Below, piece by piece: positions 1 to 64,000 of a stretch of DNA of 64,000 bases. Numbering within the stretch: the stretch's first letter is position 1; each line of letters starts with the position of its first letter. Origin of the DNA: Rubellimicrobium roseum (GTDB taxonomy: Bacteria; Pseudomonadota; Alphaproteobacteria; Rhodobacterales; Rhodobacteraceae); the NCBI RefSeq assembly GCF_006152145.1, contig NZ_VDFV01000003.1, positions 124,001 through 188,000 of the forward strand. Reading direction: 5' to 3'. Position numbers and translations under genes: made by a program. Under the pieces are notes generated by a model. The model was not told the origin of the DNA, searched no databases, and worked only from the letters and a program-made list of their open reading frames with translations.

Positions 1-201
1 CATGCGGCGGGCCTGGTGGAAACCGCCCTCGGGGTCGAAGGTGACGATGCCCCCGGCCTCCTGCCCGCGGTGCTGCAGGGCGTGGAGCCCCAGGGCCACG
101 AAGTTCGCCGCGTCGGCGACCCCGATGACGCCGAAGACGCCGCATTCCTCGCGCAGCTTGTCGTCGTCGAAGGGATGGGCGTAATGGACCTTCTCGGCCA
201 T
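1..201 (-). CDS. purF: Amidophosphoribosyltransferase (partial, N-terminus only)
   Basis: First 67 codons of glutamine-PRPP amidotransferase; the gene runs off the left edge. The enzyme makes phosphoribosylamine from PRPP and glutamine, the first committed step of purine synthesis, in the cytoplasm. A short acidic propeptide precedes EECGVFGV; Cys20 should be the N-terminal nucleophile of the glutaminase domain after propeptide removal. The [14 protein letters not shown] stretch that follows is the class-II amidotransferase signature. It lies downstream of cvpA on the same strand, the classic cvpA-purF pairing. The start ATG at 199-201 fits the family N-terminus. Identification is firm; only the C-terminal part is missing because of the window edge. 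Confidence 0.93.
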
Positions 202-325
202 GGTTCGGGCTCCGTGGCGGCGGCGGGGGCGTGCGGCGCCCGGATAGCCGAATGGCGTGGGGGTGTCACGGGCCTGTAACAGAGGTCCGAGCGCTGGGCA
301 CGGGAACGTGTCGCCGCAGCAGGCC

Positions 326-886
326 TCAGGCCGGGGTGGCGCAGCTGCCGACCAGTTCCTCGTATTGGGTGGTGATCCAGCCCAGGGCCGCCTGCGGGTC
401 CTGCTGCTCGATCTGGCCGGTGAGCCGGGCGAAGACGGCGCTGGCGCGGCTGTTCTCGACCATGGGGATGGGCTCGGCCGAAAGGACCGTGTCGTAGATG
501 AAGAAGGCGACCGCGATCAGCAGGACGCCCCGGAACACCCCGAACAGGAAGCCCAGGCCCTGGTCGAGCCCGCCCAGGGCAGAGCGCTGCACGACCGAGG
601 AGAAGAGCGGCGTGAAGATCGAGAAGAGCACGAGCGCCACCGCGAAGACGGCGGCGAAGGCGGCGATGATCGACAGCTCGCAGGAATCGCCGATGAAGTC
701 GCCCAGCATGGGGATCTGGCGGACGAGCGGCTGCGCCCGGTCGGCGAAGATGAAGGCCAGGATCGTGGCCCCGATCCAGCCGGCGATGGCCAGCATCTCG
801 CGCACGAGGCCGCGGCTGTAGGCCAGGAGCGCCGAAACCACGATGACGATCGCGACAATGCCGTCGATGATGGTGAAACCTTCCAT
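326..886 (-). CDS. cvpA: CvpA family membrane protein
   Basis: A 186-residue integral membrane protein of the colicin V production (CvpA) family. About four hydrophobic segments are visible (roughly residues 5-22, 30-48, 70-95 and 105-125), with the typical SRGLVREML and [11 protein letters not shown] stretches between them. CvpA proteins sit in the inner membrane and are usually linked to purF; a role in envelope stress tolerance is known but the mechanism is not. The start MEGFTIID was chosen because the upstream in-frame extension is arginine-rich shadow sequence lying over radA. radA ends 20 nt upstream, so radA-cvpA-purF is probably one transcript. Confidence 0.9.
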
Positions 887-906
887 GCGTCCCCGTGCCC
901 TGTGTC

Positions 907-2262
907 TCAGGTCTCGCCGAGATGACCGGTCACGGCGGCGGCCAGATCGGGCATCTCCTTCAAGGCAAGCCCGGTGCTGGCCGCACGCTTGGCCAGCGTC
1001 GGCAGGATGGCCGCCGTGAAACCAAGTTTCTGCGCTTCCTTCAACCGGTTTTCGGTCTGGGTGACCGAACGGAGCCCCCCGGACAGGCTGATCTCGCCGA
1101 AGACGACCGCCTGCGGGTCGAGCGGCCGCTGCGCCTGGGCGGAGACCAGCGCCATGGCCACGGCCAGATCGGCGGCGGGCTCGGTGATGCGCAGGCCGCC
1201 CGCGACGTTGAGATACACGTCGAGGCCGGCGAAGCTGAGGCCCGCGCGGGCGTCGAGCACGGCAAGGATCATGGCGAGGCGCCCGCCGTCCCAGCCCACG
1301 ACCGAGCGGCGCGTCTGGCCCGGCGCGGCGGGGGCGACGAGGGCCTGGATCTCGCACAGGATGGGCCGGGTTCCCTCGATGCCGCCGAAGACCACCGAGC
1401 CAGGAACCGGCGCGCCCCGGTCGGCGAGGAAGAGCGCCGAGGGGTTCTTCACCTCGATCAGGCCCTTGCCGGTCATTTCGAAGACGCCGATCTCGTCAGC
1501 GGGGCCGAAGCGGTTCTTGACGGCGCGCAGGATGCGGAACTGGTGGCCGCGGTCGCCCTCGAAGTAGAGCACCGTGTCCACCATGTGCTCGACCACGCGG
1601 GGGCCGGCGATCGCGCCTTCCTTGGTGACGTGGCCGACCATGACCACCGCGATGCCGCGCCGCTTGGCGAAGGAGGTCAGCTCGTGCGCGGCGGCGCGGA
1701 CCTGGGAGACGGAGCCGGGCGCCGATTCGACGGTGTCGAGCCACATGGTCTGGATCGAATCGATGATGGCGAGCTGCGGCTGCTCGGATTCGAGCGTCGA
1801 GAGGATGTCGCGGAGCGCCGTCGCGGCGGCGAGCTTCACGGGGCTTTCGGTAAGCCCCAGCCGCTGGGCGCGCATCTGGACCTGGCCCGCCGATTCCTCG
1901 CCGGTGACATAGACGACCTTGAGGCCGTTGCGGGCGAAGCGCGCGGCGGCCTGAAGGAGGAGAGTGGACTTGCCGATGCCGGGATCGCCGCCCACGAGGA
2001 TGGCCGAGGCCGCCACGAGGCCGCCGCCCAGGACGCGGTCGAGTTCGGCCACGCCGGCCTCGGTCCGGGGCGGGGGTGCCTCGGCTGTGGCGAGGTCCGT
2101 GAGAGTGAGGGCCGCGCCGCGCTTGAGCGCCTTTCCGGGCCCGGTGGCCAAGGGGCTGTCCTCGACGATGGTGTTCCACGAGCCGCAGGCGTCGCAACGC
2201 CCCGACCACTTGGACTGCGTGGCCCCGCAGACCGTGCAGGAAAAGACTTGTTCGCGCGCCAT
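907..2262 (-). CDS. radA: DNA repair protein RadA
   Basis: A 451-residue RecA-like branch-migration ATPase for recombinational repair. Visible parts in order: a zinc finger with C9-x2-C12 and C23-x2-C26, a Walker A GDPGIGKS at residues 92-99, the RadA-specific KNRFG motif in VKNRFGPADEIG, and a C-terminal Lon-like domain with YLNVAGGLRI and VFGEISLSGGLR. I start at MAREQVFSC (2262), which puts the zinc finger at the usual distance. An in-frame ATG at 2283 would add MAHIGGI and is not like the family. It is first in the radA-cvpA-purF string. Confidence 0.95.
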   Translation of the reverse strand: MAREQVFSCTVCGATQSKWSGRCDACGSWNTIVEDSPLATGPGKALKRGAALTLTDLATAEAPPPRTEAGVAELDRVLGGGLVAASAILVGGDPGIGKSTLLLQAAARFARNGLKVVYVTGEESAGQVQMRAQRLGLTESPVKLAAATALRDILSTLESEQPQLAIIDSIQTMWLDTVESAPGSVSQVRAAAHELTSFAKRRGIAVVMVGHVTKEGAIAGPRVVEHMVDTVLYFEGDRGHQFRILRAVKNRFGPADEIGVFEMTGKGLIEVKNPSALFLADRGAPVPGSVVFGGIEGTRPILCEIQALVAPAAPGQTRRSVVGWDGGRLAMILAVLDARAGLSFAGLDVYLNVAGGLRITEPAADLAVAMALVSAQAQRPLDPQAVVFGEISLSGGLRSVTQTENRLKEAQKLGFTAAILPTLAKRAASTGLALKEMPDLAAAVTGHLGET

Positions 2263-2316
2263 GATGCCCCCGATGTGGGCCATGGCGCGCGGGGGCGCAA
2301 GCCGTGGGGGATCACG

Positions 2317-3093
2317 TCATTCGGCGGCGGGGCGCTGGCCCATCGGGAAGACGTTGGCCCGCCGGTCGATGGCGGCGCCGTCGCGGTCGAGGTCCTGGCC
2401 CAGCGAGGGCAGCACGCGGCGGAGCTGCTCCTCCAGTTGCTGGATTTGGCTCGCGACGGTGGCTTCCTCCAACTCGACCTGCGAGGTCCAGCGCATGAGC
2501 TCGCGGCAGATCACCAGCGCCTCGCCGATGCGCTTCTGCTGCTCCTCGGCCTCCTGCTGCCGCTGGGCAAGGAAGGACTTGGCGCGGGCGACCTTCTCGT
2601 CGTTGTAGATCTCGGCCAGCCGATGCGATTGCTGCGACATCTGCGCGGCCATTGTCAGGATGTCGGCTTCGAGAAGCTTGAGATCGGGATGTTCGCGCAG
2701 GTAGTCGATCCGCTCGCGGACCTGATCGAATTCCGAGCTGAGCGTGAACACACCCTTTCGGTCGGCGACATGGGCGGCGTGATAGGCCAGCGAGACGTCC
2801 TCCATCGTCAGGCGGAAGTCGCGGTGGCTGCGCTCCAGCGACAGGACGCGGAGCGAGGACGGGAAGAACGCGGCGATCATCACGAGAAGGACGGTCAGGC
2901 CGATCTGAAGCGCCATGCCGGCTTGGGGAAAGGCCGTTTCGCCGAAGCCCGCCTCCAGTCGCAGCCAGGGCAAGATGCCCAGGGCCGATAGGAGCGTCAC
3001 GACCACCATCGCCGCTGCTGCGGCGCCCACGACGTAAAGCGCGATCACGTGCAGGATCCGCACGACGTGATTCACGGTGGCGCGGAATTGCAT
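2317..3093 (-). CDS. Two-TM protein with cytoplasmic coiled coil, function unknown
   Basis: A 258-residue protein with two hydrophobic segments (about residues 14-40 and 57-80) followed by a long charged helical region rich in Gln and Glu, for example the QQEAEEQQKR heptad stretch near residue 180. The topology suggests inner-membrane anchoring with a large cytoplasmic coiled coil. I recall similar proteins in Rhodobacter-type genomes being labelled 'DNA repair protein', probably because they sit beside radA. I see no nuclease, helicase or ATP-binding motif, so that name is not supported here. It ends 54 nt before the radA start on the same strand and may be cotranscribed. Confidence 0.8.
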   Translation of the reverse strand: MQFRATVNHVVRILHVIALYVVGAAAAAMVVVTLLSALGILPWLRLEAGFGETAFPQAGMALQIGLTVLLVMIAAFFPSSLRVLSLERSHRDFRLTMEDVSLAYHAAHVADRKGVFTLSSEFDQVRERIDYLREHPDLKLLEADILTMAAQMSQQSHRLAEIYNDEKVARAKSFLAQRQQEAEEQQKRIGEALVICRELMRWTSQVELEEATVASQIQQLEEQLRRVLPSLGQDLDRDGAAIDRRANVFPMGQRPAAE

Positions 3094-3250
3094 CGACGCC
3101 CTCCCTTTCCTGATCCGAAACCATTGATTACCGGCTGCGTGCGCCGCATTCGCAATTTCAATGGCCGGGCGCTGGCTGTGGTTCCTCAGCGCCAGGAAAC
3201 AATACCACGGGATTGGCCAAAAGATTAGGCCAACTTTTCGGCATTCACGA

Positions 3251-3991
3251 TCAGCGGAGCGTGGCGATGGGGCCTTGGGCGCGGCCGTGGATGAACTGCT
3301 CCACGTAGGGGTCGCCGCTGCGGTCCAGCTCGGCCGCCGGACCCATCCAGCGCAGGTGACCGCCGTGGAGGAGCCCGACCCGGTCGGCCACCGCGTGCAC
3401 GGTGGTCATGTCGTGGGTGATCGTGACGGCGGTGGCGCCGAGGTCGGTCACGGCCTCGCGGATGAGGCGGTTGATGACGCCGGCCATGATCGGGTCGAGG
3501 CCCGCCGTCGGCTCGTCGAAGAAGATGACTTGGGGGCTCGCGGCGATGGCGCGGGCGAGCGCCGCCCGCTTCTGCATGCCGCCCGACAGTTCGGCGGGAT
3601 AGAGATCGGCGGTGCGCTCGGGCAGGCCCACGCGGGCGAGGCTGTCCACGGCGCGGGCGCGGGCCTCGGGGCGGGACAGGCCGTCCTTGAGGTGGCGGAA
3701 GGCCACGTTCTGCCAGACGGGCAGCGAATCGAAGAGCGCGCCGCCCTGGAAGAGCATCCCGAAGCGGGCCAGAAAAGCGTCGCGCGGCATCTCGCGCGTG
3801 TCCTGGCCGTCGAGGCGGATGGTGCCCGCGTCCGGGGTGACGAGGCCCAGGATGCACTTGAGCAGGACCGACTTGCCGGTGCCCGAGCCGCCGATGACCA
3901 CCAGCGATTCGCCGCGCCCCACGTCGAGGTCGATGCCGTCGAGGACGGTGTTCGCGCCGAAGGCTTTGCGCAGGCCCCTGAGTTCGATCAT
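3251..3991 (-). CDS. mlaF: ABC transporter ATP-binding protein, MlaF-type
   Basis: A 246-residue nucleotide-binding subunit of the Mla/Ttg2 family, which moves phospholipids between inner and outer membrane together with a permease and an MCE-domain protein. Walker A GGSGTGKS is at residues 34-41, the signature LSGGMQKRAALARA follows, then Walker B with VIFFDEPTAGLDP. LSGGMQKR rather than plain LSGGQ is typical of MlaF. Its ATG overlaps the mlaE stop by 4 nt, so the two are translationally coupled. No MCE-domain mlaD gene follows; downstream is about 160 bp of noncoding DNA and then the unknown membrane gene. Confidence 0.92.
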   Translation of the reverse strand: MIELRGLRKAFGANTVLDGIDLDVGRGESLVVIGGSGTGKSVLLKCILGLVTPDAGTIRLDGQDTREMPRDAFLARFGMLFQGGALFDSLPVWQNVAFRHLKDGLSRPEARARAVDSLARVGLPERTADLYPAELSGGMQKRAALARAIAASPQVIFFDEPTAGLDPIMAGVINRLIREAVTDLGATAVTITHDMTTVHAVADRVGLLHGGHLRWMGPAAELDRSGDPYVEQFIHGRAQGPIATLR

Positions 3992-4767
3992 GCGGAGAAG
4001 AACGCCTCGGTCAGGATCAGGTTGGCCGCGAGGATCGCCACGGCGGCGGCGACCACGGCGCTTTTCGTGGCCCGGCCCACGCCCATCGCGCCGCGGCCCG
4101 AGGTCATGCCGAACCAGCAGCCCATGAGCGCCGCGAGGAAGCCGAAGACGGCGCCCTTGGCCAGCGAGGACAGGATGTCGAGCGGTTCGAGGAAGTTGAT
4201 GGTGTTGCGCAGGTACGGGGTGGACACGAAGCCCAGCCGTTCCGTCGCGACGAACCAGCCGCCCAGGATGCCGATGACGTCGCCCACCGCCACGAGGAGC
4301 GGCACCGAGACGAGCCCGGCGAGGACGCGCGGCAGGACGAGGTACTTCATCGGGTGCGTCGAGAGCGTCACGAGCGCGTCGATCTGCTCGGTCACCTTCA
4401 TGGTGGCGATCTCGGCGGCGATGGAGGAGGTCACGCGCGCGGCGATCATCAGGCCCACGAGGACCGGGCCCAGTTCCCGCACCATGCCGATGGCGACGAT
4501 CTGGGGGACCACCGCCTCGGCCCCGAAGCGGTTGCCGCCCGCGTAGATCTGAAGCGCCAGGGCGCCGCCGGTGAAGAGCGCCGTGAGGCCCACCACGGGG
4601 AGCGACAGCCAGCCGACCTGAAGGAGCGCGAGCCCGATCTCGCGCCCGTGGAAGGGAGGCCGGACGGCGTGGCTGACCGTCTCGGCGGTGAAGGCGGCGA
4701 AGCGGCCGATCCCGGCGAGAAGGCCCAGCGTCCAGGCGCCGAGCCGCGCGAGGGCCGTCAGGATCAT
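3988..4767 (-). CDS. mlaE: ABC transporter permease, MlaE-type
   Basis: A 259-residue inner-membrane permease of the MlaE/DUF140 family. Five or six membrane segments are visible, with hallmark stretches [48 protein letters not shown] and the C-terminal [16 protein letters not shown]. It forms the membrane part of the lipid transporter with MlaF. The start at 4767 was chosen because it gives the usual MlaE length; the longer open frame upstream is arginine-rich shadow of alr. Start and stop overlap alr and mlaF by 4 nt each. Confidence 0.92.
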
Positions 4768-5798
4768 TCGCGGTGGCTGCGGGCGTAGCGGGTGCCGAGC
4801 GACGTCAGCACCTCGTAGCCGATGGTCCCCGCCGCATCCGCGAGCTGGTCGATGGTCTGATGCGGCCCGAGGATCGACAGATGCTCCGGGTCCTCGGGCA
4901 GGTCGGTCACGTCGACGATGATGAGGTCCATCGAGACCCGCCCCACGGCGGGGCAGGGCGTGTCGCCGTGCCAGAGCGTGACCTTGTGCGACAGCGAGCG
5001 CAGGAGCCCGTCGGCGTAGCCCGCCGAGACGGTGGCCAGCCGCGAGGGCCGCTGCGCCTGCCAGGCGTTGCCGTAGCCTGCGACCTCGCCGGCCTGGAGG
5101 TCGCGGACCTGGATCACCGGCAGGTCGAGCGTCGCCACGGGGCGCGCGTGCTCGAAGGGCAGGCCGCCGTAGAGGCCGATGCCGGGGCGCACGAGGTCGA
5201 AGTGGTAGTCGGGGCCGAGCAGGATGCCCCCCGTGGCCGACAGCGAGCGTGGCACGTTCAGCCCGTCGGTCATCTGCCGGAAGAGGTCGAGCTGGTAGGC
5301 GTTCATCGGGTGGTCGGGCTCGTCGGCGCAGGCGAGGTGGCTCATCAGCAGGACGGGGTTCTGCGAGAGCGCGATCTCGGCCACCGCGGCCCATTCGTTC
5401 CATTCCATGCCCAGCCGGTTCATGCCAGTGTCGAGCTGGAGGCCGAAGGGCTGGCCGGGCACCGATTCGAGATGCCGCATGAGTTGGTCAACCGAGTTGA
5501 CCACCGGCGTGAGCCCGCATTCGGCCACGAGCCGGGCGTCGCCCGCCATGTGGCCGGACAGCACGAAGATCTCTGGGCCGGGGCCCAGGGCGCGGCGGAG
5601 CGCGAAGCCTTCCTCGGCATAGGCCACGAAGAACTGCCGGGCGCCGGCGGCGGCCAGCGCGCGGGCGACGGGGCCCACCCCCAGCCCATAGGCGTCGGCC
5701 TTGACGACCGGCGCCGCGGGGGTGCGCGCGAGGGAAGCCAGCGCCTGCCAGTTGGCGACGATGGCGGAAAGATCGATGGAAAGACGCCCGGTGCCCAT
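4764..5798 (-). CDS. alr: Alanine racemase
   Basis: A 344-residue PLP enzyme that interconverts L- and D-alanine for peptidoglycan synthesis. The Schiff-base lysine is K33 in [11 protein letters not shown]. The second catalytic base is the tyrosine of [14 protein letters not shown]. The C-terminal domain has [17 protein letters not shown] start at 5798, preceded by a GAGGCGG purine stretch; an in-frame ATG at 5810 would add four residues and has no ribosome site. It is the first gene of an alr-mlaE-mlaF string with 4-nt overlaps, tying a cell-wall precursor enzyme to an envelope lipid transporter. Confidence 0.95.
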
Positions 5799-5957
5799 GG
5801 CCCGCCTCATGGCAGGAGAGGCGCGGCGCGGCAAGGGGCCGGGCTTGCGCCGAGGTTGCGCGGGAGCAAATCCGCAGGCAAGGGTGCGCGCTAAGGGACG
5901 GACCGGAACTCGTTCCCCGCCCCTGCGGGCCCGGTCGGGCCGCTTACGGAGATCACC

Positions 5958-6488
5958 ATGACGACCAAGACCCTGGCGCTCGCGGGCGCCCTCTTCGCCG
6001 CGCTCGCCGCCCCGGCCGCTGCGCACATCACGTTCGAGGTTCCCGAGGCGGCGGCCGGCAGCACCTACAAGGGCGTGCTTCGCGTGGGCCACGGCTGCGA
6101 GGGCGCGGCCACCACGGCGATCCGGGTGCGGATCCCCGATGGCGTCATCAACGTGCATCCGATGCCCAAGCCCGGCTGGACGCTGGAAACGGTGGTCGCG
6201 CCCTATGCCAAGCCGGCGGTGCTGCACGGGGAGACCGTGACCGAGGGCGTGCGCGAGGTGGTCTGGAGCGGCGGCGTGCTGGAGGATGCCTGGTACGACG
6301 AGTTCGTGATCCGCGGCACCCTGCCCGAGGGAGAGGCCGGCACGGTGCTCGTGTTCCCGGTCGTGCAGGACTGCGGCGAGGCGGCGAACCGCTGGGTCGA
6401 GGTGCCTGCCGAGGGACAGGACCCGCACGACTTGGAGTTCCCGGCGCCGACCCTGACGCTGGTCCCGGCCGCGCATCACGGGCACTGA
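5958..6488 (+). CDS. YcnI-type exported copper-binding protein (DUF1775)
   Basis: A 176-residue exported protein. A clear Sec signal peptide ends in APAAA, so the mature chain begins HITFEVPEA. An N-terminal histidine is the copper ligand expected in YcnI/DUF1775 proteins. Further family features are the [18 protein letters not shown] and PMPKPGW stretches. A GGAGA ribosome site precedes the ATG. The C-terminus ends in HHGH, which may bind metal. YcnI genes often lie beside copper genes such as copC/D or pcuAC; none is present here. The likely role is periplasmic copper handling. Confidence 0.88.
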
Positions 6489-6498
6489 GGGAGGTGGC

Positions 6499-6717
6499 CT
6501 AGACCCTGGGGTCGAGCGGGTCGAGGTCGGGGTCGACGCCCTGCTTCTCGCCCTCTCCGGCCTGGCCCGGCACCGCGTCGCGCGCGAAATGGGCAGCCGA
6601 GGCCCCTTCGCCCACGTCCGGCAGACCCTGCGCGAACGTCTCGGACGGGACGTCGGCGTTGGCGACGGCGGGGCGCCGCGCGGGCGGGGTCCGGGGCGGG
6701 GTGGGACGTTCGGTCAT
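6499..6717 (-). CDS. Small hypothetical protein, 72 aa
   Basis: A 72-residue polar protein, rich in Pro, Ala, Glu and Asp, without membrane segment or cysteine. The N-terminal third is Pro/Arg-rich ([11 protein letters not shown]) and the C-terminus acidic ([11 protein letters not shown]). It ends 10 nt from the stop of the convergent ycnI-type gene. The acidic, non-repetitive composition differs from the Arg/Pro-rich shadow frames around it, which is the main reason to accept it. I recognise no domain, and it could still be a chance open frame. Confidence 0.45.
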
Positions 6718-6874
6718 GGGTTCGCTCCTGTCCGGGGACTGCCGGGATCAACCGGCGAGCGGGGGAGACGTTCCCGCGGAGGCGCCTGCCGGCCGTCGTT
6801 CCGGCCCGCCTATGCCATCGGGCGCCCGAAACTGGGAACAGCGCCCCGCACTGTTCCGCAGGTGGCTTGGCGAC

Positions 6875-8365
6875 CTATCGCTCCTCGCCCTGCCAGGGCT
6901 TCACGAGGTTGCCGAAGCGGGTGAAGCGGCCCTCGAAGCTGAGTTCCACGGTGCCGATGGGGCCGTGGCGCTGCTTGCCGATGACGACCTCGGCCTTGCC
7001 GTGCAGGCGCTCCATCTCCTCCTGCCAGGTGGCCATCTTCTCCAGCTCGTGCTCGCCGGGTTTCTCGCGCTCCTTGTAGTATTCCTCGCGGAACACGAAC
7101 ATCACCACGTCGGCGTCCTGCTCGATCGAGCCCGATTCGCGGAGGTCCGAAAGCTGGGGCCGCTTGTCCTCGCGGTTCTCGACCTGACGGGAGAGCTGCG
7201 AGAGGGCGACCACGGGAACGTCGAGCTCCTTGGCGATGGCCTTGAGGCCCTGCGTGATCTCGGACACCTCGTTCACGCGGCTGTCCTTGGCGGTCGCGGG
7301 ACGGATGAGCTGGAGGTAGTCGACCATCAGCACGTCGAGCCCGTGGGTCCGCTTGAGGCGGCGGGCGCGGGCGGCGAGCTGGTTGATCGGGATCGCGGGC
7401 GTGTCGTCGATGAAGAGCGGGCAGGCCTCCAGGTCCTTGGCGGCCTCGACGAAGCGGCGGAACTCGGCCTCGGTCATGTCGCCGCGGCGGATCTGCTCGG
7501 ACGGGACCTCGGAGGCTTCGGAGAGGACGCGGGCGGCGAGCTGCTCGGCCGACATTTCCAGCGAGTAGAAGCCGACGATGCCGCCGTTCACCGTGCCTTC
7601 GGAGCCGTCGGGGAGGCGGCCGCGCTTGTAGGCCTTGGCGATGTTGAAGGCGATGTTCGTCGCGAGCGAGGTCTTGCCCATGGAGGGGCGGCCCGCGAGG
7701 ATCAGGAGGTCGGACTTGTGCAGGCCGCCCAGCTTCTTGTCGAGGTCGATGAGGCCTGTGGAGATGCCCGCGAGACCCCCGTCGCGCTGGTAGGCGGCGT
7801 TCGCGGATTGGACGGCGTCGGTGACGGCGCGGAGGAAGGACTGGAAGCCCGTCTCGGACTTGCCCTGCTCGGCCATCTTGTAGAGCGCCGATTCGGCCTG
7901 GATGATCTGCTCGGCCGGGGGGCTGTCCACGTCGACCTGCGCCGCCTTGTCGGCGATGTCCTTGCCCAGGCGGATCAGCTCGCGCCGGATGGCGAGGTCG
8001 TAGAGGAGCTGGGCGTAGTCGCGGGCCGCGAAGCCCGAGATCGCCGCCCCGGCAAGGCGGGCGAGGTAGGCGGGGCCGCCCAGTTCCTTCAGCCCCTCGT
8101 CGTTCTCCAGGAAGGCCTTGAGCGTGACGGGCGAGGCCAGCGCGTTCTTGAGGATGCGCGACTTGGCGACCTCGAAGATCCGGGCGTGGACGGGATCGTA
8201 GAAGTGCTCGGGCCCGATGATCGCCGAGATGCGGTCGAAGATGTCGTTGTTCGTGAGGATCGCGCCCAGGATCTGCTGCTCGGCCTCGATGCTGTGGGGC
8301 ATCGCCTCCTGGACGGGCGGCTCGGACGGCAGCGGGCGCGGCCGGAAGGGCGCGATCTCGGTCAT
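6875..8365 (-). CDS. dnaB: Replicative DNA helicase DnaB
   Basis: A 496-residue hexameric helicase that unwinds the fork ahead of the polymerase. The N-terminal domain opens with PHSIEAEQQILGAIL, the standard DnaB start. The RecA-like C-terminal domain has Walker A GRPSMGKTS near residue 226, Walker B as LDVLMVDYLQLI, and the REDKRPQLSDLRESG and VMFVFREEYY motifs. No intein is present and the length is normal. The 444-nt upstream gap carries DnaA-box-like sequences and a copy of the dispersed 52-bp element. Confidence 0.97.
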   Translation of the reverse strand: MTEIAPFRPRPLPSEPPVQEAMPHSIEAEQQILGAILTNNDIFDRISAIIGPEHFYDPVHARIFEVAKSRILKNALASPVTLKAFLENDEGLKELGGPAYLARLAGAAISGFAARDYAQLLYDLAIRRELIRLGKDIADKAAQVDVDSPPAEQIIQAESALYKMAEQGKSETGFQSFLRAVTDAVQSANAAYQRDGGLAGISTGLIDLDKKLGGLHKSDLLILAGRPSMGKTSLATNIAFNIAKAYKRGRLPDGSEGTVNGGIVGFYSLEMSAEQLAARVLSEASEVPSEQIRRGDMTEAEFRRFVEAAKDLEACPLFIDDTPAIPINQLAARARRLKRTHGLDVLMVDYLQLIRPATAKDSRVNEVSEITQGLKAIAKELDVPVVALSQLSRQVENREDKRPQLSDLRESGSIEQDADVVMFVFREEYYKEREKPGEHELEKMATWQEEMERLHGKAEVVIGKQRHGPIGTVELSFEGRFTRFGNLVKPWQGEER

Positions 8366-8453
8366 GACTCGGAGCCTCGTGTTCGCATTCTGTTTTTCTA
8401 GGTCTTACGCCGCCGCCGTCATAGGGACAAACGACGAATCCTGTGGGAGGCTC

Positions 8454-8483
8454 TGTGGATCGTTCGGCGGGGCCTGTGGACAA
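8454..8483 (-). promoter_or_regulatory. Pair of DnaA-box-like sequences upstream of dnaB
   Basis: TGTGGACAA at 8475-8483 (minus strand TTGTCCACA) matches 8 of 9 bases of the TTATNCACA consensus and equals the box favoured by high-GC bacteria such as Streptomyces. TGTGGATCG at 8454-8462 is a weaker second match (7 of 9). Both lie about 90-120 nt upstream of the dnaB start. A role in DnaA control of dnaB is inference. Confidence 0.4.
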
Positions 8484-8565
8484 CAGGGGGCCGGAGCGTT
8501 TCCGCCGCGTCTGGGGGCACGGGGCGGACGGTTTCCGGCGCTGCGCCGGGGGTGCCAGTCCGGGC

Positions 8566-8598
8566 GCAGGGGGCGCGTCCACGACGCGCGGCGGCTGG
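8566..8598. repeat. 33-bp hairpin block, copy 1 (identical to 43032-43064)
   Basis: These 33 bases are identical to 43032-43064. The centre is a perfect hairpin, GCGCGTC-cac-GACGCGC (8573-8589). Similarity extends weakly on the low-coordinate side, where both copies have a TCCGGGC stretch. In both places the block lies about 140-150 nt from a copy of the 52-bp element, on the GTTAAC side. Confidence 0.75.
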
Positions 8599-8746
8599 CA
8601 TGGCACCAGCGGACCCCGTCCCGGTCCTCAAGGAGCATGGCACCCGGCGGGCGGTTCTCATCGGCCCTGAAGGGCCGGGCACCGGGGGCGCGGGGGACGG
8701 CCTGTGTCGTCGGCACCCGTCGCGAGGGCCAGACTGGCAGGCGAGG

Positions 8747-8798
8747 GTTAACAGATCCTCACACCACCGAACGGTCCTCCCCCGCTTCGCGCAACACC
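8747..8798 (-). repeat. 52-bp GTTAAC/AACACC element, copy A
   Basis: One of four ungapped copies. The plus strand begins GTTAAC and ends AACACC, with CACCGAACGGT in the middle (columns 19-29). It lies 11 nt past the pyrE stop, with the AACACC end facing pyrE. On the GTTAAC side a short hairpin follows (GCCAG-a-CTGGC, 8728-8738). Strand is given in the direction of the adjacent gene. Function unknown. Confidence 0.8.
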
Positions 8799-8809
8799 CC
8801 CCTGGAGCG

Positions 8810-9478
8810 TCAGGCCGGGGCCCAGCCCTCCGGGTCGTGGAGGTAGGCCTCGACGGCGGCCAGCGTCTCGGCGTCGAAGGCCTCCCGGCGGCGGGCCTCG
8901 GCCAGCACATCCCACCAGGTGCAGAGCGAATGGAGCCGCACGCCCTCGGCGGCGAGGCGCTCGTGCATCTCGGGGAAGATGCCATAGGCGAAGATGACCG
9001 CCGTATGGGCGCAGGTGGCCCCGGTGTCGCGGATGGCCTGCACGAAGCTGAGCTTGGAGCCGCCGTCGGTGGCGAGGTCCTCGACGAGGAGGACCCGCTG
9101 GCCCTCGGTCATCACGCCCTCGATCCGGGCGTTCCTGCCGTAGCCCTTGGGCTTCTTGCGCACGTAGGTCATGGGCAGCGCCATGCGGTCCGCGACCATG
9201 GCGGCGAAGGGGATGCCCGCCGTTTCGCCGCCCGCGATGTTGTCGAAGGCCTCCAGCCCCGCCTCGCGCATCACCGTCACGCACAGGAAGTCCATCAGCG
9301 CCGACCGGATGCGGGGGAAGGAGATCAGGCGGCGGCAGTCGATGTAGGTGGGCGCCTTGCGGCCCGAGGCGTGGGTGAAGGGCTCGCGCGCGTTGAAGTG
9401 GACGGCCTTGGCCTCCAGCAGCATGGCGGCGGACAGGCGCGCGATCTCCTCGCGCGGGGGGAAGCTCGTGGGGATCAT
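8810..9478 (-). CDS. pyrE: Orotate phosphoribosyltransferase
   Basis: A 222-residue PRTase that makes orotidine monophosphate from orotate and PRPP in pyrimidine synthesis. The PRPP-binding motif is [13 protein letters not shown]. Other family features are [17 protein letters not shown] near the N-terminus, the flexible-loop lysines in [17 protein letters not shown], and [16 protein letters not shown]. In related genomes pyrE is expected close to pyrC. Here the two are separated by a small HExxH protein gene and a divergent regulator gene. A 52-bp repeat copy follows the stop. Confidence 0.95.
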
Positions 9479-9544
9479 GGCGGCTCCGGGGCGTTGGGTC
9501 GGGGCCGCATATGACGGATGGACGGGGGACGGAAGGCCCCGGCG

Positions 9545-10027
9545 TCAGCAGATCGAATAGGCGTGGGCCCAGAAGGTGCGGTTGGGGATCGGGTCGTCGG
9601 TCCGCGTCTCGCGCAGGTAGCGGCCGCCCAGAAGATAGGCTTCGGTTTCGCCATGCGCGGGGCAGGGCCAGGTCGCGGCGGCGCCGGTCTGCCACTGGAT
9701 GTGGTGGATCAGCTCGTGGAGCACGATCTCGCGGAAGATCGGGTTCTCGGCCGGGTCCTCCCAGTGCTCGGCGTCCGTGACGTACTCGGGTGAGAGGACG
9801 TAGATCGTGCCGTGGGCGCCGTCCTCGGCCGAGTAGAGCGCGAGGAGGCGGTCGTCCACGCCGTCCGAAGGCAGGAGCTGCGGCGCGGCCGAGTAGTATT
9901 CGCGCGTCAGGTCCGGGGGGCGCATGAGGACGAGGGTGGGGCGGGGCAGGTCGGCGGTCTCGTAGTCGGTCTCGGCCTCGATCCAGGCCAGGAGGGCGTC
10001 GAGGAGCAGGTCCATGGGGGGTTCCAT
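9545..10027 (-). CDS. Small HExxH metal-dependent protein
   Basis: A 160-residue soluble protein with a zincin-type HELIHHIQ motif at residues 104-111, preceded by the hydrophobic stretch NPIFREIVL. A later acidic AHGETEAYLLGGRYL could supply the third metal ligand (the Glu of GETEAY), as in gluzincin-like folds. There is no signal peptide. The chain is shorter than usual secreted metalloproteases. Start at 10027; an in-frame ATG at 10015 is an alternative, and neither has a clear ribosome site. The substrate is unknown. It is divergent from the winged-helix regulator. Confidence 0.75.
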   Translation of the reverse strand: MEPPMDLLLDALLAWIEAETDYETADLPRPTLVLMRPPDLTREYYSAAPQLLPSDGVDDRLLALYSAEDGAHGTIYVLSPEYVTDAEHWEDPAENPIFREIVLHELIHHIQWQTGAAATWPCPAHGETEAYLLGGRYLRETRTDDPIPNRTFWAHAYSIC

Positions 10028-10090
10028 CGCAGGCAGCTTGGCGGAACTACGACCAAGGTCGGTGTTTCGTCCCCACCGAGGGCAAAAATT

Positions 10091-10121
10091 TTGACGAGAC
10101 TGTTCTGAATTTGGATACAAT
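10091..10121 (+). promoter_or_regulatory. Candidate promoter for the winged-helix/TPR gene
   Basis: TTGACG at 10091-10096 and TACAAT at 10116-10121 resemble -35 and -10 boxes with a 19-nt spacer, which is long. The local sequence is A/T-rich against a G/C-rich background. It would give a leader of about 15 nt before the ATG at 10142. Confidence 0.4.
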
Positions 10122-10141
10122 CGCCGCCGGGGGGTCGTGTG

Positions 10142-11737
10142 ATGGACCTGGGTGGCGTTGTTCTGGACGAAAGGGGAAACCTGCGGAACGCGGCGGGGGC
10201 CCCGGTGCCGCTGCGGGCGCAGTCGCTGAAGGTCCTGCTGGTGCTGGCCGGGCGGCCGGGCCAGGTGGTGAGCAAGGACGAGATCTTCGCGGCCGTCTGG
10301 GGCGCGGTCCATGTCACCGACGACAGCCTGACCCAGTGCGTGGCCGATATCCGCCGCGCCATCGGCGACCGGGGGCACAGGGTGGTCCAGACGGTGCCCA
10401 AGCGCGGCTACCGGCTGGTGCCGCCCAGCGTTCCCGATCCCGAGCCGCTCCAGCCGCCTCCCGCGCCGGAGGCGGCCCCGGTCGTCGCCGCGTCGGCCCC
10501 GAAGCGGGCCCGCCCGGCGTGGATCGGAGGGGCGGCTCTGGCGGCGCTGGTGGCGGTCGGGACACTGGGCTGGTCCTGGGGCGGTCGCGGCGGCACGCTG
10601 CCCACGCTGGCCGTGATGCCCTTCGAGGACCTGTCGGGCGACCCGCGCTGGGAGCGGCTGGGGCGTGGGATCGCGGCGGACCTGGCCGCCGACCTGTCGC
10701 GGGGCGGCAACGTCGTGGTCGCCGCGCCCGAGGCCGAGGCGCGCTACCGCCTGGACGGCACGCTGACGGCCGAAGCGGGTGCGCTGCGCATCGTGGCCCG
10801 CCTGACGGACGAGGCCGAGGGGCGGGTGCTGTGGTCGGATCGGTGGACGGGTCCGGCCGAGAGCGTCTTCGCCGTGCAGGACGAGATCCTGCGCCGGGTG
10901 GGCGGGCAGATGGACGGGACCTGGACCGGGCTGATCGCGCGGGCGGAGATGGTGGGCGGGGGGACGCGCGACCTGGGGGCCTACGAGCTGTACCTCAGGG
11001 GCGCGGAGGCCAAGCACCGCTTCACCCCGGAAGGCTATGTCGAGGCCGTGGGCCATTTCCGGCAGGCGATCGCCGCCGATCCGGGCTTCGTGAAGGCTCA
11101 TGTCTCGCTGGCCATCGTGCTCATGTTCCAGGTCCTGGGCGCCCCCACCGAGGCCGAGGCGCGGGCGCTGCTCGACGAGGCGCGGGTGGCCGCCGAGCGG
11201 GCGGTGGCGCTCGACCCCGAGGACCCGGACGCCCTGGTGCAGCTTGCCTCGGCGCGCGTGGGGCAGGGGCGGCGGGCCGAGGCGCGGGCGGCGCTGGAGC
11301 GGGCGGTGGAGCTGGCGCCCAACAACCCCGACGTGCTGACCGTCGCCGCCTGGACCTACCCCTGGGCGGACGGGCCGGGGCTCGACTGGGCGCGGCGGGC
11401 GATGGAGCTGCATCCCGCTCCGCCGGGCTACTTCCAGGTCGGGCTCGCGCTCGCGGCGCTGCTCGCGGGCGAGCTGGAGCTGGCGCGGAGGGCCGCCCGC
11501 GCCGCGCCCCCCGTCCCCGAGGCCCTGGCCGTCCGGGGCGCGGCCGAGGCGCTGGCGGGCGACCTCGTGGCGAGCCGGGCGGCCTTTGCGGACTTCGCCG
11601 CGCAGACCAGCTTCCGCCGGCTGGGGCTCTATTACGGCACGCCGGATTTCGTGGCCGACCCGGCCTGGGCGCCGTTCGTGGAAGGCGCGCGGCGCGCGGG
11701 GGTCCTTTCGGGCCGAAGGGGGCTGGCCTGGAACTAG
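10142..11737 (+). CDS. Membrane-anchored winged-helix regulator with TPR domain
   Basis: A 531-residue ToxR/CadC-like protein. Residues 1-93 form an OmpR-type winged helix ([21 protein letters not shown], then [17 protein letters not shown] and VPKRGYRLV). A Pro/Ala linker and one membrane segment (about 126-146) follow. Next comes the [16 protein letters not shown] module found ahead of TPRs in such proteins, then a C-terminal TPR array (for example [20 protein letters not shown]). The cytoplasmic DNA-binding domain and periplasmic TPRs fit a one-component sensor. The target is not evident. A GTG at 10139 is an alternative start. Its stop overlaps the convergent pyrC stop by 4 nt. Confidence 0.85.
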
Positions 11738-12786
11738 GACCCGACCTGCCAGTGGAGCGGGAAGCCCGGATCGAAGACGGTCACGGGGCCCTCGTCGGTG
11801 GCGACGGCGGCGGGCGGAGACCAGGGCTCGCCCCGGACGAGCGTGATCCGCTCCTCGTTGGGAGGCAGGCCGTAGAAGCGCGGGCCGTTGAGCGAGGCGA
11901 AGGCTTCGAGCTGGTCGAGCGCCTCGGCGGCCTCGAAGACCTCGGCCAGGATGGACATCGTCACCGGCGCGGTGAAGCAGCCCGCGCAGCCGCAGGGCTG
12001 GAGCTTGGCCGCGTCGAGGTGCGGCGCGGAGTCGGTGCCCAGGAAGAAGCGCCTGTCGCCCGACACGGCCGCCTGCACCAGCGCGATGCGGTGCGTCTCG
12101 CGCTTGGCGACGGGAAGGCAGTAGTAGTGCGGCCGGATGCCCCCCGCGAGGATGGCGTTGCGGTTGATGACGAGGTGGTGGGTGGTGATCGTCGCCGCCA
12201 CGTTCTTGGGCTGGTCGCGCACGAAGTCCACGCCGTCCTGGGTGGTGACGTGTTCGAGCACGAGGCGCAGGTCGGGGATGCGGCGGCGGAGGGGCTTGAG
12301 CACCCGGTCGATGAACACCGCCTCGCGGTCGAAGATGTCGACCTCGGAGTCCGTCACCTCGCCGTGCAGGCAGAGCGGCATCCCGATCTCGGCCATGCGC
12401 TCCAGCACCGGGCGCACCTTGTCGAGATCGCGGACGCCGGCGTGGCTGTTGGTCGTGGCGCCCGCCGGATAGAGCTTCACCGCATGGGCGACGCCCGACA
12501 GGAAGGCATGGGCCACGTCGTCGGGGTCGGTCGCCTCGGTGAGATAGAGCGTCATCAGCGGCTCGAACCGCAGGCCTTCGGGCAGCGCGGCGAGGATGCG
12601 GTCGCGGTAGGCGGCGGCCTGCGCGGCGGTGACCACCGGGGGCACGAGGTTCGGCATGACGATGGCGCGGGCGAAGTCGCGCGCCGTGTGCGGCAGCACG
12701 GCCCGGAGCATGGCCCCATCGCGCAGGTGCAGGTGCCAGTCGTCGGGGCGGCGGAGGGTGAGGCGGGTCCAGGAGCGGTGCGGCAT
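11734..12786 (-). CDS. pyrC: Dihydroorotase (class II)
   Basis: A 350-residue zinc amidohydrolase that closes carbamoyl aspartate to dihydroorotate. The first metal-binding motif DWHLHLRDG is near residue 17. The carboxylated lysine should be that of AVKLYPAG. Histidine ligands follow in CLHGEV and VLEHVTT, and the catalytic aspartate in [17 protein letters not shown] stretch precedes the end, as in many proteobacterial PyrC proteins. The length is normal. It is convergent with the winged-helix/TPR gene, sharing 4 nt at the stops. Confidence 0.96.
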
Positions 12787-12929
12787 GATGGGTTCGGGCC
12801 TAGCACGAGGCGGGGAAAGGGACCAGATGGGGCGATCCTGCCGCCACGCCGCCACGGAAGGGCCGTTAGGCCGCGGGCGGCGTCTGCGGCATGATGGGGC
12901 CGAATCCCCCTGCGATGGGTGCCCCCGTG

Positions 12930-13538
12930 ATGCGCGTGCTTTCGGCCCTGGCCGCCCTTCTCGTTCCCGCCGCCCCGGCGGCGGCGGACTGCCTCGGGGG
13001 CGATCATCTGGGGCGCGGCGTGGTCGTGACCTTCGAGAACGGCGACCGCACCACCCTGCGGCGCCTGGCCGATGGGGCCATCGAGGTCGAGGAGCGGCGC
13101 GCGGGCGAGGGAGCGGCGATGCGCTACCGGTCGGCCTTTGGCGTCTACTTCTTCGAGGAGGTGGAGCTGGACGAGGACGGGGCGCCCGTGCCCGGCACGC
13201 GGCTCGAGGTGCTCTATCCGCAGGACCCGCTGACCCTGCCGCCACCCGCGCCCGGGATCGTCTGGTCGGGACGCACCACCAACCGCTTCGCCGACGGGCA
13301 GGAGCGCGCCGAGATCGCCACCGTCCGCTTCCTCGAAGGAGAGCCGCTGGAGATCGGGGGCTGCTCCTACCGGACGGTCGCGGCCGAGCTGCGCTACGAC
13401 TGGGGCAAGGCCGGGGGGCTGACGTTGCGCTACGATTACCTGATCGACCTGGGGGCCGCGGTGATCCGCTCGAACCGGTTCGACGGGAGCGCGCTGCGGG
13501 AGACGCGTCCGGTGCGGCTGGCGCCGGCGCGGAAATAG
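12930..13538 (+). CDS. Exported protein of unknown function
   Basis: A 202-residue protein with a signal peptide ([19 protein letters not shown]) and a mature N-terminus near DCLGG. The mature part is acidic and beta-rich. It has two cysteines (in DCLGG and GGCSYR) that could form a disulfide in the periplasm. I chose the ATG at 12930 because it places the signal peptide at the N-terminus; upstream in-frame ATGs give a poor leader. I recognise no family. It is followed 29 nt later by a methyltransferase gene on the same strand. Confidence 0.72.
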
Positions 13539-13567
13539 GGCGGGGACCACAGCCGGGGGGAGGACGC

Positions 13568-14422
13568 GTGGCCGGGGACGGGAACGAGGAACAGGCGGGG
13601 ATCTGGAACGGCGACGTGGGGCAGCGCTGGCTCCAGTACGGCACGGCGCTGGAGGCGATGCTGGCCGAGGTCTCGGCCCGGCTTCTGGCGCAGGCCGGGC
13701 TCGGGCCGGGGATGCAGGTGCTGGAGGTGGGCTGCGGCGCCGGGGCGCTGGCGCTGCAGATCGGGCGGCGGGTCGGGCCGCGGGGCTTCGTGCTGGGGCT
13801 CGACATCTCGGAGCCGCTGCTGGCCGAGGCCGAGGCGCGGCGGCGCGTGGCGGGGCTGCCGCAGGTGGGCTTCCAGCTTGAGGACGCGCAGGACGCGCGG
13901 CTGCCGCCCGGGACCTTCGACCTCGTGATGTCGCAGTTCGGGGCGATGTTCTTCGCGGACCCGGTCGCAGCCTTCGCCAACCTGCGCGGCGCGCTCAGGC
14001 ACGGGGGACGGGTCCTGCTGATGGGCTGGGGGCCGGTGGGGCAGAATCCCTTCTTCGCGCTCGCCCGCGCGGCGGCGGTGCGGCAGCTGGGGCCGCCCGA
14101 GGCCACGGGGCCGGAGGACGCGCCGGGGCCCTTCGCCTTCGCCGACCGGGCGCGGGTCGAGGCGCGGCTCGCGCACGCGGGCTTCGAGGAGGTGGGCTCC
14201 GAGGCGCTGCCGGTGGACCTCTGGCCTCCGGGCGGGCCGGCCGAGGCGGCGGTGCTGGCGACCGGCCTGGGGCCGGCGGCGGCGCGCCTGCGCGAAGCGG
14301 GCGCGGGCGAGGAGGAGCGCGCGGCGATCCGGGCCGAGCTGGAGGCCGCCTACGCGCCCTTCGCGACCGCGCGGGGGCTGCGGGTGCCGGCCCTCGTCCA
14401 CGTCTTCGAGGCCCGGCGGTAG
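13568..14422 (+). CDS. Class I SAM-dependent methyltransferase
   Basis: A 284-residue cytoplasmic methyltransferase. Motif I is [16 protein letters not shown], followed by the acidic [10 protein letters not shown], then [16 protein letters not shown] and [12 protein letters not shown]. The pattern matches the UbiE/Methyltransf_11 group. [16 protein letters not shown] at the N-terminus is common in such enzymes, where a trailing [21 protein letters not shown] follows. The substrate is unknown. The GTG start at 13568 has a GGGGAGGA ribosome site just upstream. It is convergent with gcdH, with 4 nt between the stops. Confidence 0.85.
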
Positions 14423-14426
14423 GGGG

Positions 14427-15662
<1,236 letters not shown>

Positions 15663-15827
15663 GGGCGTCTCCTCCGTCCTGCGGGCGCAAGGTAGGGCGG
15701 CGCGTCGCGAGGCGCAATGGCGGGGCGGCGGTCGGGTATTCCCCACCTGACAGGCGTCACGGAAAAGCCGAAAAGCCGTGGCATTCCAGCATTTAGCGTT
15801 CTGCACCCGCATCGTTCGGAGATTGTC

Positions 15828-16274
15828 ATGAAGGTTCTTTTCGCTGCCGCCGCCCTGTCCGTCCTGGCCGCCGCGCCGGCCCTGGCCTGCCCCAACTGGG
15901 AGGCCAGTCCCTCCTTCGGCCAGATCGACCTCTCGGCGGGGTTCATGCCCGACCCCTATGTGCGCAACATCACCGCCGGGGGGCGCTACGACCTGGCCGG
16001 GTGCTTCGGGTCCAACGGCTGGGGCGGGTCGGTCGCGTCCAAGCCCGACTTCGACCTCTACTGGTCGGGCAACTCGTCGGCGCTGACGATCTCGGTCAAC
16101 TCGGGGTCGGACACGGTGCTGCTCATCAACGCGCCGGACGGCGAGTGGTACTACAGCGACGACCCGGCAGCGATCACGTTCCGCAGCCCGCAGCAGGGGC
16201 TCTACGACATCTGGATCGGCTCCTACGGCGGCCACAGCGGCATCCCCGGCCAGCTCGTCATCACGGAGCGCTGA
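15828..16274 (+). CDS. Small exported beta-rich protein
   Basis: A 148-residue protein with a signal peptide ([20 protein letters not shown]) and a mature N-terminus [12 protein letters not shown]. The mature part is rich in Gly, Ser, Asp and aromatic residues ([42 protein letters not shown]), a pattern of beta-sandwich or pre-peptidase C-terminal-like modules. It has two cysteines. A CGGAGA ribosome site lies five bases before the ATG. I see no catalytic residues, so a peptidase name would not be justified. Confidence 0.75.
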
Positions 16275-16277
16275 GGT

Positions 16278-16296
16278 GCCGGCCTCCGCGGCCGGC
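16278..16296 (+). terminator. Weak hairpin after the exported-protein gene
   Basis: GCCGGCC at 16278-16284 pairs with GGCCGGC at 16290-16296 across a 5-nt loop, a few bases after the stop codon. No T-run follows, so this is at best a weak or Rho-assisted terminator. Confidence 0.35.
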
Positions 16297-16437
16297 TCTG
16301 CCCCGGGGTTATGGCCTGCGGGGCGGATGTTATTGCCTAACCTCCGGGCGGAAACCAGATCCGCCAGCATGCGTTGATCGCGGACCCCGCGCCCGCCCCG
16401 TCCGGGGGACGGGCGCCGTCCGCCGGAGGAAATACCG

Positions 16438-18651
16438 ATGACGTCACGACCCATCCGCGCCACCACGGCGCTGGTCGCCACGCTGGCGCTGCTGGTGCCG
16501 CAAGGCGGCCTCGTCTCCGAGGCCCAGGCGCAGGAAACGGTGCGGCTGTGCCGCGACCAGTCCGAGCCCCCCTGTCCGGACGGCGAGCCCCGCCGCGGCA
16601 GCCGCTTCATCGTGAACGAGGATGGCAGCCTCAGCCGCGCCAACGGTGGCGGCGGCGAGGAGGGGCGCGCCCGGGAGGGAGGCGGCGGCGAGGGGGAGCG
16701 CGCCCGGGAGGAGGGCGGCGGCGAGGGCCGCGAAGAGGAGCGCCGGGCCCGTCGCGAGGAGCGCCGGGCCGAGGAGCAGGCGCGCGAGGAAGAGCGCCGG
16801 GCCGAGGAGCAGGCCCGCGAAGAGGAGCGCCGGTCCGAGGAGCGCACCCGCGAGGAGCGGCGCGCGGCCGAGGAGCAGGAGCGCGAAGAGGGCCGCCGGG
16901 CCGAGGAGCGGGCCCGCGAGGAGGAGCGCGCGGCGGAAGAAGAGGCTCGGGCGCAGGCCGAGGCCGAAGAGGAAGCGCGGCGGCAGGCCGAAGAGGAGGC
17001 GCGGGCCGAGGAGGAATCGCGGGCCGCCGCGGAGGCCGAGGAGCAGGCCCGCGCGGAGGCCGAGGAAGAGGCTCGGGCCGAGGAAGAGGCGCGTGCCCAG
17101 GCCGAAGCCGAAGCCGAGGAGGAGGCCCGCGCGGCTGCGGAGGCCGAAGAGGAGGCCCGTGCCGAGGAAGAGGCGCGGGCCCAGGCCGAAGCCGAAGCCG
17201 AGGAGGAGGCCCGCGCAGCTGCGGAGGCTGAAGAGCAGGCCCGTGCCGAGGAAGAGGCGCGTGCCCAGGCCGAAGACGAGGCCCGCGCCGAAGCCGAAGC
17301 CGAGGCGCAGGCCGAGGAAGGAACCCGGGCCCAGCGCCGCGAGGAGCGCCGCGCCCGCGCCCGCGCCGAGCGCGAGGCCGCGCAGGAGGCTCTGGCCGAG
17401 GAGGAGGCGCGCGCCCGCGCCGAGGCAGAGGCGGAGGCCGAGGCCGACACGGAGGCCCGCGCCGCCCGCCGGGCCGAGGCCCGCGCTCGCGCCCGCGCCG
17501 AGGCCGACGCCGAGGCGGCCGCCGCTCTGGAGGATGCCGCTCAGCGGGAGGCCGAAGCCATCGAGGCCCGCGAGGCGGCCGAGGCGGAGCTGGAGGAGAC
17601 GCGCCAGCGGCTCGAGGCGGCGCTGGCCGCCGAGGCGGGCGCTGCCGAGGAGGAGGCCAACGTCGAGGAGCTGAGCATCGGCGAGGCGGATGTCCGCACC
17701 GCGACCGAGGACTTCGCCACCGACGTGAGCGGCGACGACGAGGACGACGGTGGCCTGAGCACCCTGGAGCGCGCGCTCCTTCTGGGGCTGGGCGCCGCGG
17801 CGGTGGGCTCGTTCCTCAACAACGGCGACGAGGTGGTGACGAACTCGGGCGACCGGGTGGTGACGCGCAATCCGACCACGGGCGGCTACGACGTCTACCG
17901 CAACGACGACGCGATCCTCTACCAGCCGGGCTCGGACGTGCGGACCGAGACCTTCTCGGACGGGTCCACCCGGACCTTCGTGGACCGCGGCGACGGCACG
18001 CAGGTCGTGACCATCCGGGACGCGAACGGGGTCGTCCTGCGCCGGGCGCGGGTGCTGCCCGACGGCACTCAGGTCCCGCTGATCGACGACCTGCGCGAGG
18101 TCCCGCCCGTGGACGTGCGGGCGCTGATCGACGAGGCCCCCGCGCCGGTGGTGGTGGAATCGGCCGGGCTCGACGTGGCCGAGCTGCGGGCGCTGCTGGA
18201 GGAGGAGCCGGAATACGACCCCGGCCGCGACTTCTCGCTGCGGCAGGTGCGCGAGATCTCGGCGGTGCGGAACCTGATGCCGGCCGTGGACCTGGAGGTG
18301 AACTTCCCCAGCGGATCGGCGGCCATTCCGGGGACGCAGCTGTCGAACCTCGTGGAGATGGGCATCCTGATCGAGGACGCGCTGGACGAGAATCCCGGCG
18401 AGGTCTTCCTGATCGAGGGCCACACCGACGCGGTGGGCGGCGACGCGCTCAACCTCGCTCTGTCGGACCGGCGGGCCGAGTCGGTCGCGCTGGCGCTGAC
18501 CGAGAACTTCGATATCCCGCCCGAGAACCTGGTGGTGCAGGGCTACGGCGAGGAGTTCCTGAAGGTGCGGACCGAGTCCGACGAGGAGGAGAACCGCCGC
18601 GCCACGATCCGCCGGATCACGCCGCTGCTGGACGTGGCCTCGGCCGAGTAG
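16438..18651 (+). CDS. OmpA-family protein with long charged coiled coil
   Basis: A 737-residue envelope protein. A signal peptide ends near EAQAQ. Residues about 70-410 are almost entirely Glu, Ala and Arg ([10 protein letters not shown]-type repeats) and should form a very long helix or coiled coil. A short hydrophobic stretch [18 protein letters not shown] lies near residue 440. The C-terminal ~125 residues are an OmpA-like peptidoglycan-binding domain with [12 protein letters not shown] and [15 protein letters not shown]. The GGAGG ribosome site is 8 nt upstream. It probably anchors the envelope to peptidoglycan across a long spacer. The coiled coil contains an exact-period DNA tandem repeat. 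Confidence 0.88.
17077..17274 (+). repeat. 84-bp in-frame tandem repeat, about 2.4 copies
   Basis: Units at 17077-17160 and 17161-17244 are nearly identical, and a third, partial unit runs 17245-17274. The period is 84 bp, or 28 codons, which equals four heptads. Each unit encodes [20 protein letters not shown] followed by AEAEEEAR or AEAEEQAR. Only a handful of bases differ between the first two units, so the duplication looks recent. Confidence 0.85.
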
Positions 18652-18674
18652 GGCCGCGGAGCGAGGGACGGGAA

Positions 18675-18700
18675 GGGGGGTCGCGGTCGCGGCCCCCCTT
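18675..18700 (+). terminator. Terminator after the OmpA-family gene
   Basis: An 11-bp stem, GGGGGGTCGCG with CGCGGCCCCCC (one G-T pair), sits 24 nt after the stop and is followed by TT. The T-run is short, as is common in this G/C-rich window. Confidence 0.55.
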
Positions 18701-18792
18701 CGTCGTCGCGGCGCCGTGTCCGGCCCGGAGGCGGGGCCTTTTCAGGGCGCCGCCGCATGCTTATGTTGCGGTTTCCACCAGGAGGCGTGCCC

Positions 18793-19152
18793 ATGTTCTC
18801 GATCCCCGGCAAGCAGGCCGTGAGCCTGACCCCCGCCGCCGCGCGGCAGATCGCCCGGATGATGACCAAGGACGGACGGTCCGGGCTGCGCGTCGGCGTC
18901 AAGAAGGGCGGCTGCGCCGGCATGGAATACACGATGGAATGGGCCGACAGCGTCAACCCGCTCGACGAGGTGGTGGAGCAGGACGGCGCGCGCGTGATGA
19001 TCGCCCCCATGGCCCAGATGTTCCTGATCGGCACCGAGATCGACTACGAGACCTCGCTGCTGGAGGCGGGCTTCAAGTTCCGCAACCCCAACGTCGTGGA
19101 CGCCTGCGGCTGCGGCGAGTCGGTGAAGTTCGCGGAACCCGCCGTCCGCTAG
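18793..19152 (+). CDS. A-type iron-sulfur carrier protein (HesB/IscA family)
   Basis: A 119-residue A-type carrier that hands Fe-S clusters to apo-proteins. The three ligand cysteines are in KKGGCAGMEY and VVDACGCGESV, giving the family C-x(n)-C-x-C pattern. SLTPAAARQIARMM is the usual N-terminal helix. I start at 18793, where GGAGG lies 7 nt upstream; a longer frame from 18757 lacks this. It could be the SufA, IscA or ErpA paralogue; no suf or isc operon is in the window, so I give no symbol. tpiA follows 60 nt later. Confidence 0.9.
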   Translation: MFSIPGKQAVSLTPAAARQIARMMTKDGRSGLRVGVKKGGCAGMEYTMEWADSVNPLDEVVEQDGARVMIAPMAQMFLIGTEIDYETSLLEAGFKFRNPNVVDACGCGESVKFAEPAVR

Positions 19153-19212
19153 GACCCTTTCCGGGGGCCGGGCGGCTTGATAGGTCTCCTCCGGCCAACA
19201 GGAGGGACAGGG

Positions 19213-19977
19213 ATGCGCCGCAGGCTTGCCGCCGGGAACTGGAAGATGAACGGGACGGCCGCGAGCCTGTCCGAGGTCGAGGCCCTGCTGGACGCGCATG
19301 TGTCCCCCAGCGTCGAGATCCTGCTCTGCCCGCCCGCCACGCTCATCTCGGCCATGGCGGCGGTCAAGGGGCAGCATCCGCTGATGATCGGTGGGCAGGA
19401 CTGCCACGCCGAGGCCAAGGGCGCGCATACCGGCGACATCGCGGCGGCGCAGCTGGCCGACGCGGGCGCGACGCATGTCATCGTCGGCCATTCCGAGCGG
19501 CGCACCAATCACGGCGAGACCGACGAGACGGTCGCGGCCAAGGCGCGCGCGGCGCACGGGGCGGGCCTCGTGGCGGTGATCTGCCTGGGCGAGACGCTGG
19601 AGGAGCGCGAAGGAGGCCGCACGCTGGAGGTCGTGGGGCGCCAGCTCGACGCGAGCGTGCCGGACGGCGCCACGGGGCAGAACACCGTCATCGCCTACGA
19701 GCCCGTCTGGGCCATCGGCACGGGCCTCACGCCCACGAACGGGCAGATCGGCGAGGTCCACGAATTCCTGCGCTCGCGCCTGTCGGCCCGGTTCGGGGCG
19801 GAGGCGGCGCATGTCCGGTTGCTCTACGGCGGCTCGGTCAAGCCTTCGAACGCCGCCGAGATCTTCGGCATCCCCGACGTGGACGGGGCGCTGGTGGGCG
19901 GCGCGAGCCTGAAGGCCGCCGACTTCTCGCCCATCATCGAGGCGCTGGAGCAACTGGCGGACGTGGAGCTGCCCTGA
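19213..19977 (+). CDS. tpiA: Triose-phosphate isomerase
   Basis: A 254-residue TIM-barrel enzyme that interconverts dihydroxyacetone phosphate and glyceraldehyde 3-phosphate. The substrate lysine is in GNWKMNG, the catalytic histidine in VIVGHSERR and the catalytic glutamate in [12 protein letters not shown]. The phosphate loop is [12 protein letters not shown] with [14 protein letters not shown] ribosome site precedes the ATG at 19213. Its TGA overlaps the ATG of the P450 gene by one base, so the two are translationally coupled. Confidence 0.96.
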
Positions 19978-21140
19978 TGCTGCGCCTGGCGCAGTCGCCC
20001 ACCGACCCCGCCTTCGTCCAGGACCCTTATCCCTTCTACGACCAAGCACGGGCGGGCGGGGACCTGTTCTGGTGGGAGGACTACGGGCTGGCCTGCGCCA
20101 TCTCGCACCGGGCGGTGTCGGCGCTGCTGCGCGACCGGCGGCTGGGGCGCGAGGCGCCCGAGGGCTTCGCGCCGGACTTCCCCGAGCACACGCGGCCCTT
20201 CTACGACATCGAGGCCCATTCGATGCTGGAGCTGGAGCCGCCGCGGCACACGCGCCTGCGGGGGCTGGTGCTGCGCGCCTTCACCTCGCGCCGCATCGCC
20301 GCGATGGGGCCGGAGATCGCGGCGCTCTGCGACCGGCTGATCGACAGCTTCCCCTCGGGGCCCTTCGACCTCCTGGACTCCTATGGGCGGATCATCCCCG
20401 TGGTGGTGATCGCACGCCTTCTGGGCGTGCCCGAGGAGCGGGCCGACGACCTGCTGCGCTGGTCCAACGCCATGGTCGCCATGTATCAGGCCCGGCGCAC
20501 CCGCGAGGTGGAGGAGGCGGCCGTCGAGGCCGCGCTCGCCTTCCGCGCCTTCGTCGAGGAGACGATCGCCGCGCGGCGGTCGCGGCCCGGGGACGACCTG
20601 CTCACGCATCTCATCGCCGCCGAGGAGGGGGGCGAGAGGCTGTCCACCGACGAGCTGGTGACGACCTGCATCCTGCTCCTGAACGCCGGGCACGAGGCCA
20701 CGGTGCACACGATGGGCAACGGGGCCAAGACGCTGCTGGAGCATGAGGTTCGGGACATAACCGACGGCGCGGTCGAGGAGATCCTGCGCTTCGACCCGCC
20801 GCTGCACATGTTCACGCGCTGGGTCTACGAGGACGTGGAGCTTTACGGACACCGCTTCGCGCGCGGGGACCGGGTGGCGCTGCTCCTGGGCGCGGCGAAC
20901 CGCGATCCCGCGGCCTATTCCGACCCGCACCGGTTCGACCCGCGCCGCGAGGGACCTGCGAACGTCGCCTTCGGCGGCGGCATCCACTTCTGCGTGGGCG
21001 CGCCGCTCGCGCGGCTGGAGCTGGTGATCGGGCTGGGGCGGCTGTTCGAGCGCTGTCCCGGCCTGCGGCTTGCGGAGCCGCCGCGCTATGGGGACGTGTA
21101 TCATTTCCATGGGCTCGAACGGCTGATGGTGGAGGCGTAA
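19977..21140 (+). CDS. Cytochrome P450
   Basis: A 387-residue soluble bacterial P450. The I-helix has LLLNAGHEATVHT, which has His-Glu in place of the common Asp/Glu-Thr oxygen-activation pair position, as in some bacterial families. The K-helix is EEILRFDPPLHMFTRW (E-x-x-R). The haem loop is FGGGIHFCVGAPLARLE, with the thiolate ligand at Cys339. No ferredoxin or ferredoxin reductase gene is adjacent (fpr lies 5.4 kb away), and no biosynthetic cluster surrounds it. Translational coupling to tpiA is odd. The substrate is unknown. Confidence 0.92.
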   Translation: MLRLAQSPTDPAFVQDPYPFYDQARAGGDLFWWEDYGLACAISHRAVSALLRDRRLGREAPEGFAPDFPEHTRPFYDIEAHSMLELEPPRHTRLRGLVLRAFTSRRIAAMGPEIAALCDRLIDSFPSGPFDLLDSYGRIIPVVVIARLLGVPEERADDLLRWSNAMVAMYQARRTREVEEAAVEAALAFRAFVEETIAARRSRPGDDLLTHLIAAEEGGERLSTDELVTTCILLLNAGHEATVHTMGNGAKTLLEHEVRDITDGAVEEILRFDPPLHMFTRWVYEDVELYGHRFARGDRVALLLGAANRDPAAYSDPHRFDPRREGPANVAFGGGIHFCVGAPLARLELVIGLGRLFERCPGLRLAEPPRYGDVYHFHGLERLMVEA

Positions 21141-21173
21141 GGCGTGGTCATGCGAGAAGGCTCGCAGGATGGG

Positions 21174-21225
21174 GTTAACGAAGTCTGACAGCACCGAACG
21201 GTCGTACCACTGAGAAGTTAACACC
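21174..21225 (-). repeat. 52-bp GTTAAC/AACACC element, copy D
   Basis: Ungapped match to the other three copies, with GTTAAC at 21174-21179 and AACACC at 21220-21225; the CACCGAACGGT centre is intact. It lies between convergent stops, 33 nt past the P450 stop and 23 nt past the lrp-type stop, with the AACACC end facing the lrp-type gene. On the GTTAAC side is a hairpin TGCGAG-aagg-CTCGCA (21151-21166). In columns 38-46 it departs from the other three copies and carries a second GTTAAC. Confidence 0.78.
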
Positions 21226-21248
21226 GCATCGGCGCGGAAACGGCGGCT

Positions 21249-21710
21249 TCAGAGCGGCAGAGCCACCGTGCTCTTGATCTCTTCCATGGAGAGCAGGGCA
21301 GTGACGTTGTAGATGCGGACCTCGGAGATGAGCGCCTGATAGAAGGTGTCGTAGGCGCGGGCGTTCCTCACGCGCACCTTCAGGATGTAGTCGATGTCCC
21401 CGGCCAGGCGGTGGGCCTCCTGCACCTCCGGCCGCGCGCGGAGGGCGGCCAGGAACTTCCGCTGCCAGTCGGCCTCGTGCTCGCTGGTGCGGATCAGAAC
21501 AAAGAAGGTGGCCTCGAAGCCCAGGGCCTCGGCGTCGAGGAGGACCGTGTTGGCCTTGATGATCCCGGCCTCGCGCATCCGGCGGATGCGGTTCCAGACG
21601 GGGGTCTTGGACGAGCCCACGGCGCGGGCGATCTCGTCGAGCGAGCGGCCCGAGTCGGCCTGCAGTTCGGCAAGGATTTTCCTGTCCGTCTCGTCGGGGC
21701 GGAACGTCAT
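21249..21710 (-). CDS. Lrp/AsnC family transcriptional regulator
   Basis: A 153-residue feast/famine regulator. The N-terminal helix-turn-helix is DETDRKILAELQADSG...SLDEIARAVGSSKTPVWNRIRRM. The C-terminal RAM ligand domain has VQEAHRLAGDIDYILKVRV. I start at 21710 (MTFRPDETDRK), the usual distance to the first helix; an in-frame ATG further up is less family-like. It is divergent from the cysG-to-fpr operon, with 147 nt between starts, and is the obvious candidate to control that operon and itself. Confidence 0.92.
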   Translation of the reverse strand: MTFRPDETDRKILAELQADSGRSLDEIARAVGSSKTPVWNRIRRMREAGIIKANTVLLDAEALGFEATFFVLIRTSEHEADWQRKFLAALRARPEVQEAHRLAGDIDYILKVRVRNARAYDTFYQALISEVRIYNVTALLSMEEIKSTVALPL

Positions 21711-21857
21711 CCCGGACCTGTCCTTCCTGCGGAACGCCCGTCCAGAACCGGGCCATAGGGCGAACATACGTCCTTATCTGCGTCGGGCAATGGCGGGAAA
21801 CCGGGACAAAGTTCTATATCTGCACGACAGGCAAGGCGCCTGGGACGGAGTCGGCGG

Positions 21858-23255
21858 ATGCAGCATTTTCCGATCTTCATGGCGGTCAAGGGACGGCGGA
21901 TCGTGGTCGCGGGCGGCGGTGAGACCGCCTTGGCCAAACTGCGCCTGCTGCTCAAGACCGAGGCGCGGCTGACCGTGATCGCGCCTGCGCCCGAGGCCGA
22001 GGTCGAGCGGCTGGCCGCCGAGGGGCGCGTGATGCTGCTGCGGCGCGCCTTCGAGCCGGGCGACGCCCTTTGCGCCGTGCTGGCCTATGCCGCCACCGAC
22101 GGCGACGCCGAGGACGCCCGCGTGGCGCGGCTCGCCCGCGCGGACGGGGCGCTGGTGAACATCGTCGACAACCTGGAGGATTCGGCCTTCATCACGCCCG
22201 CGATCGTGGACCGCGATCCCGTGGTGGTGGCCATCGGCACCGAGGGCGCGGCCCCGGTGCTGGCGCGGGCCATCAAGGCCGACCTCGAGGCGCGGCTGCC
22301 GTCGTCGCTGGGGTTCCTGACGCGCATCGGCAAGACCTTTCGCCATGCGGCCGAGCGGCTGCCCTTCGGCCGCAAGCGGCGCGAGTTCTGGGCGGACTAC
22401 TACGACCGCGTGGGCCCGCAGGCCTTTGCCAAGGGGGGCGAGGAGGCCGTCGCCCCGGCGCTGGCCCGGCTGCTGGCCGACCATCTGGAGGAGGCCCCGA
22501 AGAAGGGGCACGTGGACTTCGTGGGCTCGGGCCCCGGCGACCCGGACCTGCTGACCGTGCGGGCGCGGCGGGCGCTGGACCGGGCCGACGTGGTGATCCA
22601 CGACCGGTTGGTGACGCCCGCGATCCTCGACCTCGCGCGGCGCGAGGCGCTCATCATCGACGCGGGCAAGGAGGGCTTCGGCGCCTCTACCCCGCAGGCC
22701 GAGATCGACGCCATGCTGGTGAGGCACGCCAAGAAGGGCCGCCATGTCGTGCGGCTGAAGGCGGGCGACCCGACCGTGTTCGGGCGGCTCGACGAGGAGA
22801 TCGAGGCGGTCGAGGCGGCCGGCATCTCCTTCGCCATCGTGCCGGGGATCACGGCGGCCTCGGCGGCCGTCGCGGCCATCGGGCAGAGCCTGACGAAGCG
22901 GGGGCGCAACGCCTCGGTCCGGCTGCTGACGGGGCACGACGTGAAGGGCTTCGCCGACCACGACTGGAAGGCGCTGGCGCGCCCCGGCGAGGTCGCGGCG
23001 ATCTACATGGGCAAGAAGGCCGCCCGCTTCGTGCAGGGACGGCTGCTCATGCATGGCTGTCCGCCCGAGACGCCCGTCACCGTCGTCGAGAACGCCTCGC
23101 GCGCGGACCAGCGCATCCTTTCGACCACGGTGGCCGAGATGGAGCCCGCGATGACCGAGGCGGCGCTTGACGGCCCCGCCCTGACCTTTATCGGTCTGGC
23201 GCCCCGCGCGGCGCAGGCCGCTGTCCGCACCTTCGCCCAAGAGGCCATCCCATGA
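21858..23255 (+). CDS. cysG: Siroheme synthase (multifunctional CysG)
   Basis: A 465-residue fusion that makes siroheme, the prosthetic group of sulfite reductase. The N-terminal ~200 residues are the precorrin-2 dehydrogenase/ferrochelatase part (FPIFMAVKGRRIVVAGGGETA, then VNIVDNLEDSAFITPAIV). The C-terminal ~260 residues are uroporphyrinogen-III methyltransferase (VDFVGSGPGDPDLLTVRARRAL, VVRLKAGDPTVFGR, VPGITAASA). It opens the sulfate assimilation operon and overlaps the next ATG by 4 nt, so siroheme supply is coupled to CysI production. Confidence 0.96.
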   Translation: MQHFPIFMAVKGRRIVVAGGGETALAKLRLLLKTEARLTVIAPAPEAEVERLAAEGRVMLLRRAFEPGDALCAVLAYAATDGDAEDARVARLARADGALVNIVDNLEDSAFITPAIVDRDPVVVAIGTEGAAPVLARAIKADLEARLPSSLGFLTRIGKTFRHAAERLPFGRKRREFWADYYDRVGPQAFAKGGEEAVAPALARLLADHLEEAPKKGHVDFVGSGPGDPDLLTVRARRALDRADVVIHDRLVTPAILDLARREALIIDAGKEGFGASTPQAEIDAMLVRHAKKGRHVVRLKAGDPTVFGRLDEEIEAVEAAGISFAIVPGITAASAAVAAIGQSLTKRGRNASVRLLTGHDVKGFADHDWKALARPGEVAAIYMGKKAARFVQGRLLMHGCPPETPVTVVENASRADQRILSTTVAEMEPAMTEAALDGPALTFIGLAPRAAQAAVRTFAQEAIP

Positions 23256-23602
23256 GCCGTCGTTTCACACCCAAGGTCGTTTCGGCCAACCACCTGATCG
23301 AAGGCGATGCCGTCTGGCTGACCGAGGACGATCGCTGGACCCGCGACATCGCCCAAGCCGAGCTGATCGAGGACGAGGCCGTGGCGCAGCTCCGGCTCCT
23401 GTTCGCCAAGAGCCAGCCGGCGGTCGTCGTCGGGCCCGATCTCGTGGACGCCGTCAAGGGCGCCGATGGCGGGCCGGTGCCCACGCATTTCCGCGAGGCC
23501 TTCCGCACCCACGGCCCGACCAACTACCTCCATGGCAAGCGCGCCGAGGGCCTGACGCCCCGCGGCAAGATCCCCGGCAACGAGACGCTCTCCAATGTAT
23601 AA
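23252..23602 (+). CDS. DUF2849 domain protein
   Basis: A 116-residue soluble protein. FTPKVVSANHLIEGDAVWLT and WTRDIAQAELIEDEAVAQ are the DUF2849 pattern. In Alphaproteobacteria this family sits between cysG and cysI, as here. Both neighbours overlap it (4 nt with cysG, 8 nt with cysI), so the three are made together. No cysteine or cofactor motif is visible. A helper role for sulfite reductase is inference from context only. Confidence 0.85.
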   Translation: MSRRFTPKVVSANHLIEGDAVWLTEDDRWTRDIAQAELIEDEAVAQLRLLFAKSQPAVVVGPDLVDAVKGADGGPVPTHFREAFRTHGPTNYLHGKRAEGLTPRGKIPGNETLSNV

Positions 23603-25265
23603 GTACAACGAATTCGACGAGGCCTTCGTCCGCGAGCGCGTGCGCCAGTTCCGCACCCAAGTGGAGCGCCGCATCGACGGCTCGCTCACCGAGGAGGAGT
23701 TCCGGCCGCTGCGGCTGATGAACGGGCTCTACCTCCAGCTTCACGCCTACATGCTGCGGGTGGCGATCCCCTACGGGACGCTGAACCCCGACCAGATGCG
23801 GCAGCTCGCCATGATCGCCGAGCGGTGGGACCGGGGCTACGGCCACTTCACCACGCGGCAGAACATCCAGTTCAACTGGCCGCGCCTCAAGGACGTGCCG
23901 GACATTCTCGACGCGCTGGCGGATGTGGGGATGCACGCGATCCAGACGTCGGGCAACTGCGTGCGGAACGTGACCGCCGACCATTTCGCGGCCGCCGCGG
24001 CCGACGAGATCGCGGACCCGCGCCCGGTGGCCGAGCTTCTGCGCGAGTGGTCCACCGACCACCCCGAGTTCCAGTTCCTGCCCCGCAAGTTCAAGATCGC
24101 CATTACCGGGTCGCCCAACGACCGGGCGGTGACGCGCGCCCACGACATCGGCCTGCGCATGGTCCGCAACGAGGCCGGGGAGCCCGGCTTCGAGGTGCTG
24201 GTGGGCGGGGGCTTGGGCCGCACGCCGATGCTGGCGCAGGTGATCCGGGACTTCCTGCCCAAGGCGGACCTGCTGCCCTACATCGAGGCGATCCTGGGGG
24301 CCTACAACCTCAAGGGCCGGCGCGACAACAAGTACAAGGCGCGCATCAAGATCACCGTCTTCGAGAACGGGCTCGACGCCTTCAAGGCCGACGTGGAGGA
24401 GCGCTTCGCGCGGCTGCGGTCGCAGTGGACCGGCGCCGACCAGGAGATCCTGGCCGAGATCGAGGCGCAGTTCGCGCCCCCCGCCTTCCGCAACGCCCCC
24501 GTGGACGCGTACGAGGCCTTCCGCGCCGGGAACGGCGTGTTCCGCGCCTGGACGGACGTGAACCTCCATCCCCACAAGGTGGACGGCTACGCCATCGTCT
24601 CGATCTCGCTCAAGAAGCACGGGGCGACGCCGGGCGACGCGACGGCTGACCAGATGCGCGTGATGGCGGACCTCGCCGAGCGCTATGGCCACGGAGAGCT
24701 GCGCATCTCGCACGAGCAGAACGTGATCCTGCCGCATGTCCACAAGTCGGACCTGCCGGCGGTCTGGGCGGCGCTGCGCGAGGCCGAGCTCGCCACGGCG
24801 AACATCGGGCTCGTGAGCGACATCATCGCCTGCCCGGGGATGGACTACTGCGCCCTGGCGACGGCGCGGTCGATCCCCATCGCCCAGCAGATCGCCACGC
24901 GCTTCGAGGAGCTGAAGGTCGAGCACGAGGTGGGGCCGCTCAAGATCAAGATCTCGGGCTGCATCAACGCCTGCGGGCACCACCACGTGGGCCACATCGG
25001 CATCCTGGGCCTCGACCGCGCGGGGGTGGAGAACTACCAGGTCACGCTCGGCGGCGACGGCACGGAAACGGCTGCCATCGGCGAGAAGATGGGCCCTGGC
25101 TTCCCGGCCGAGGAGATCGTCGGCGCGGTGGAACGGCTGGTGCTGGGCTACCTGGAGGTCCGGCGCGACGCCGAGGAAACGTTCCTGGAGGCGTTCCGCC
25201 GCCTGGGGCCCGAGCCCTTCAAGGGCTTCCTGTACGGGACAGAGGAAACGGCGGATGCGGCCTGA
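23595..25265 (+). CDS. cysI: Sulfite reductase hemoprotein, CysI/NirA family
   Basis: A 556-residue siroheme/[4Fe-4S] reductase that reduces sulfite to sulfide with six electrons. Two tandem half-domains are visible. The cluster ligands are in CPGMDYC (C-x5-C) and SGCINACGHHHVGH (C-x3-C), and siroheme-binding basic residues are expected around QTSGNCVRNVTADH and TTRQNIQFNWP. No flavoprotein CysJ is encoded nearby; fpr at the end of the operon suggests a ferredoxin-NADPH route for electrons. The same fold includes assimilatory nitrite reductases, but the cysG-cysH context argues for sulfite. Confidence 0.93.
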   Translation: MYKYNEFDEAFVRERVRQFRTQVERRIDGSLTEEEFRPLRLMNGLYLQLHAYMLRVAIPYGTLNPDQMRQLAMIAERWDRGYGHFTTRQNIQFNWPRLKDVPDILDALADVGMHAIQTSGNCVRNVTADHFAAAAADEIADPRPVAELLREWSTDHPEFQFLPRKFKIAITGSPNDRAVTRAHDIGLRMVRNEAGEPGFEVLVGGGLGRTPMLAQVIRDFLPKADLLPYIEAILGAYNLKGRRDNKYKARIKITVFENGLDAFKADVEERFARLRSQWTGADQEILAEIEAQFAPPAFRNAPVDAYEAFRAGNGVFRAWTDVNLHPHKVDGYAIVSISLKKHGATPGDATADQMRVMADLAERYGHGELRISHEQNVILPHVHKSDLPAVWAALREAELATANIGLVSDIIACPGMDYCALATARSIPIAQQIATRFEELKVEHEVGPLKIKISGCINACGHHHVGHIGILGLDRAGVENYQVTLGGDGTETAAIGEKMGPGFPAEEIVGAVERLVLGYLEVRRDAEETFLEAFRRLGPEPFKGFLYGTEETADAA

Positions 25266-26046
25266 ACCCATCGCGGCGGCGGATGCCGTGCCGGTGAGCG
25301 GCCATGGGCTGAGTCCCGTGGCCGAGCGCGTGGCCGAGCTGAACGCCCGTTACAAGCATCACTCGGCCACCGACGTGATGCAGCATGCCATGACCGACCC
25401 CCAGGTGGGGCGGCTGGCGCTCGTGTCCTCGTTCGGGGCCGAGTCGGTGGTGCTGCTGCACATCGCGGCGGTGAAGAACCGGCACGTCCCGGTCCTGTTC
25501 ATCGACACCGAGATGCTGTTCGCCGAGACGCTGGCCTACCAGCTCGAACTGACCGAGCGGCTGCGTCTCACGAACGTGCAGGTCATCAAGGCGGCCTCCG
25601 CCGAGGTCGCGGCCAAGGACCCTTGGGGCCTCCTGCACAAGGGGAACCCCGACGCCTGCTGCGACCTGCGCAAGACCGTGCCGCTGCAGACCGCGCTTTT
25701 GGGCTATGACGCCTGGATCACGGGGCGCAAGCGGTACCAGGGCAAGACGCGGGCCGCGCTCGACTTCTTCGAGAACGAGGGCGACATGCGCATCAAGGTC
25801 AACCCGCTCGCCCATTGGACGAGCGAGGATCTGAAGGACTACATGGCCGAGAACCGCCTGCCGCGCCACCCGCTGGTGGCCAAGGGCTATCCGTCCATCG
25901 GCTGCGCGCCCTGCACCACGCCCGTCAAGGAGGGCGAGGACCCGCGCGCGGGCCGCTGGCGGAACCAGGGCAAGGACGAATGCGGCATCCACGTCGTGGA
26001 CGGAAAGGTCGCGCGCGGCCCCGTCGCGGCCAGCGGAGGATTTTAG
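25255..26046 (+). CDS. cysH: Adenylylsulfate (APS) reductase, assimilatory
   Basis: A 263-residue thioredoxin-dependent reductase that releases sulfite from activated sulfate. CCDLRKTVPL plus SIGCAPCT supply the paired cysteines of a [4Fe-4S] cluster, the mark of the APS-reducing type rather than the cluster-free PAPS type. The catalytic cysteine should be that of DECGIH near the C-terminus. SSFGAESVVLLHI is the PP-loop-like nucleotide site. Its ATG overlaps the end of cysI by 11 nt. The C-terminal tail beyond CGIH is longer than usual by about 17 residues. Confidence 0.93.
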   Translation: MRPEPIAAADAVPVSGHGLSPVAERVAELNARYKHHSATDVMQHAMTDPQVGRLALVSSFGAESVVLLHIAAVKNRHVPVLFIDTEMLFAETLAYQLELTERLRLTNVQVIKAASAEVAAKDPWGLLHKGNPDACCDLRKTVPLQTALLGYDAWITGRKRYQGKTRAALDFFENEGDMRIKVNPLAHWTSEDLKDYMAENRLPRHPLVAKGYPSIGCAPCTTPVKEGEDPRAGRWRNQGKDECGIHVVDGKVARGPVAASGGF

Positions 26047-26048
26047 GC

Positions 26049-26462
26049 ATGGCCATCATCGTGACCGACACCGGCTTCGCGGTCGACGACTTTCCGGGCG
26101 TGATCCGTCCCCTGGCCGAACTGGGCGAGATCCAGGAGGGCGACGGGGTCGAGATCGGCCCCGCCGACGACCCGCGTGCGCTTGTGGGCGTTCTGGGGCA
26201 GGTGGCGCTGGTGCGCGTCCGCTTCCCGGCCTTCAACGACGGGCGGGGCTTTTCCCACGCCCGCGACCTGCGGAGCTTCGGCTTTCACGGGCGGCTGCGC
26301 GCCGTGGGCCACGTGCTGGCGGACCAGTACGCCATGGCCCGTCGCGTGGGCTTCGACGAGGTCGAGATCGACGAAGGCTTGGCCGCCCGCCAGCCCGAGG
26401 GCCAGTGGCTGAGCCGCGCGAACTGGCGCGACCACTACTACCAGGGGCGCCTGCGCGCCTGA
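26049..26462 (+). CDS. DUF934 protein of the sulfate assimilation operon
   Basis: A 137-residue soluble protein of the DUF934 family (LVRVRFPAFNDGRGFSHARDLR, GFHGRLRAVGHVLADQYAMARRVGFDEVEI). The family is almost always found directly after cysI/cysH in Alpha- and Betaproteobacteria. It starts 2 nt after the cysH stop. The exact activity is unknown. The conserved HARDLR and GHVLADQ stretches suggest a small-molecule or protein-docking role with the reductase, but that is inference. Confidence 0.88.
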   Translation: MAIIVTDTGFAVDDFPGVIRPLAELGEIQEGDGVEIGPADDPRALVGVLGQVALVRVRFPAFNDGRGFSHARDLRSFGFHGRLRAVGHVLADQYAMARRVGFDEVEIDEGLAARQPEGQWLSRANWRDHYYQGRLRA

Positions 26463-26522
26463 GCCGCATTCCCCTGCGGCACCATTTCCTTACATGAGGC
26501 GCTCGACAGCGAGCGAGGACCG

Positions 26523-27347
26523 ATGACCGAGCAGACCCCCGTCAAGGACAAGGCCGCCACCGCCGTGACCCTGCCCGACGCGCAGACCGTCACCAGCGTG
26601 CGGCACTACACCGACCGCCTGTTCGCCTTCCGCTGCACGCGGCCCCAGTCGCTGCGCTTCCGCTCGGGCGAGTTCGTGATGATCGGCCTCATGGGCGACA
26701 ACGGGCGGCCCCTGCTGCGCGCCTATTCCATCGCCTCGCCTTCCTGGGACGAGGAGCTGGAGTTCTACTCGATCAAGGTGCCGGACGGCCCTCTGACCTC
26801 CAAGCTCCAGCACGTGCAGCCGGGCGACCAGATCATCCTGCGGCCCAAGCCTGTGGGCACGCTGGTGCATGATGCGCTACTGCCGGGCAAGCGGCTGTGG
26901 ATGTTCTCGACCGGGACGGGCTTCGCGCCCTTCGCCTCGCTCCTGCGCGACCCCGAGACCTGGGAGAAGTACGACGAGGTCGTCATCACCCACACCTGCC
27001 GCGAGGTGGCCGAGCTGACCTACGGCCGCGAGATCGTCGAGGCGCTGCGCGACGACGAGCTGATCGGCGAGCTGGTCGAGGGCAAGCTGAAGTATTACCC
27101 GACGACGACCCGCGAGGAGTCGCCCAAGATGGGGCGCATCACTACGCTGATCGAGAGCGGGGAGGTCTTTGCCGACTTGGGGATCCCGCCGCTCGACCCG
27201 GCGGTGGACCGGGCGATGGTCTGCGGAAGCCTCGCCTTCAATCTCGACATCAAGGCGCTGCTGGAGAAGGCGGGCCTGCGCGAAGGTGCGAACAGCGACC
27301 CCGCCGAGTTCGTGGTCGAGAAGGCCTTCGTCGGCGACGGCGTCTGA
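26523..27347 (+). CDS. fpr: Ferredoxin-NADP(+) reductase
   Basis: A 274-residue FAD flavoprotein that exchanges electrons between NADPH and ferredoxin or flavodoxin. The FAD site is LLRAYSIASPSWDEELEFYSIKV, the pyrophosphate-binding loop FSTGTGFAPFASLLRDP and the NADP site VCGSLAFNLDIK. The C-terminus FVVEKAFVGDGV extends past the flavin, as in the bacterial (Rhodobacter/Azotobacter) subclass. A 60-nt gap separates it from the DUF934 gene. In this operon it is the likely electron source for CysI, which has no CysJ partner here. Confidence 0.94.
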   Translation: MTEQTPVKDKAATAVTLPDAQTVTSVRHYTDRLFAFRCTRPQSLRFRSGEFVMIGLMGDNGRPLLRAYSIASPSWDEELEFYSIKVPDGPLTSKLQHVQPGDQIILRPKPVGTLVHDALLPGKRLWMFSTGTGFAPFASLLRDPETWEKYDEVVITHTCREVAELTYGREIVEALRDDELIGELVEGKLKYYPTTTREESPKMGRITTLIESGEVFADLGIPPLDPAVDRAMVCGSLAFNLDIKALLEKAGLREGANSDPAEFVVEKAFVGDGV

Positions 27348-27489
27348 CGCCCGCTTTGATAGGACGCAGGTGAAGGGCGCATAAGCCGGTCATGCGCCTT
27401 TCGTCGTTGCGGACCCTGCATCTGACGGCTGATCTCGAGACCAGACCACGGGGGCGGTGGAGGGCGACCCCTTTGGTGGGTCGCGCCTC

Positions 27490-27918
27490 ATGCGCTTCCC
27501 CTATGGTTCCCTTATCTGGAGTCCGACCTTTTAGGTTGCCGACCGGCGGCTTGCCGTGGCGCCGGGCCGGCATGGGCAGTTCTGCCTATAAATCTGGGCC
27601 ACGCGCGGCACGCCTCTTGTACATGGGAGCCACCCTTCATCGAGATGATGGGGGACTGTCGCTGTCTGACGGTCGATGCCGGGGACGAAGGGCGCTCACC
27701 TTCTGGGCGGGGCCGAGGGCCCAGGCATCCGGCGCGGTCTGCCGCTGGACGTCGCCGCCACGCAGATGGCGCGGGCCTGCGGGCCGCACGGATCGAGCGC
27801 CGAGTACCGGCACAACGCCGTGCGCTCGCTGGAGGAGCACGGCATCTGGAGCCGAAACCTGTAGCTCCAGCGGCTGGTGGCCGTAAAGATCGACCGGTTG
27901 CACGCCGTGCCCGCCTGA
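27490..27918 (+). pseudogene. Remnant of gamma-glutamylcyclotransferase (ChaC-like)
   Basis: The frame from 27493 translates as FPYGSLIWSPTF, stop, VADRRLAVAPGRHGQFCL, stop, IWATRGTP and continues with stops at 27646 and 27667. From 27676 it reads PLDVAATQMARACGPHGSS, AEYRHNAVRSLEEHGIWSRNL, stop (27862), LQRLVAVKI. This follows the ChaC layout: YGSL(I/M)W near the N-terminus, HRGTP in the middle and a C-terminal YLxNTVxxLExxGIxDxxLxxLQxxVA. Several stops look like single-base changes of GAG, AAA and TGG codons. The middle is shortened; an ALTF-like piece is visible in another frame. ChaC degrades glutathione. The copy is clearly nonfunctional. Confidence 0.72.
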
Positions 27919-28017
27919 CGGGGCGGTACCGTTCGATCGCCTTCTGGCCGGTCTCCGCCGCGTCGGCGGAAGTCGCCTGCCTCTGGGGAGGCCATGCTCT
28001 GTGGGATGCACAGGGTC

Positions 28018-28049
28018 GAGGACCTCGATGAACCGGCATCGAGGTCCTC
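28018..28049 (-). terminator. Perfect 13-bp hairpin downstream of the acidic protein gene
   Basis: GAGGACCTCGATG at 28018-28030 pairs perfectly with CATCGAGGTCCTC at 28037-28049 across a 6-nt loop. It lies 23 nt past the stop of the minus-strand gene. No T-run follows on either strand, so it may act as a Rho-assisted terminator or an mRNA 3' stabiliser. Confidence 0.5.
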
Positions 28050-28072
28050 TAAGGTATGCGCGCCCGAAGGCG

Positions 28073-28867
28073 TCAGTCGGTGGCCGGGTCGGCCACGGCC
28101 GGACCAGGATCGGCGCCCTCCGTCGTGGGCGCGCGCACGGCGGGACCGGCATCGCCCGCGGTCGCTCCGCCCTCGGCTTCGTTGGCCAGAAGGCCCGAGT
28201 CGTCCGTGGCCTCCTCGGTGGCGCCCGTCTGGGCGCTGGCCGCGTCCTCGGCCGCTTCGGCGGCCGCGCCGTCCTGGGCCTCGGCGTCATCGAGAGCGCC
28301 GCCGGTGCCCACGGCCTCGGGAGCGTTGTCGTTGGTCGTGTCGAGACCCGGAGGGGTCTGGCCGGGGTCGGCGCTCCCCTCCTGCGTGGTGCCGGGCTCG
28401 GCCGGGACGGGCGCCGCTTCCGGGTCGGTGCCGATCAGCCCTTCCTGCTCCTCGGAGTCCGCGGTGATTCCGGTCGCGCCCGCGCCCTGCGTCTCCTCCT
28501 CGGTCGAGACGGCCCCTACGCCGGTGTCGGGCTCCTCGTCGGCGGGACCTTCCTCGGCCGGCACCGTCTCGGAGGTGTCCGCCGCCCCTTCCTCGGCGGC
28601 CTCCGCTTCCTCCCCGGTCGCCTCGTTGCCCACGTCGGCGCCCGCCGTCGCGGCCGTGCCGGCGCCGGTCTCGTCCGCGGCACCCTCCTGGGCGGGGTTC
28701 GTGACCTCGGCCTCGTCGCCGGGCACGGCGGCGCTGTCGGTCGCGGTCTCGCCGGTCGGCTGCGTCGAGCTGGGCACCTCGCCCACCTCCACGTCGCCGG
28801 CGCTGGTGTACATGTAGGCGACCACCGCAGCGGCGATCACCACGACGATGGCAATGATCCGTGTCAT
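28073..28867 (-). CDS. Membrane-anchored, highly acidic low-complexity protein
   Basis: A 264-residue protein with one N-terminal membrane segment ([20 protein letters not shown]) and then about 240 residues made almost only of Ala, Glu, Asp, Thr, Gly and Pro. There are no aromatic residues after the anchor and almost no basic ones, so the tail should be disordered and strongly negative. I start at MTRIIAIV, with a GAGG-rich leader. I recognise no domain. It may be an exported anchor-tail protein or part of a surface layer. It is divergent from infC. Confidence 0.7.
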
Positions 28868-28980
28868 CCGTTTGTCCTTCACCTCGCGGGGACCGGCGGC
28901 CCCCGGCCTTGGGCGGAGATATGTCACGGATCCGTGTGGCGGCAACGGCGGTCGCGGGGGCGTGAGAGAGGCGCGCGGGC

Positions 28981-29009
28981 TTGAAGGCACGGCCCATTTT
29001 CACTATGTT
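28981..29009 (+). promoter_or_regulatory. Promoter of infC
   Basis: TTGAAG at 28981-28986 and TATGTT at 29004-29009 with a 17-nt spacer make a good sigma-70-type promoter. It would start transcription about 30 nt ahead of the ATA start codon. No ORF lies between. Confidence 0.6.
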
Positions 29010-29048
29010 CCGGCGCGCATTCCCTGTCACTGCCGAAGGACCAGAGCC

Positions 29049-29594
29049 ATAGGACGCAGACCCCACAACGCACCGCCGGTGCGCGAGACCGGCCCCCGGA
29101 TCAACGAGCGCCTCCTGCGCGGCGGTGACATCCGCCTGATCGGGGCCAACGGCGAGAATCTTGGCGTCACGTCGCCCGAGCGGGCGCTGTCGCTGGCCGA
29201 GGATGCCGGGCTCGACCTTGTCGAGATCTCGCCCACGGCGAACCCGCCGGTCTGCAAGATCATGGACTTCGGCAAGTTCAAGTACGAGACCCAGAAGAAA
29301 GAGGCCGAGGCCCGGAAGAACCAGAAGGTCATCGAGATCAAGGAGGTCAAGTTCCGGCCCGGCACCGACACGCACGACTATGACGTGAAGATGCGGTCGG
29401 TGTTCAAGTTCCTGGAGGAGGGCGACAAGGTGAAGGTCACCCTGCGCTTCCGTGGCCGCGAGATGGCGCACCAGGACCTGGGCAAGGCGCTGCTGGACCG
29501 CGTGGCCGAGGACGTGAAGGCGGCGGGCAAGATCGAATCGATGCCCCGCCTGGAAGGCCGCCAGATGGTCATGATGATCGGCCCCGTGAAGTAG
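29049..29594 (+). CDS. infC: Translation initiation factor IF-3
   Basis: A 181-residue IF-3 that keeps the 30S subunit free and checks the initiator tRNA-start codon pair. The N-domain has [25 protein letters not shown] and the linker is Lys-rich ([19 protein letters not shown]). The C-domain ends [17 protein letters not shown]. The start I choose is ATA at 29049, giving (M)[20 protein letters not shown], which matches the usual alphaproteobacterial N-terminus. There is no ATG, GTG or TTG that fits. AAGGA at 29036-29040 is 8 nt upstream. Non-AUG starts are known for infC, where IF-3 represses its own mRNA. Confidence 0.9.
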
Positions 29595-29618
29595 GGCCGA
29601 CCGCATTCCCGAGAGACT

Positions 29619-29645
29619 GGCCCGGATACCCGTCCGGGCCTTTTT
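29619..29645 (+). terminator. Intrinsic terminator of infC
   Basis: GGCCCGGA at 29619-29626 pairs with TCCGGGCC at 29633-29640 and is followed by TTTTT. It lies 24 nt after the infC stop. This is a textbook Rho-independent terminator, so infC appears to be transcribed without rpmI/rplT. Confidence 0.88.
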
Positions 29646-29766
29646 CGTTCATGAGGGCCGGCCGGCAACGCCGCGCCAGCGTCCCGGCCGCGCCGGAAAC
29701 CGGGCCAGCCTGTCAGGGCTGCCGCTTGCCGGGGTTTTCGAGGCCGAGAACGGTCGCCGCGGGACC

Positions 29767-30129
29767 TTACATGAAGCCCAGTTCGAGCCGCGCCTCGTCC
29801 GACATCATCTCCATGCCCCACTGGGGCTCGAAGGTCATCTGGACATCGACCTGCTTCACGCCCGGGATGGCGTTGACCGCGTCGGCGACCCAGCCCGGCA
29901 TCTCGCCCGCCACGGGGCAGCCGGGGGCCGTCAGCGTCATCACGATGTTCACGGCGCTCTCGGCGTCGATCTGGATCGTGTAGACGAGGCCCAGGTCGTA
30001 GATGTTCACCGGAATCTCGGGGTCGAAGACGGTGCGGCAGGCCTCGACCACGCTGTCATAGAGCGGATGGTCGATGGTGGACGGCGCGATGAGCGGCGTG
30101 CCTTCGAGCTTGGCTTCGGCGATCGACAT
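29767..30129 (-). CDS. MIP18/DUF59 family protein (SufT-like)
   Basis: A 120-residue protein of the DUF59 family used in Fe-S cluster assembly. VFDPEIPVNIYDLGLVYTI and LTAPGCPVAGEMP are the family hallmarks; the cysteine of APGC is the conserved one. GVKQVDVQMTFEPQWGMEMMS closes the domain. I start at MSIAEAKLEG (30129). In suf operons such a gene (often called sufT) is the last member. Here it stands alone, 10.6 kb from the A-type carrier gene. PaaD-type phenylacetate proteins share the fold, but no paa genes are present. Confidence 0.88.
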   Translation of the reverse strand: MSIAEAKLEGTPLIAPSTIDHPLYDSVVEACRTVFDPEIPVNIYDLGLVYTIQIDAESAVNIVMTLTAPGCPVAGEMPGWVADAVNAIPGVKQVDVQMTFEPQWGMEMMSDEARLELGFM

Positions 30130-30205
30130 GCGAGGCTCCCGGCTGAAATCCCGACCGATCATATAAGGAATCGGTCCCGGGCGGTAAAGGGGACCGGCCG
30201 GGCAT

Positions 30206-30619
30206 TCAGTCGCAGGCCCGCGCCTCGCCCCGGTCGATCAGGTTGCGGGCGGGAATCCGCACGAAGTCGTCGCCGTGGCGCCAGTCGCGCAGGAAGAGTC
30301 GCGCGACCCGGGGCGGGTAGTAGGCGGCCATGGTGCGCGAGACGGCCTCGAACTGCGCCTCCGACATCCGCCAGCCCCAGGGAAAGCGGGGGCCGTGGAA
30401 GCCCAGCACCGCGTCGGGCTCGAAGCAGGCGGTCGAAAGGCCCAGGTACATCGTGCAGGCCGACAGGCATTCGCCGGAGACGCGCTTCTCTTCGCCTCGC
30501 GCCTCCAGCGCGCCGATCTCGATGACGCGCAGCGCGACCGAGCCGCCGGGGTCGCGGGCGGGCTCGTCGGTCGCAGCGGCGCAGGCGGCCAGAAGAGCAA
30601 GGGCGGATAGGCGGATCAT
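30206..30619 (-). CDS. Lipoprotein with ClpP-like (COG3904-type) serine motif
   Basis: A 137-residue predicted lipoprotein: the leader ends LALLAAC, placing the lipidated cysteine at position 13. After it come [31 protein letters not shown]-type residues; the S-A-C-T motif and the LGFHGP loop resemble periplasmic ClpP/crotonase-fold proteins that process or bind peptides. With four or more cysteines it may form disulfides. The chain is short for a full protease. No partner gene is evident; it is divergent from tgt. Confidence 0.72.
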
Positions 30620-30738
30620 GCCGGCAGACTGGCCGAGCTTGCCGTCCGCTTCAACGCACGCCCGCGCGAGGCCGCGCGCCGGGCGGGTTCCCCCCGCCTC
30701 CGCGCTCGGATAGGGAAGCCCGTCAGGAGGCGCAGACC

Positions 30739-31869
30739 ATGGCCACAGGCTTTTCCTTCACTCTGAACGCGACCGACGGGCGGGCCCGGACGGGCGTCAT
30801 TTCGACGCCCCGGGGCGAGATCCGCACCCCGGCCTTCATGCCGGTGGGCACCGCCGCAACGGTCAAGGCCATGCTGCCCGAAAGCGTGCGCGCCACGGGG
30901 GCTGACATCCTCCTGGGCAACACCTACCACCTCATGCTGCGGCCCGGGGCCGAGCGGGTCGCGCGGCTGGGCGGCCTGCACAAGTTCATGAACTGGGAGC
31001 GGCCGATCCTGACGGATTCGGGCGGCTTTCAGGTGATGTCGCTGTCGTCTCTCCGCAAGATGACCGAGGAGGGCGTGACCTTCTCCTCGCACATCGACGG
31101 CTCCAAGCACGCGCTCACGCCCGAGCGGAGCATGGAGATCCAGAAGCTCCTGGGCTCGGACATCGTCATGGCCTTCGATGAATGCACGCCCTTCCCGGCG
31201 ACCGGGGAGGTCTCCCTGGCCTCCATGCAGCGGTCGATGCGCTGGGCGCAGCGGTCGCGCGACGCCTTCGGGGACCGGCCGGGGCACGCGCTCTTCGGTA
31301 TCCAGCAGGGCAGCGTCTTTCCCGAGCAGCGCGCGGAATCGGCCGAGGCGCTGAAAGCCATCGGCTTCGACGGCTACGCCGTGGGCGGCCTCGCGGTCGG
31401 CGAGGGGCAGGAGAAGATGTTCGAGGTGCTGGACTACGCACCCGGGATGCTGCCCGAGGACCGTCCGCGTTACCTGATGGGCGTGGGCAAGCCCGACGAC
31501 ATCGTGGGGGCCGTCAAGCGCGGCATCGACATGATGGACTGCGTGCTGCCCACGCGGTCGGGGCGCACGGGGCAGGCCTGGACGCGGCGGGGGCAGGTGA
31601 ACCTGCGCAACGCCCGCCACGCCGAGGACACGCGCCCGCTGGACGAGGCCTGCACCTGCCCGGCCTGCCGCAGCTATTCGCGCGCCTACCTGCACCATGT
31701 CGTGCGCGCGGACGAGATGATCGCGGGGATGCTGCTCACCTGGCACAACCTGCATTATTTCCAGGAGATCATGGCCGGCATGCGCGCGGCCATCGCGGCA
31801 GGGCGCTTCGCCGAATGGGAGACGGGCTTCCACACCCTTCGGGCCGAGGGGGACATCGAGCCCGTCTAA
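30739..31869 (+). CDS. tgt: Queuine tRNA-ribosyltransferase
   Basis: A 376-residue TIM-barrel enzyme that swaps guanine 34 for preQ1 in tRNAs with GUN anticodons. The catalytic aspartates are in [12 protein letters not shown] and [20 protein letters not shown]. The zinc site near the C-terminus is [17 protein letters not shown]. The substrate loop is [16 protein letters not shown]. The length is normal. No queA gene is adjacent. It is followed by a copy of the 52-bp element and then lon. The targets include tRNA-Asp(GTC), which is encoded in this window. Confidence 0.95.
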
Positions 31870-31881
31870 GGGCTCTCCGGG

Positions 31882-31933
31882 GGTGTTGCGCGAAACGCCG
31901 GACCACCGCGCGGTGGTGTCAGGTTTCGTTAAC
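31882..31933 (+). repeat. 52-bp GTTAAC/AACACC element, copy C
   Basis: This copy is inverted relative to the other three on the plus strand but has the same orientation relative to its gene: the GGTGTT end (complement of AACACC) lies 12 nt past the tgt stop and GTTAAC is at 31928-31933. Its centre is the longest palindrome of the four, ACCACCGCGCGGTGGT (16 bp, perfect). Ungapped alignment with the others. Confidence 0.8.
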
Positions 31934-32041
31934 TTCCCGCTGGCAGCCTTGTCGCAGAGTGGCCGGAGAAGGGAGATCGCCATGAGGTGCCGACAGCGTG
32001 ATCGGGGGGCCAGCCGTCCCCGGCCTGCCGGGGCGGGCAGG

Positions 32042-32071
32042 TTGACACCCCCGGCCCAAGTCACCAACTAT
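32042..32071 (+). promoter_or_regulatory. Candidate promoter of lon
   Basis: TTGACA at 32042-32047 is a perfect -35; AACTAT at 32066-32071 with an 18-nt spacer is a plausible -10. The C-rich stretch after the -35 also resembles heat-shock sigma promoters, which would suit lon, but the match is not clear enough to decide. The leader would be about 70 nt. Confidence 0.42.
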
Positions 32072-32145
32072 GCTTCACCGACCGGGGAGGGCCGAGTGCC
32101 GCCGATGACCGGGGCCAGAGCTCTCCGCTTAAGAGGAATTCCCGA

Positions 32146-34554
32146 ATGACCGATCCCCTCGCGACCAGCCATCCCGTCCTTCCGCTGCGCGACATCGTGG
32201 TCTTCCCGCACATGATCGTGCCCCTCTTCGTGGGCCGCGAGAAGTCCGTCCGCGCGCTGGAGGCCGTCATGGCCGAGGACAAGCAGATCCTGCTGTCCTC
32301 GCAGATGGATCCGGGCGTCGATGACCCCGGAACCGACGGCATCTACAAGGCGGGCGTGCTGGCCAACGTGCTGCAGCTCCTCAAGCTGCCCGACGGCACC
32401 GTGAAGGTGCTCGTCGAGGGCAAGAGCCGCGTCCGCATCACCGAGTTCGTGACGAACGAGCGCTACTTCGAGGCCCGCGCCGAGTCGCTCGACGAGGCCA
32501 TGGGCGACCGGGAGGTCGTGCAGGCCCTGTCCCGCTCCGTGGGCCAGGAGTTCGAGAAGTACGCCAAGATCAAGAAGAACATCCCCGAGGAGGCCATCGC
32601 CGCCGTCACCGACGCGACGGACCCGGCGAAGCTGTCGGACCTGATCGCCGGGCATCTCGGCATCGACGTCAAGCAGAAGCAGGACCTGCTGGAGACGCTC
32701 GTCGTCTCCGAGCGGCTGGAGAAGGTCTTCGGCCTGATGCAGGGCGAGATCTCGGTCCTGCAGGTCGAGAAGAAGATCAAGACCCGCGTCAAGTCGCAGA
32801 TGGAGAAGACCCAGCGCGAGTACTACCTGAACGAGCAGATGAAGGCGATCCAGCGCGAGCTGGGCGATGGCGACGAAGGCCAGAACGAGATCGCCGAGCT
32901 CGAGAAGCGGATCGCGGACACCGATCTGTCCAAGGAAGCGCGCGACAAGGCCGAGGGCGAGCTGAAGAAGCTCAAGTCCATGTCGCCGATGTCGGCCGAG
33001 GCGACGGTGGTGCGCAACTACCTCGACTGGCTGCTGGGCGTGCCGTGGGGCCTCAAGTCCAAGGTCTCCAAGGACATCAACAAGGCCGAGGCGATCCTGA
33101 ACGCCGACCACTACGGCCTGGAGAAGGTCAAGGAGCGCATCGTCGAGTATCTTGCCGTGCAGGCGCGGTCCGCGAAGCTCAAGGGCCCGATCCTGTGCCT
33201 CGTCGGTCCTCCCGGCGTGGGCAAGACCTCGCTCGGCAAGTCGGTGGCCAAGGCCACGGGGCGTGAGTTCATCCGCATCTCGCTCGGCGGCGTCCGGGAC
33301 GAGTCGGAGATCCGCGGCCACCGCCGGACCTATATCGGCTCCATGCCCGGCAAGATCATCCAGGCTCTGAAAAAGGCCAAGACCACGAACCCGCTCATCC
33401 TGCTCGACGAGATCGACAAGATGGGACAGGACTTCCGTGGCGACCCGGCCTCGGCGATGCTGGAGGTGCTGGACCCCGAGCAGAACGGGACCTTCGTCGA
33501 CCACTACCTCGAGGTGGAGTACGACCTGTCCAACGTGATGTTCATCACGACGGCCAACTCGTACAACATGCCGGGGCCTCTGCTTGACCGGATGGAGATC
33601 ATCTCCCTCGCCGGCTACACCGAGGACGAGAAGCGCGAGATCGCCAAGCAGCACCTGCTGCCCAAGGTCATGAAGAACCATGGCCTCAAGGTCGGCGAGT
33701 TCGAGATGACCGATGGGGCGCTCAACGAGATGGTCCGCACCTACACCCGCGAGGCGGGCGTGCGGAATCTGGAGCGCGAGATCGCCAAGGTGGCGCGGAA
33801 GTCCACGACCAAGCTCGTGAAGAAGGAAGCGACCAAGGTCGTCGTGACCGAGGAGAACCTCGAGGAGTTCCTGGGCGTCAAGAAGTTCCGCTATGGTCTC
33901 GCGGAGAAGGAGGACCAGATCGGCGTCGTCACGGGCCTGGCCTGGACGAGTGTCGGCGGGGATCTCCTGTCCATCGAGGCGCTTCGCCTGCCCGGCAAGG
34001 GCCGGATGAAGACGACCGGCAAGCTCGGCGACGTGATGAAGGAGTCGATCGAGGCGGCGGCGTCCTATGTGCGGAGCATCAGCCCGCAGATCGGGGTGAA
34101 GCCTCCGAAGTTCGACAAGATGGACATCCACGTCCACGTCCCCGAGGGCGCGACGCCCAAGGACGGCCCTTCGGCGGGCCTCGCCATGGTGACGTCCATC
34201 GTTTCGGTGCTGACGCAGATCCCCGTCCGCAAGGACATCGCCATGACCGGCGAGGTCACGCTGCGGGGCAACGCGCTGGCCATCGGCGGCCTGAAGGAGA
34301 AGCTGCTCGCCGCGCTGCGCGGCGGCATCAAGACGGTGCTGATCCCGGCCGAGAACGAGCGCGACCTGCCGGAGATCCCGGAGAACGTGAAGCAGGGGCT
34401 GGAGATCATCCCCGTGTCGCACGTCTCGGAGGTGCTGAAGCACGCGCTGGTGCGCCAGCCCGAGCCCGTGGAATGGGACGAGGAAGCCGAGGAGGCGGCG
34501 GCGCTGGCCAAGGCCAAGGCGGTGGACGAGGCCTCGGGCGCTGTCGCGCACTGA
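32146..34554 (+). CDS. lon: ATP-dependent protease Lon
   Basis: An 802-residue AAA+ serine protease that degrades misfolded and regulatory proteins. In order: the LON substrate-binding domain ([20 protein letters not shown]), a helical region with [14 protein letters not shown], the AAA+ module with Walker [10 protein letters not shown] near residue 354 and Walker [10 protein letters not shown], and the protease domain. The catalytic dyad is Ser676 (DGPSAG) and Lys719 (GGLKEKL). The length and dyad spacing match E. coli Lon. It ends at a strong terminator. Confidence 0.97.
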
Positions 34555-34584
34555 CCGGAGCCAAACACCGGGAAGATCTGGATG

Positions 34585-34612
34585 GGGGCGCGGCGAAGGC
34601 CGCGCCCCTTTC
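34585..34612. terminator. Bidirectional terminator between lon and the nucleosidase gene
   Basis: A perfect 10-bp stem, GGGGCGCGGC at 34585-34594 with GCCGCGCCCC at 34599-34608, loop GAAG, followed by TTT on the plus strand. It lies between two convergent genes, so it can serve both. Confidence 0.75.
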
Positions 34613-34617
34613 GCCTG

Positions 34618-35526
34618 TCAGTCGGGCAGGGCTTCCAGGAAGGCCGTGACCACGGCGGCCGAGTTGCCGGCAGCGAGGCCCATGAAGGTGCCCATCTCAT
34701 TTGCGCCCTCGCCTCCGCCAGCAAGGTCCGAAAGGCTCCGGAAGGCGATGAACGGGACGTCGTTGGTGTAAGCGACGTGGGCGACGGCGGCGCTCTCCAT
34801 GTCGAGCACCTGCGCTTCGAAGGTGGCGTGCACCCATTCCCGGAACTCGGCGTTGTCGACGAAGGCCTGGCCCGAGACCCCCTTGCCGCCCACGACGATC
34901 TGCGGCGGGTCCGAAAGGCAGGCGCCCTCGGCACCGCAATCTTCCAGCGTCGTATTGGCGGCGATCTGCTCGGCGATGCGGAGCCAGTCCGGATCGGCGG
35001 GGAACCAGACCTTCTGCTCGACCCCCTCGGCTCCGTCGCGAGTGACGCCGACGGGCTGGGGATGGATCATGCCGAAGCTGGCGATGCCGCTAGGCTCCAT
35101 CCAGGGCGGCAGGGCGAAGTCGCCGTCCGTCTCGCGGGCGAAGACCGACTCCAGGTACTGGCTCCATTCGGAGGCGACCACGACGTCCCCGATGGCGAGC
35201 GCGGGGTCCACGCCGCCCGCGATGCCCGAGAAGACGACGCCTTCGATGTTGAAGCGGTCGATCACAAGCTGGGTGTTCATCGCGGCATTCACCATCGAGA
35301 CGCCGGTGAGGAACAGGACGACGGGTCGGCCCCCCAGCTCGCCCGTGACGAAGCGGACGCCGTTCACGACATGGTCCTGCGGCTCTTCCATCAGGTCGAG
35401 GAGGGTGGTCCATTCGGGCTCGAAGGCCGACATGACGGCGATGCGCGGCTCGGAGTCGAGCGGCTGGGCAAGGGCCGCGCCGGGCGCGAGAAGCGCCAAG
35501 GCGAGGATGCGGGCGGAACGGATCAT
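34618..35526 (-). CDS. Exported nucleoside phosphorylase/nucleosidase-family protein
   Basis: A 302-residue protein of the MTA/SAH nucleosidase (PNP/UDP) superfamily. An N-terminal signal peptide (RILALALLAPGAALA) is unusual, since classical MTAN is cytoplasmic. The family core is FSGIAGGVDPALAIGDVVVAS, the ribose-binding LDMESAAVAHVAYTNDVPF and the catalytic aspartate in FRSLSDLAGG. It is about 60 residues longer than cytoplasmic MTAN, partly through an insert near GDFALPPWMEPSG. Likely job: cleaving nucleosides in the periplasm for salvage. It is convergent with lon. Confidence 0.87.
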   Translation of the reverse strand: MIRSARILALALLAPGAALAQPLDSEPRIAVMSAFEPEWTTLLDLMEEPQDHVVNGVRFVTGELGGRPVVLFLTGVSMVNAAMNTQLVIDRFNIEGVVFSGIAGGVDPALAIGDVVVASEWSQYLESVFARETDGDFALPPWMEPSGIASFGMIHPQPVGVTRDGAEGVEQKVWFPADPDWLRIAEQIAANTTLEDCGAEGACLSDPPQIVVGGKGVSGQAFVDNAEFREWVHATFEAQVLDMESAAVAHVAYTNDVPFIAFRSLSDLAGGGEGANEMGTFMGLAAGNSAAVVTAFLEALPD

Positions 35527-35645
35527 GCAAAGGTCTCCGGCTTGGGTGCGCCCTGAGGGGAGGACGCGGGAGTCGCAAGGTCAAGCCGTGGACCGCGCGA
35601 GACCGCTTGCACCCCCCTGAAAAGGCCGCTAAACGGCGCGTCATC

Positions 35646-35720
35646 GGGCGATTAACTCAGTGGTAGAGTGCTTCCTTCACACGGAAGAAGTCGGGGGTTC
35701 GAATCCCTCATCGCCCACCA
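35646..35720 (+). tRNA. tRNA-Val (anticodon CAC)
   Basis: A full cloverleaf of 75 nt including an encoded CCA. The acceptor is GGGCGAT with ATCGCCC. The anticodon stem CTTCC/GGAAG encloses TTCACAC, giving CAC at 35678-35680. The T arm holds GGTTCGAAT. The ATG of the phosphatase gene follows 19 nt after the CCA. Confidence 0.95.
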
Positions 35721-35739
35721 CCTCCTCCCCGATATCATC

Positions 35740-36348
35740 ATGCTTCGCCATGGCGAGACCGAGTGGAACCGTCAGGGCCGCTTCCAGGGCCTGCTTGACT
35801 CGGACCTGACCGATCGTGGGCGCGCGCAGGCCGTGGCCATGGGCGCGATGCTCCGATCGCTCGGGGTTTCGGGGGCGAGCCACGCCGCGCGCACGAGCCC
35901 GCAGGGTCGCGCCCGAGTGACAGCGCAACTCGCGTTGGCGGGCACCGGCCTCTCGGCCCAGGACGATCCCCGGCTGGTCGAGATCGGCATGGGCGATTGG
36001 ACGGGCCTGTGCCGGCTCGAGATCGATGCGCGCTGGCCGGGGCCTGCGGGAGAGGCGCTCTTCGACTTCTACGCTCGTTGCCCCGGCGGCGAGACGCTGG
36101 AAGCGGTCGCGGCGCGCGCCGCCTCAGTGCTGGCCGACCTCGACCGGCCGACGGTGATCGTCACCCATGGCATCACTCTGCGGATGCTCTGCGCCCTGGC
36201 CCTGGGACGGCCGCCTGCCGAAGGGGGACTTTTGCTGATGCGGCAGGGCACCGTGCTCCGCATCGCCGGCGGAGAGTTGTCCGTCATGGATCCGTCGGGC
36301 TTGCCAGCGTCCGTCCTGAACGGTAATTCGCGCGGGCCGGGTGGTTAG
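35740..36348 (+). CDS. Histidine phosphatase family protein (phosphoglycerate mutase-like)
   Basis: A 202-residue protein of the branch-1 histidine phosphatase superfamily. The catalytic motif is MLRHGETEWNRQGRFQG at the very N-terminus, with the second histidine in TVIVTHGITLRML. The substrate may be a phospho-sugar or other small phosphate. The ATG at 35740 leaves only two residues before the RHG motif, one strand fewer than usual; upstream frame (LLPDII) looks family-like but has no start codon clear of the tRNA. The stop codon lies inside the next tRNA. Expression probably depends on processing of the tRNA transcript. Confidence 0.82.
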   Translation: MLRHGETEWNRQGRFQGLLDSDLTDRGRAQAVAMGAMLRSLGVSGASHAARTSPQGRARVTAQLALAGTGLSAQDDPRLVEIGMGDWTGLCRLEIDARWPGPAGEALFDFYARCPGGETLEAVAARAASVLADLDRPTVIVTHGITLRMLCALALGRPPAEGGLLLMRQGTVLRIAGGELSVMDPSGLPASVLNGNSRGPGG

Positions 36349-36414
36349 CTCAGTTGGTAGAGCGTCTCGTTTACACCGAGGATGTCGGGGGTTCGAGCCC
36401 CTCACCACCCACCA
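36339..36414 (+). tRNA. tRNA-Val (anticodon TAC)
   Basis: 76 nt with encoded CCA. The acceptor is GGGTGGT with ACCACCC. The anticodon loop TTTACAC gives TAC at 36372-36374. The D arm GCTCAGTTGGTAGAGC and T arm GGTTCGAGC are standard. Its first 10 nt overlap the end of the phosphatase CDS. Confidence 0.95.
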
Positions 36415-36433
36415 CGCCCCCGGAGGACTGATC

Positions 36434-37183
36434 GTGACGGTGCCCCTGTTCTCGGTCGTGATCCCTTTCCGCAACGCCGCAAGCACTCTGCCGGCCACGT
36501 TGGCCTCTCTTCGCAGGCAGACGCTGGAGGATTGGGAAGCGCTGGTGGTCAACGACGGCTCCACGGACCGCGGGGCGGCTCTGGTCGTGGATCTGGCCCG
36601 TCAGGACCCGCGCCTGCGGCTCATCGACGAAGGTGGCGTTGCGGCGCGGGGCGCTGCGGCCACGCGGAATCTGGGAATCCAGGCGTCGCGGGGGCGCTAC
36701 GTGGCCTTTCTCGACGCCGACGACCTCTGGCGGCCCACGAAGCTGGAGCGACAGGCCGAGGCCTTCGCGGCGGGCGCGCCCATGGTCTTTTCCTCCTACC
36801 AGCGGATGGACGGGGATGGGCGGGCGCTGGGCGTGGTCCCGGCGGCCGCACGGGTGGCCTGGGAGGACGCGCTGGGGGGCAATCCCATCGGCTGCCTGAC
36901 CGCCGCCTATGACACGGACCGCTTCGGGCGGGCCGAGATGCCGCTTCTGCCCATGCACGAGGATTATGCCTTCTGGCTGGCGCTGCTGCGGGACGGAGCG
37001 GTGGCGTGGGGCCTGCCGGAGGTGCTGGCCGACTACCGCGTGCGGCCGGGCTCGGTTTCGGCCAACAAGGTCCGGGGCGCGGCGGCCGTATGGCGCATCC
37101 TGGGGGCGGAAGGCGTCCGGCCCGCCGAGCGGGTCCTGCACTTCTCGCGCTACGTGCGGACGGGGCTGGCGCGGCGGCTCTAG
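36434..37183 (+). CDS. Glycosyltransferase family 2
   Basis: A 249-residue GT-A fold transferase. The N-terminal strand is LFSVVIPFRNAASTLPATL, the nucleotide site VVNDGSTDRG and the metal-binding motif FLDADDLW (D-x-D). The acceptor region has PLLPMHEDYAFWLALL, with the catalytic base expected in HEDY. The GTG start at 36434 is fixed by GGAGG at 36422-36426; the open frame continues upstream through the tRNA, which is not coding. It is convergent with a second GT2 gene, sharing 4 nt. Likely role: sugar transfer to a surface polysaccharide. Confidence 0.9.
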   Translation: MTVPLFSVVIPFRNAASTLPATLASLRRQTLEDWEALVVNDGSTDRGAALVVDLARQDPRLRLIDEGGVAARGAAATRNLGIQASRGRYVAFLDADDLWRPTKLERQAEAFAAGAPMVFSSYQRMDGDGRALGVVPAAARVAWEDALGGNPIGCLTAAYDTDRFGRAEMPLLPMHEDYAFWLALLRDGAVAWGLPEVLADYRVRPGSVSANKVRGAAAVWRILGAEGVRPAERVLHFSRYVRTGLARRL

Positions 37184-38046
37184 CGTCGTTCCGGCGTTTG
37201 TCGCAGGACAAGGAGCCGGACCAGTTCCTCGATCTCCACCCCCCAGAGGCGCAGGCGCACGGCGCTCGCCGTCAGCCGCCAGCCCAAGGGATGGGACGAC
37301 ACAACATAGGCCGCGATCTCGCGCAGGGGCGGGCAAAGGCTTCGGACCGTCCAGAACACCCGGCGGCGGAGCGGGCCGGCGGCGACCTGCCCGCCTTTGA
37401 TGCGGCGGGCCTTGGTCACGAGCTCCTGGCGGCTCGCGCGGGCGGGGTGGTCGACGACCGCGTCGGGGACGTAACGAAGCGGGTGACCCTGCGTGCGCGC
37501 ACGGCGGCAGAACTCGGCGTCGCCACCGGAAAGGCGGGTGGCGTCGAAGCCCCCCAGCGCCGCGAAGACCCCGCGCGGGAGCGACAGGTTGGCCGTGGCC
37601 GCATACCCGTGCCGGATGAAGGATTTCTGAGGGATTCCTCGCACCGTGTCGAAGATCTCCCAAGGGTTGGGCCGGGGGCCGGGACGGATCTCGACGGGGC
37701 CGGCGAGAAGCTCGGGCACGTCGCGGCGGGCGGCCATGAGCCCGGCGAGCCAGCCGGGAGAGGGCAGGCAGTCGGAATCCGTGAAAGCGAGGACCTCTCC
37801 GCGAGCCTCGGCCGCGCCGGCGTTGCGGGCGGCGTAGGAGCCCTTCTGCGGGCAATGGACAAGCCGGGTGCGCTGGACCGGCGACCGGAGCGGCCCGGGC
37901 CAGGGCTCGGGGCCGTTGTCGACGAGGAGGAGCTCGAAGTCGGTCCAGGTCTGGGCGGCCAGCGCCCCGAGCAGGAGGGGCACGCGGTCCCAGTCGGCGT
38001 AGACCGGGACGATGACCGAGACAGCGGGGGGCACTGGGTCACTCAT
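37180..38046 (-). CDS. Glycosyltransferase family 2
   Basis: A 288-residue GT-A glycosyltransferase. VSVIVPVYADWDRVPLLL opens the fold, then LLLVDNGPEPWPG, and the metal motif is LAFTDSDCLPSPGWL (D-S-D). AALGGFDATRLSGGDAEFCRRARTQGH carries the acceptor-side GGD/E residues. I start at MSDPVPPAVSV (38046); upstream in-frame sequence is shadow of the next gene. A C-terminal hydrophobic/basic stretch (LRLWGVEIEELVRLLVLR) may associate with the membrane. It overlaps the end of the upstream GT4 gene by 8 nt, so both are coupled. Confidence 0.9.
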   Translation of the reverse strand: MSDPVPPAVSVIVPVYADWDRVPLLLGALAAQTWTDFELLLVDNGPEPWPGPLRSPVQRTRLVHCPQKGSYAARNAGAAEARGEVLAFTDSDCLPSPGWLAGLMAARRDVPELLAGPVEIRPGPRPNPWEIFDTVRGIPQKSFIRHGYAATANLSLPRGVFAALGGFDATRLSGGDAEFCRRARTQGHPLRYVPDAVVDHPARASRQELVTKARRIKGGQVAAGPLRRRVFWTVRSLCPPLREIAAYVVSSHPLGWRLTASAVRLRLWGVEIEELVRLLVLRQTPERR

Positions 38047-39178
38047 GAAGTCCCGCGACCTCCAGATAGCGCCGGGCGGCACGGTCGGAGCCGTAGCGCA
38101 GCGCGGCGTCGCGACGGGCGGCGAGGTCGCCGGGAGCGTCGAGCGCCGAGAGCATCGCCTCGGCCAGCCTCGCGGGATCGCCAGGGGGCACCAGTGGACC
38201 GAGACGTCCGCCGTCGAGGATCTCGGAGGGTCCCGAGGGGCAATCGGTCGAGACCACCGCGCAACCGCAGCCCATCGCCTCGATGAGCACGGTGGGCAGG
38301 CCCTCCCAGCGGGAAGACAGGGCGAAGAGGTCCGCGCGGGCGAGGTAGGGGAGGGCGTCCGGCACATGCCCGGGCAGGTCCAGCGCCTCGGTCAGCCCGA
38401 GGTCGGCGCCCAGGGCGGCGAGGGCCGGACGGTCCTCGCCCTCGCCCAGGATGACGAGCCGCGCGCCGGGCCGGGCCTCGCGGAGTCGGGCGAAGGCCCG
38501 CAGGAGCGTCGGGAAGTCCTTCTGCGCCGTCAGGCGACCCGCGCCGAGGATCACGGGCGCCCCGGAGTCGCGCAAGCCGGGCGCGCGGGCGGCCAGCCAG
38601 GGGTGGGGGCAGGGGTCCTCGCGCCTCAGGAGGCGGGCAGGGGTCCAGACCGGGTTGTCGACGACCTCGACCAGGCCGGGCGGCAGGGCGAGCCGGGCTT
38701 CCAGGTCTTGCGCCACCCCGGCCGAGACGGCGACGCGGGCATCGGGCCGGCGGATCAGCCGGTCCGCCAGGTGTCCGGCGAGACGGTCCATGCGCGAGGG
38801 GACGCCGATGCGTTGGGTGCTGCCGTGCGTGTGGTAGGTCCAGACGAGGCGGGTGCGGCCCCGCAGCCCCGCCCGGTGAAGCCCCGCCAGCATGAGGAGA
38901 TTGACGTAGTCGCGGGCCGAGATCAGGACGGCGGGCCGCGCCTCGCCCAGGTAGCGGACGAGGGCCGGCAGGGCCGAGCGCGCCCGGCGACCCAAGCGGA
39001 CGGGCCGAAGGCCTTGGGGCACGGCTCGGGTCTCAGCCTCGTCGAGGAGGAGGAGGTCCACGGGGTGGCCGCGCTCGCGCAGCGCCTCGCCGAGGTTCAG
39101 CATGACGACCCCGATGCCGCCGCCACCGATCCCGCCGGGGGCGAGGCAGATGCGGGGGCGGTCCTCGGGGGACGTCAT
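38039..39178 (-). CDS. Glycosyltransferase family 4
   Basis: A 379-residue GT-B transferase. The N-terminal glycine loop is GGIGGGGIGVVMLNLGEAL. The C-terminal nucleotide-sugar domain has VILGAGRLTAQKDFPTLLRAF and the E-x7-E motif region FALSSRWEGLPTVLIEAMGCGCAVVSTDCPSGPSEIL. Such enzymes add sugars such as galactose or mannose to lipid-linked glycans. The start at 39178 directly precedes the glycine loop. A 94-codon Arg/Pro-rich frame ends in a 4-nt overlap with this ATG but does not look like a protein. Confidence 0.92.
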   Translation of the reverse strand: MTSPEDRPRICLAPGGIGGGGIGVVMLNLGEALRERGHPVDLLLLDEAETRAVPQGLRPVRLGRRARSALPALVRYLGEARPAVLISARDYVNLLMLAGLHRAGLRGRTRLVWTYHTHGSTQRIGVPSRMDRLAGHLADRLIRRPDARVAVSAGVAQDLEARLALPPGLVEVVDNPVWTPARLLRREDPCPHPWLAARAPGLRDSGAPVILGAGRLTAQKDFPTLLRAFARLREARPGARLVILGEGEDRPALAALGADLGLTEALDLPGHVPDALPYLARADLFALSSRWEGLPTVLIEAMGCGCAVVSTDCPSGPSEILDGGRLGPLVPPGDPARLAEAMLSALDAPGDLAARRDAALRYGSDRAARRYLEVAGLHE

Positions 39179-40417
39179 CGGGCGACTCCCTGCTCCGCGA
39201 GATCCCGGCGTGCAGGCGTCCGCACCGGTCGGCCGAGCCGGAGGGCATGGGTCCGGGCCGGAACGGGACGTTCGCGCTCCCGCGCAGGGCCGAGGGCCCG
39301 AGGCCGCGCCGAACGCGGCCGTGCGCGTAGGAGGCGCTCCGCGGGCCGGTGGGCGACAGGCGGGATGGAGCGCAACGGCGCCGGTGCAGTCGTCGTGTGG
39401 GTCAAGGCCGAGCGTCCTGGGTCCGCTCTTGGAACGGACCGTTTCCGCCGCCGAGCCATCGCAGAGCCTGATCCATTGCTAGCCGCGCGTTGTGGCAGGG
39501 CCTGCCCCGCGGGCCTTGCAGGAGGTGGAGGGCGACCACATGGGATTGGCCAGTGTCTCGGAGGGTTTGAGTGGCCTTGTGGTGCGGCGCGGAAACGAGG
39601 GCGCGGGAATGGCGGTCGACCGCCACGGCGTTCCTGGTGTGCACGAGCTCGCCGCGGGCGTGGACCTCGGAGGATTTGCGGCCGAGCGGGATTTGAAGGA
39701 GCGGCAGAGCGCCGATCGGGAGCGGGTGGAATTGGTCGCCACGAGTGACTTGGCCGCTCCGTCGGGGGCGGCGGCCGTCATTCCCGATTGCGGCGCGGAG
39801 CCGGCCAAGCCGGACGTTGGAGCCGAGCGGGGCCGCCAAGCTCTCGGGGTAGCGGACATGCGGGATGTGGACGTTCATCTTGGGCATCAGGCGGCACGAT
39901 CCGTGACGGGGGCCAGTCGGCGCGGGGCGGGCGAGATCATGGGGCCGTGGCTCCCGGCAGGTTGGGTCCCGGTTCGGATGCGCTGCCGCCGATGCCTGGG
40001 GCGGGGCCGCGCGATCACGTTCGAGGTCTTACTCGCGCGGTCGGTGAGGCGCAACCGCGGCGGGTGACGTCACCGTGCAGGGCCTTTGGCCCAGCTCTCG
40101 CAACGGGATCGCCAGTGCTGTCCTCCAGGCGTCCTGCCGCCGACGAAGTGGACCTGACTTGTTCACTCCCGCCGTTTGATGACCCGGAGCGGCGACGTCC
40201 CCTCTTCGCATCCCATCTTTAGCGAGGCGGGGGCGTGGTGGTTTCCGCAAGGCTGGGGTCCGATGGCCGGGGCCGTGAAGCTCACGCCCGCCACACAGGA
40301 CGATGGGCGGCTTGGGCGCGTCCGGTCTCCTGCACGGTCCGCCGTAGCGCAAACGGCACGGCGCGCTATGATCATCCGCGCGGCGGGGGCTCAGGGGCGG
40401 ACGTGCGGGAGGGTGGC
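39179..40417. other. 1.24-kb region with no supported gene
   Basis: Long frames run on both strands: 39492-40067 plus (acidic, starting MAGPAPRALQEVEGDHMG) and 39402-39887 minus (His/Arg-rich). Neither shows a domain, a ribosome site or a composition that clearly marks coding. The region has more A/T-containing patches than its neighbours. It separates the glycosyltransferase group from the sensor kinase and may be decayed accessory DNA. I found no terminal inverted repeats or transposase motif. Confidence 0.55.
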
Positions 40418-41470
40418 GTGACGGCGATGGGGCAGGCGGCGCGCCCGGGAAGGCTCGGGAGCCTTCTGCTGGACCGGTTCGGAGGCTGGGCGACGGCGCG
40501 GCGCAGCGTGGCCTTTCGCTGGGGCCTGGCGACGGTCGCCTTCGGGCTGGCGACGGCGACGCGGTTCATCCTGGACCCCCATCTTCCGCAGGGCTTTCCC
40601 TTCCTGACCTTCTTTCCGGCCATCACGCTGACGGCGTTTCTCGCCGGGACGGTGCCGGGCGTGGTGGTGATGATCCTGTCGGGGGCCGTGGCCTGGTACT
40701 GGTTCATCCCGCCTGTCGGCAGCTTCCAACTGGGCAGCGGCGCCACGCTGGCGATGGGGCTCTATGTCTTTGTCACCGGGACGGAGATCGGGCTGATCTG
40801 GCTGATGCGGCGGGCGGTGGAGCGGGCGGCGGAGGCCGAGGCCGCCGCGCGCGCGATGGCGCAAAGCCGGAGCCTGATGTTCGCGGAGCTTCAGCATCGC
40901 GTCTCGAACAACCTCGCCGTGGTGGGCTCTCTCCTGGCGCTGCAGCGGCGGGGCGTGGCGGACCCGGCGGCGCAGCGGGCGCTCGACGAGGCGGTGGCGC
41001 GGCTCGACGTGGTGGCGCGGCTGAGCCGGCTGCTTCACGACCCCGAGGCGCAGCAGATCGACTTTGGCGCCTTCCTGCGCGCCATGGTGCCCGACGCGGT
41101 GGCCGCCGCCGGAGCGGGCGACCGGGTGGCGGTCCGGGTGGTGGCCGAGCCGGTGGTGGTGCCGGCCGACCGGGCCGTGCCGCTGGGGCTGGTGGCGACC
41201 GAGCTTCTGGCCAACGCGCTGGAGCACGGGGTGCAGACGGGCGCGCGGGGGACGATCCATGTCGCGCTGGAGCAGAGGGGCGGGGTGGCGCGGCTCACGG
41301 TGCGCGATGACGGGCCGGGGCTGCCCGAAGGCTTCGACGTCGCCGGCGCCCGCAGCCTGGGCCTGAGCATCGCGCGGCAGTTCGCGCAGCAAATCGGTGG
41401 CGTCCTGTCGATGTCGTCCGAGGGGGGTACGCTGTCCTGCCTCGAGATGCCCTTGGGCGAGAGGGCCTGA
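40418..41470 (+). CDS. Membrane sensor histidine kinase (HisKA_2 type)
   Basis: A 350-residue kinase. Three or four membrane segments lie at about residues 30-135 in a KdpD-like DUF4118 sensor region (LPQGFPFLTFFPAITLTAFLAG, AWYWFIPPVGSFQLG). The phospho-acceptor helix is LMFAELQHRVSNNLAVVGSLLALQ. The ATPase domain has ELLANALEHG (N-box), VRDDGPGLP (G1) and GLSIARQFAQQIGG. This class usually phosphorylates PhyR-like or single-domain regulators; no response regulator gene is adjacent. The GTG at 40418 has GGAGG 5 nt upstream; an ATG at 40427 is possible. Confidence 0.88.
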   Translation: MTAMGQAARPGRLGSLLLDRFGGWATARRSVAFRWGLATVAFGLATATRFILDPHLPQGFPFLTFFPAITLTAFLAGTVPGVVVMILSGAVAWYWFIPPVGSFQLGSGATLAMGLYVFVTGTEIGLIWLMRRAVERAAEAEAAARAMAQSRSLMFAELQHRVSNNLAVVGSLLALQRRGVADPAAQRALDEAVARLDVVARLSRLLHDPEAQQIDFGAFLRAMVPDAVAAAGAGDRVAVRVVAEPVVVPADRAVPLGLVATELLANALEHGVQTGARGTIHVALEQRGGVARLTVRDDGPGLPEGFDVAGARSLGLSIARQFAQQIGGVLSMSSEGGTLSCLEMPLGERA

Positions 41471-41561
41471 GGGCGCACAGGGGCTGTGCGAGGGGGCGTT
41501 TGTCCGTGGCGCGCGGGGCGCTTACCTTGGGGTCAGTCCTCCCGCCGCGAAAGGTGGCCCC

Positions 41562-42494
41562 ATGAGCTGGAATCCTTCCCTCGATCCCGTCGTTCCCGAA
41601 GGCGCCGCCATCGACGCCATCGAAACGGTCATCGTGCCGCGCGCCCGCGACCTGGGCGGATTCGAGGTGCGCCGCGCGCTGCCCTCGGCCAAGCGGCAGA
41701 TGGTCGGGCCCTTCATCTTCTTCGACGAGATGGGCCCGGCCGAGTTCCTGACGGGCAAGGGGCTCGACGTGCGGCCGCATCCTCATATCGGGCTCGCGAC
41801 CGTCACTTACCTGTTCCGTGGGCGCATCCACCACCGCGACTCCCTGGGCACCGACCAGTGGATCGAGGCGGGTGCGGTGAACCTGATGACGGCCGGGCAG
41901 GGGATCACGCATTCGGAGCGCATGGACCAGGGGGCGCTGCCGCAGAGCATGTGGGGGCTCCAGACCTGGCTGGCGCTGCCCCTGGACAAGGAGGACGGGG
42001 GGGCGGCCTTCGGGCACACGCGGGCGGAGGAGCTGCCGCTGCTGGACGGGGAGGGCAAGACGGTGCGGCTGATCCTGGGTCGGGCCTGGGGCGCCGAGTC
42101 GCCGGTCGTGACGCCGTCCGAGACCTTCTACGCCGACGTGACGCTGGCGCCGGGGGCGCAGGTGCCGCTGCCCGCCGAGCAGGAGGACCGGGGGGCCTAT
42201 GTCCTGGGCGGCAGCGTCGAGGTCGCGGGCGAGCGGTTCGACGCGGGGCGGATGCTGGTGTTCCGGCCGGGCGACGCGCTGGCGCTGCGGGCGGGGCCCG
42301 AGGGGGCGCGGCTTGTCATGCTGGGGGGCGCGACGCTGGAAGGGCCGCGGCACATCTGGTGGAACTTCGTCGCCTCGTCGAAGGAGCGGATCGAGGCGGC
42401 CAAGGAGGCCTGGCGGCAGGGGGACTGGCGCGAGGGGCGCTTCGCGCTGCCGCCGGGGGATGACGCAGAGTACATCCCGCTGCCGGACAAGTAG
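41562..42494 (+). CDS. Pirin family protein
   Basis: A 310-residue bicupin protein. The metal-binding cupin motif is RPHPHIGLATVTYLFRG with the later histidine and glutamate in IHHRDSLG and TAGQGITHSER. The C-terminal half is the pirin-C domain (GRMLVFRPGDALALRAGPEGARLVMLGG). Pirins are iron-binding; some oxidise quercetin, others bind redox or metabolic partners. Which applies here cannot be told. An AAGGTGG ribosome site precedes the ATG. It lies 91 nt after the sensor kinase and might be cotranscribed. Confidence 0.92.
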   Translation: MSWNPSLDPVVPEGAAIDAIETVIVPRARDLGGFEVRRALPSAKRQMVGPFIFFDEMGPAEFLTGKGLDVRPHPHIGLATVTYLFRGRIHHRDSLGTDQWIEAGAVNLMTAGQGITHSERMDQGALPQSMWGLQTWLALPLDKEDGGAAFGHTRAEELPLLDGEGKTVRLILGRAWGAESPVVTPSETFYADVTLAPGAQVPLPAEQEDRGAYVLGGSVEVAGERFDAGRMLVFRPGDALALRAGPEGARLVMLGGATLEGPRHIWWNFVASSKERIEAAKEAWRQGDWREGRFALPPGDDAEYIPLPDK

Positions 42495-42580
42495 GCCGGG
42501 AAACCGGCTTGACGCCATCCGGCGCACCCCCTAGAAGCCCCCTTGTCCGACGCAGGCACGACAGCGTCGGCGGCAGATGC

Positions 42581-42657
42581 GCGGTTGTAGCTCAGTCGGT
42601 TAGAGTACCGGCCTGTCACGCCGGGGGTCGCGGGTTCGAGCCCCGTCAACCGCGCCA
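42581..42657 (+). tRNA. tRNA-Asp (anticodon GTC)
   Basis: 77 nt with encoded CCA. The acceptor is GCGGTTG with CAACCGC and discriminator G. The anticodon stem CCGGC/GCCGG encloses CTGTCAC, giving GTC. Its G34 is a target of the Tgt enzyme encoded at 30739-31869. Confidence 0.96.
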
Positions 42658-42676
42658 CTGCTGGACGACGATGAAC

Positions 42677-42699
42677 GGCGCCCCCTGGGGCGCCTTTTT
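42677..42699 (+). terminator. Terminator of tRNA-Asp
   Basis: GGCGCC at 42677-42682 pairs with GGCGCC at 42689-42694 (the stem extends into the C/G-rich loop) and is followed by TTTTT. It lies 19 nt past the tRNA 3' end. Confidence 0.85.
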
Positions 42700-42713
42700 C
42701 GTCTGGGGGAACC

Positions 42714-42959
42714 ATGGGCCACGGGGCAAGGCTTCTGCTGGGATTGCTGGCGCCCGTCCTGGGGGCGGTGTTGGGCGGCGGGCTTGGCATCCTGGGCGGG
42801 TTCGCCTGGACCGGGCTGGCCGGCACCTCGTCCTTCGAGGGCTATTCAGGTCATCCGATCGCCGTCTGGATGCTGGTGGGCGCGCTGATCGGGTTGATTG
42901 TCGCGCCCGTGGTCCTGTTCCGGTGGATCAGGCGTCGCGACAGGCGGGGCGGGCCTTGA
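42714..42959 (+). CDS. Small two-TM protein, 81 aa
   Basis: An 81-residue membrane protein with two hydrophobic segments (about 7-34 and 48-70) and a basic C-terminus (FRWIRRRDRRGGP), so both ends should be cytoplasmic. The first segment is Gly/Leu-rich (LGAVLGGGLGILGGFAW). I recognise no family. It begins 14 nt past the tRNA-Asp terminator, and the hydrophobic pattern is too regular for a shadow frame. No partner is evident. Confidence 0.6.
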   Translation: MGHGARLLLGLLAPVLGAVLGGGLGILGGFAWTGLAGTSSFEGYSGHPIAVWMLVGALIGLIVAPVVLFRWIRRRDRRGGP

Positions 42960-43031
42960 CGGGTCCGGGCCGTCACCGCGTGCCATCGCGGTCGCGCCCG
43001 GGGGCTGCCCGCGGGACGCCACTCCGGGCGG

Positions 43032-43064
43032 GCAGGGGGCGCGTCCACGACGCGCGGCGGCTGG
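43032..43064. repeat. 33-bp hairpin block, copy 2 (identical to 8566-8598)
   Basis: Identical over 33 bases to 8566-8598, including the perfect GCGCGTC-cac-GACGCGC hairpin. It lies 140 nt from the GTTAAC end of copy B of the 52-bp element. Confidence 0.75.
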
Positions 43065-43204
43065 GGGGTGGTCCCCAGGTGGTCTGACGGCGCGCTGCGG
43101 CGCGCCCGGGTCCCGGCAAAGAGCGGCCACGGGCGTTCCTTCCGAGAGCGGGAGAGCAGTGTCCCGCAGGCGGCCCCGTGACGCGACCACTCTGCGCGGC
43201 AGAG

Positions 43205-43256
43205 GTTAACGGTTCCCTACAGCACCGAACGGTCCTCCCCCGGTCCGCGCAACACC
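43205..43256 (-). repeat. 52-bp GTTAAC/AACACC element, copy B
   Basis: GTTAAC at 43205-43210 and AACACC at 43251-43256, with CACCGAACGGT in the centre. Ungapped alignment with the other copies; closest to copy A, with which it shares GGTCCTCCCCCG. It lies 73 nt past the stop of the oxidoreductase gene, with AACACC facing that gene. On the GTTAAC side a hairpin CTCTGC-gcg-GCAGAG (43190-43204) abuts it. Confidence 0.8.
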
Positions 43257-43329
43257 TCCGGGGACCGGCGGGCATGGTGCGACTTGCGGGATGGGACCAG
43301 GGGCGGCACGGAGCCACCCCGGCCGATCG

Positions 43330-44472
43330 TCAGGCTTCGGCGAAGCTGCGGAGGCGGAGCGCCTGGTCCTTGTGGCGCACGACGTAGCCGGACTGGCGCG
43401 GCCAGGCGGCGTAGGCGTCGCCGGGCGCCTCCAGTTCGTGGCGGGCGTGCAGCGGCCAGTTGGGATCGTCGAGCGCCGTGCGGCCCAGCGCCACGAGGTC
43501 GGCGTCGCCGTCCTTGACGATCTCCTGCGCCTCGCGGGCACGGCTGATGAGGCCCACGGCGGAGGTCGGCACGTCGGCCTCGTGCTTGATCGCGCGCGAC
43601 AGCGGCACCTGGTAGCCCGGCCCCACGGGGATGCGGCCCCCGGCGAAGCCTCCGGAGGAGACGTCGATCAGGTCGGCGCCGATCTCCTTGAGGGCCTTGG
43701 CGTAGGTCACGCTGTCCTCGACGGTCCAACCGCCCTCGATGCCGTCCTGGGCCGAGATGCGGACGAAGAGCGGCTTGTGGGCGGGCCAGACCTCGCGGAC
43801 GGCGCGGGCGATCCAGAGGGGGAAGCGCATCCGGTTGGCGAGCGAGCCGCCGAACTCGTCGTCCCGCCGGTTGGCGACGGGGGACAGGAACTGGTGGAGG
43901 AGGTAGCCGTGGGCGGAATGCAGTTCGACGAAGTCGAAGCCCGCAGCCTCGGCCCGGCGCGCGGCGGCGACGAAGGCGCTGCGGACTGTGCTCATGCCCT
44001 GGGCGGTCAGGGCGGTGGGGACCTGGTATTCCGCCGAGTCGGGGACCTGAGGCAAGGCCGAGGGGGCGACGGGCGTCCAGGATTCGAAGCCGACCTGAGC
44101 CTTCTCCTCTTCGGTCTCGTCGAAGCGGCCGCGCCACCAGATGGGGGAGGAGGCCTTGCGCCCCGCATGCGCGAGCTGGATGCCGGCGGCGGTGCCCTGC
44201 GTGCGCAGGAAGGCCGCGATGCGGGCAAGGGGGGCCACGTGGTCGTCGCTCCAGAGTCCCAGGTCGCCGTAGGTGATGCGGCCCTCGGGGCTGACGGCGG
44301 TGGCCTCGACGATCACCGCGCCGAAGCCGCCCAGGGCGAAGCGGGCGTAATGGGCGAAATGGTAGTCCGAGGCGAGTCCGCCCTTGGCCGAATACTGGCA
44401 CATGGGGGCCACGACGAGGCGGTTGCGGAGGGTGAGGCCGCGGAAGGCCGCGGGGGTGAAGAGCTGGCTCAC
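43330..44472 (-). CDS. NADH:flavin oxidoreductase, Old Yellow Enzyme family (YqjM-like)
   Basis: A 380-residue FMN TIM-barrel ene-reductase. LFTPAAFRGLTLRNRLVVAPMCQYSA is the N-terminal FMN-binding region, QLAHAGRKAS follows, and the substrate site is VELHSAHGYLLHQFLSPVANRR with the paired His and catalytic Tyr. The Cys of PMCQYSA is the YqjM-type redox-tuning residue. SAVGLISRAREAQEIVKDGDADLVALGR holds the phosphate site. I use the GTG at 44472 (AAGGA about 9 nt upstream); the longer frame adds Pro-rich sequence. The physiological substrate is unknown. Confidence 0.93.
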   Translation of the reverse strand: MSQLFTPAAFRGLTLRNRLVVAPMCQYSAKGGLASDYHFAHYARFALGGFGAVIVEATAVSPEGRITYGDLGLWSDDHVAPLARIAAFLRTQGTAAGIQLAHAGRKASSPIWWRGRFDETEEEKAQVGFESWTPVAPSALPQVPDSAEYQVPTALTAQGMSTVRSAFVAAARRAEAAGFDFVELHSAHGYLLHQFLSPVANRRDDEFGGSLANRMRFPLWIARAVREVWPAHKPLFVRISAQDGIEGGWTVEDSVTYAKALKEIGADLIDVSSGGFAGGRIPVGPGYQVPLSRAIKHEADVPTSAVGLISRAREAQEIVKDGDADLVALGRTALDDPNWPLHARHELEAPGDAYAAWPRQSGYVVRHKDQALRLRSFAEA

Positions 44473-44592
44473 GGATCGAATCCTTGGAGGCCCGCGCGAG
44501 GGGCGCGGGGCGGCGGGAGCGAGACCTATGCACAGGGCCGGGGAGGTCAAGCCGGGCGGCCATGCGCCCCCGTCAGGGCGGGCCTGCGCGCC

Positions 44593-45756
44593 TCAGTCGG
44601 CGCGCAGGGCGCGGGCGCAGGCGGCGGCCGAGGACCAGGCCCACTGGAAGTTGTAGCCGCCGAGCCACCCCGTCACGTCCACGCATTCCCCGATGAAATA
44701 AAGGCCGGGGACGGCCTTGGCCTCCATCGTGCGCGAGTCGAGGGCCTTGGTGTCCACGCCCCCGAGCGTCACCTCGGCGGTGCGGTAGCCTTCGGTCCCG
44801 GTGGGGCGGAGGCGCCAGTCGGAGAGGGCGCGGGACAGGGCGGTGATGCGCGCCTCGGAGAGGCCGGCGAGGTTGCCGTTCAGCTCCATCTCGGCGGCGA
44901 GGTAGTCGGCGAGGCGGGCGGGCAGGCGGCTCGCCAGGAAGGCCTTGAGCGACTGGCGCGGCGCGGCCTTGCGGCCTTCGCGCAGCGCCTCGGCCCAGTC
45001 GGTGTCGGGGGCGAGCGCCACGGCCAGCTCCTCGCCCTCGCGCCAGTAGGAGGAGGCCTGGAGCATCGCCGGGCCCGAGAGGCCGCGATGGGTGAAGAGC
45101 ATGGCCTCGGCGAAGGCGGGGCCGCGCGCCTGGGCGGCCACGGGGACCGACAGGCCCGCGAGGTCGGCGAAGCGGTCGCCGAAGGTGAAGGGCACGAGCG
45201 CGGGGCGGGTGTCGGTCACGGGCAGGCCGAAGCGCTCCGCGATGCGGTAGGCGAGGCCGGTCGCGCCCATCCTGGGGATGGACTTGCCGCCGGTGGCGAC
45301 CACGAGGCGGCGGGCGCGGAGCGTGCCGCGGTCGGTCTCGACCGTGAAGCGGGTGCCGTCGTGGCCGACCTCGCCGATGGTCGCGCGCAGGCGGACCTCG
45401 GCGCGGGCGCGCTCGGCCTCGGCAAGCAGGAGGGCCACGATGTCCTTGGAGGACCGGTCGCAGAAGAGCTGGCCCAGGGTCTTCTCGTGCCAGGGGACGC
45501 GGTGGGATTCGACCAGGGCGAGGAAGTCGCGTGCGGTGTAGGACGCCAGGGCGGACTTGGCGAAGTGGGGGTTGCGGGACAGGAAGGACTCGGGGCGGGT
45601 GCCGAGGTTGGTGAAGTTGCAGCGGCCGCCCCCCGAGATGCGGACCTTCTCGGCGGGCCGGGCCGCGTGGTCGAGCACGACCGTGCCCGGAGGGCCGAGG
45701 CCCGCGCAGAAGAGGCCGGCGGCACCGGCGCCGAGGATGAGGGTGGAGGTCTCCAT
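44593..45756 (-). CDS. HI0933-like flavoprotein (YhiN family)
   Basis: A 387-residue FAD-binding protein. The N-terminal Rossmann loop is LILGAGAAGLFCAGL. Family motifs follow: GGGRCNFTN, VATGGKSIPRMGATG, and a C-terminal ECVDVTGWLGGYNFQWAWSSA that closes the FAD site. The GGKSIP and GGYNFQWA motifs are diagnostic of HI0933/YhiN. The reaction is not known for certain. It lies 120 nt upstream of the OYE-family gene on the same strand, and both are flavoproteins, so a shared transcript is possible. Confidence 0.92.
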   Translation of the reverse strand: METSTLILGAGAAGLFCAGLGPPGTVVLDHAARPAEKVRISGGGRCNFTNLGTRPESFLSRNPHFAKSALASYTARDFLALVESHRVPWHEKTLGQLFCDRSSKDIVALLLAEAERARAEVRLRATIGEVGHDGTRFTVETDRGTLRARRLVVATGGKSIPRMGATGLAYRIAERFGLPVTDTRPALVPFTFGDRFADLAGLSVPVAAQARGPAFAEAMLFTHRGLSGPAMLQASSYWREGEELAVALAPDTDWAEALREGRKAAPRQSLKAFLASRLPARLADYLAAEMELNGNLAGLSEARITALSRALSDWRLRPTGTEGYRTAEVTLGGVDTKALDSRTMEAKAVPGLYFIGECVDVTGWLGGYNFQWAWSSAAACARALRAD

Positions 45757-45913
45757 GCGCCCCAGATGCGGATTCCGCGCGCGCGCCGCAAGCGGACGGG
45801 GCGTCGCAGCGGCGCGGGCCGTTTTCCGCCTAGCGACAGTGGCGCGATTGAGGTATCCTGACCCTCAGACCCGGGCGAACCGGGCCCTGGAATGAGGCAG
45901 AGGGCGGCTCTCC

Positions 45914-47080
45914 ATGACAGACCTGGTCCATGGGCTGGCCCCGGCGCGGTCGGGCGATCCCGTCATTCCGCGCTGGTGGCGGACGATCGACAAGTGGACG
46001 ATGTCCTGCATCCTCGCGCTGTTCGCGGTGGGGATGCTGCTGGGCTTCGCCGCCTCGCCGCCGCTCGCGGCGCGCAACGGGCTGCCGCACTTCCACTACG
46101 TGGAGCGGCAGGCGATGTTCGGGGCCGTGGCCATCGCGGCCATGCTGCTCGTGTCCATGCTGACGCCCCGGCAGGTGCGGCGGCTCGCGGTGATCGGCTT
46201 CGCGCTGAGCTTCGTGGCCTTGGCGGCGCTGCCCGTCCTGGGGACGGACTTCGGCAAGGGGGCGGTGCGCTGGTATTCGCTGGGCTTCGCGAGCTTCCAG
46301 CCGTCGGAGTTCCTCAAGCCGGGCTTCGTGGTGCTGGCCGCATGGCTCATGGCCGCGGCGCAGGAGCGTGACGGGCCCCCCGGCAAGCGGCTGTCCTTCG
46401 GACTCGCGGTGCTGATCGTGGGGATGCTGGCGTTCCAGCCGGACTTCGGTCAGGCGGCGCTGATCCTGTTCTCGTGGGCGGTCATGTATTTCGTGGCCGG
46501 GGCGCCGATGACGCTTCTGGCGGGGCTGGCGGGGCTCGTGGCCTTCGGGGGCACGGTCGCCTACGAGCAGTCCGAGCACTTCGCCCGCCGCATCAACGGC
46601 TTCCTGAGCCCCGACGTCGATCCGCGCACGCAGCTGGGCTATGCCACCAACGCCATCATGGAGGGCGGCTTCTTCGGCGTGGGGCTGGGCGAGGGCTCGG
46701 TCAAGAACTCGCTGCCCGACGCGCACACCGACTTCATCATCGCGGTCGCGGCCGAGGAGTACGGCTTCATCCTCGTGATGGGGATCATCACGCTCTACGC
46801 CTGCGTCGTCGTGCGCTCGCTGTGGAGGCTGACGCAGGAGCGGGACCTGTTCGTCCGCCTCGCGGGGACGGGGCTGGCCTGTTCCTTCGGGGTGCAGGCC
46901 ATGATCAACATGGGGGTGGCGGTGCGGCTGCTGCCGGCCAAGGGGATGACGCTGCCCTTCGTGAGCTACGGCGGCTCGTCGCTGATCGCGGGGGGCATCG
47001 CGGTGGGGATGCTGCTGGCGCTGACGCGGACGCGGCCGCAGGGAGCCATGGGCGACATCCTGCGGCGGGGTCGCGAGTGA
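45914..47080 (+). CDS. ftsW: Septal peptidoglycan polymerase FtsW
   Basis: A 388-residue SEDS-family glycosyltransferase that polymerises lipid II at the septum together with FtsI. About ten membrane segments are visible. Family motifs are [60 protein letters not shown] and [11 protein letters not shown]. The N-terminus has a cytoplasmic lead of about 35 residues. It opens the division cluster; no murD or mraY precedes it, since a flavoprotein gene lies divergent upstream. Its stop overlaps the murG GTG by 4 nt. Confidence 0.96.
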
Positions 47081-48180
47081 GCCGGCACCTCGTCATCGCG
47101 GCGGGCGGCACGGGCGGGCACATGTTCCCTGCGCAGGCCCTGGCCGAGACCATGCTCCATCGCGGCTGGCGCGTGACGCTGTCCACCGACGCGCGGGGCG
47201 CGCGCTATGCCGGGGGCTTTCCCGAGGCGGTCGCGCGCGAGGTCGTGTCCAGCGCCACCACGGCGCGGGGCGGGGCGGCGGCCAAGGCGCTCGTGCCCCT
47301 GCGGGTGGGCGGCGGGGTCGCGGCGGCGGTGGCGCGGATGGTGCGGGACCGGCCGGCGGCCGTGGTGGGCTTCGGGGGCTACCCGTCGATCCCGGCACTG
47401 GCGGCGGCGACGGCGCTGCGCATCCCGCGCATGATCCACGAGCAGAACGGCGTGCTGGGCCGGGTGAACCGTCTGTTCGCGCCGCGCGTCGATCTGGTGG
47501 CCTGCGGGACCTGGCCCACGGCGCTGCCCAAGGGCGTCGAGGGCGTCCAGGTGGGCAACCCCGTGCGCCGCGCCATAGGGGAGAAGGCAGGGGCGAGCTA
47601 CATCCCGCCCGGCGACTACCCGATGGAGATTCTCGTGATCGGGGGGAGCCAGGGCGCGCGCATCCTGTCGGACGTGGTGCCTCCCGCCATCGCGGCGCTG
47701 CCCATGGACATGCGGGCCCGGCTGCGCGTCAGCCAGCAGGCGCGCGAGGAGGACGTGGAGCGGGTCGCCAAGTTCTACCGCGACGAGGCCATCGAGGCTG
47801 AGATCCGCCCCTTCTTCGACGACATCCCCCGGCGCATGACGCTGGCGCAGCTCGTGATCGCGCGGGCCGGGGCCTCGACGCTGGCCGACCTGACGGTGAT
47901 CGGGCGTCCGGCGATCCTGATTCCCTACGCGGCGGCGACCGAGGATCACCAGACGGCCAACGCGCGGGGCCTGGAGGCCGCCGGCGCGGCCCTGGTGGTG
48001 CCCGAGGCGCGGCTGACGCCCGAGGGGCTGGCCGGACACATCCTGGGGGTGCTGACCGACGCCCCCCGCGCGCTGGCCATGTCGCGGGCGGCGCTGGGCC
48101 ACGGGCGGCCCGACGCGGCCGAGCGGCTGGCGTCGATGGTCGAAGAGCTTGTCAGTGGCACCAAGGAGGGCCGAACATGA
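47077..48180 (+). CDS. murG: UDP-GlcNAc:undecaprenyl-pyrophosphoryl-MurNAc-pentapeptide transferase
   Basis: A 367-residue GT-B enzyme that makes lipid II from lipid I on the inner face of the membrane. The N-terminal loop is [18 protein letters not shown], the acceptor region [14 protein letters not shown] and [17 protein letters not shown], and the UDP-GlcNAc site [16 protein letters not shown] with [10 protein letters not shown]. The GTG start at 47077 overlaps the ftsW stop (GTGA), so the two are translationally coupled. Confidence 0.96.
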
Positions 48181-48197
48181 TGGACGGAGGATTTCCC

Positions 48198-49601
48198 ATG
48201 CCGCGGCCGACCAAGCTGCCCACTGACGTGGGGCCGATCCACTTCGTCGGCATCGGTGGGATCGGCATGTCGGGCATCGCCGAGGTGCTGCTGACCATGG
48301 GCTACACCGTCCAGGGGTCCGACTCGCGCGAGAGCGACATCACCAAGCGGCTGGCCCGGCTGGGGGCCGCCATCCAGATCGGCCAGCGGGCCGAGAACCT
48401 GGAAGGGGCCGAGGTCGTGGTGATCTCCTCGGCCATCAAGCCGGGCAACCCCGAGCTGGACGAGGCGCGGCGCAAGGGCCTGCCGGTCGTGCGGCGGGCC
48501 GAGATGCTGGCGGAGCTGATGCGGCTCAAGAGCAACGTCGCTATCGCGGGGACGCACGGCAAGACGACCACGACGACGATGGTGGCGACGCTGCTGGACG
48601 CCGGTGGCCTTGATCCGACGGTGGTGAACGGCGGGATCATCCATCGCTACGGCTCGAACGCCCGGATCGGGCAGGGCGAGTGGATGGTGGTGGAAGCCGA
48701 CGAGTCGGACGGCACCTTCAACCGCCTGCCCGCGACCATCGCCATCGTGACGAACATCGACCCCGAGCACATGGAGCATTGGGGCACGATCGAGAACCTG
48801 CGGCGCGGCTTCTACGACTTCGTGTCGAACATCCCGTTCTACGGGCTCGCGGTCTGCTGCACGGATCACCCGGAGGTCCAGGCCCTGGTCGGGCGCGTGA
48901 CCGACCGGCGGGTGCGGACCTTCGGCTTCAACGCGCAGGCCGACGTGCGGGCGACGCGGCCCGTCTACGAGGACGGCAAGGCGACCTTCGACGTGATCCT
49001 CCAGGCCGAGGACGACCGGATCGAGGGCATGACCCTGCCGATGCCGGGGGACCACAACGTGTCGAACGCGCTGGCGGCCATCGCGGTGGCGCGGCACCTC
49101 GGCATGTCCAAGGACGAGATCCGGGCGGCGCTGGCGGGCTTTGCCGGCGTGAACCGGCGCTTCACCAAGGTGGACGAGGTGGACGGCGTCACGATCATCG
49201 ACGATTACGGCCACCACCCGGTCGAGATCGCGGCGGTGCTGAAGGCCGCGCGGCAGGCCAGCAAGGGCCGGGTGATCGCGGTGCATCAGCCGCACCGCTT
49301 CTCGCGGCTCCAGAGCCTGTTCGAGGAGTTCTGCTCCTGCTTCAACGAGGCCGACGTGGTGGGCATCGCCGAGGTCTACGCCGCCGGGGAGGCGCCCATC
49401 CCCGGGGTGTCGCGCGACGACCTCGTGTCGGGCCTGATCCGGCACGGGCACCGGCACGCCCGCGCCGTCCATGGCGAGGAGGACCTCGCGCGGCTGGTGA
49501 GGGAGCAGGCGCGGCCCGGCGACATCGTGGTCTGCCTGGGGGCGGGCAACATCAGCGCCTGGGCGCACGGGCTGCCCGCGCGCCTGCGCGGGGGCGCCTG
49601 A
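48198..49601 (+). CDS. murC: UDP-N-acetylmuramate--L-alanine ligase
   Basis: A 467-residue Mur ligase that adds L-Ala to UDP-MurNAc. The N-terminal UDP-binding loop is [15 protein letters not shown], the ATP-binding P-loop [15 protein letters not shown], and the central domain includes EADESDGTF and [11 protein letters not shown] start at 48198 ([16 protein letters not shown]) because GGAGG at 48186-48190 is 7 nt upstream. An ATG at 48177, overlapping the murG stop, would add seven residues and is possible. It is followed by three small membrane-protein genes before murB. Confidence 0.96.
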
Positions 49602-49620
49602 CGCCGGAGGAGGGAGAGCC

Positions 49621-49869
49621 ATGTCCGCATCGGTCCTTGCGAGTTGCCTCTGGGTCCTGGCCGCGACGGCAACCGCGATGCTGCCGATGCGGCATCAGAT
49701 GGTGCCGGGGTTGGCGCTGCTGGTCTCGGCCCCGGTCCTGATGGTCTGGCTGGCGCTGTCGGTCGGCTGGTGGATGGGGGTCCTGGGCCTTCTCGCCTTT
49801 CTTTCGATGTTCCGGCGGCCCTTGGGGGCGCTGGTCGGCTGGCTTCTGCGGCGAGGGGGATGGGCATGA
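49621..49869 (+). CDS. DUF2484 small membrane protein (first of pair)
   Basis: An 82-residue protein with three hydrophobic segments (ASVLASCLWVLAATATAML, the MVPGLALLVSAPVLMVWLAL region and WWMGVLGLLAFLSMF) and a short basic tail. The pattern matches DUF2484, a family placed between murC and murB in Rhodobacterales. A GGAGG ribosome site is upstream. Its TGA overlaps the ATG of the next, related gene by 4 nt. Function unknown; position argues for a role with the division or cell-wall machinery. Confidence 0.78.
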   Translation: MSASVLASCLWVLAATATAMLPMRHQMVPGLALLVSAPVLMVWLALSVGWWMGVLGLLAFLSMFRRPLGALVGWLLRRGGWA

Positions 49870-50135
49870 GCACCGCCTTCCTTCTTGCCTGCCTGTGGTT
49901 CGTGACGGCCAACATCGTCGCCATGCTGCCCACGAGCGACGGCCACTGGCGGGCGGCCGTCGTGCTGATCGTGACGGGGGTCCCGCTGCTGGGCTGGCTC
50001 ACGGTCGAGCACGGGCCGGTGCTGGGGATGCTGGCGTTGGCCGGGGGAGCCTCGGTGCTGCGCTGGCCCCTGGTCTTCCTGTGGCGCTGGCTGCGCCGCG
50101 GCGGGCGGCCCCGGCGGCCGGACCCGGCGGAGTGA
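49866..50135 (+). CDS. DUF2484 small membrane protein (second of pair)
   Basis: An 89-residue paralogue of the preceding protein: both open with a LLACLWFVTANIVAMLP- or LASCLWVLAATATAMLP-type segment and end LxWPL/RPL...GWLLRR/WRWLRR. Three hydrophobic segments and a strongly basic C-terminus (RRGGRPRRPDPAE) put the tail in the cytoplasm. The tandem arrangement and 4-nt overlap indicate local gene duplication and coupled translation, possibly as a heteromer. Confidence 0.78.
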   Translation: MSTAFLLACLWFVTANIVAMLPTSDGHWRAAVVLIVTGVPLLGWLTVEHGPVLGMLALAGGASVLRWPLVFLWRWLRRGGRPRRPDPAE

Positions 50136-50145
50136 CGGGCGACCG

Positions 50146-50460
50146 GTGATCGTCCTCGACGCGATCCTCGACCTCATGTCCGAAGGCCGGGCGGCGGCGA
50201 TGCTGGTCGGCGGCGCGCTGGGCGGGCTGGGGCTTGGCTTCTGGCTGGGGCGGCGGGGCTGGGGCCTGGCCCTGGCCGGGCTCGCGATGATGCTGGCCCT
50301 GGCCGGGCTGTCGTTCTGGGCGGCGAGCCGGGGAAGCGGCGAGTGGGGGCGGCAGCTCGGCTTCGTCCTGCTGGCACTGCTGGGTCCCTTGCCCGCGCTC
50401 CTCGGCCTCGCTATCGGCGGGGCGGCGGGTGTGTGGCGACGGAGGCGGCATGACGGATGA
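50146..50460 (+). CDS. Small membrane protein upstream of murB, 104 aa
   Basis: A 104-residue protein with three hydrophobic segments ([38 protein letters not shown] and [27 protein letters not shown]) and a basic tail (RRRRHDG). The GTG start at 50146 gives [14 protein letters not shown]. It overlaps the murB start by 11 nt. I recognise no family. It differs in sequence from the two DUF2484 proteins before it but shares size, topology and basic tail. Confidence 0.7.
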
Positions 50461-51379
50461 CATCGCGTGGCCGCCCCTGAGGGGCACGTTGACCGAGGAC
50501 CGCCCGCTGGCGGACCTGACCTGGCTGCGGGTGGGAGGGGCGGCCGACGCCCTGGTGCAGCCGGCCGACGTGGCGGACCTGTCGGCCTTCCTGGCGGCGC
50601 TGCCTGCCGGGGTCCCGGTCTTTCCGATGGGGGTGGGCTCCAACCTGATCGTGCGGGACGGGGGCGTCCGGGGAGCGGTGATCCGGCTCGGGCGCGGCTT
50701 CAACGGGATCGCGGTCGAGGGGACGCGGGTGCGCGCGGGGGCGGCGGCGCTGGATGCCCATGTGGCCCGCAAGGCGGCCGAGGCGGGGCGGGACCTCACC
50801 TTCCTGCGCACGATCCCCGGCACGGTGGGCGGCGCGGTGCGGATGAACGCGGGCTGCTACGGAGCCTACGTCGCGGACGTGCTGGTGGAGGTGACGGCGG
50901 TGCGGCGCGACGGCCGGGTCGAGACGATCCCCGCCGCGGACCTCCGGCTCGCCTATCGGTCGAGCGAGCTGCCCGAGGGGGCCGTGATCGTCGAGGCGGT
51001 CTTCGAGGCGCCCGAGGGCGATCCGGCGCGGCTTCAGGCGCGCATGGAGGAGCAACTGGCCAAGCGCGACGCGACTCAGCCGACCAGGGACCGCACGGCC
51101 GGGTCAACCTTCCGCAACCCGGCGGGATTCTCCAGCACCGGGCGGGCCGACGACACCCACGAGTTGAAAGCCTGGAAACTAATTGATGACGCGGGAATGC
51201 GGGGAGCGCGGCTGGGTGGCGCGGTCATGAACCCGATGCACGCGAATTTCCTAACGAATGCGGGCGGAGCCACGGCGGCGGAGCTTGAAACATTGGGCGA
51301 AGCGGTACGGAAAGCGGTTTACGCTCACGCGGGAGTGAGTCTAGACTGGGAAATCATGCGGGTCGGCGACCCCGCATAA
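50450..51379 (+). CDS. murB: UDP-N-acetylenolpyruvoylglucosamine reductase
   Basis: A 309-residue FAD enzyme that makes UDP-MurNAc. The FAD site is [19 protein letters not shown], then [22 protein letters not shown], and [16 protein letters not shown]. The catalytic serine is that of the GSTFRNPAG loop, and the C-terminal [16 protein letters not shown]-type segment is present. GGAGG at 50441-50445 supports the ATG at 50450. The last 70 codons use noticeably more A/T-ending codons (CTA, AAA, ACA, GTA, AGT) than the rest of the gene. Confidence 0.95.
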
Positions 51380-51475
51380 ATAGAATTCTCGCCAATGGGC
51401 GGAGCGGCTCCGGGCAAGGGCCGAAGGTGACACGAGACGGGCCGGCCAGGTCCGCGGAAATGGGGCAGTTCGGGC

Positions 51476-52387
51476 ATGTCGCGCAAGACAGGTCCCACAG
51501 TCGCCGTCCTCATGGGCGGCCCGTCGGCGGAGCGTGAGGTCTCGCTCTCCTCGGGTCGTCAATGCGCGGCGGCGTTGCGGGAGGCGGGCTTCGAGACCGT
51601 CGAAATCGACGCCGGCCCGGACCTCGCGCAGAGGCTGGCCGAGTCGCGGCCGGACGTGGCCTTCAACGCGCTTCACGGGCGCTGGGGCGAGGACGGCTGC
51701 GTTCAGGGTCTCCTGGAATGGCTCCGCATCCCCTACACCCATTCGGGCGTGCTGGCCTCGGCGCTGGCCATGGACAAGCAGAAGGCCAAGGAGGCCTTCC
51801 GGCGGGCCGGGCTGCCGGTGGTCGAGAGCCTGCTCGCCCCGCGCGAGGAGGTGTCCGAGCGGCACCTGCTCCGGCCGCCCTATGTCGTGAAGCCCAACAA
51901 CGAAGGGTCCTCGGTCGGGGTCTACATCGTCCGCGAGGGATCGAACGCCCCTCGGCTGGCCGAGACCATGCCCGAAACCGTGATGGTCGAGGCCTTCGCG
52001 CCGGGGCGGGAACTGACCACCGCCGTCCTGGACGACCGGGCGCTGACGGTGACGGACATCCTGACGGACGGCTGGTACGACTACGACGCGAAGTACGCGC
52101 CGGGCGGGTCGCGCCACGTGGTGCCCGCCGAGGTGCCGCGGGACGTCTTCGACGCCTGCCTCGACCACGCGCTGCGGGCGCACGAGGCGCTGGGCTGCCG
52201 GGGGCTGTCGCGCACCGATTTCCGCTGGGACGAATCGAAGGGGCTGGATGGCCTCGTGGTCCTGGAGCTGAACACCCAGCCGGGCATGACGCCCACCTCG
52301 CTCGCCCCCGAGCAGGCGCAGGCGGTGGGCATCGCCTTTCCGGATCTCTGCCGCCGGCTGGTGGAGGACGCCTCGTGCGGACGCTGA
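51476..52387 (+). CDS. ddl: D-alanine--D-alanine ligase
   Basis: A 303-residue ATP-grasp ligase that makes the D-Ala-D-Ala dipeptide. [19 protein letters not shown] is the N-terminal signature, [19 protein letters not shown] binds the first substrate, [14 protein letters not shown] is the ATP-grasp loop, and [20 protein letters not shown] carries the metal and second-substrate residues. Together with Alr (4764-5798) it supplies the peptide terminus for peptidoglycan. Its stop overlaps ftsQ by 13 nt. Confidence 0.96.
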
Positions 52388-53325
52388 TCCTGCTCTGGCG
52401 CCTCACGCTGCCCTCGCTCCTGAGCGGGGCCGCGCGGGTGCGCCCGGGCGGGCGGCGCGACCCGGCGCCCTCGGTCTGGTCCTACCGCTACCAGCGGCTG
52501 ATGCTCACGCCCTTCTACCGGCGGCTCATCCATGTGGGCGGGCCGGTGGCGCTGGTGATGCTGGTCGTCGGGCTCTGGCTCGCCTCGGCCGAGAACCGGG
52601 CGGCCCTGGGCGCGCGGATCGAGGCGATGAAGGACGCCGTGCAGGAACGGCCCGAGTTCATGGTCACGGCGCTGGAGATCGCGGGCGCCGACCGGGCGCT
52701 GACCATCGCCATCCGCGAGGTGGCGCGGCTGGACTTGCCCGTGTCGTCCTTCGATCTCGACCTCGACGCGCTGCGGCTCAGGATCGCGGACCTGACCGCC
52801 GTTCGCACGGCGCAGCTGCGGGTGACGCCCGAGGGCGCCTTGGAGATCGCCGTGGTGCAGCGCAAGCCGGTGGCCGTCTGGCGCTACGCCGACGGGCTGC
52901 GGCTCATCGACGCCGAGGGCGTGATGACCGGGATGATCGCCGAGCGCGCCGACCGGCCGGACCTGCCGCTGATCGCCGGGGACGGTGCCAAGGACGCCAT
53001 CGACGAGGCGCTGGAGCTGTTCGCCGCCGCCGCCCCGATCGCGCCGCGCCTGCGCGGCCTCGTCCGCATGGGAGAGCGGCGCTGGGACATGATCCTGGAC
53101 AAGGACCTTCGCATCCTTCTGCCCGAGGAGGGCGCCGTGCGCGCGCTGGAGCGCGTGATCGCGCTCCATCAGGCGCAGGAGATGCTCGACCGCGACGTGC
53201 AGGTCGTCGACCTGCGCCTGGGCGAGCGCCCGACGCTCCGCCTTTCCCCGCCCGCCATGGCGACGCTGCGCGGCAGCACCGTCGTGGCCCGGGCCCCCAC
53301 CGCGCCCATCGAAGAGGATCACTGA
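52375..53325 (+). CDS. ftsQ: Cell division protein FtsQ
   Basis: A 316-residue bitopic division protein. A cytoplasmic lead with the [14 protein letters not shown] stretch is followed by one membrane segment (about residues 54-74), a POTRA domain ([25 protein letters not shown]) and the beta domain with [26 protein letters not shown]. It links FtsB/FtsL to early divisome proteins. The GTG at 52375 has GGAGG 7 nt upstream and lies inside ddl. Its TGA overlaps the ftsA ATG by one base. Confidence 0.92.
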
Positions 53326-54656
53326 TGCGCCCCCTGTACGAGACCCAGCGACTCATGCGCGGCATCCGGCGCGCCGCGCTCCAGCGGGGGGTGATCGCCG
53401 TCCTGGATCTCGGGACCAGCAAGACCGCCTGCCTGGTGCTGCGCTTCGACGGGCCGCAGCGGGTGGGCGGCGACGGGGTCGGGCCCATGGCGGGGCAGGC
53501 GCAGTTCAAGGTCATCGGCCATGCCGTCACCCGGTCGCGCGGGGTGCGCTGGGGCGAGGTCGATTCGATGCGCGAGACCGAGTCGGCCATCCGCACCGCC
53601 GTCCAGCAGGCGCAGGCGGCGGCGCAGGTGCGGGTGGACCACGTGATCGTCTGCTTCTCGGGCGCGCGGCCCGAAAGCTTCGCGCTCTTCGGCGAGGCCG
53701 AGGTCGAAGGGCCGACCGTGGACGGCTGGGACATCGGGCGGGTGCTTGCCTCCTGCGAGGCGCCCGAGATCGGGCCGGGGCGCGAGGTGCTGCACGCCCA
53801 TCCCGTCCACTGGTCGCTCGACCACCGGATGGGGCTGTCGGACCCGCGCGGGCAGGTGGGCCGGCAACTGGCCGCGGACCTGCACCTCCTGTCGGTGGAC
53901 GGGGCGGCGATCGAGACGCTTCTGCTGTGCCTCAAGCGCTGCGACCTCGAATGCGCGGGCATCGCCTCCTCGGCCTATGTCTCGGGGCTGTCGAGCCTCG
54001 TGGAGGACGAGCAGGAGCTGGGCGCGGTCTGCATCGACATGGGGGGCGGAACCACCGGCCTGTCGATCTTCGTGCGCAAGCACATGATCTATGCCGATTC
54101 GGTGCGGATGGGGGGCGACCACGTCACCTCGGACATCTCCATGGGCCTGCAGATGCCCGCGCCGCTGGCCGAGCGGATCAAGACGCTGCATGGCGGCGTG
54201 GTGGCCACCGGCAAGGACGACCGGGAGCTGATCCCCATCGGCGGCGACACCGGCGACTGGGAGCACGACCGTCGCAAGGTCAGCCGCACCGAGCTCATCG
54301 GCATCATGCGCCCGCGCGTGGAGGAGATCCTGGAGGAGGTGCGGGCGCGGCTCGACCGGGCGGGATTCGACCACCTGCCGGGGCAGAGCATTGTGCTGAC
54401 CGGGGGCGGAAGCCTGATCCCCGGGCTCGACGGGCTCGCGGCGCGCATCCTGGGGCGCAAGGTGCGTCTCGGCCGGCCCCTGCGCGTGCAGGGGCTTCCG
54501 GTCGCGGCCACGGGCGCGGCCTTCTCGGCGGCGGTGGGACTCACGCTCTTCGCGGCGAACCCGCAGGACGAATGGTGGGACTTCGAGATCCCGCCCGACC
54601 GCCAGTCCGCGCGGTCCTTCAAGCGGGCGATGCGCTGGTTCAAGGAGAACTGGTGA
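53325..54656 (+). CDS. ftsA: Cell division protein FtsA
   Basis: A 443-residue actin-like ATPase that tethers FtsZ to the membrane. VIAVLDLGTSKTACLVLR is the phosphate-1 loop, VCIDMGGGTTGLSIF the phosphate-2 loop and IVLTGGGSLIPGLDGLA the adenosine motif. An SHS2-type insert holds VDHVIVCFSGARPESF. The C-terminus RSFKRAMRWFKENW is the amphipathic membrane-targeting helix, intact here. It follows ftsQ with a one-base overlap. A 217-nt gap separates it from ftsZ. Confidence 0.96.
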   Translation: MRPLYETQRLMRGIRRAALQRGVIAVLDLGTSKTACLVLRFDGPQRVGGDGVGPMAGQAQFKVIGHAVTRSRGVRWGEVDSMRETESAIRTAVQQAQAAAQVRVDHVIVCFSGARPESFALFGEAEVEGPTVDGWDIGRVLASCEAPEIGPGREVLHAHPVHWSLDHRMGLSDPRGQVGRQLAADLHLLSVDGAAIETLLLCLKRCDLECAGIASSAYVSGLSSLVEDEQELGAVCIDMGGGTTGLSIFVRKHMIYADSVRMGGDHVTSDISMGLQMPAPLAERIKTLHGGVVATGKDDRELIPIGGDTGDWEHDRRKVSRTELIGIMRPRVEEILEEVRARLDRAGFDHLPGQSIVLTGGGSLIPGLDGLAARILGRKVRLGRPLRVQGLPVAATGAAFSAAVGLTLFAANPQDEWWDFEIPPDRQSARSFKRAMRWFKENW

Positions 54657-54759
54657 TGTGCGAAAAGCCGCCGATGCCCGGAGGACACGGCGGGCACGGC
54701 CGTCAACGCTCATGGTGATTTCGTGGCGTGTGTGATTTTGGCGTGACGGGTGGGCCGGG

Positions 54760-54785
54760 CGTGGATAAAGTTGACGGCACCGTCA
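54760..54785 (-). promoter_or_regulatory. DnaA-box-like site and adjacent palindrome upstream of ftsZ
   Basis: CGTGGATAA at 54760-54768 is an 8-of-9 match to a DnaA box (minus strand TTATCCACG). Next to it TGACGG-ca-CCGTCA at 54772-54785 is a 6-bp inverted repeat. Both lie about 90-115 nt ahead of the ftsZ start, where control elements are expected. DnaA is known to activate ftsZ in Caulobacter; its use here is inference. Confidence 0.4.
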
Positions 54786-54873
54786 GCGAAGTCCGGAACG
54801 GGACCGGATCGGGACAAGGCGGCGGCCGCACGGGCGCGGCTCGATAACAGCTAACAGACAGGCGGACAGCGCG

Positions 54874-56499
54874 ATGGCACTCAATCTTTCGCTCCCGGGG
54901 CAGGAGGAGCTGAAGCCCCGGATCACCGTGTTCGGCGTGGGCGGCGCCGGCGGAAACGCGGTGAACAACATGATCGAGAAGCAGCTCGACGGGGTCGAGT
55001 TCGTCGTCGCGAACACCGACGCGCAGGCGCTCAAGGGATCGCACGCGGTGACCAAGATCCAGATGGGGTCCAAGGTCACGCAGGGGCTGGGCGCGGGCGC
55101 CAAGCCATCGGTCGGCGCCGCGGCGGCCGAGGAGTCGATCCAGGAGATCGTCGACCAGCTCGCCGGCGCGCACATGTGCTTCATCACCGCCGGCATGGGC
55201 GGCGGCACCGGCACGGGCGCGGCGCCGATCATCGCGCAGGCCGCGCGGGAGCTGGGCGTGCTGACCGTGGGCGTCGTGACCAAGCCCTTCCACTTCGAGG
55301 GCGTGAAGCGGATGCGTCAGGCCGAGGAGGGCGTCGAGGCGCTCCAGAAGGTCGTGGACACGCTCATCATCATCCCGAACCAGAACCTGTTCCGCCTCGC
55401 CACCGAGAACACCACCTTCACCGAGGCCTTCGCGCTGGCCGACGACGTCCTGTACCAGGGCGTGAAGGGGGTGACCGACCTGATGGTGCGACCGGGCCTC
55501 ATCAACCTCGACTTCGCGGACGTCCGCGCCGTGATGGACGAGATGGGCAAGGCCATGATGGGCACTGGCGAGGCCGAAGGGCCCGACCGCGCCACCCACG
55601 CCGCCGAGAAGGCGATCGCGAACCCGCTCCTCGACGAGATCAGCCTCAAGGGCGCCAAGGGCGTGCTGATCAACATCACCGGCGGCTACGACATGACCCT
55701 GTTCGAGCTGGACGAGGCCGCCAACAAGATCCGCGAGATGGTGGACGAGGACGCCAACATCATCGTGGGCTCGACGCTCGACACCGACATGGGCGGCAAG
55801 ATGCGCGTGTCCGTGGTGGCCACCGGCATCGACGCCTCGGCGCGCGGCATGGAGCCGCCGATGCCGCGCCGCGCCACGAACGCGCCCGCCCCGGCCCAGC
55901 AGCCGGCCGCCGCGCCGCGCCCGGCCCCGCAGGCTCAGGCTCCGGCCGCGCGTCCGGCCCCGGTGGCCCAGGCCCGTCCGGCCGCGCCCGCCCGCGCCGC
56001 CGCGCCGACGCCCCGCGCCGCGGCTGAGGAGCGTTACGAGCCCAGCTACACGCCGCAGGCCGACGATTACGACGACGCGCCGCAGATCGCGGACGGACTG
56101 CCGCCGCCGGCCTACAACCCGCAGCCCGCGCCCCGGCCCGAGCCCGTCGCCGAAGCGCAGCCCGCGCCTCAGGCCCGCCCGGCCCCCGGCACGCCCACGC
56201 CCGAGGCCGTCGACCGCCTGCGCCAGCTCGCCCAGCGCGCGGCGCAGTCGCAGCCCCGCGCGCCCGAGCCCCGTTCGGCCGAGGCTCCGCGCCCGGCCGC
56301 GGCTCCGGCGGCCGACAAGCGCGGCGGCGGCTTCGGGATCAACTCGCTCATCAACCGCATGACCGGCGCGCCCAGCGAGGGCGGGGCGGCCGCCGCGGCG
56401 GCGCCCGCTCCGCGTGCCCAGCCCCGTCCGGCCTTTGATCCGGAGTCGGATCAGGAACGGGCCGACATTCCCGCCTTCCTTCGCCGCCAGGCGAACTGA
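54874..56499 (+). CDS. ftsZ: Cell division protein FtsZ
   Basis: A 541-residue tubulin-like GTPase that forms the division ring. [18 protein letters not shown] binds GTP, the tubulin signature GGGTGTG is at residues 109-115, and the T7 loop is [11 protein letters not shown]. Residues from about 325 to 515 are a long Pro/Ala-rich linker ([17 protein letters not shown]-type), much longer than in E. coli and typical of Alphaproteobacteria. The C-terminal peptide [11 protein letters not shown], which binds FtsA and other partners, is intact. It ends at a strong terminator. Confidence 0.97.
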
Positions 56500-56525
56500 G
56501 CGCCGGACCCGCTCCGGATCGTTGC

Positions 56526-56555
56526 AAAGGCCGCCCTCCGGGGCGGCCTTTCCCG
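56526..56555 (+). terminator. Terminator of ftsZ
   Basis: AAAGGCCGCCC at 56526-56536 pairs with GGGCGGCCTTT at 56541-56551 (11 bp, loop TCCG). The T-run is the end of the stem itself. It lies 27 nt after the ftsZ stop and separates ftsZ from lpxC. Confidence 0.8.
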
Positions 56556-56651
56556 TTTCGGGAGCCGTGTTTCAACGAGTCAGAATACGTGAGTTGGCGA
56601 CTCGCTCTTCGCTTCCTAGATCGGTGATCGAGCAGAACGAAAGTCAAAGCC

Positions 56652-57581
56652 GTGCAAACGACCCTCCTCCAGCCCATCGCGGTCTCTGGCGTCGGCCTTC
56701 ATTCAGGGGCGACGGTGCGCGTGACCCTGCGTGACGCCGCGCCGGGCACGGGCATCCGCTTCCGCCGGGTCGACCGGCCCGAGCCCGGCGCGGTGCTGCC
56801 CGCGCTCTGGGACCGGGTGGAGGTCTCGCCGCTCAACACCCGCCTGTCAGACGGCCAGGGGCTGTCGGTCTCGACCATCGAGCACCTGATGGCGGCCTTC
56901 GCCGGGACGGGACTGCACAACGTCGTGGTGGAGATCGACGGGCCGGAGGTGCCGATTCTCGACGGGTCGAGCGCGCCCTGGATGCGTGCGATCCTCGACG
57001 CGGGCCTGCGCCGCCTGGACGCGCCGCTGCGCGTGCTGGAGGTGCTGGAGCCCGTGGAGGTCCGCGAGGGGCCGGCGCTGGCGCGGCTGGAGCCCTCGGC
57101 CGTGCCGGCCATGAGCTTCGCCATCGACTTCCCCGACGCCGCCATCGGCCGCCAGGCGCTGGATCTGGAGCTGTCGGGTCCGGCCGTCCTGCGCGAGCTT
57201 TGCGACAGCCGGACGTTCTGCCGCGAGTCGGACGTGGAGGCGATGCGGGCGCGGGGCCTCGCGCTGGGCGGGACCTATCTCAACGCCGTGGTCGTGGACG
57301 GGGCGCGGGTGCTGAGCCCCGGCGGCCTGCGTCACCCCGACGAGGCGGTGCGCCACAAGATGCTGGACGCCGTGGGCGACCTTGCCACCGCAGGCGGGCC
57401 GGTTCTGGGCCGCTATGTCGGCGTGCGCTCGGGTCACGCGATGACGAACCGGCTGCTGCGGGCGCTCTTTGCGCGGCCTTCGGCTTGGCGCTGGATCGAG
57501 GCCGACCCGGCTCTGGCAGCGCGTCTGCCGGGCGCGGGCGTCGACGCCCTGGGGATGGCCGACCTGCCCGCCGTCGCGTGA
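56652..57581 (+). CDS. lpxC: UDP-3-O-acyl-N-acetylglucosamine deacetylase
   Basis: A 309-residue zinc deacetylase, the committed step of lipid A synthesis. The GVGLHSG motif opens the fold. Zinc ligands are the His of STIEHLMAAFAG and the His and Asp of VRHKMLDAVGDLA. The general acid/base region is in the later SGHAMTN histidine. The GTG start gives MQTTLLQPIAVSGVGLHSG. The gene confirms a lipid-A-bearing outer membrane. As in many proteobacteria it follows ftsZ, but here after a terminator. Confidence 0.95.
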   Translation: MQTTLLQPIAVSGVGLHSGATVRVTLRDAAPGTGIRFRRVDRPEPGAVLPALWDRVEVSPLNTRLSDGQGLSVSTIEHLMAAFAGTGLHNVVVEIDGPEVPILDGSSAPWMRAILDAGLRRLDAPLRVLEVLEPVEVREGPALARLEPSAVPAMSFAIDFPDAAIGRQALDLELSGPAVLRELCDSRTFCRESDVEAMRARGLALGGTYLNAVVVDGARVLSPGGLRHPDEAVRHKMLDAVGDLATAGGPVLGRYVGVRSGHAMTNRLLRALFARPSAWRWIEADPALAARLPGAGVDALGMADLPAVA

Positions 57582-57690
57582 CGTGCGAAAAAGTCTGGCG
57601 AATGTGCATTTTGCCCTCTCGGAAAGCGTGCTAATCCGGCCGGGACGGGGACTTGGGGTCCCCCAATCAACATCTGCGGCGAGGCGCGGC

Positions 57691-58536
57691 ATGGCGAGAG
57701 GGCGGGGACGGGCGGGCATGTGGCTGGCGATGGCGCTGGGCCTGTCGGCCTGTGGCGGCAACGCGGGCGACGGCTTCCGCGAATCCGGCGCGCTCGAGTC
57801 GCTGACGCCCGAGCAGATCTTCGTGCAGGGCGAGTTGCTGCTGGAGGAAGGGCGCGAGGACGACGCGGCTTTCACCTTCACCGAAATCGAGCGGCTCTAT
57901 CCCTATTCGGGCTGGGCGCGGCGCGGGCTCATCATGGCGGCCTTTGCCTTCCACCGCGACGGCGACTACGAGAACGCGCGGGGCGCGGCGCAGCGCTACC
58001 TCGACTTCTATCCGGCCGAGGAGGACGCCGCCTACGCGCAGTATCTCCTGGCGCTCAGCTACTACGACCAGATCGACGACGTGGGGCGCGACCAGGGGCT
58101 GACCTTCCAGGCGCTGCAGGCGCTGCGCACGGTGATCGAGGTCTATCCCGACAGCCCCTACGCGGCCGATGCGATCGTGAAGTTCGACCTCGCCTTCGAC
58201 CACCTGGCGGCGAAGGAGATGGAGATCGGTCGGTTCTACCTCGCGCGCGGGAACTACACGGCGGCGGCGAACCGCTTCCGCGTGGTGGTCGAGGATTTCC
58301 AGACCACCCGCCATACGCCCGAAGCTCTGCACCGGCTGGTGGAGACCTATCTCGCGCTGGGGCTCGACGCCGAGGCGCAGACGGCGGGCGCCATCCTGGG
58401 CGCGAACTATCAGGCGAGCGACTGGTACCGCGACAGCTACGCGCTGCTGACGGGCCGGGGGCTGCGGCCCGAGTCGGTGGGCGACAACTGGCTGAGCGCG
58501 ATCTATCGGCAGGTGATCCGGGGCGAGTGGATCTGA
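57691..58536 (+). CDS. bamD: Outer membrane protein assembly factor BamD
   Basis: A 281-residue lipoprotein of the BAM complex, which inserts beta-barrel proteins into the outer membrane. The lipobox is LSAC in MWLAMALGLSACGG. Tetratricopeptide-like repeats follow: TPEQIFVQGELLLEEGREDDAAFTFTEIERLYPYSGWARRG in pieces, then GDYENARGAAQRYLDFYPAEEDAAYAQYLLALSYYDQ in pieces. The start at 57691 is uncertain; an in-frame ATG at 57718 begins directly at the leader. In many Alphaproteobacteria bamD sits between lpxC and recN; here a sugar-acid island separates bamD from recN. Confidence 0.92.
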   Translation: MARGRGRAGMWLAMALGLSACGGNAGDGFRESGALESLTPEQIFVQGELLLEEGREDDAAFTFTEIERLYPYSGWARRGLIMAAFAFHRDGDYENARGAAQRYLDFYPAEEDAAYAQYLLALSYYDQIDDVGRDQGLTFQALQALRTVIEVYPDSPYAADAIVKFDLAFDHLAAKEMEIGRFYLARGNYTAAANRFRVVVEDFQTTRHTPEALHRLVETYLALGLDAEAQTAGAILGANYQASDWYRDSYALLTGRGLRPESVGDNWLSAIYRQVIRGEWI

Positions 58537-58560
58537 GGCCGCGCGCCTGCGGCGACGGTC

Positions 58561-58621
58561 GCAGGCGTATTTGAGCCAAGTTGATGAGGCGGTCCCATCA
58601 ACTTGGTCCAAGTACGCCTGC
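58561..58621. terminator. 26-bp imperfect inverted repeat between bamD and uxaA-type gene
   Basis: The arms 58561-58586 and 58596-58621 match at 23 of 26 positions, with a 9-nt loop. The outer 9 bp (GCAGGCGTA) and inner 11 bp (CCAAGTTGATG) are perfect. It lies between two convergent stops, so a shared transcription terminator is likely. There is no T-run on either side. Its size and near-perfection also fit a short palindromic repeat element. Confidence 0.6.
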
Positions 58622-58647
58622 CCGGCGGTGAGGCCGGGCGCGCCGGT

Positions 58648-60177
58648 TCACATGACAGCGCCCATCTGCCAGGGCACGAACTCGGCCCCGCCAAAGCCCA
58701 ACTCCTCGGACTTGGTGTGCTGGCCGCTCGCCGTGGCGAGGAACTTTTCGAAGATCTCGCGGCCCTTCTCCTCTAGCGGGACACCGGCCGAGACGACGTC
58801 GCCGCAGTTGATGTCCATGTCGTCGGACATGCGGGCGTACATCTCGCTATTGGTGGCGAGCTTGATGCAGGGCACCGGCTTGTAGCCCGAGACCGAGCCG
58901 CGCCCGGTGGTGAAGACGATCAGGTTCGCGCCCGAGGCGATCTGCCCCGTGACCGAGCAGGGGTCGTAGCCGGGCGAGTCCATATAGACGAAGCCGCGCT
59001 CGGTGATCGGCTCGGCGAACTTGTAGACCTGCGTGAGCGGCGCGGTGCCGCCCTTGGCGACAGCGCCCAGGGATTTCTCCAGGATGGTCGTGAGGCCGCC
59101 CTTCTTGTTGCCGGGCGAAGGGTTGTTGTCCATCTCGCCGCCGTTGCGGGCGGTGTAGTCCTCCCACCACTTGATGCGCTCGACGATCTTTTCGCCCACC
59201 TCGCGGGAGACCGCACGGCGGGTCAGAAGATGCTCGGCCCCGTAGATCTCGGGCGTCTCGGACAGGATCGTGGTGCCGCCATGGGCCACGAGGAGGTCCG
59301 ACGCCGCGCCGAGCGCCGGGTTGGCGGTAATGCCCGAATAGCCGTCCGAGCCGCCGCATTGCATCCCGATTACGAGATGCTCGAGTCCGGCGGGCTCGCG
59401 GACGGCGCGGGCGGCCGAGTCCGCCATCTCGCGCAGGATCGCGACGCCCTTTTCGACGGTGCGGCGGGTTCCGCCCGTCTGCTGGATCGTCATGTAGCGG
59501 AACGCGCCGTCGCCGCGCATCCGGCCCTGGCCCACGAGGTCGGGGACCTGCATGACCTCGCAACCCAGGCCGACGAGCAGGATGCCCGCGAAGTTCGGGT
59601 TGCGGGCGTAGCCCTGGAGCGTGCGGAAGAGCGTTTCGTAGCCTTCGTCGGTCCCGGACATCCCGCAGCCGGTTCCGTGGACGATCGGCACCACGCCGTC
59701 GATGGCGGGGTTGTCGCGCAGCCAGTCCTCGCGCTCGCAGGCCTCGGCGATGAAGCGGGCGACGCTCCCTGAGCAGTTCACCGAGGTCAGCACGCCCAGG
59801 TAGTTGCGTGTGCCCACTTGTCCGTCCTGGCGGTGGTAGCCCAGGAACTGGCGCACCTCGGTGACGGGGGGCAGCGGACGTAGGTCGGTGCCGAAGGCGT
59901 AGTCGGTGTCGTGGGCGCCCATGCCGAGGTTGTGGGTATGGACATGCTGGCCGGGCTGGATGGCCTGCGTGGCCGCCCCGATGATCTGGCCGTAGCGGAT
60001 GACGTTGGACCCGGGCGCAATGGGCGCCACCGCGATCTTGTGGCCGCGCGGGACCGGGCCGGGCACGGGAGCGCCGAGTTCGGGCAGGACGATGCCCGCC
60101 GCGAGATCCGCAAGCGCGATGACCACGTTATCGGCCGGGTGCAGGCGGATGGTGGCGGAGGTCGTCAGGTCGAGCAT
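58648..60177 (-). CDS. UxaA family dehydratase (altronate/galactarate-type)
   Basis: A 509-residue sugar-acid dehydratase. The N-terminal SAF domain (residues 1-100, DNVVIALADLAAGIVLPE ... HVHTHNLG) is fused to the large C-terminal domain, as in full-length altronate dehydratase. GYHRQDGQVGTRNYLGVL, GTGCGMSGTDEGYETLFRTL and GMQCGGSDGYSGITANPALG are family hallmarks, with conserved cysteines that should hold the metal. It removes water from altronate, galactarate or a related acid to a 2-keto-3-deoxy product. The exact substrate is open. It is divergent from a gntR gene with 59 nt between starts. Confidence 0.88.
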   Translation of the reverse strand: MLDLTTSATIRLHPADNVVIALADLAAGIVLPELGAPVPGPVPRGHKIAVAPIAPGSNVIRYGQIIGAATQAIQPGQHVHTHNLGMGAHDTDYAFGTDLRPLPPVTEVRQFLGYHRQDGQVGTRNYLGVLTSVNCSGSVARFIAEACEREDWLRDNPAIDGVVPIVHGTGCGMSGTDEGYETLFRTLQGYARNPNFAGILLVGLGCEVMQVPDLVGQGRMRGDGAFRYMTIQQTGGTRRTVEKGVAILREMADSAARAVREPAGLEHLVIGMQCGGSDGYSGITANPALGAASDLLVAHGGTTILSETPEIYGAEHLLTRRAVSREVGEKIVERIKWWEDYTARNGGEMDNNPSPGNKKGGLTTILEKSLGAVAKGGTAPLTQVYKFAEPITERGFVYMDSPGYDPCSVTGQIASGANLIVFTTGRGSVSGYKPVPCIKLATNSEMYARMSDDMDINCGDVVSAGVPLEEKGREIFEKFLATASGQHTKSEELGFGGAEFVPWQMGAVM

Positions 60178-60202
60178 TGGGGTTCCCCCTCGGGCCGGGT
60201 CG

Positions 60203-60240
60203 TTGACATGATTCGGACGGCAGCTAACATGCTAGCATGT
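60203..60240 (+). promoter_or_regulatory. gntR promoter with overlapping palindromic operator
   Basis: TTGACA at 60203-60208 and TAACAT at 60225-60230 (16-nt spacer) form a good promoter. A perfect 14-bp palindrome ACATGCTAGCATGT spans 60227-60240, covering the -10 and the ATG at 60237. Transcription would start at about the ATG itself, giving a leaderless mRNA. The half-site CTAGCATGT recurs at 61002-61010 upstream of the aldo-keto reductase gene. The palindrome is also placed about 50 nt upstream of the divergent dehydratase. Confidence 0.72.
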
Positions 60241-60959
60241 CGCGCACTGCTGTTGAATCACCTCCGGATGCGGAGATGCCGATCCTCCGATCCCTGGACG
60301 GCTATGCGGGCTCGTTGGCGCAGCGGGTCTACGGGACGCTCAAGGAGGCGATCCTTGACCTTTCGCTGAAGCCCGGGGCAATCCTGCGCAAGGGCGAGGT
60401 CTGCGCGACCCTTGGCGTGTCACGCAGCCCCGTGTCCGAGGCCTTGGCCCGGCTCGCCTCGGAGGCGCTGGTGGACGTGGTGCCGCAGGCGGGGACCTTC
60501 GTCGCGCGGCTTTCGATGGAGGAGGTGCGCGAGGGGGCCTTCCTGCGCGAGGCGCTTGAACTGGCGGCCGTGGAGTTGGTGGCCGGGGCGGCGACGGAGG
60601 CGCAGTTGATCCAGCTGCGCCGCAGCCTGCGGCTGCAGGAGGCGCTGGTGGAGGACGCCGACGTGGGCGGGTTCTATGCGGCCGACGCGCAGTTCCACGA
60701 GATGATCCTGAGCTTTACCGGCCACCGGCGGCTGCCGGGGCTGTCGCGCACCGCCTGGGTCCATGTGGACCGGGCCCGGCGGCTCCTGCTGCCCGAGCCG
60801 GGGCGGGTGGGCGAGACGCTGGAGGAGCACCGGGCGATCCTCGCGGCATTGGAGGCCCGCGATCCGGTCGCGGCGCGGGGCGCGACGCGGACCCATCTGC
60901 GGCAGGTGGTGACGCGACTCGAACGGCTGGTGGAGGCGCGGCCGGAGCTCTTTGCCTGA
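60237..60959 (+). CDS. GntR family regulator, FadR/FCD subfamily
   Basis: A 240-residue repressor-type protein. The winged helix is LKPGAILRKGEVCATLGVSR with SPVSEALARLASEALVDVV, and the FCD ligand domain follows (FLREALELAAVELVAGAAT, then DAQFHEMILSFTGH and EEHRAILAALEARDPVAARGATRTHL), with the Asp and three His expected to hold a metal near the ligand. Such regulators respond to sugar acids. The ATG at 60237 lies inside a perfect palindrome and next to the -10, so autorepression is likely. Neighbours point to control of the uxaA-type gene and the aldo-keto reductase gene. Confidence 0.92.
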   Translation: MSRTAVESPPDAEMPILRSLDGYAGSLAQRVYGTLKEAILDLSLKPGAILRKGEVCATLGVSRSPVSEALARLASEALVDVVPQAGTFVARLSMEEVREGAFLREALELAAVELVAGAATEAQLIQLRRSLRLQEALVEDADVGGFYAADAQFHEMILSFTGHRRLPGLSRTAWVHVDRARRLLLPEPGRVGETLEEHRAILAALEARDPVAARGATRTHLRQVVTRLERLVEARPELFA

Positions 60960-61030
60960 GGGCCGTGCCGCCCGGTCCTTGCCGGGGCGAGCCGGGACTC
61001 ACTAGCATGTCGGCAGGACAGGGGGACGGG

Positions 61031-62035
61031 ATGCACCTGAAGACGCGACTCCACGCCAAAAGCGGGCTGGCCTTCACCGAGCTGGGGCTGGGGACGGCCC
61101 CGCTCGCCAATCTTTACCGCTCCGTGTCCGAAACGGAGGCGCGCGCCATCATGGACGCAGCCTGGGCGGGCAGCGTCCGGCATTTCGACACCGCGCCGCT
61201 CTACGGGCTGGGGCTGGCGGAGTCGCGGCTCAACCCCTTCCTGCGGGGGAAGGATCGCGATTCCTACGTGTTGGCCTCCAAGGTGGGGCGCTGGCTCAAG
61301 GCCACGACCTTCGAGGGGCGCGAGGGGCACGGGAAGTGGTTCGACGTCCCGTCGCGCGTGGGCGTCTACGACTATTCCTACGACGGGGTGATGCGGTCGC
61401 TGGAGTTCTCGCTGGAGCGACTGGGCGTGGACCGGATCGACATCCTGCACGCGCACGACCTCGACGTCTGGACGCACGGCTCGCAGGACAAGCTGGACCG
61501 CTGGCTGGGGCAATTCGTCGAGGGCGGCCACCGCGCGCTGCACGACCTGAGGTCGCAAGGTGTGATCCGGGCCATCGGGCTCGGGATCAACGAATGGCAG
61601 ACGGCGCAGTGGCTGGCCGAGCGGGCGGACCTCGACGTGATCCTGCTCGCCGGGCGCTACACTCTGCTGGAGCAGGAGGCGGCGCGAAGCTTCCTGCCGG
61701 TCGCGCGCGAGAAGGGGATCGGCGTCATCATCGGCGGGCCCTACAACTCGGGCGTCCTCGTGGGGAAGGAGTTCTACAACTACGACCGGGTGCCGCCGGC
61801 CGTGGCCGAGCGCGCGAAGCGTCTGCGCGCCGTGTGCGACAGCCATGACGTGAATCTCACCGATGCGGCCTTCCAGTTCCCGCTGCGCCACCCGGCGGTG
61901 GTCTCGGTGATCCCCGGCAGCCAGAGCGTGGCCGAGATGGAAGGAAACCTCCGCGCGGCCACGGCGACAGTCCCCGAGGCGCTCTGGGAGGACCTCGCGA
62001 GCCAGGGGCTGATCCCCGAGGCCGTGCCGGCGTGA
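61031..62035 (+). CDS. Aldo/keto reductase (aldose 1-dehydrogenase-like)
   Basis: A 334-residue NAD(P)-dependent TIM-barrel enzyme. ELGLGTAPLANLYRSVSETEARAIMDAAW opens the fold in pieces; the catalytic tetrad is the Asp and Tyr of FDTAPLYGLGLAESRL, the Lys of LASKVGRW and the His of ILHAHDLD. The pattern matches D-threo-aldose 1-dehydrogenase/L-fucose dehydrogenase enzymes. I start at 61031 (GGGGGACGGG upstream). An ATG at 61007 lies in a copy of the GntR half-operator and would add eight residues. It probably works in the same sugar-acid pathway as the uxaA-type gene. Confidence 0.85.
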   Translation: MHLKTRLHAKSGLAFTELGLGTAPLANLYRSVSETEARAIMDAAWAGSVRHFDTAPLYGLGLAESRLNPFLRGKDRDSYVLASKVGRWLKATTFEGREGHGKWFDVPSRVGVYDYSYDGVMRSLEFSLERLGVDRIDILHAHDLDVWTHGSQDKLDRWLGQFVEGGHRALHDLRSQGVIRAIGLGINEWQTAQWLAERADLDVILLAGRYTLLEQEAARSFLPVAREKGIGVIIGGPYNSGVLVGKEFYNYDRVPPAVAERAKRLRAVCDSHDVNLTDAAFQFPLRHPAVVSVIPGSQSVAEMEGNLRAATATVPEALWEDLASQGLIPEAVPA

Positions 62036-62131
62036 GAGCGCGCGGTTCCGTGAGGACCGGGGCCCGGTGGCGGGGGTTGACCCCCCTCCGGGCGCAGGCC
62101 ACATCCTGAGCGGGACAGGCGGGAGACGGGG

Positions 62132-63799
62132 ATGCTGCGCGCGCTCGAGATACGCGACATGCTCATCATCGAGCGGCTCGACCTCGCCTTCCGGCCCGGG
62201 CTGAACGTGCTGACGGGCGAGACGGGGGCGGGGAAGTCGATCCTGCTCGACAGCTTGGGCTTCGTGCTGGGCTGGCGCGGGCGGGCCGAACTGGTGCGGC
62301 GCGGGGCCGAGCGGGGCGAGGTGACGGCGGTCTTCGAGCTGCCGCCCGGCCATCCGGGGCATGCCGTGCTGGCCGAGGCGGGGATCGAGCCCAACGAGGA
62401 CGACCCTGCCGAACTGATCCTGCGACGCGTCAACTATCAGGACGGGCGCAAGACGGCCTGGATCAACGACCGCCGCGCCAGCGGAGAGACGCTGCGGGCG
62501 CTGTCCGAGACGCTGGTGGAGCTGCACGGGCAGCAGGACGACAAGGGCCTGCTGAACCCGCGCGTGCACCGGCAGCTTCTGGACGACTTCGCCGGGGCGG
62601 AGGGGCTTCTCTCGCGCGTGCGCGAGACCTGGGCCGGGCGGCGCGAAGCCCGGCGGGCGCTTTCGGAGGCCGACGCGGCACGCGCCAAGCTGAAGGCCGA
62701 GGAGGACTTCCTGCGCCACGCGGTGGAGGAGATGTCGAAGCTCGACCCGCAGCCGGGCGAGGAGGCCAGCCTCGACGCCCAGCGGCGGCTGATGCAGGCC
62801 GGGGAGAAGATCCGCGAGGGCATCGCCAAGGCGCTGAACGCCATTTCCTCGCAAGGCGCCGAGGGGCTGATCTCCGAAGCGATGCGGCGGCTCGACGCCG
62901 CCGTGGACCAGGCCGAAGGGCGGCTCGACGAGCCGCTGGCGGCGCTGGAGCGGGCGCAGGAGGCCTTGGGCGAGGCCGAGGGCGGCGTGCGCGACTTCCT
63001 CGACGCGCTGACCTTCGACCCGCGCGCGTTGGAGGAGACGGAGGAGCGGCTCTTCGCCATCCGGGCGCTTGCGCGCAAGCACAATGTCTTGCCGGACGAT
63101 CTGCCCGCGCTGGGCGAGGCCATGGCCGGGCGCCTTGCGGCGCTGGACGCGTCCGAGGCGGACCAGTCGCGGCTGACGGCCGCGGTGAAGGCGGCGGACG
63201 CGGCCTATGCGACGGCGGCGGACGAGCTGTCGGCCTTCCGGCGCGACGCGGCCGGGCGGCTCGCGGCGGCGATGTCGGCGGAACTGCCCCCCTTACGCAT
63301 GGAGCGCGCGGTGTTCTCGGTCGAGGTCACGGCTGCGGAGCCCGGCCCCGAGGGGCAGGACGACGTGCGCTTCGTGGCCGCGACCAACCCCGGCGCGCCG
63401 CCGGGGCCGCTCGACCGCATCGCGTCGGGCGGGGAGCTGTCGCGATTCCTGCTGGCGCTCAAGGTCTGCCTGCTGCGGGAAGGCGACGCCAAGACCATGA
63501 TCTTCGACGAGATCGACCGCGGCGTGGGCGGGGCGACGGCGGCGGCCGTCGGCCGGCGGCTCGCCGATCTCGCGCGCGGGGGGCAGGTGCTGGTCGTGAC
63601 GCACTCGCCGCAGGTGGCTGCGCTGGGCGCGCATCACTGGCGCGTGGAGAAGCGGGTGACGGACGGCATGACGACCTCGCGCGTGGTGCCCCTGGACCCG
63701 CAGGACCGCGTGGACGAGATCGCGCGGATGCTTGCGGGCGAGACTGTCACCGAGGCCGCGCGCGGGGCCGCGCGCGAGCTTCTGGGGGACGCGGCCTGA
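62132..63799 (+). CDS. recN: DNA repair protein RecN
   Basis: A 555-residue SMC-like ATPase that acts early at double-strand breaks. Walker A is VLTGETGAGKSILLDSL at about residues 25-41. A coiled-coil middle region follows (EARRALSEADAARAKLKAEE and later). The signature is IASGGELSRFLLALKVC and Walker B is TMIFDEIDRGVGG. GDARRTPR-like family regions and the H-loop VVTHSPQVAALG are present. In many Alphaproteobacteria recN follows bamD; here it follows the sugar-acid island. Confidence 0.96.
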   Translation: MLRALEIRDMLIIERLDLAFRPGLNVLTGETGAGKSILLDSLGFVLGWRGRAELVRRGAERGEVTAVFELPPGHPGHAVLAEAGIEPNEDDPAELILRRVNYQDGRKTAWINDRRASGETLRALSETLVELHGQQDDKGLLNPRVHRQLLDDFAGAEGLLSRVRETWAGRREARRALSEADAARAKLKAEEDFLRHAVEEMSKLDPQPGEEASLDAQRRLMQAGEKIREGIAKALNAISSQGAEGLISEAMRRLDAAVDQAEGRLDEPLAALERAQEALGEAEGGVRDFLDALTFDPRALEETEERLFAIRALARKHNVLPDDLPALGEAMAGRLAALDASEADQSRLTAAVKAADAAYATAADELSAFRRDAAGRLAAAMSAELPPLRMERAVFSVEVTAAEPGPEGQDDVRFVAATNPGAPPGPLDRIASGGELSRFLLALKVCLLREGDAKTMIFDEIDRGVGGATAAAVGRRLADLARGGQVLVVTHSPQVAALGAHHWRVEKRVTDGMTTSRVVPLDPQDRVDEIARMLAGETVTEAARGAARELLGDAA

Positions 63800-63803
63800 C
63801 AGC

Positions 63804-64000
63804 CTAGAGCCGCTCGATGCGGACCTTGCCCGGGTAGAAGGCGAGGTGGCCGGCGATGGGGGCCACGTCGTCGATGGGAGCCTCGTAGGACCAGGCGGCG
63901 TCCTGCGCCCGGCTGCCTTCGCCCACGAAGGTGAAGTAGCTGGCCTGCCCCTTGTGCGGGCATGTGGTGCGGGTGGGCGAGGGCTCGAACAGCGCCATCG
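63804..64000 (-). CDS. DUF427 domain protein (partial)
   Basis: The C-terminal ~65 codons of a DUF427 protein entering from the right edge. FEPSPTRTTCPHKGQASYFTF matches the family, whose usual pattern is PSxRTxCPxKGxAxYxx, and the end AGHLAFYPGKVRIERL closes the fold. The ATG at 63998 is most likely an internal Met, because DUF427 proteins have about 40 more residues before this point. Function unknown. It is convergent with recN, 4 nt away. Confidence 0.85.
   Translation of the reverse strand, partial: MALFEPSPTRTTCPHKGQASYFTFVGEGSRAQDAAWSYEAPIDDVAPIAGHLAFYPGKVRIERL

Follow-up and report, generated by a model that had tools for sequence, protein, structure and literature searches.

A repeated intergenic element of Rubellimicrobium roseum as a probable GafA-type promoter of gene transfer agent genes

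A 52-bp intergenic element recurs four times in the window, by which we mean the whole 64,000-nt stretch of Rubellimicrobium roseum DNA analyzed here, and together with about 20 nt past its GTTAAC end it probably constitutes the GafA-type promoter/operator of the regulon of a gene transfer agent (GTA), a domesticated virus that carries host DNA from one cell to another. The element presents a −10-like box without a recognizable −35 box; upstream of it, three blocks are conserved at intervals of about two helical turns. These are most likely contacted by GafA, which has an N-terminal helix-turn-helix and a DUF6456 domain and would thereby recruit RNA polymerase, as has been reported for Rhodobacter capsulatus. 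In the genus, the same gafA-type element also heads terS, lysis, DUF2793 and spike-base genes, while further intergenic copies stand before a structured RNA-like family, small-protein families and ordinary genes. We propose a sequence definition for the element of the GTA activator, by which an anonymous repeat becomes a map of the possible GTA regulon.

Design of the element

The first-pass annotation had described four copies that align without gaps and are identical in 28 of 52 columns, and re-alignment bore out both statements as well as the coordinates (Table 1). On the strand opposite to that of the first description, the element reads GGTGTTGCG-N17-CGnnCG-N15-GTTAACC-N10-A-N3-T, and the conserved A-N3-T, which resembles a −10 box, follows at a distance of 12–16 nt. 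A log-odds scan of the window scored the four copies at 70–77 bits and the next site, an overlapping register of copy 3, at 8 bits; the maximum in three shuffled windows was 9.1 bits. The unit had been taken to have a fixed length of 52 bp, which has to be revised: conservation continues for about 16–25 nt past the GTTAAC side, and some sites share still longer sequence (see below). An A and a T at positions 64 and 68 of the element are present in all four window copies and in 54 of 62 copies of the genome, and they are almost invariant among 47 sequences of the genus. The element thereby has the two bases that mark the −10 box of a sigma-70 promoter (A at −11, T at −7), their position relative to the start site being a prediction, and its consensus, in the own as in the genus sequences, contains no block like a TTGACA-type −35 box 17 nt upstream.

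Table 1. Positions of the element copies and associated features in the window
Feature	Position	Strand	Remark
Element copy 1	8747..8798	-	minus-strand reading GGTGTTGCG...GTTAAC
−10-like hexamer of copy 1	8731..8736	-	conserved A and T, positions 64/68; promoter role presumed
RNA-like cassette downstream of copy 1	8490..8746	-	hairpin module 8571-8597; ends approximate
Element copy 2	21174..21225	-	flanked by convergent genes; lacks GTTGCG
−10-like hexamer of copy 2	21158..21163	-	role presumed
Element copy 3	31882..31933	+	past tgt-like gene; 212 nt before lon-like gene at 32146; gene names by reading
−10-like hexamer of copy 3	31944..31949	+	role presumed
Element copy 4	43205..43256	-	52-bp copy heading an RNA-like cassette
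−10-like hexamer of copy 4	43189..43194	-	role presumed
RNA-like cassette downstream of copy 4	42950..43204	-	hairpin module 43037-43063; ends approximate

Association with gene transfer agent genes

The assignment to the GTA is carried by a profile that was trained on 70 copies of the own genome outside GTA genes and then applied to GTA loci. In seven sister species, this held-out profile marks the regions upstream of gafA, terS, lysis, DUF2793 and spike-base genes. Its best window of the locus was the one upstream of terS in 8/8, of lysis in 7/7 and of DUF2793 in 8/8 genomes of the genus, and the region upstream of the spike base gave the top window in all six genomes that have one, the spike-base paralogs of G002, G005 and G007 being without the element (0/3). 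Upstream of gafA, the profile succeeded in seven of eight genomes; the locus of the eighth, G004, was cut and wrongly framed, and separate inspection found the element there as well, so that the own genome and all seven sisters carry it before gafA. The own genome has a complete GTA cluster (the survey covered it apart from the Rhodobacter tail-fibre and maturation genes), and the element is present at 6/6 examined GTA starts versus 1/60 window genes (Fisher p = 7.7e-8), a test that is partly circular because the GTA genes of this genome were noticed via their elements, whereas the test in the sister species is not. In a comparison with phages, the GTA portal protein gave distant matches only, with identities below 60%. 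The first-pass annotation had considered the genes next to the copies unrelated, which holds within the window, but genome-wide the neighbors include GTA genes.

The association with gafA extends beyond the genus. Among 80 named relatives, 66 have GTGTTGC upstream of gafA and 14 are without it; on the other strand, the control, it occurs in 3. The full element spacing precedes gafA in 44 of the 80 distant Rhodobacteraceae loci versus 0.2% of 3300 shuffles, with a first gap of 17 in 37 of these 44, the same as in most own copies; the other 36 lack the full spacing. A strict gafA-type pattern gave 38 matches in 120 genomes of the family and 15 for the reversed control. For the other GTA genes outside the genus, G009 has the element at DUF2793, weakly at terS and not at lysis, and in G008, G010 and G011 the lysis, DUF2793 or spike genes were without it or were not found. 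The view that the element matches no named repeat agrees with the searches; the same design, however, exists elsewhere in Rhodobacteraceae as a single promoter-region element before gafA.

This arrangement resembles what has been published for R. capsulatus, where GafA is described as binding around −10/−35 both at the RcGTA promoter and at that of gafA itself (PMC9638019). In our case, too, the element-bearing region lies before the gafA homolog and the GTA genes, the published GafA contacts lying near −10/−35 and to both sides, and further likenesses are gafA autoregulation and a separate CtrA site closer to the gafA start (PMC6363796, PMC9638019). The likeness refers to this published description, and the roughly 100 sites in the own genome are a difference. 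PMC6363796 mentions a promoter alignment of gafA from 14 species, in which the element could already be recognizable; among the papers searched, none mentions GTGTTGCG together with gene transfer agents. GTA promoters of Caulobacter crescentus are activated by GafYZ with IHF, and the likeness is that a single activator serves the GTA cluster, the operon of its own genes and also accessory promoters, whose −35 is degenerate; about 20 GafY sites are reported (PMC11150451). There, GafY and GafZ are two separate proteins, and the copy number in our case is about fivefold higher.

Genome-wide distribution and conservation of place

That the genome would contain further copies, as the first-pass annotation expected, proved correct. 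A pattern search with up to three mismatches gave 27 copies versus none for the reversed control, the pattern carrying one N too many and its register thus being off by a single base. When the four window copies were made into a sequence-only profile, it gave 111 genome matches at E ≤ 10 (94 at E ≤ 0.001), and an iterative scan of the retrieved loci resulted in 101 sites, of which 77 score above 50 bits and 12 below 30 bits. The weakest of them could be chance matches, and counts near 100 may also be low, with at most about 150 candidates scored per genome by the profile search. In the genus, the element occupies from tens to about 100 further intergenic sites, depending on the species.

By a home-made codon-based gene caller with approximate starts, 100 of the 101 sites are intergenic. 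The sites lie between tandem genes of the same sense (32) or of the opposite sense (26), between convergent (24) or divergent genes (14), overlap a called gene (1), or are near contig ends without a call (4); 11 belong to a class that we call type B. Many copies are without a protein gene to drive, because 24 sites are convergent and 26 point against tandem genes, and RNA-like cassettes account for only part of these. Among solo same-sense copies, 21 sit at most 60 nt before a called start, with the previous stop at most 17 nt away in 12 of them. Scatter through coding sequence without orientation bias had been named as evidence against a functional element; the location is intergenic, but the orientation bias is little.

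This distribution could also have come about if a MITE- or REP-like element, mobile or repetitive and with longer cassette forms, had dispersed through the spaces between genes; its presence at GTA genes would then be exapted or incidental. REP, RIME and MITE-like repeats are, like our element, short, intergenic and multi-copy, with a species-specific consensus and longer cassette forms. At 34 of the 101 sites, longer sequence is shared after the GTTAAC side, reaching about 480 nt, and cassettes at unrelated places are 98% identical over 450–480 nt, with a sharp start at GGTGTT (by eye). The mobile repeat suggested by the first-pass annotation may apply to these longer forms. We nevertheless consider this origin of the element unlikely, as its places are conserved between species: 17 of 64 tested sister copies (77 loci less 13 scoring below 5) match a site of the own genome on both flanks, and so do 7 of the 11 weak sites of G003 that were examined from 29 matches. 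The 52 bp have no foldback, the element is tied to a defined gene set in several species, with held-out profile matches at the GTA genes and the same spacing at gafA across the family, and one cassette searched against plasmid and phage collections had no homologs. The consensus of the element differs by species and its sequence is homogenized within each species, and many sites keep their place between species, with their sequences changing together within a species.

CtrA-like half-sites and folding of the element

GTTAACC resembles a half-site of CtrA, and the element might be the site of another factor common to GTA and non-GTA genes, above all of CtrA, with GafA making no direct contact. 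R. capsulatus gafA is reported to be under CtrA control (PMC6363796), and TTAA-N7-TTAAC-like pairs, as in CtrA boxes of alphaproteobacteria, can be read in terS promoters as well as in part of the type B copies. Most copies, however, have a single GTTAAC without such a pair, next to two conserved blocks foreign to CtrA boxes; GTA promoters that have lost GTTAAC (ghsA-like genes of G002 and G003) keep CGnnCGnTG as their most conserved block, and gafA loci have, by reading, a separate CtrA-like site downstream. The published CtrA site may partly account for GTTAAC, but we regard this reading of the whole element as improbable. Of the roles that the first-pass annotation had offered, the protein-binding site is the one that fits.

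The annotation had further proposed a hairpin beyond GTTAAC, a rule that the AACACC end follows a same-sense stop, and a role as small RNA or 3′-UTR element. That the element belongs as small RNA, 3′-UTR or terminator to the transcript of the upstream gene is very improbable, as, although all four window copies start past a same-sense stop codon (by 11, 23, 12 and 73 nt), genome-wide, of 96 intergenic sites with resolved neighbors, only 56 have such a stop before them and 40 do not, the suggested covariation test on 62 non-redundant copies of the 52 bp found none on either strand and hardly any common fold, and 11 element loci had no Rfam match up to E = 1. The same 62 copies lend no support to the hairpin beyond GTTAAC. 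At the gathering threshold, Rfam matched three tRNAs in the window and nothing else. An integron attC-like reading of GTTAAC/AACACC was set aside by eye.

Cassettes and the possible extent of the regulon

GafA may drive all of the roughly 100 promoters, including those of the RNA-like and small-protein families, and the GTA activator would then be a genome-wide regulator whose sites evolve in concert in each species; we put this forward tentatively, at somewhat less than even chances. If true, turning on gene transfer would also switch a large host program beyond the particle genes. About 100 sites, often fixed in place and changing together in sequence, would be a natural test case for the coevolution of a regulator and its sites.

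The structured RNA-like family has 27–29 copies, two of which are the cassettes downstream of element copies 1 and 4 in the window. Their hairpin arms were picked to maximize pairing, and the paired fractions are therefore biased upward; the picks for the third hairpin at loci L035, L049, L070 and L072 look non-homologous, and the hairpin count leaves out L082, whose match lies inside a gene, and L057 and L102, which have no recognizable 3′ part. RNAalifold found no covariation in the cassette alignment. One-base indels among near-identical copies oppose, by reading, a coding function of the common cassette. A separate five-copy cassette is coding-like and matched no family in Pfam and NCBIfam. 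The small-protein families headed by the element are seen only under this promoter-like element, and they and the multi-copy RNA-like family are pointers to possible new GTA-linked genes.

A genus-wide intergenic element

The four gapless 52-bp copies that the first-pass annotation described, identical in 28 of 52 columns, are present where it placed them, and in a log-odds scan they scored 70–77 bits, with the next window site at 8 bits and three shuffled windows at 9.1 bits or less. Searching the whole R. roseum genome (4.85 Mb, 155 contigs) yielded further copies: 27 with a pattern that tolerated three mismatches at most (none when reversed), 94 matches at E ≤ 0.001 with a sequence-only profile of the four copies, and 101 sites, 77 of these above 50 bits, in our scan of fetched loci. 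All but one of the 101 sites are intergenic. In G000, contig C110 (at both ends) and contigs C62 and C11 (ends; L060, L062) terminate within elements or within cassettes, the longer sequences downstream of the element that several sites have in common; the assembly was therefore probably interrupted at near-identical copies, and our count may be too low.

Features located in the window
Feature	Positions	Strand	Remark
Element copy 1	8747-8798	-	RNA-type cassette
Element copy 2	21174-21225	-	Between convergent genes
Element copy 3	31882-31933	+	212 nt upstream of lon-like gene
Element copy 4	43205-43256	-	RNA-type cassette
Cassette, RNA-type	8490-8746	-	
Cassette, RNA-type	42950-43204	-	
Open reading frame, 737 aa	16438-18651	+	Long Glu/Ala/Arg-rich repeat stretch; repeats about 16.65-17.66 kb

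Copies also occur in relatives, as the window-derived profile matched all eight genomes of the genus (R. roseum included) and none of 23 others. A genus-wide profile gave 102, 53, 37, 5, 43, 102, 57 and 68 matches in the eight genomes, and one weak match each in two of 11 genomes outside the genus. For 17 of the 64 sister copies compared, both flanks match one and the same R. roseum site (14 sites), and one sister copy, L154, matches two different sites; in the sparse sister G003, 11 weak sites were examined, of which nine match an R. roseum site, seven by both flanks. Within species, the element copies have been homogenised: identity over the 52 bp is 71% in seven orthologous pairs between R. 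roseum and sister genome G005 and 70% in non-orthologous pairs, against 79% (R. roseum) and 82% (G005) among paralogous copies.

The fixed gene-relative orientation proposed from the window holds for its four copies, yet for only 56 of 96 resolved intergenic sites. Among the 101 sites, 32 are tandem in the same sense, 26 tandem in the opposite sense, 24 convergent and 14 divergent, one overlaps a called gene, and four lack a resolved orientation. A same-sense called start follows within 140 nt at 32 sites. It is no more than 60 nt away at 21 of them, 12 of which also have the preceding stop at most 17 nt from the element. This close spacing of stop, element and start is a promoter-like packing, although compact intergenic space could by itself account for part of it. 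Copies between convergent genes, copy 2 included, have no obvious product.

Association with gene transfer agent genes

In R. roseum, the element precedes the terS-like and portal genes of the gene transfer agent (GTA) cluster, which contains TerL, portal, S78 protease, capsid and GTA_TIM/Rcc01698 genes; the terS-like gene had no family match and is named by its position beside TerL. It also precedes a GH108 endolysin gene with GTA_holin_3TM, a DUF2793 gene and a spike-base gene (NCBIfam equivalog RCAP_Rcc01079, 1.4e-30). One site common to R. roseum, G001, G003 and G006 (L097, L231, L137, L220) precedes a gene whose product combines an N-terminal helix-turn-helix with DUF6456 (7.6e-53), the domain under which homologues of the GTA activator GafA are annotated (PMC9638019). 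In G003 this site is the sole match for the first profile (E ≤ 0.001), and on the far side of the site G001 and G006 have a divergent gene (DUF6477 in G001, 2.5e-31).

The element was found at 6/6 GTA starts examined in R. roseum versus 1/60 window genes (Fisher, p = 7.7e-8), a count that is partly circular because the GTA genes were noticed via their elements. With a held-out profile of 70 R. roseum copies away from GTA genes, GTA upstream regions in the genus were compared with all other windows per locus, and they scored above every control at terS (8/8), lysis (7/7, leaving out the cut G004 locus), DUF2793 (8/8) and gafA (7/8). The gafA exception is again G004, where the locus is cut and framed wrongly and the element was seen separately. 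The spike base scored above all controls in the 6/6 genomes having one, three further spike-base paralogs gave 0/3, and G008, outside the genus, gave a marginal 1/2.

The association extends to gafA in other Rhodobacteraceae. Among the best 80 of 574 loci, R. capsulatus not being among them, 66 carry GTGTTGC upstream of gafA on the right strand, searched over 600 nt (at 197–319 nt), and three carry it on the opposite strand, with about 4 expected. Of the 80 loci, 44 have the complete spacing GTGTTGC-N15-22-CGnnCG-N11-19-[GC]TT(T)A, versus 0.2% of 3300 shuffles, and the first gap is 17 in 37 of the 44; the commonest spacing in R. roseum is N17 with N15 (60 sites). By reading, CtrA-like TTAAC-N6-GTAAC sites lie downstream of the element at gafA loci, the site described for gafA in PMC6363796. 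A strict gafA-type pattern matched 38 times across 120 family genomes, in 35 of them and at most twice per genome (reversed control 15), and the two matches that could be placed, in G010 and G012, adjoin gafA. Outside the genus, G009 alone showed the element at other GTA genes: at DUF2793 and, weakly, at terS, with none at its lysis gene.

Architecture and a candidate activator

The useful reading direction is opposite to that of the first-pass annotation, and the element then reads GGTGTTGCGCGAAnCGGgggaggACCGTTCGGTG...Agg...CGTTAACC. Invariant or nearly invariant bases in 47 genus sequences include CGnnCG, TG, TTAA, A64 and T68. An A, followed four positions later by a T, lies 12–16 nt past GTTAAC; both are kept in 54/62 non-redundant R. 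roseum copies and in all four window copies. A sigma-70 -10 box keeps A and T at such a distance. No -35 hexamer was found in the element. The small hairpin suggested beyond GTTAAC was not borne out, as RNAalifold gave a hairpin of at most 3 bp with zero covariation on both strands. In a second form, type B (11/101 sites), further GTTAAC-like blocks replace GGTGTTGCGC, in some copies spaced, by reading, as a CtrA box. At L152, L217, L218, L219, L222, L223, L224 and L236 of G006, a near-perfect palindrome GCGCAACACCACCGCGCGGTGGTGTAACGC stands in place of GGTGTTGCG..., which places an inverted GTTGCG block near CGnnCG.

According to PMC9638019, GafA is dimeric, contacts the omega subunit, and binds around -10/-35 at both its own promoter and that of RcGTA, with its N-terminal domain binding on both sides; Caulobacter GafY acts together with IHF, at about 20 promoters whose -35 is degenerate (PMC11150451). 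An activator of the GafA kind would suit the spaced conserved blocks, the -10-like pair and the missing -35, and from the GTA association we infer that GafA may bind the element.

Sequences downstream of the element

At 34 of 101 sites, a longer downstream sequence is common to another site, forming three clusters (27, 5 and 2 sites; one more, made up of two hits within one locus, was left out), with up to 98% identity across 450–480 nt and a sharp start at GGTGTT. There are 29 instances of the module CAGCCGCCGCGCGTCGnnnACGCGCCC, against none for the reversed control; 27 are downstream of an element and two are no more than 70 nt from a contig end. The 3' part of its cassette folds into hairpins: in 26 copies (25 from R. 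roseum, three others being dropped, and one from G002), with arms chosen to maximise pairing, 12 distinct arm pairs occur in the second hairpin, both sides changed around a similar loop, and 18 in the third. No covariation appeared in a plain column alignment of the cassettes. This non-coding-looking family of 27–29 copies, with hairpin arms altered on both sides (e.g., L028, L033, L045, L070, L053, L071), had no Rfam match among 11 loci searched. Sister genome G006 has its own near-identical cassette set, with CTCTTT and GCGCGTCG blocks in common.

Directly under five R. roseum copies (L039, L043, L046, L055, L089) lies a gene for a protein of ~119–120 aa (MDPDALLRDP...), 67–73% identical among three of them, for which no Pfam/NCBIfam family was found. 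A second small-protein type with the motif HFPDHPERP lies under the element at L048, L131 (G001) and L196, L201 and L203 (G005), and its gene adjoins an ileS-like gene in R. roseum and G001.
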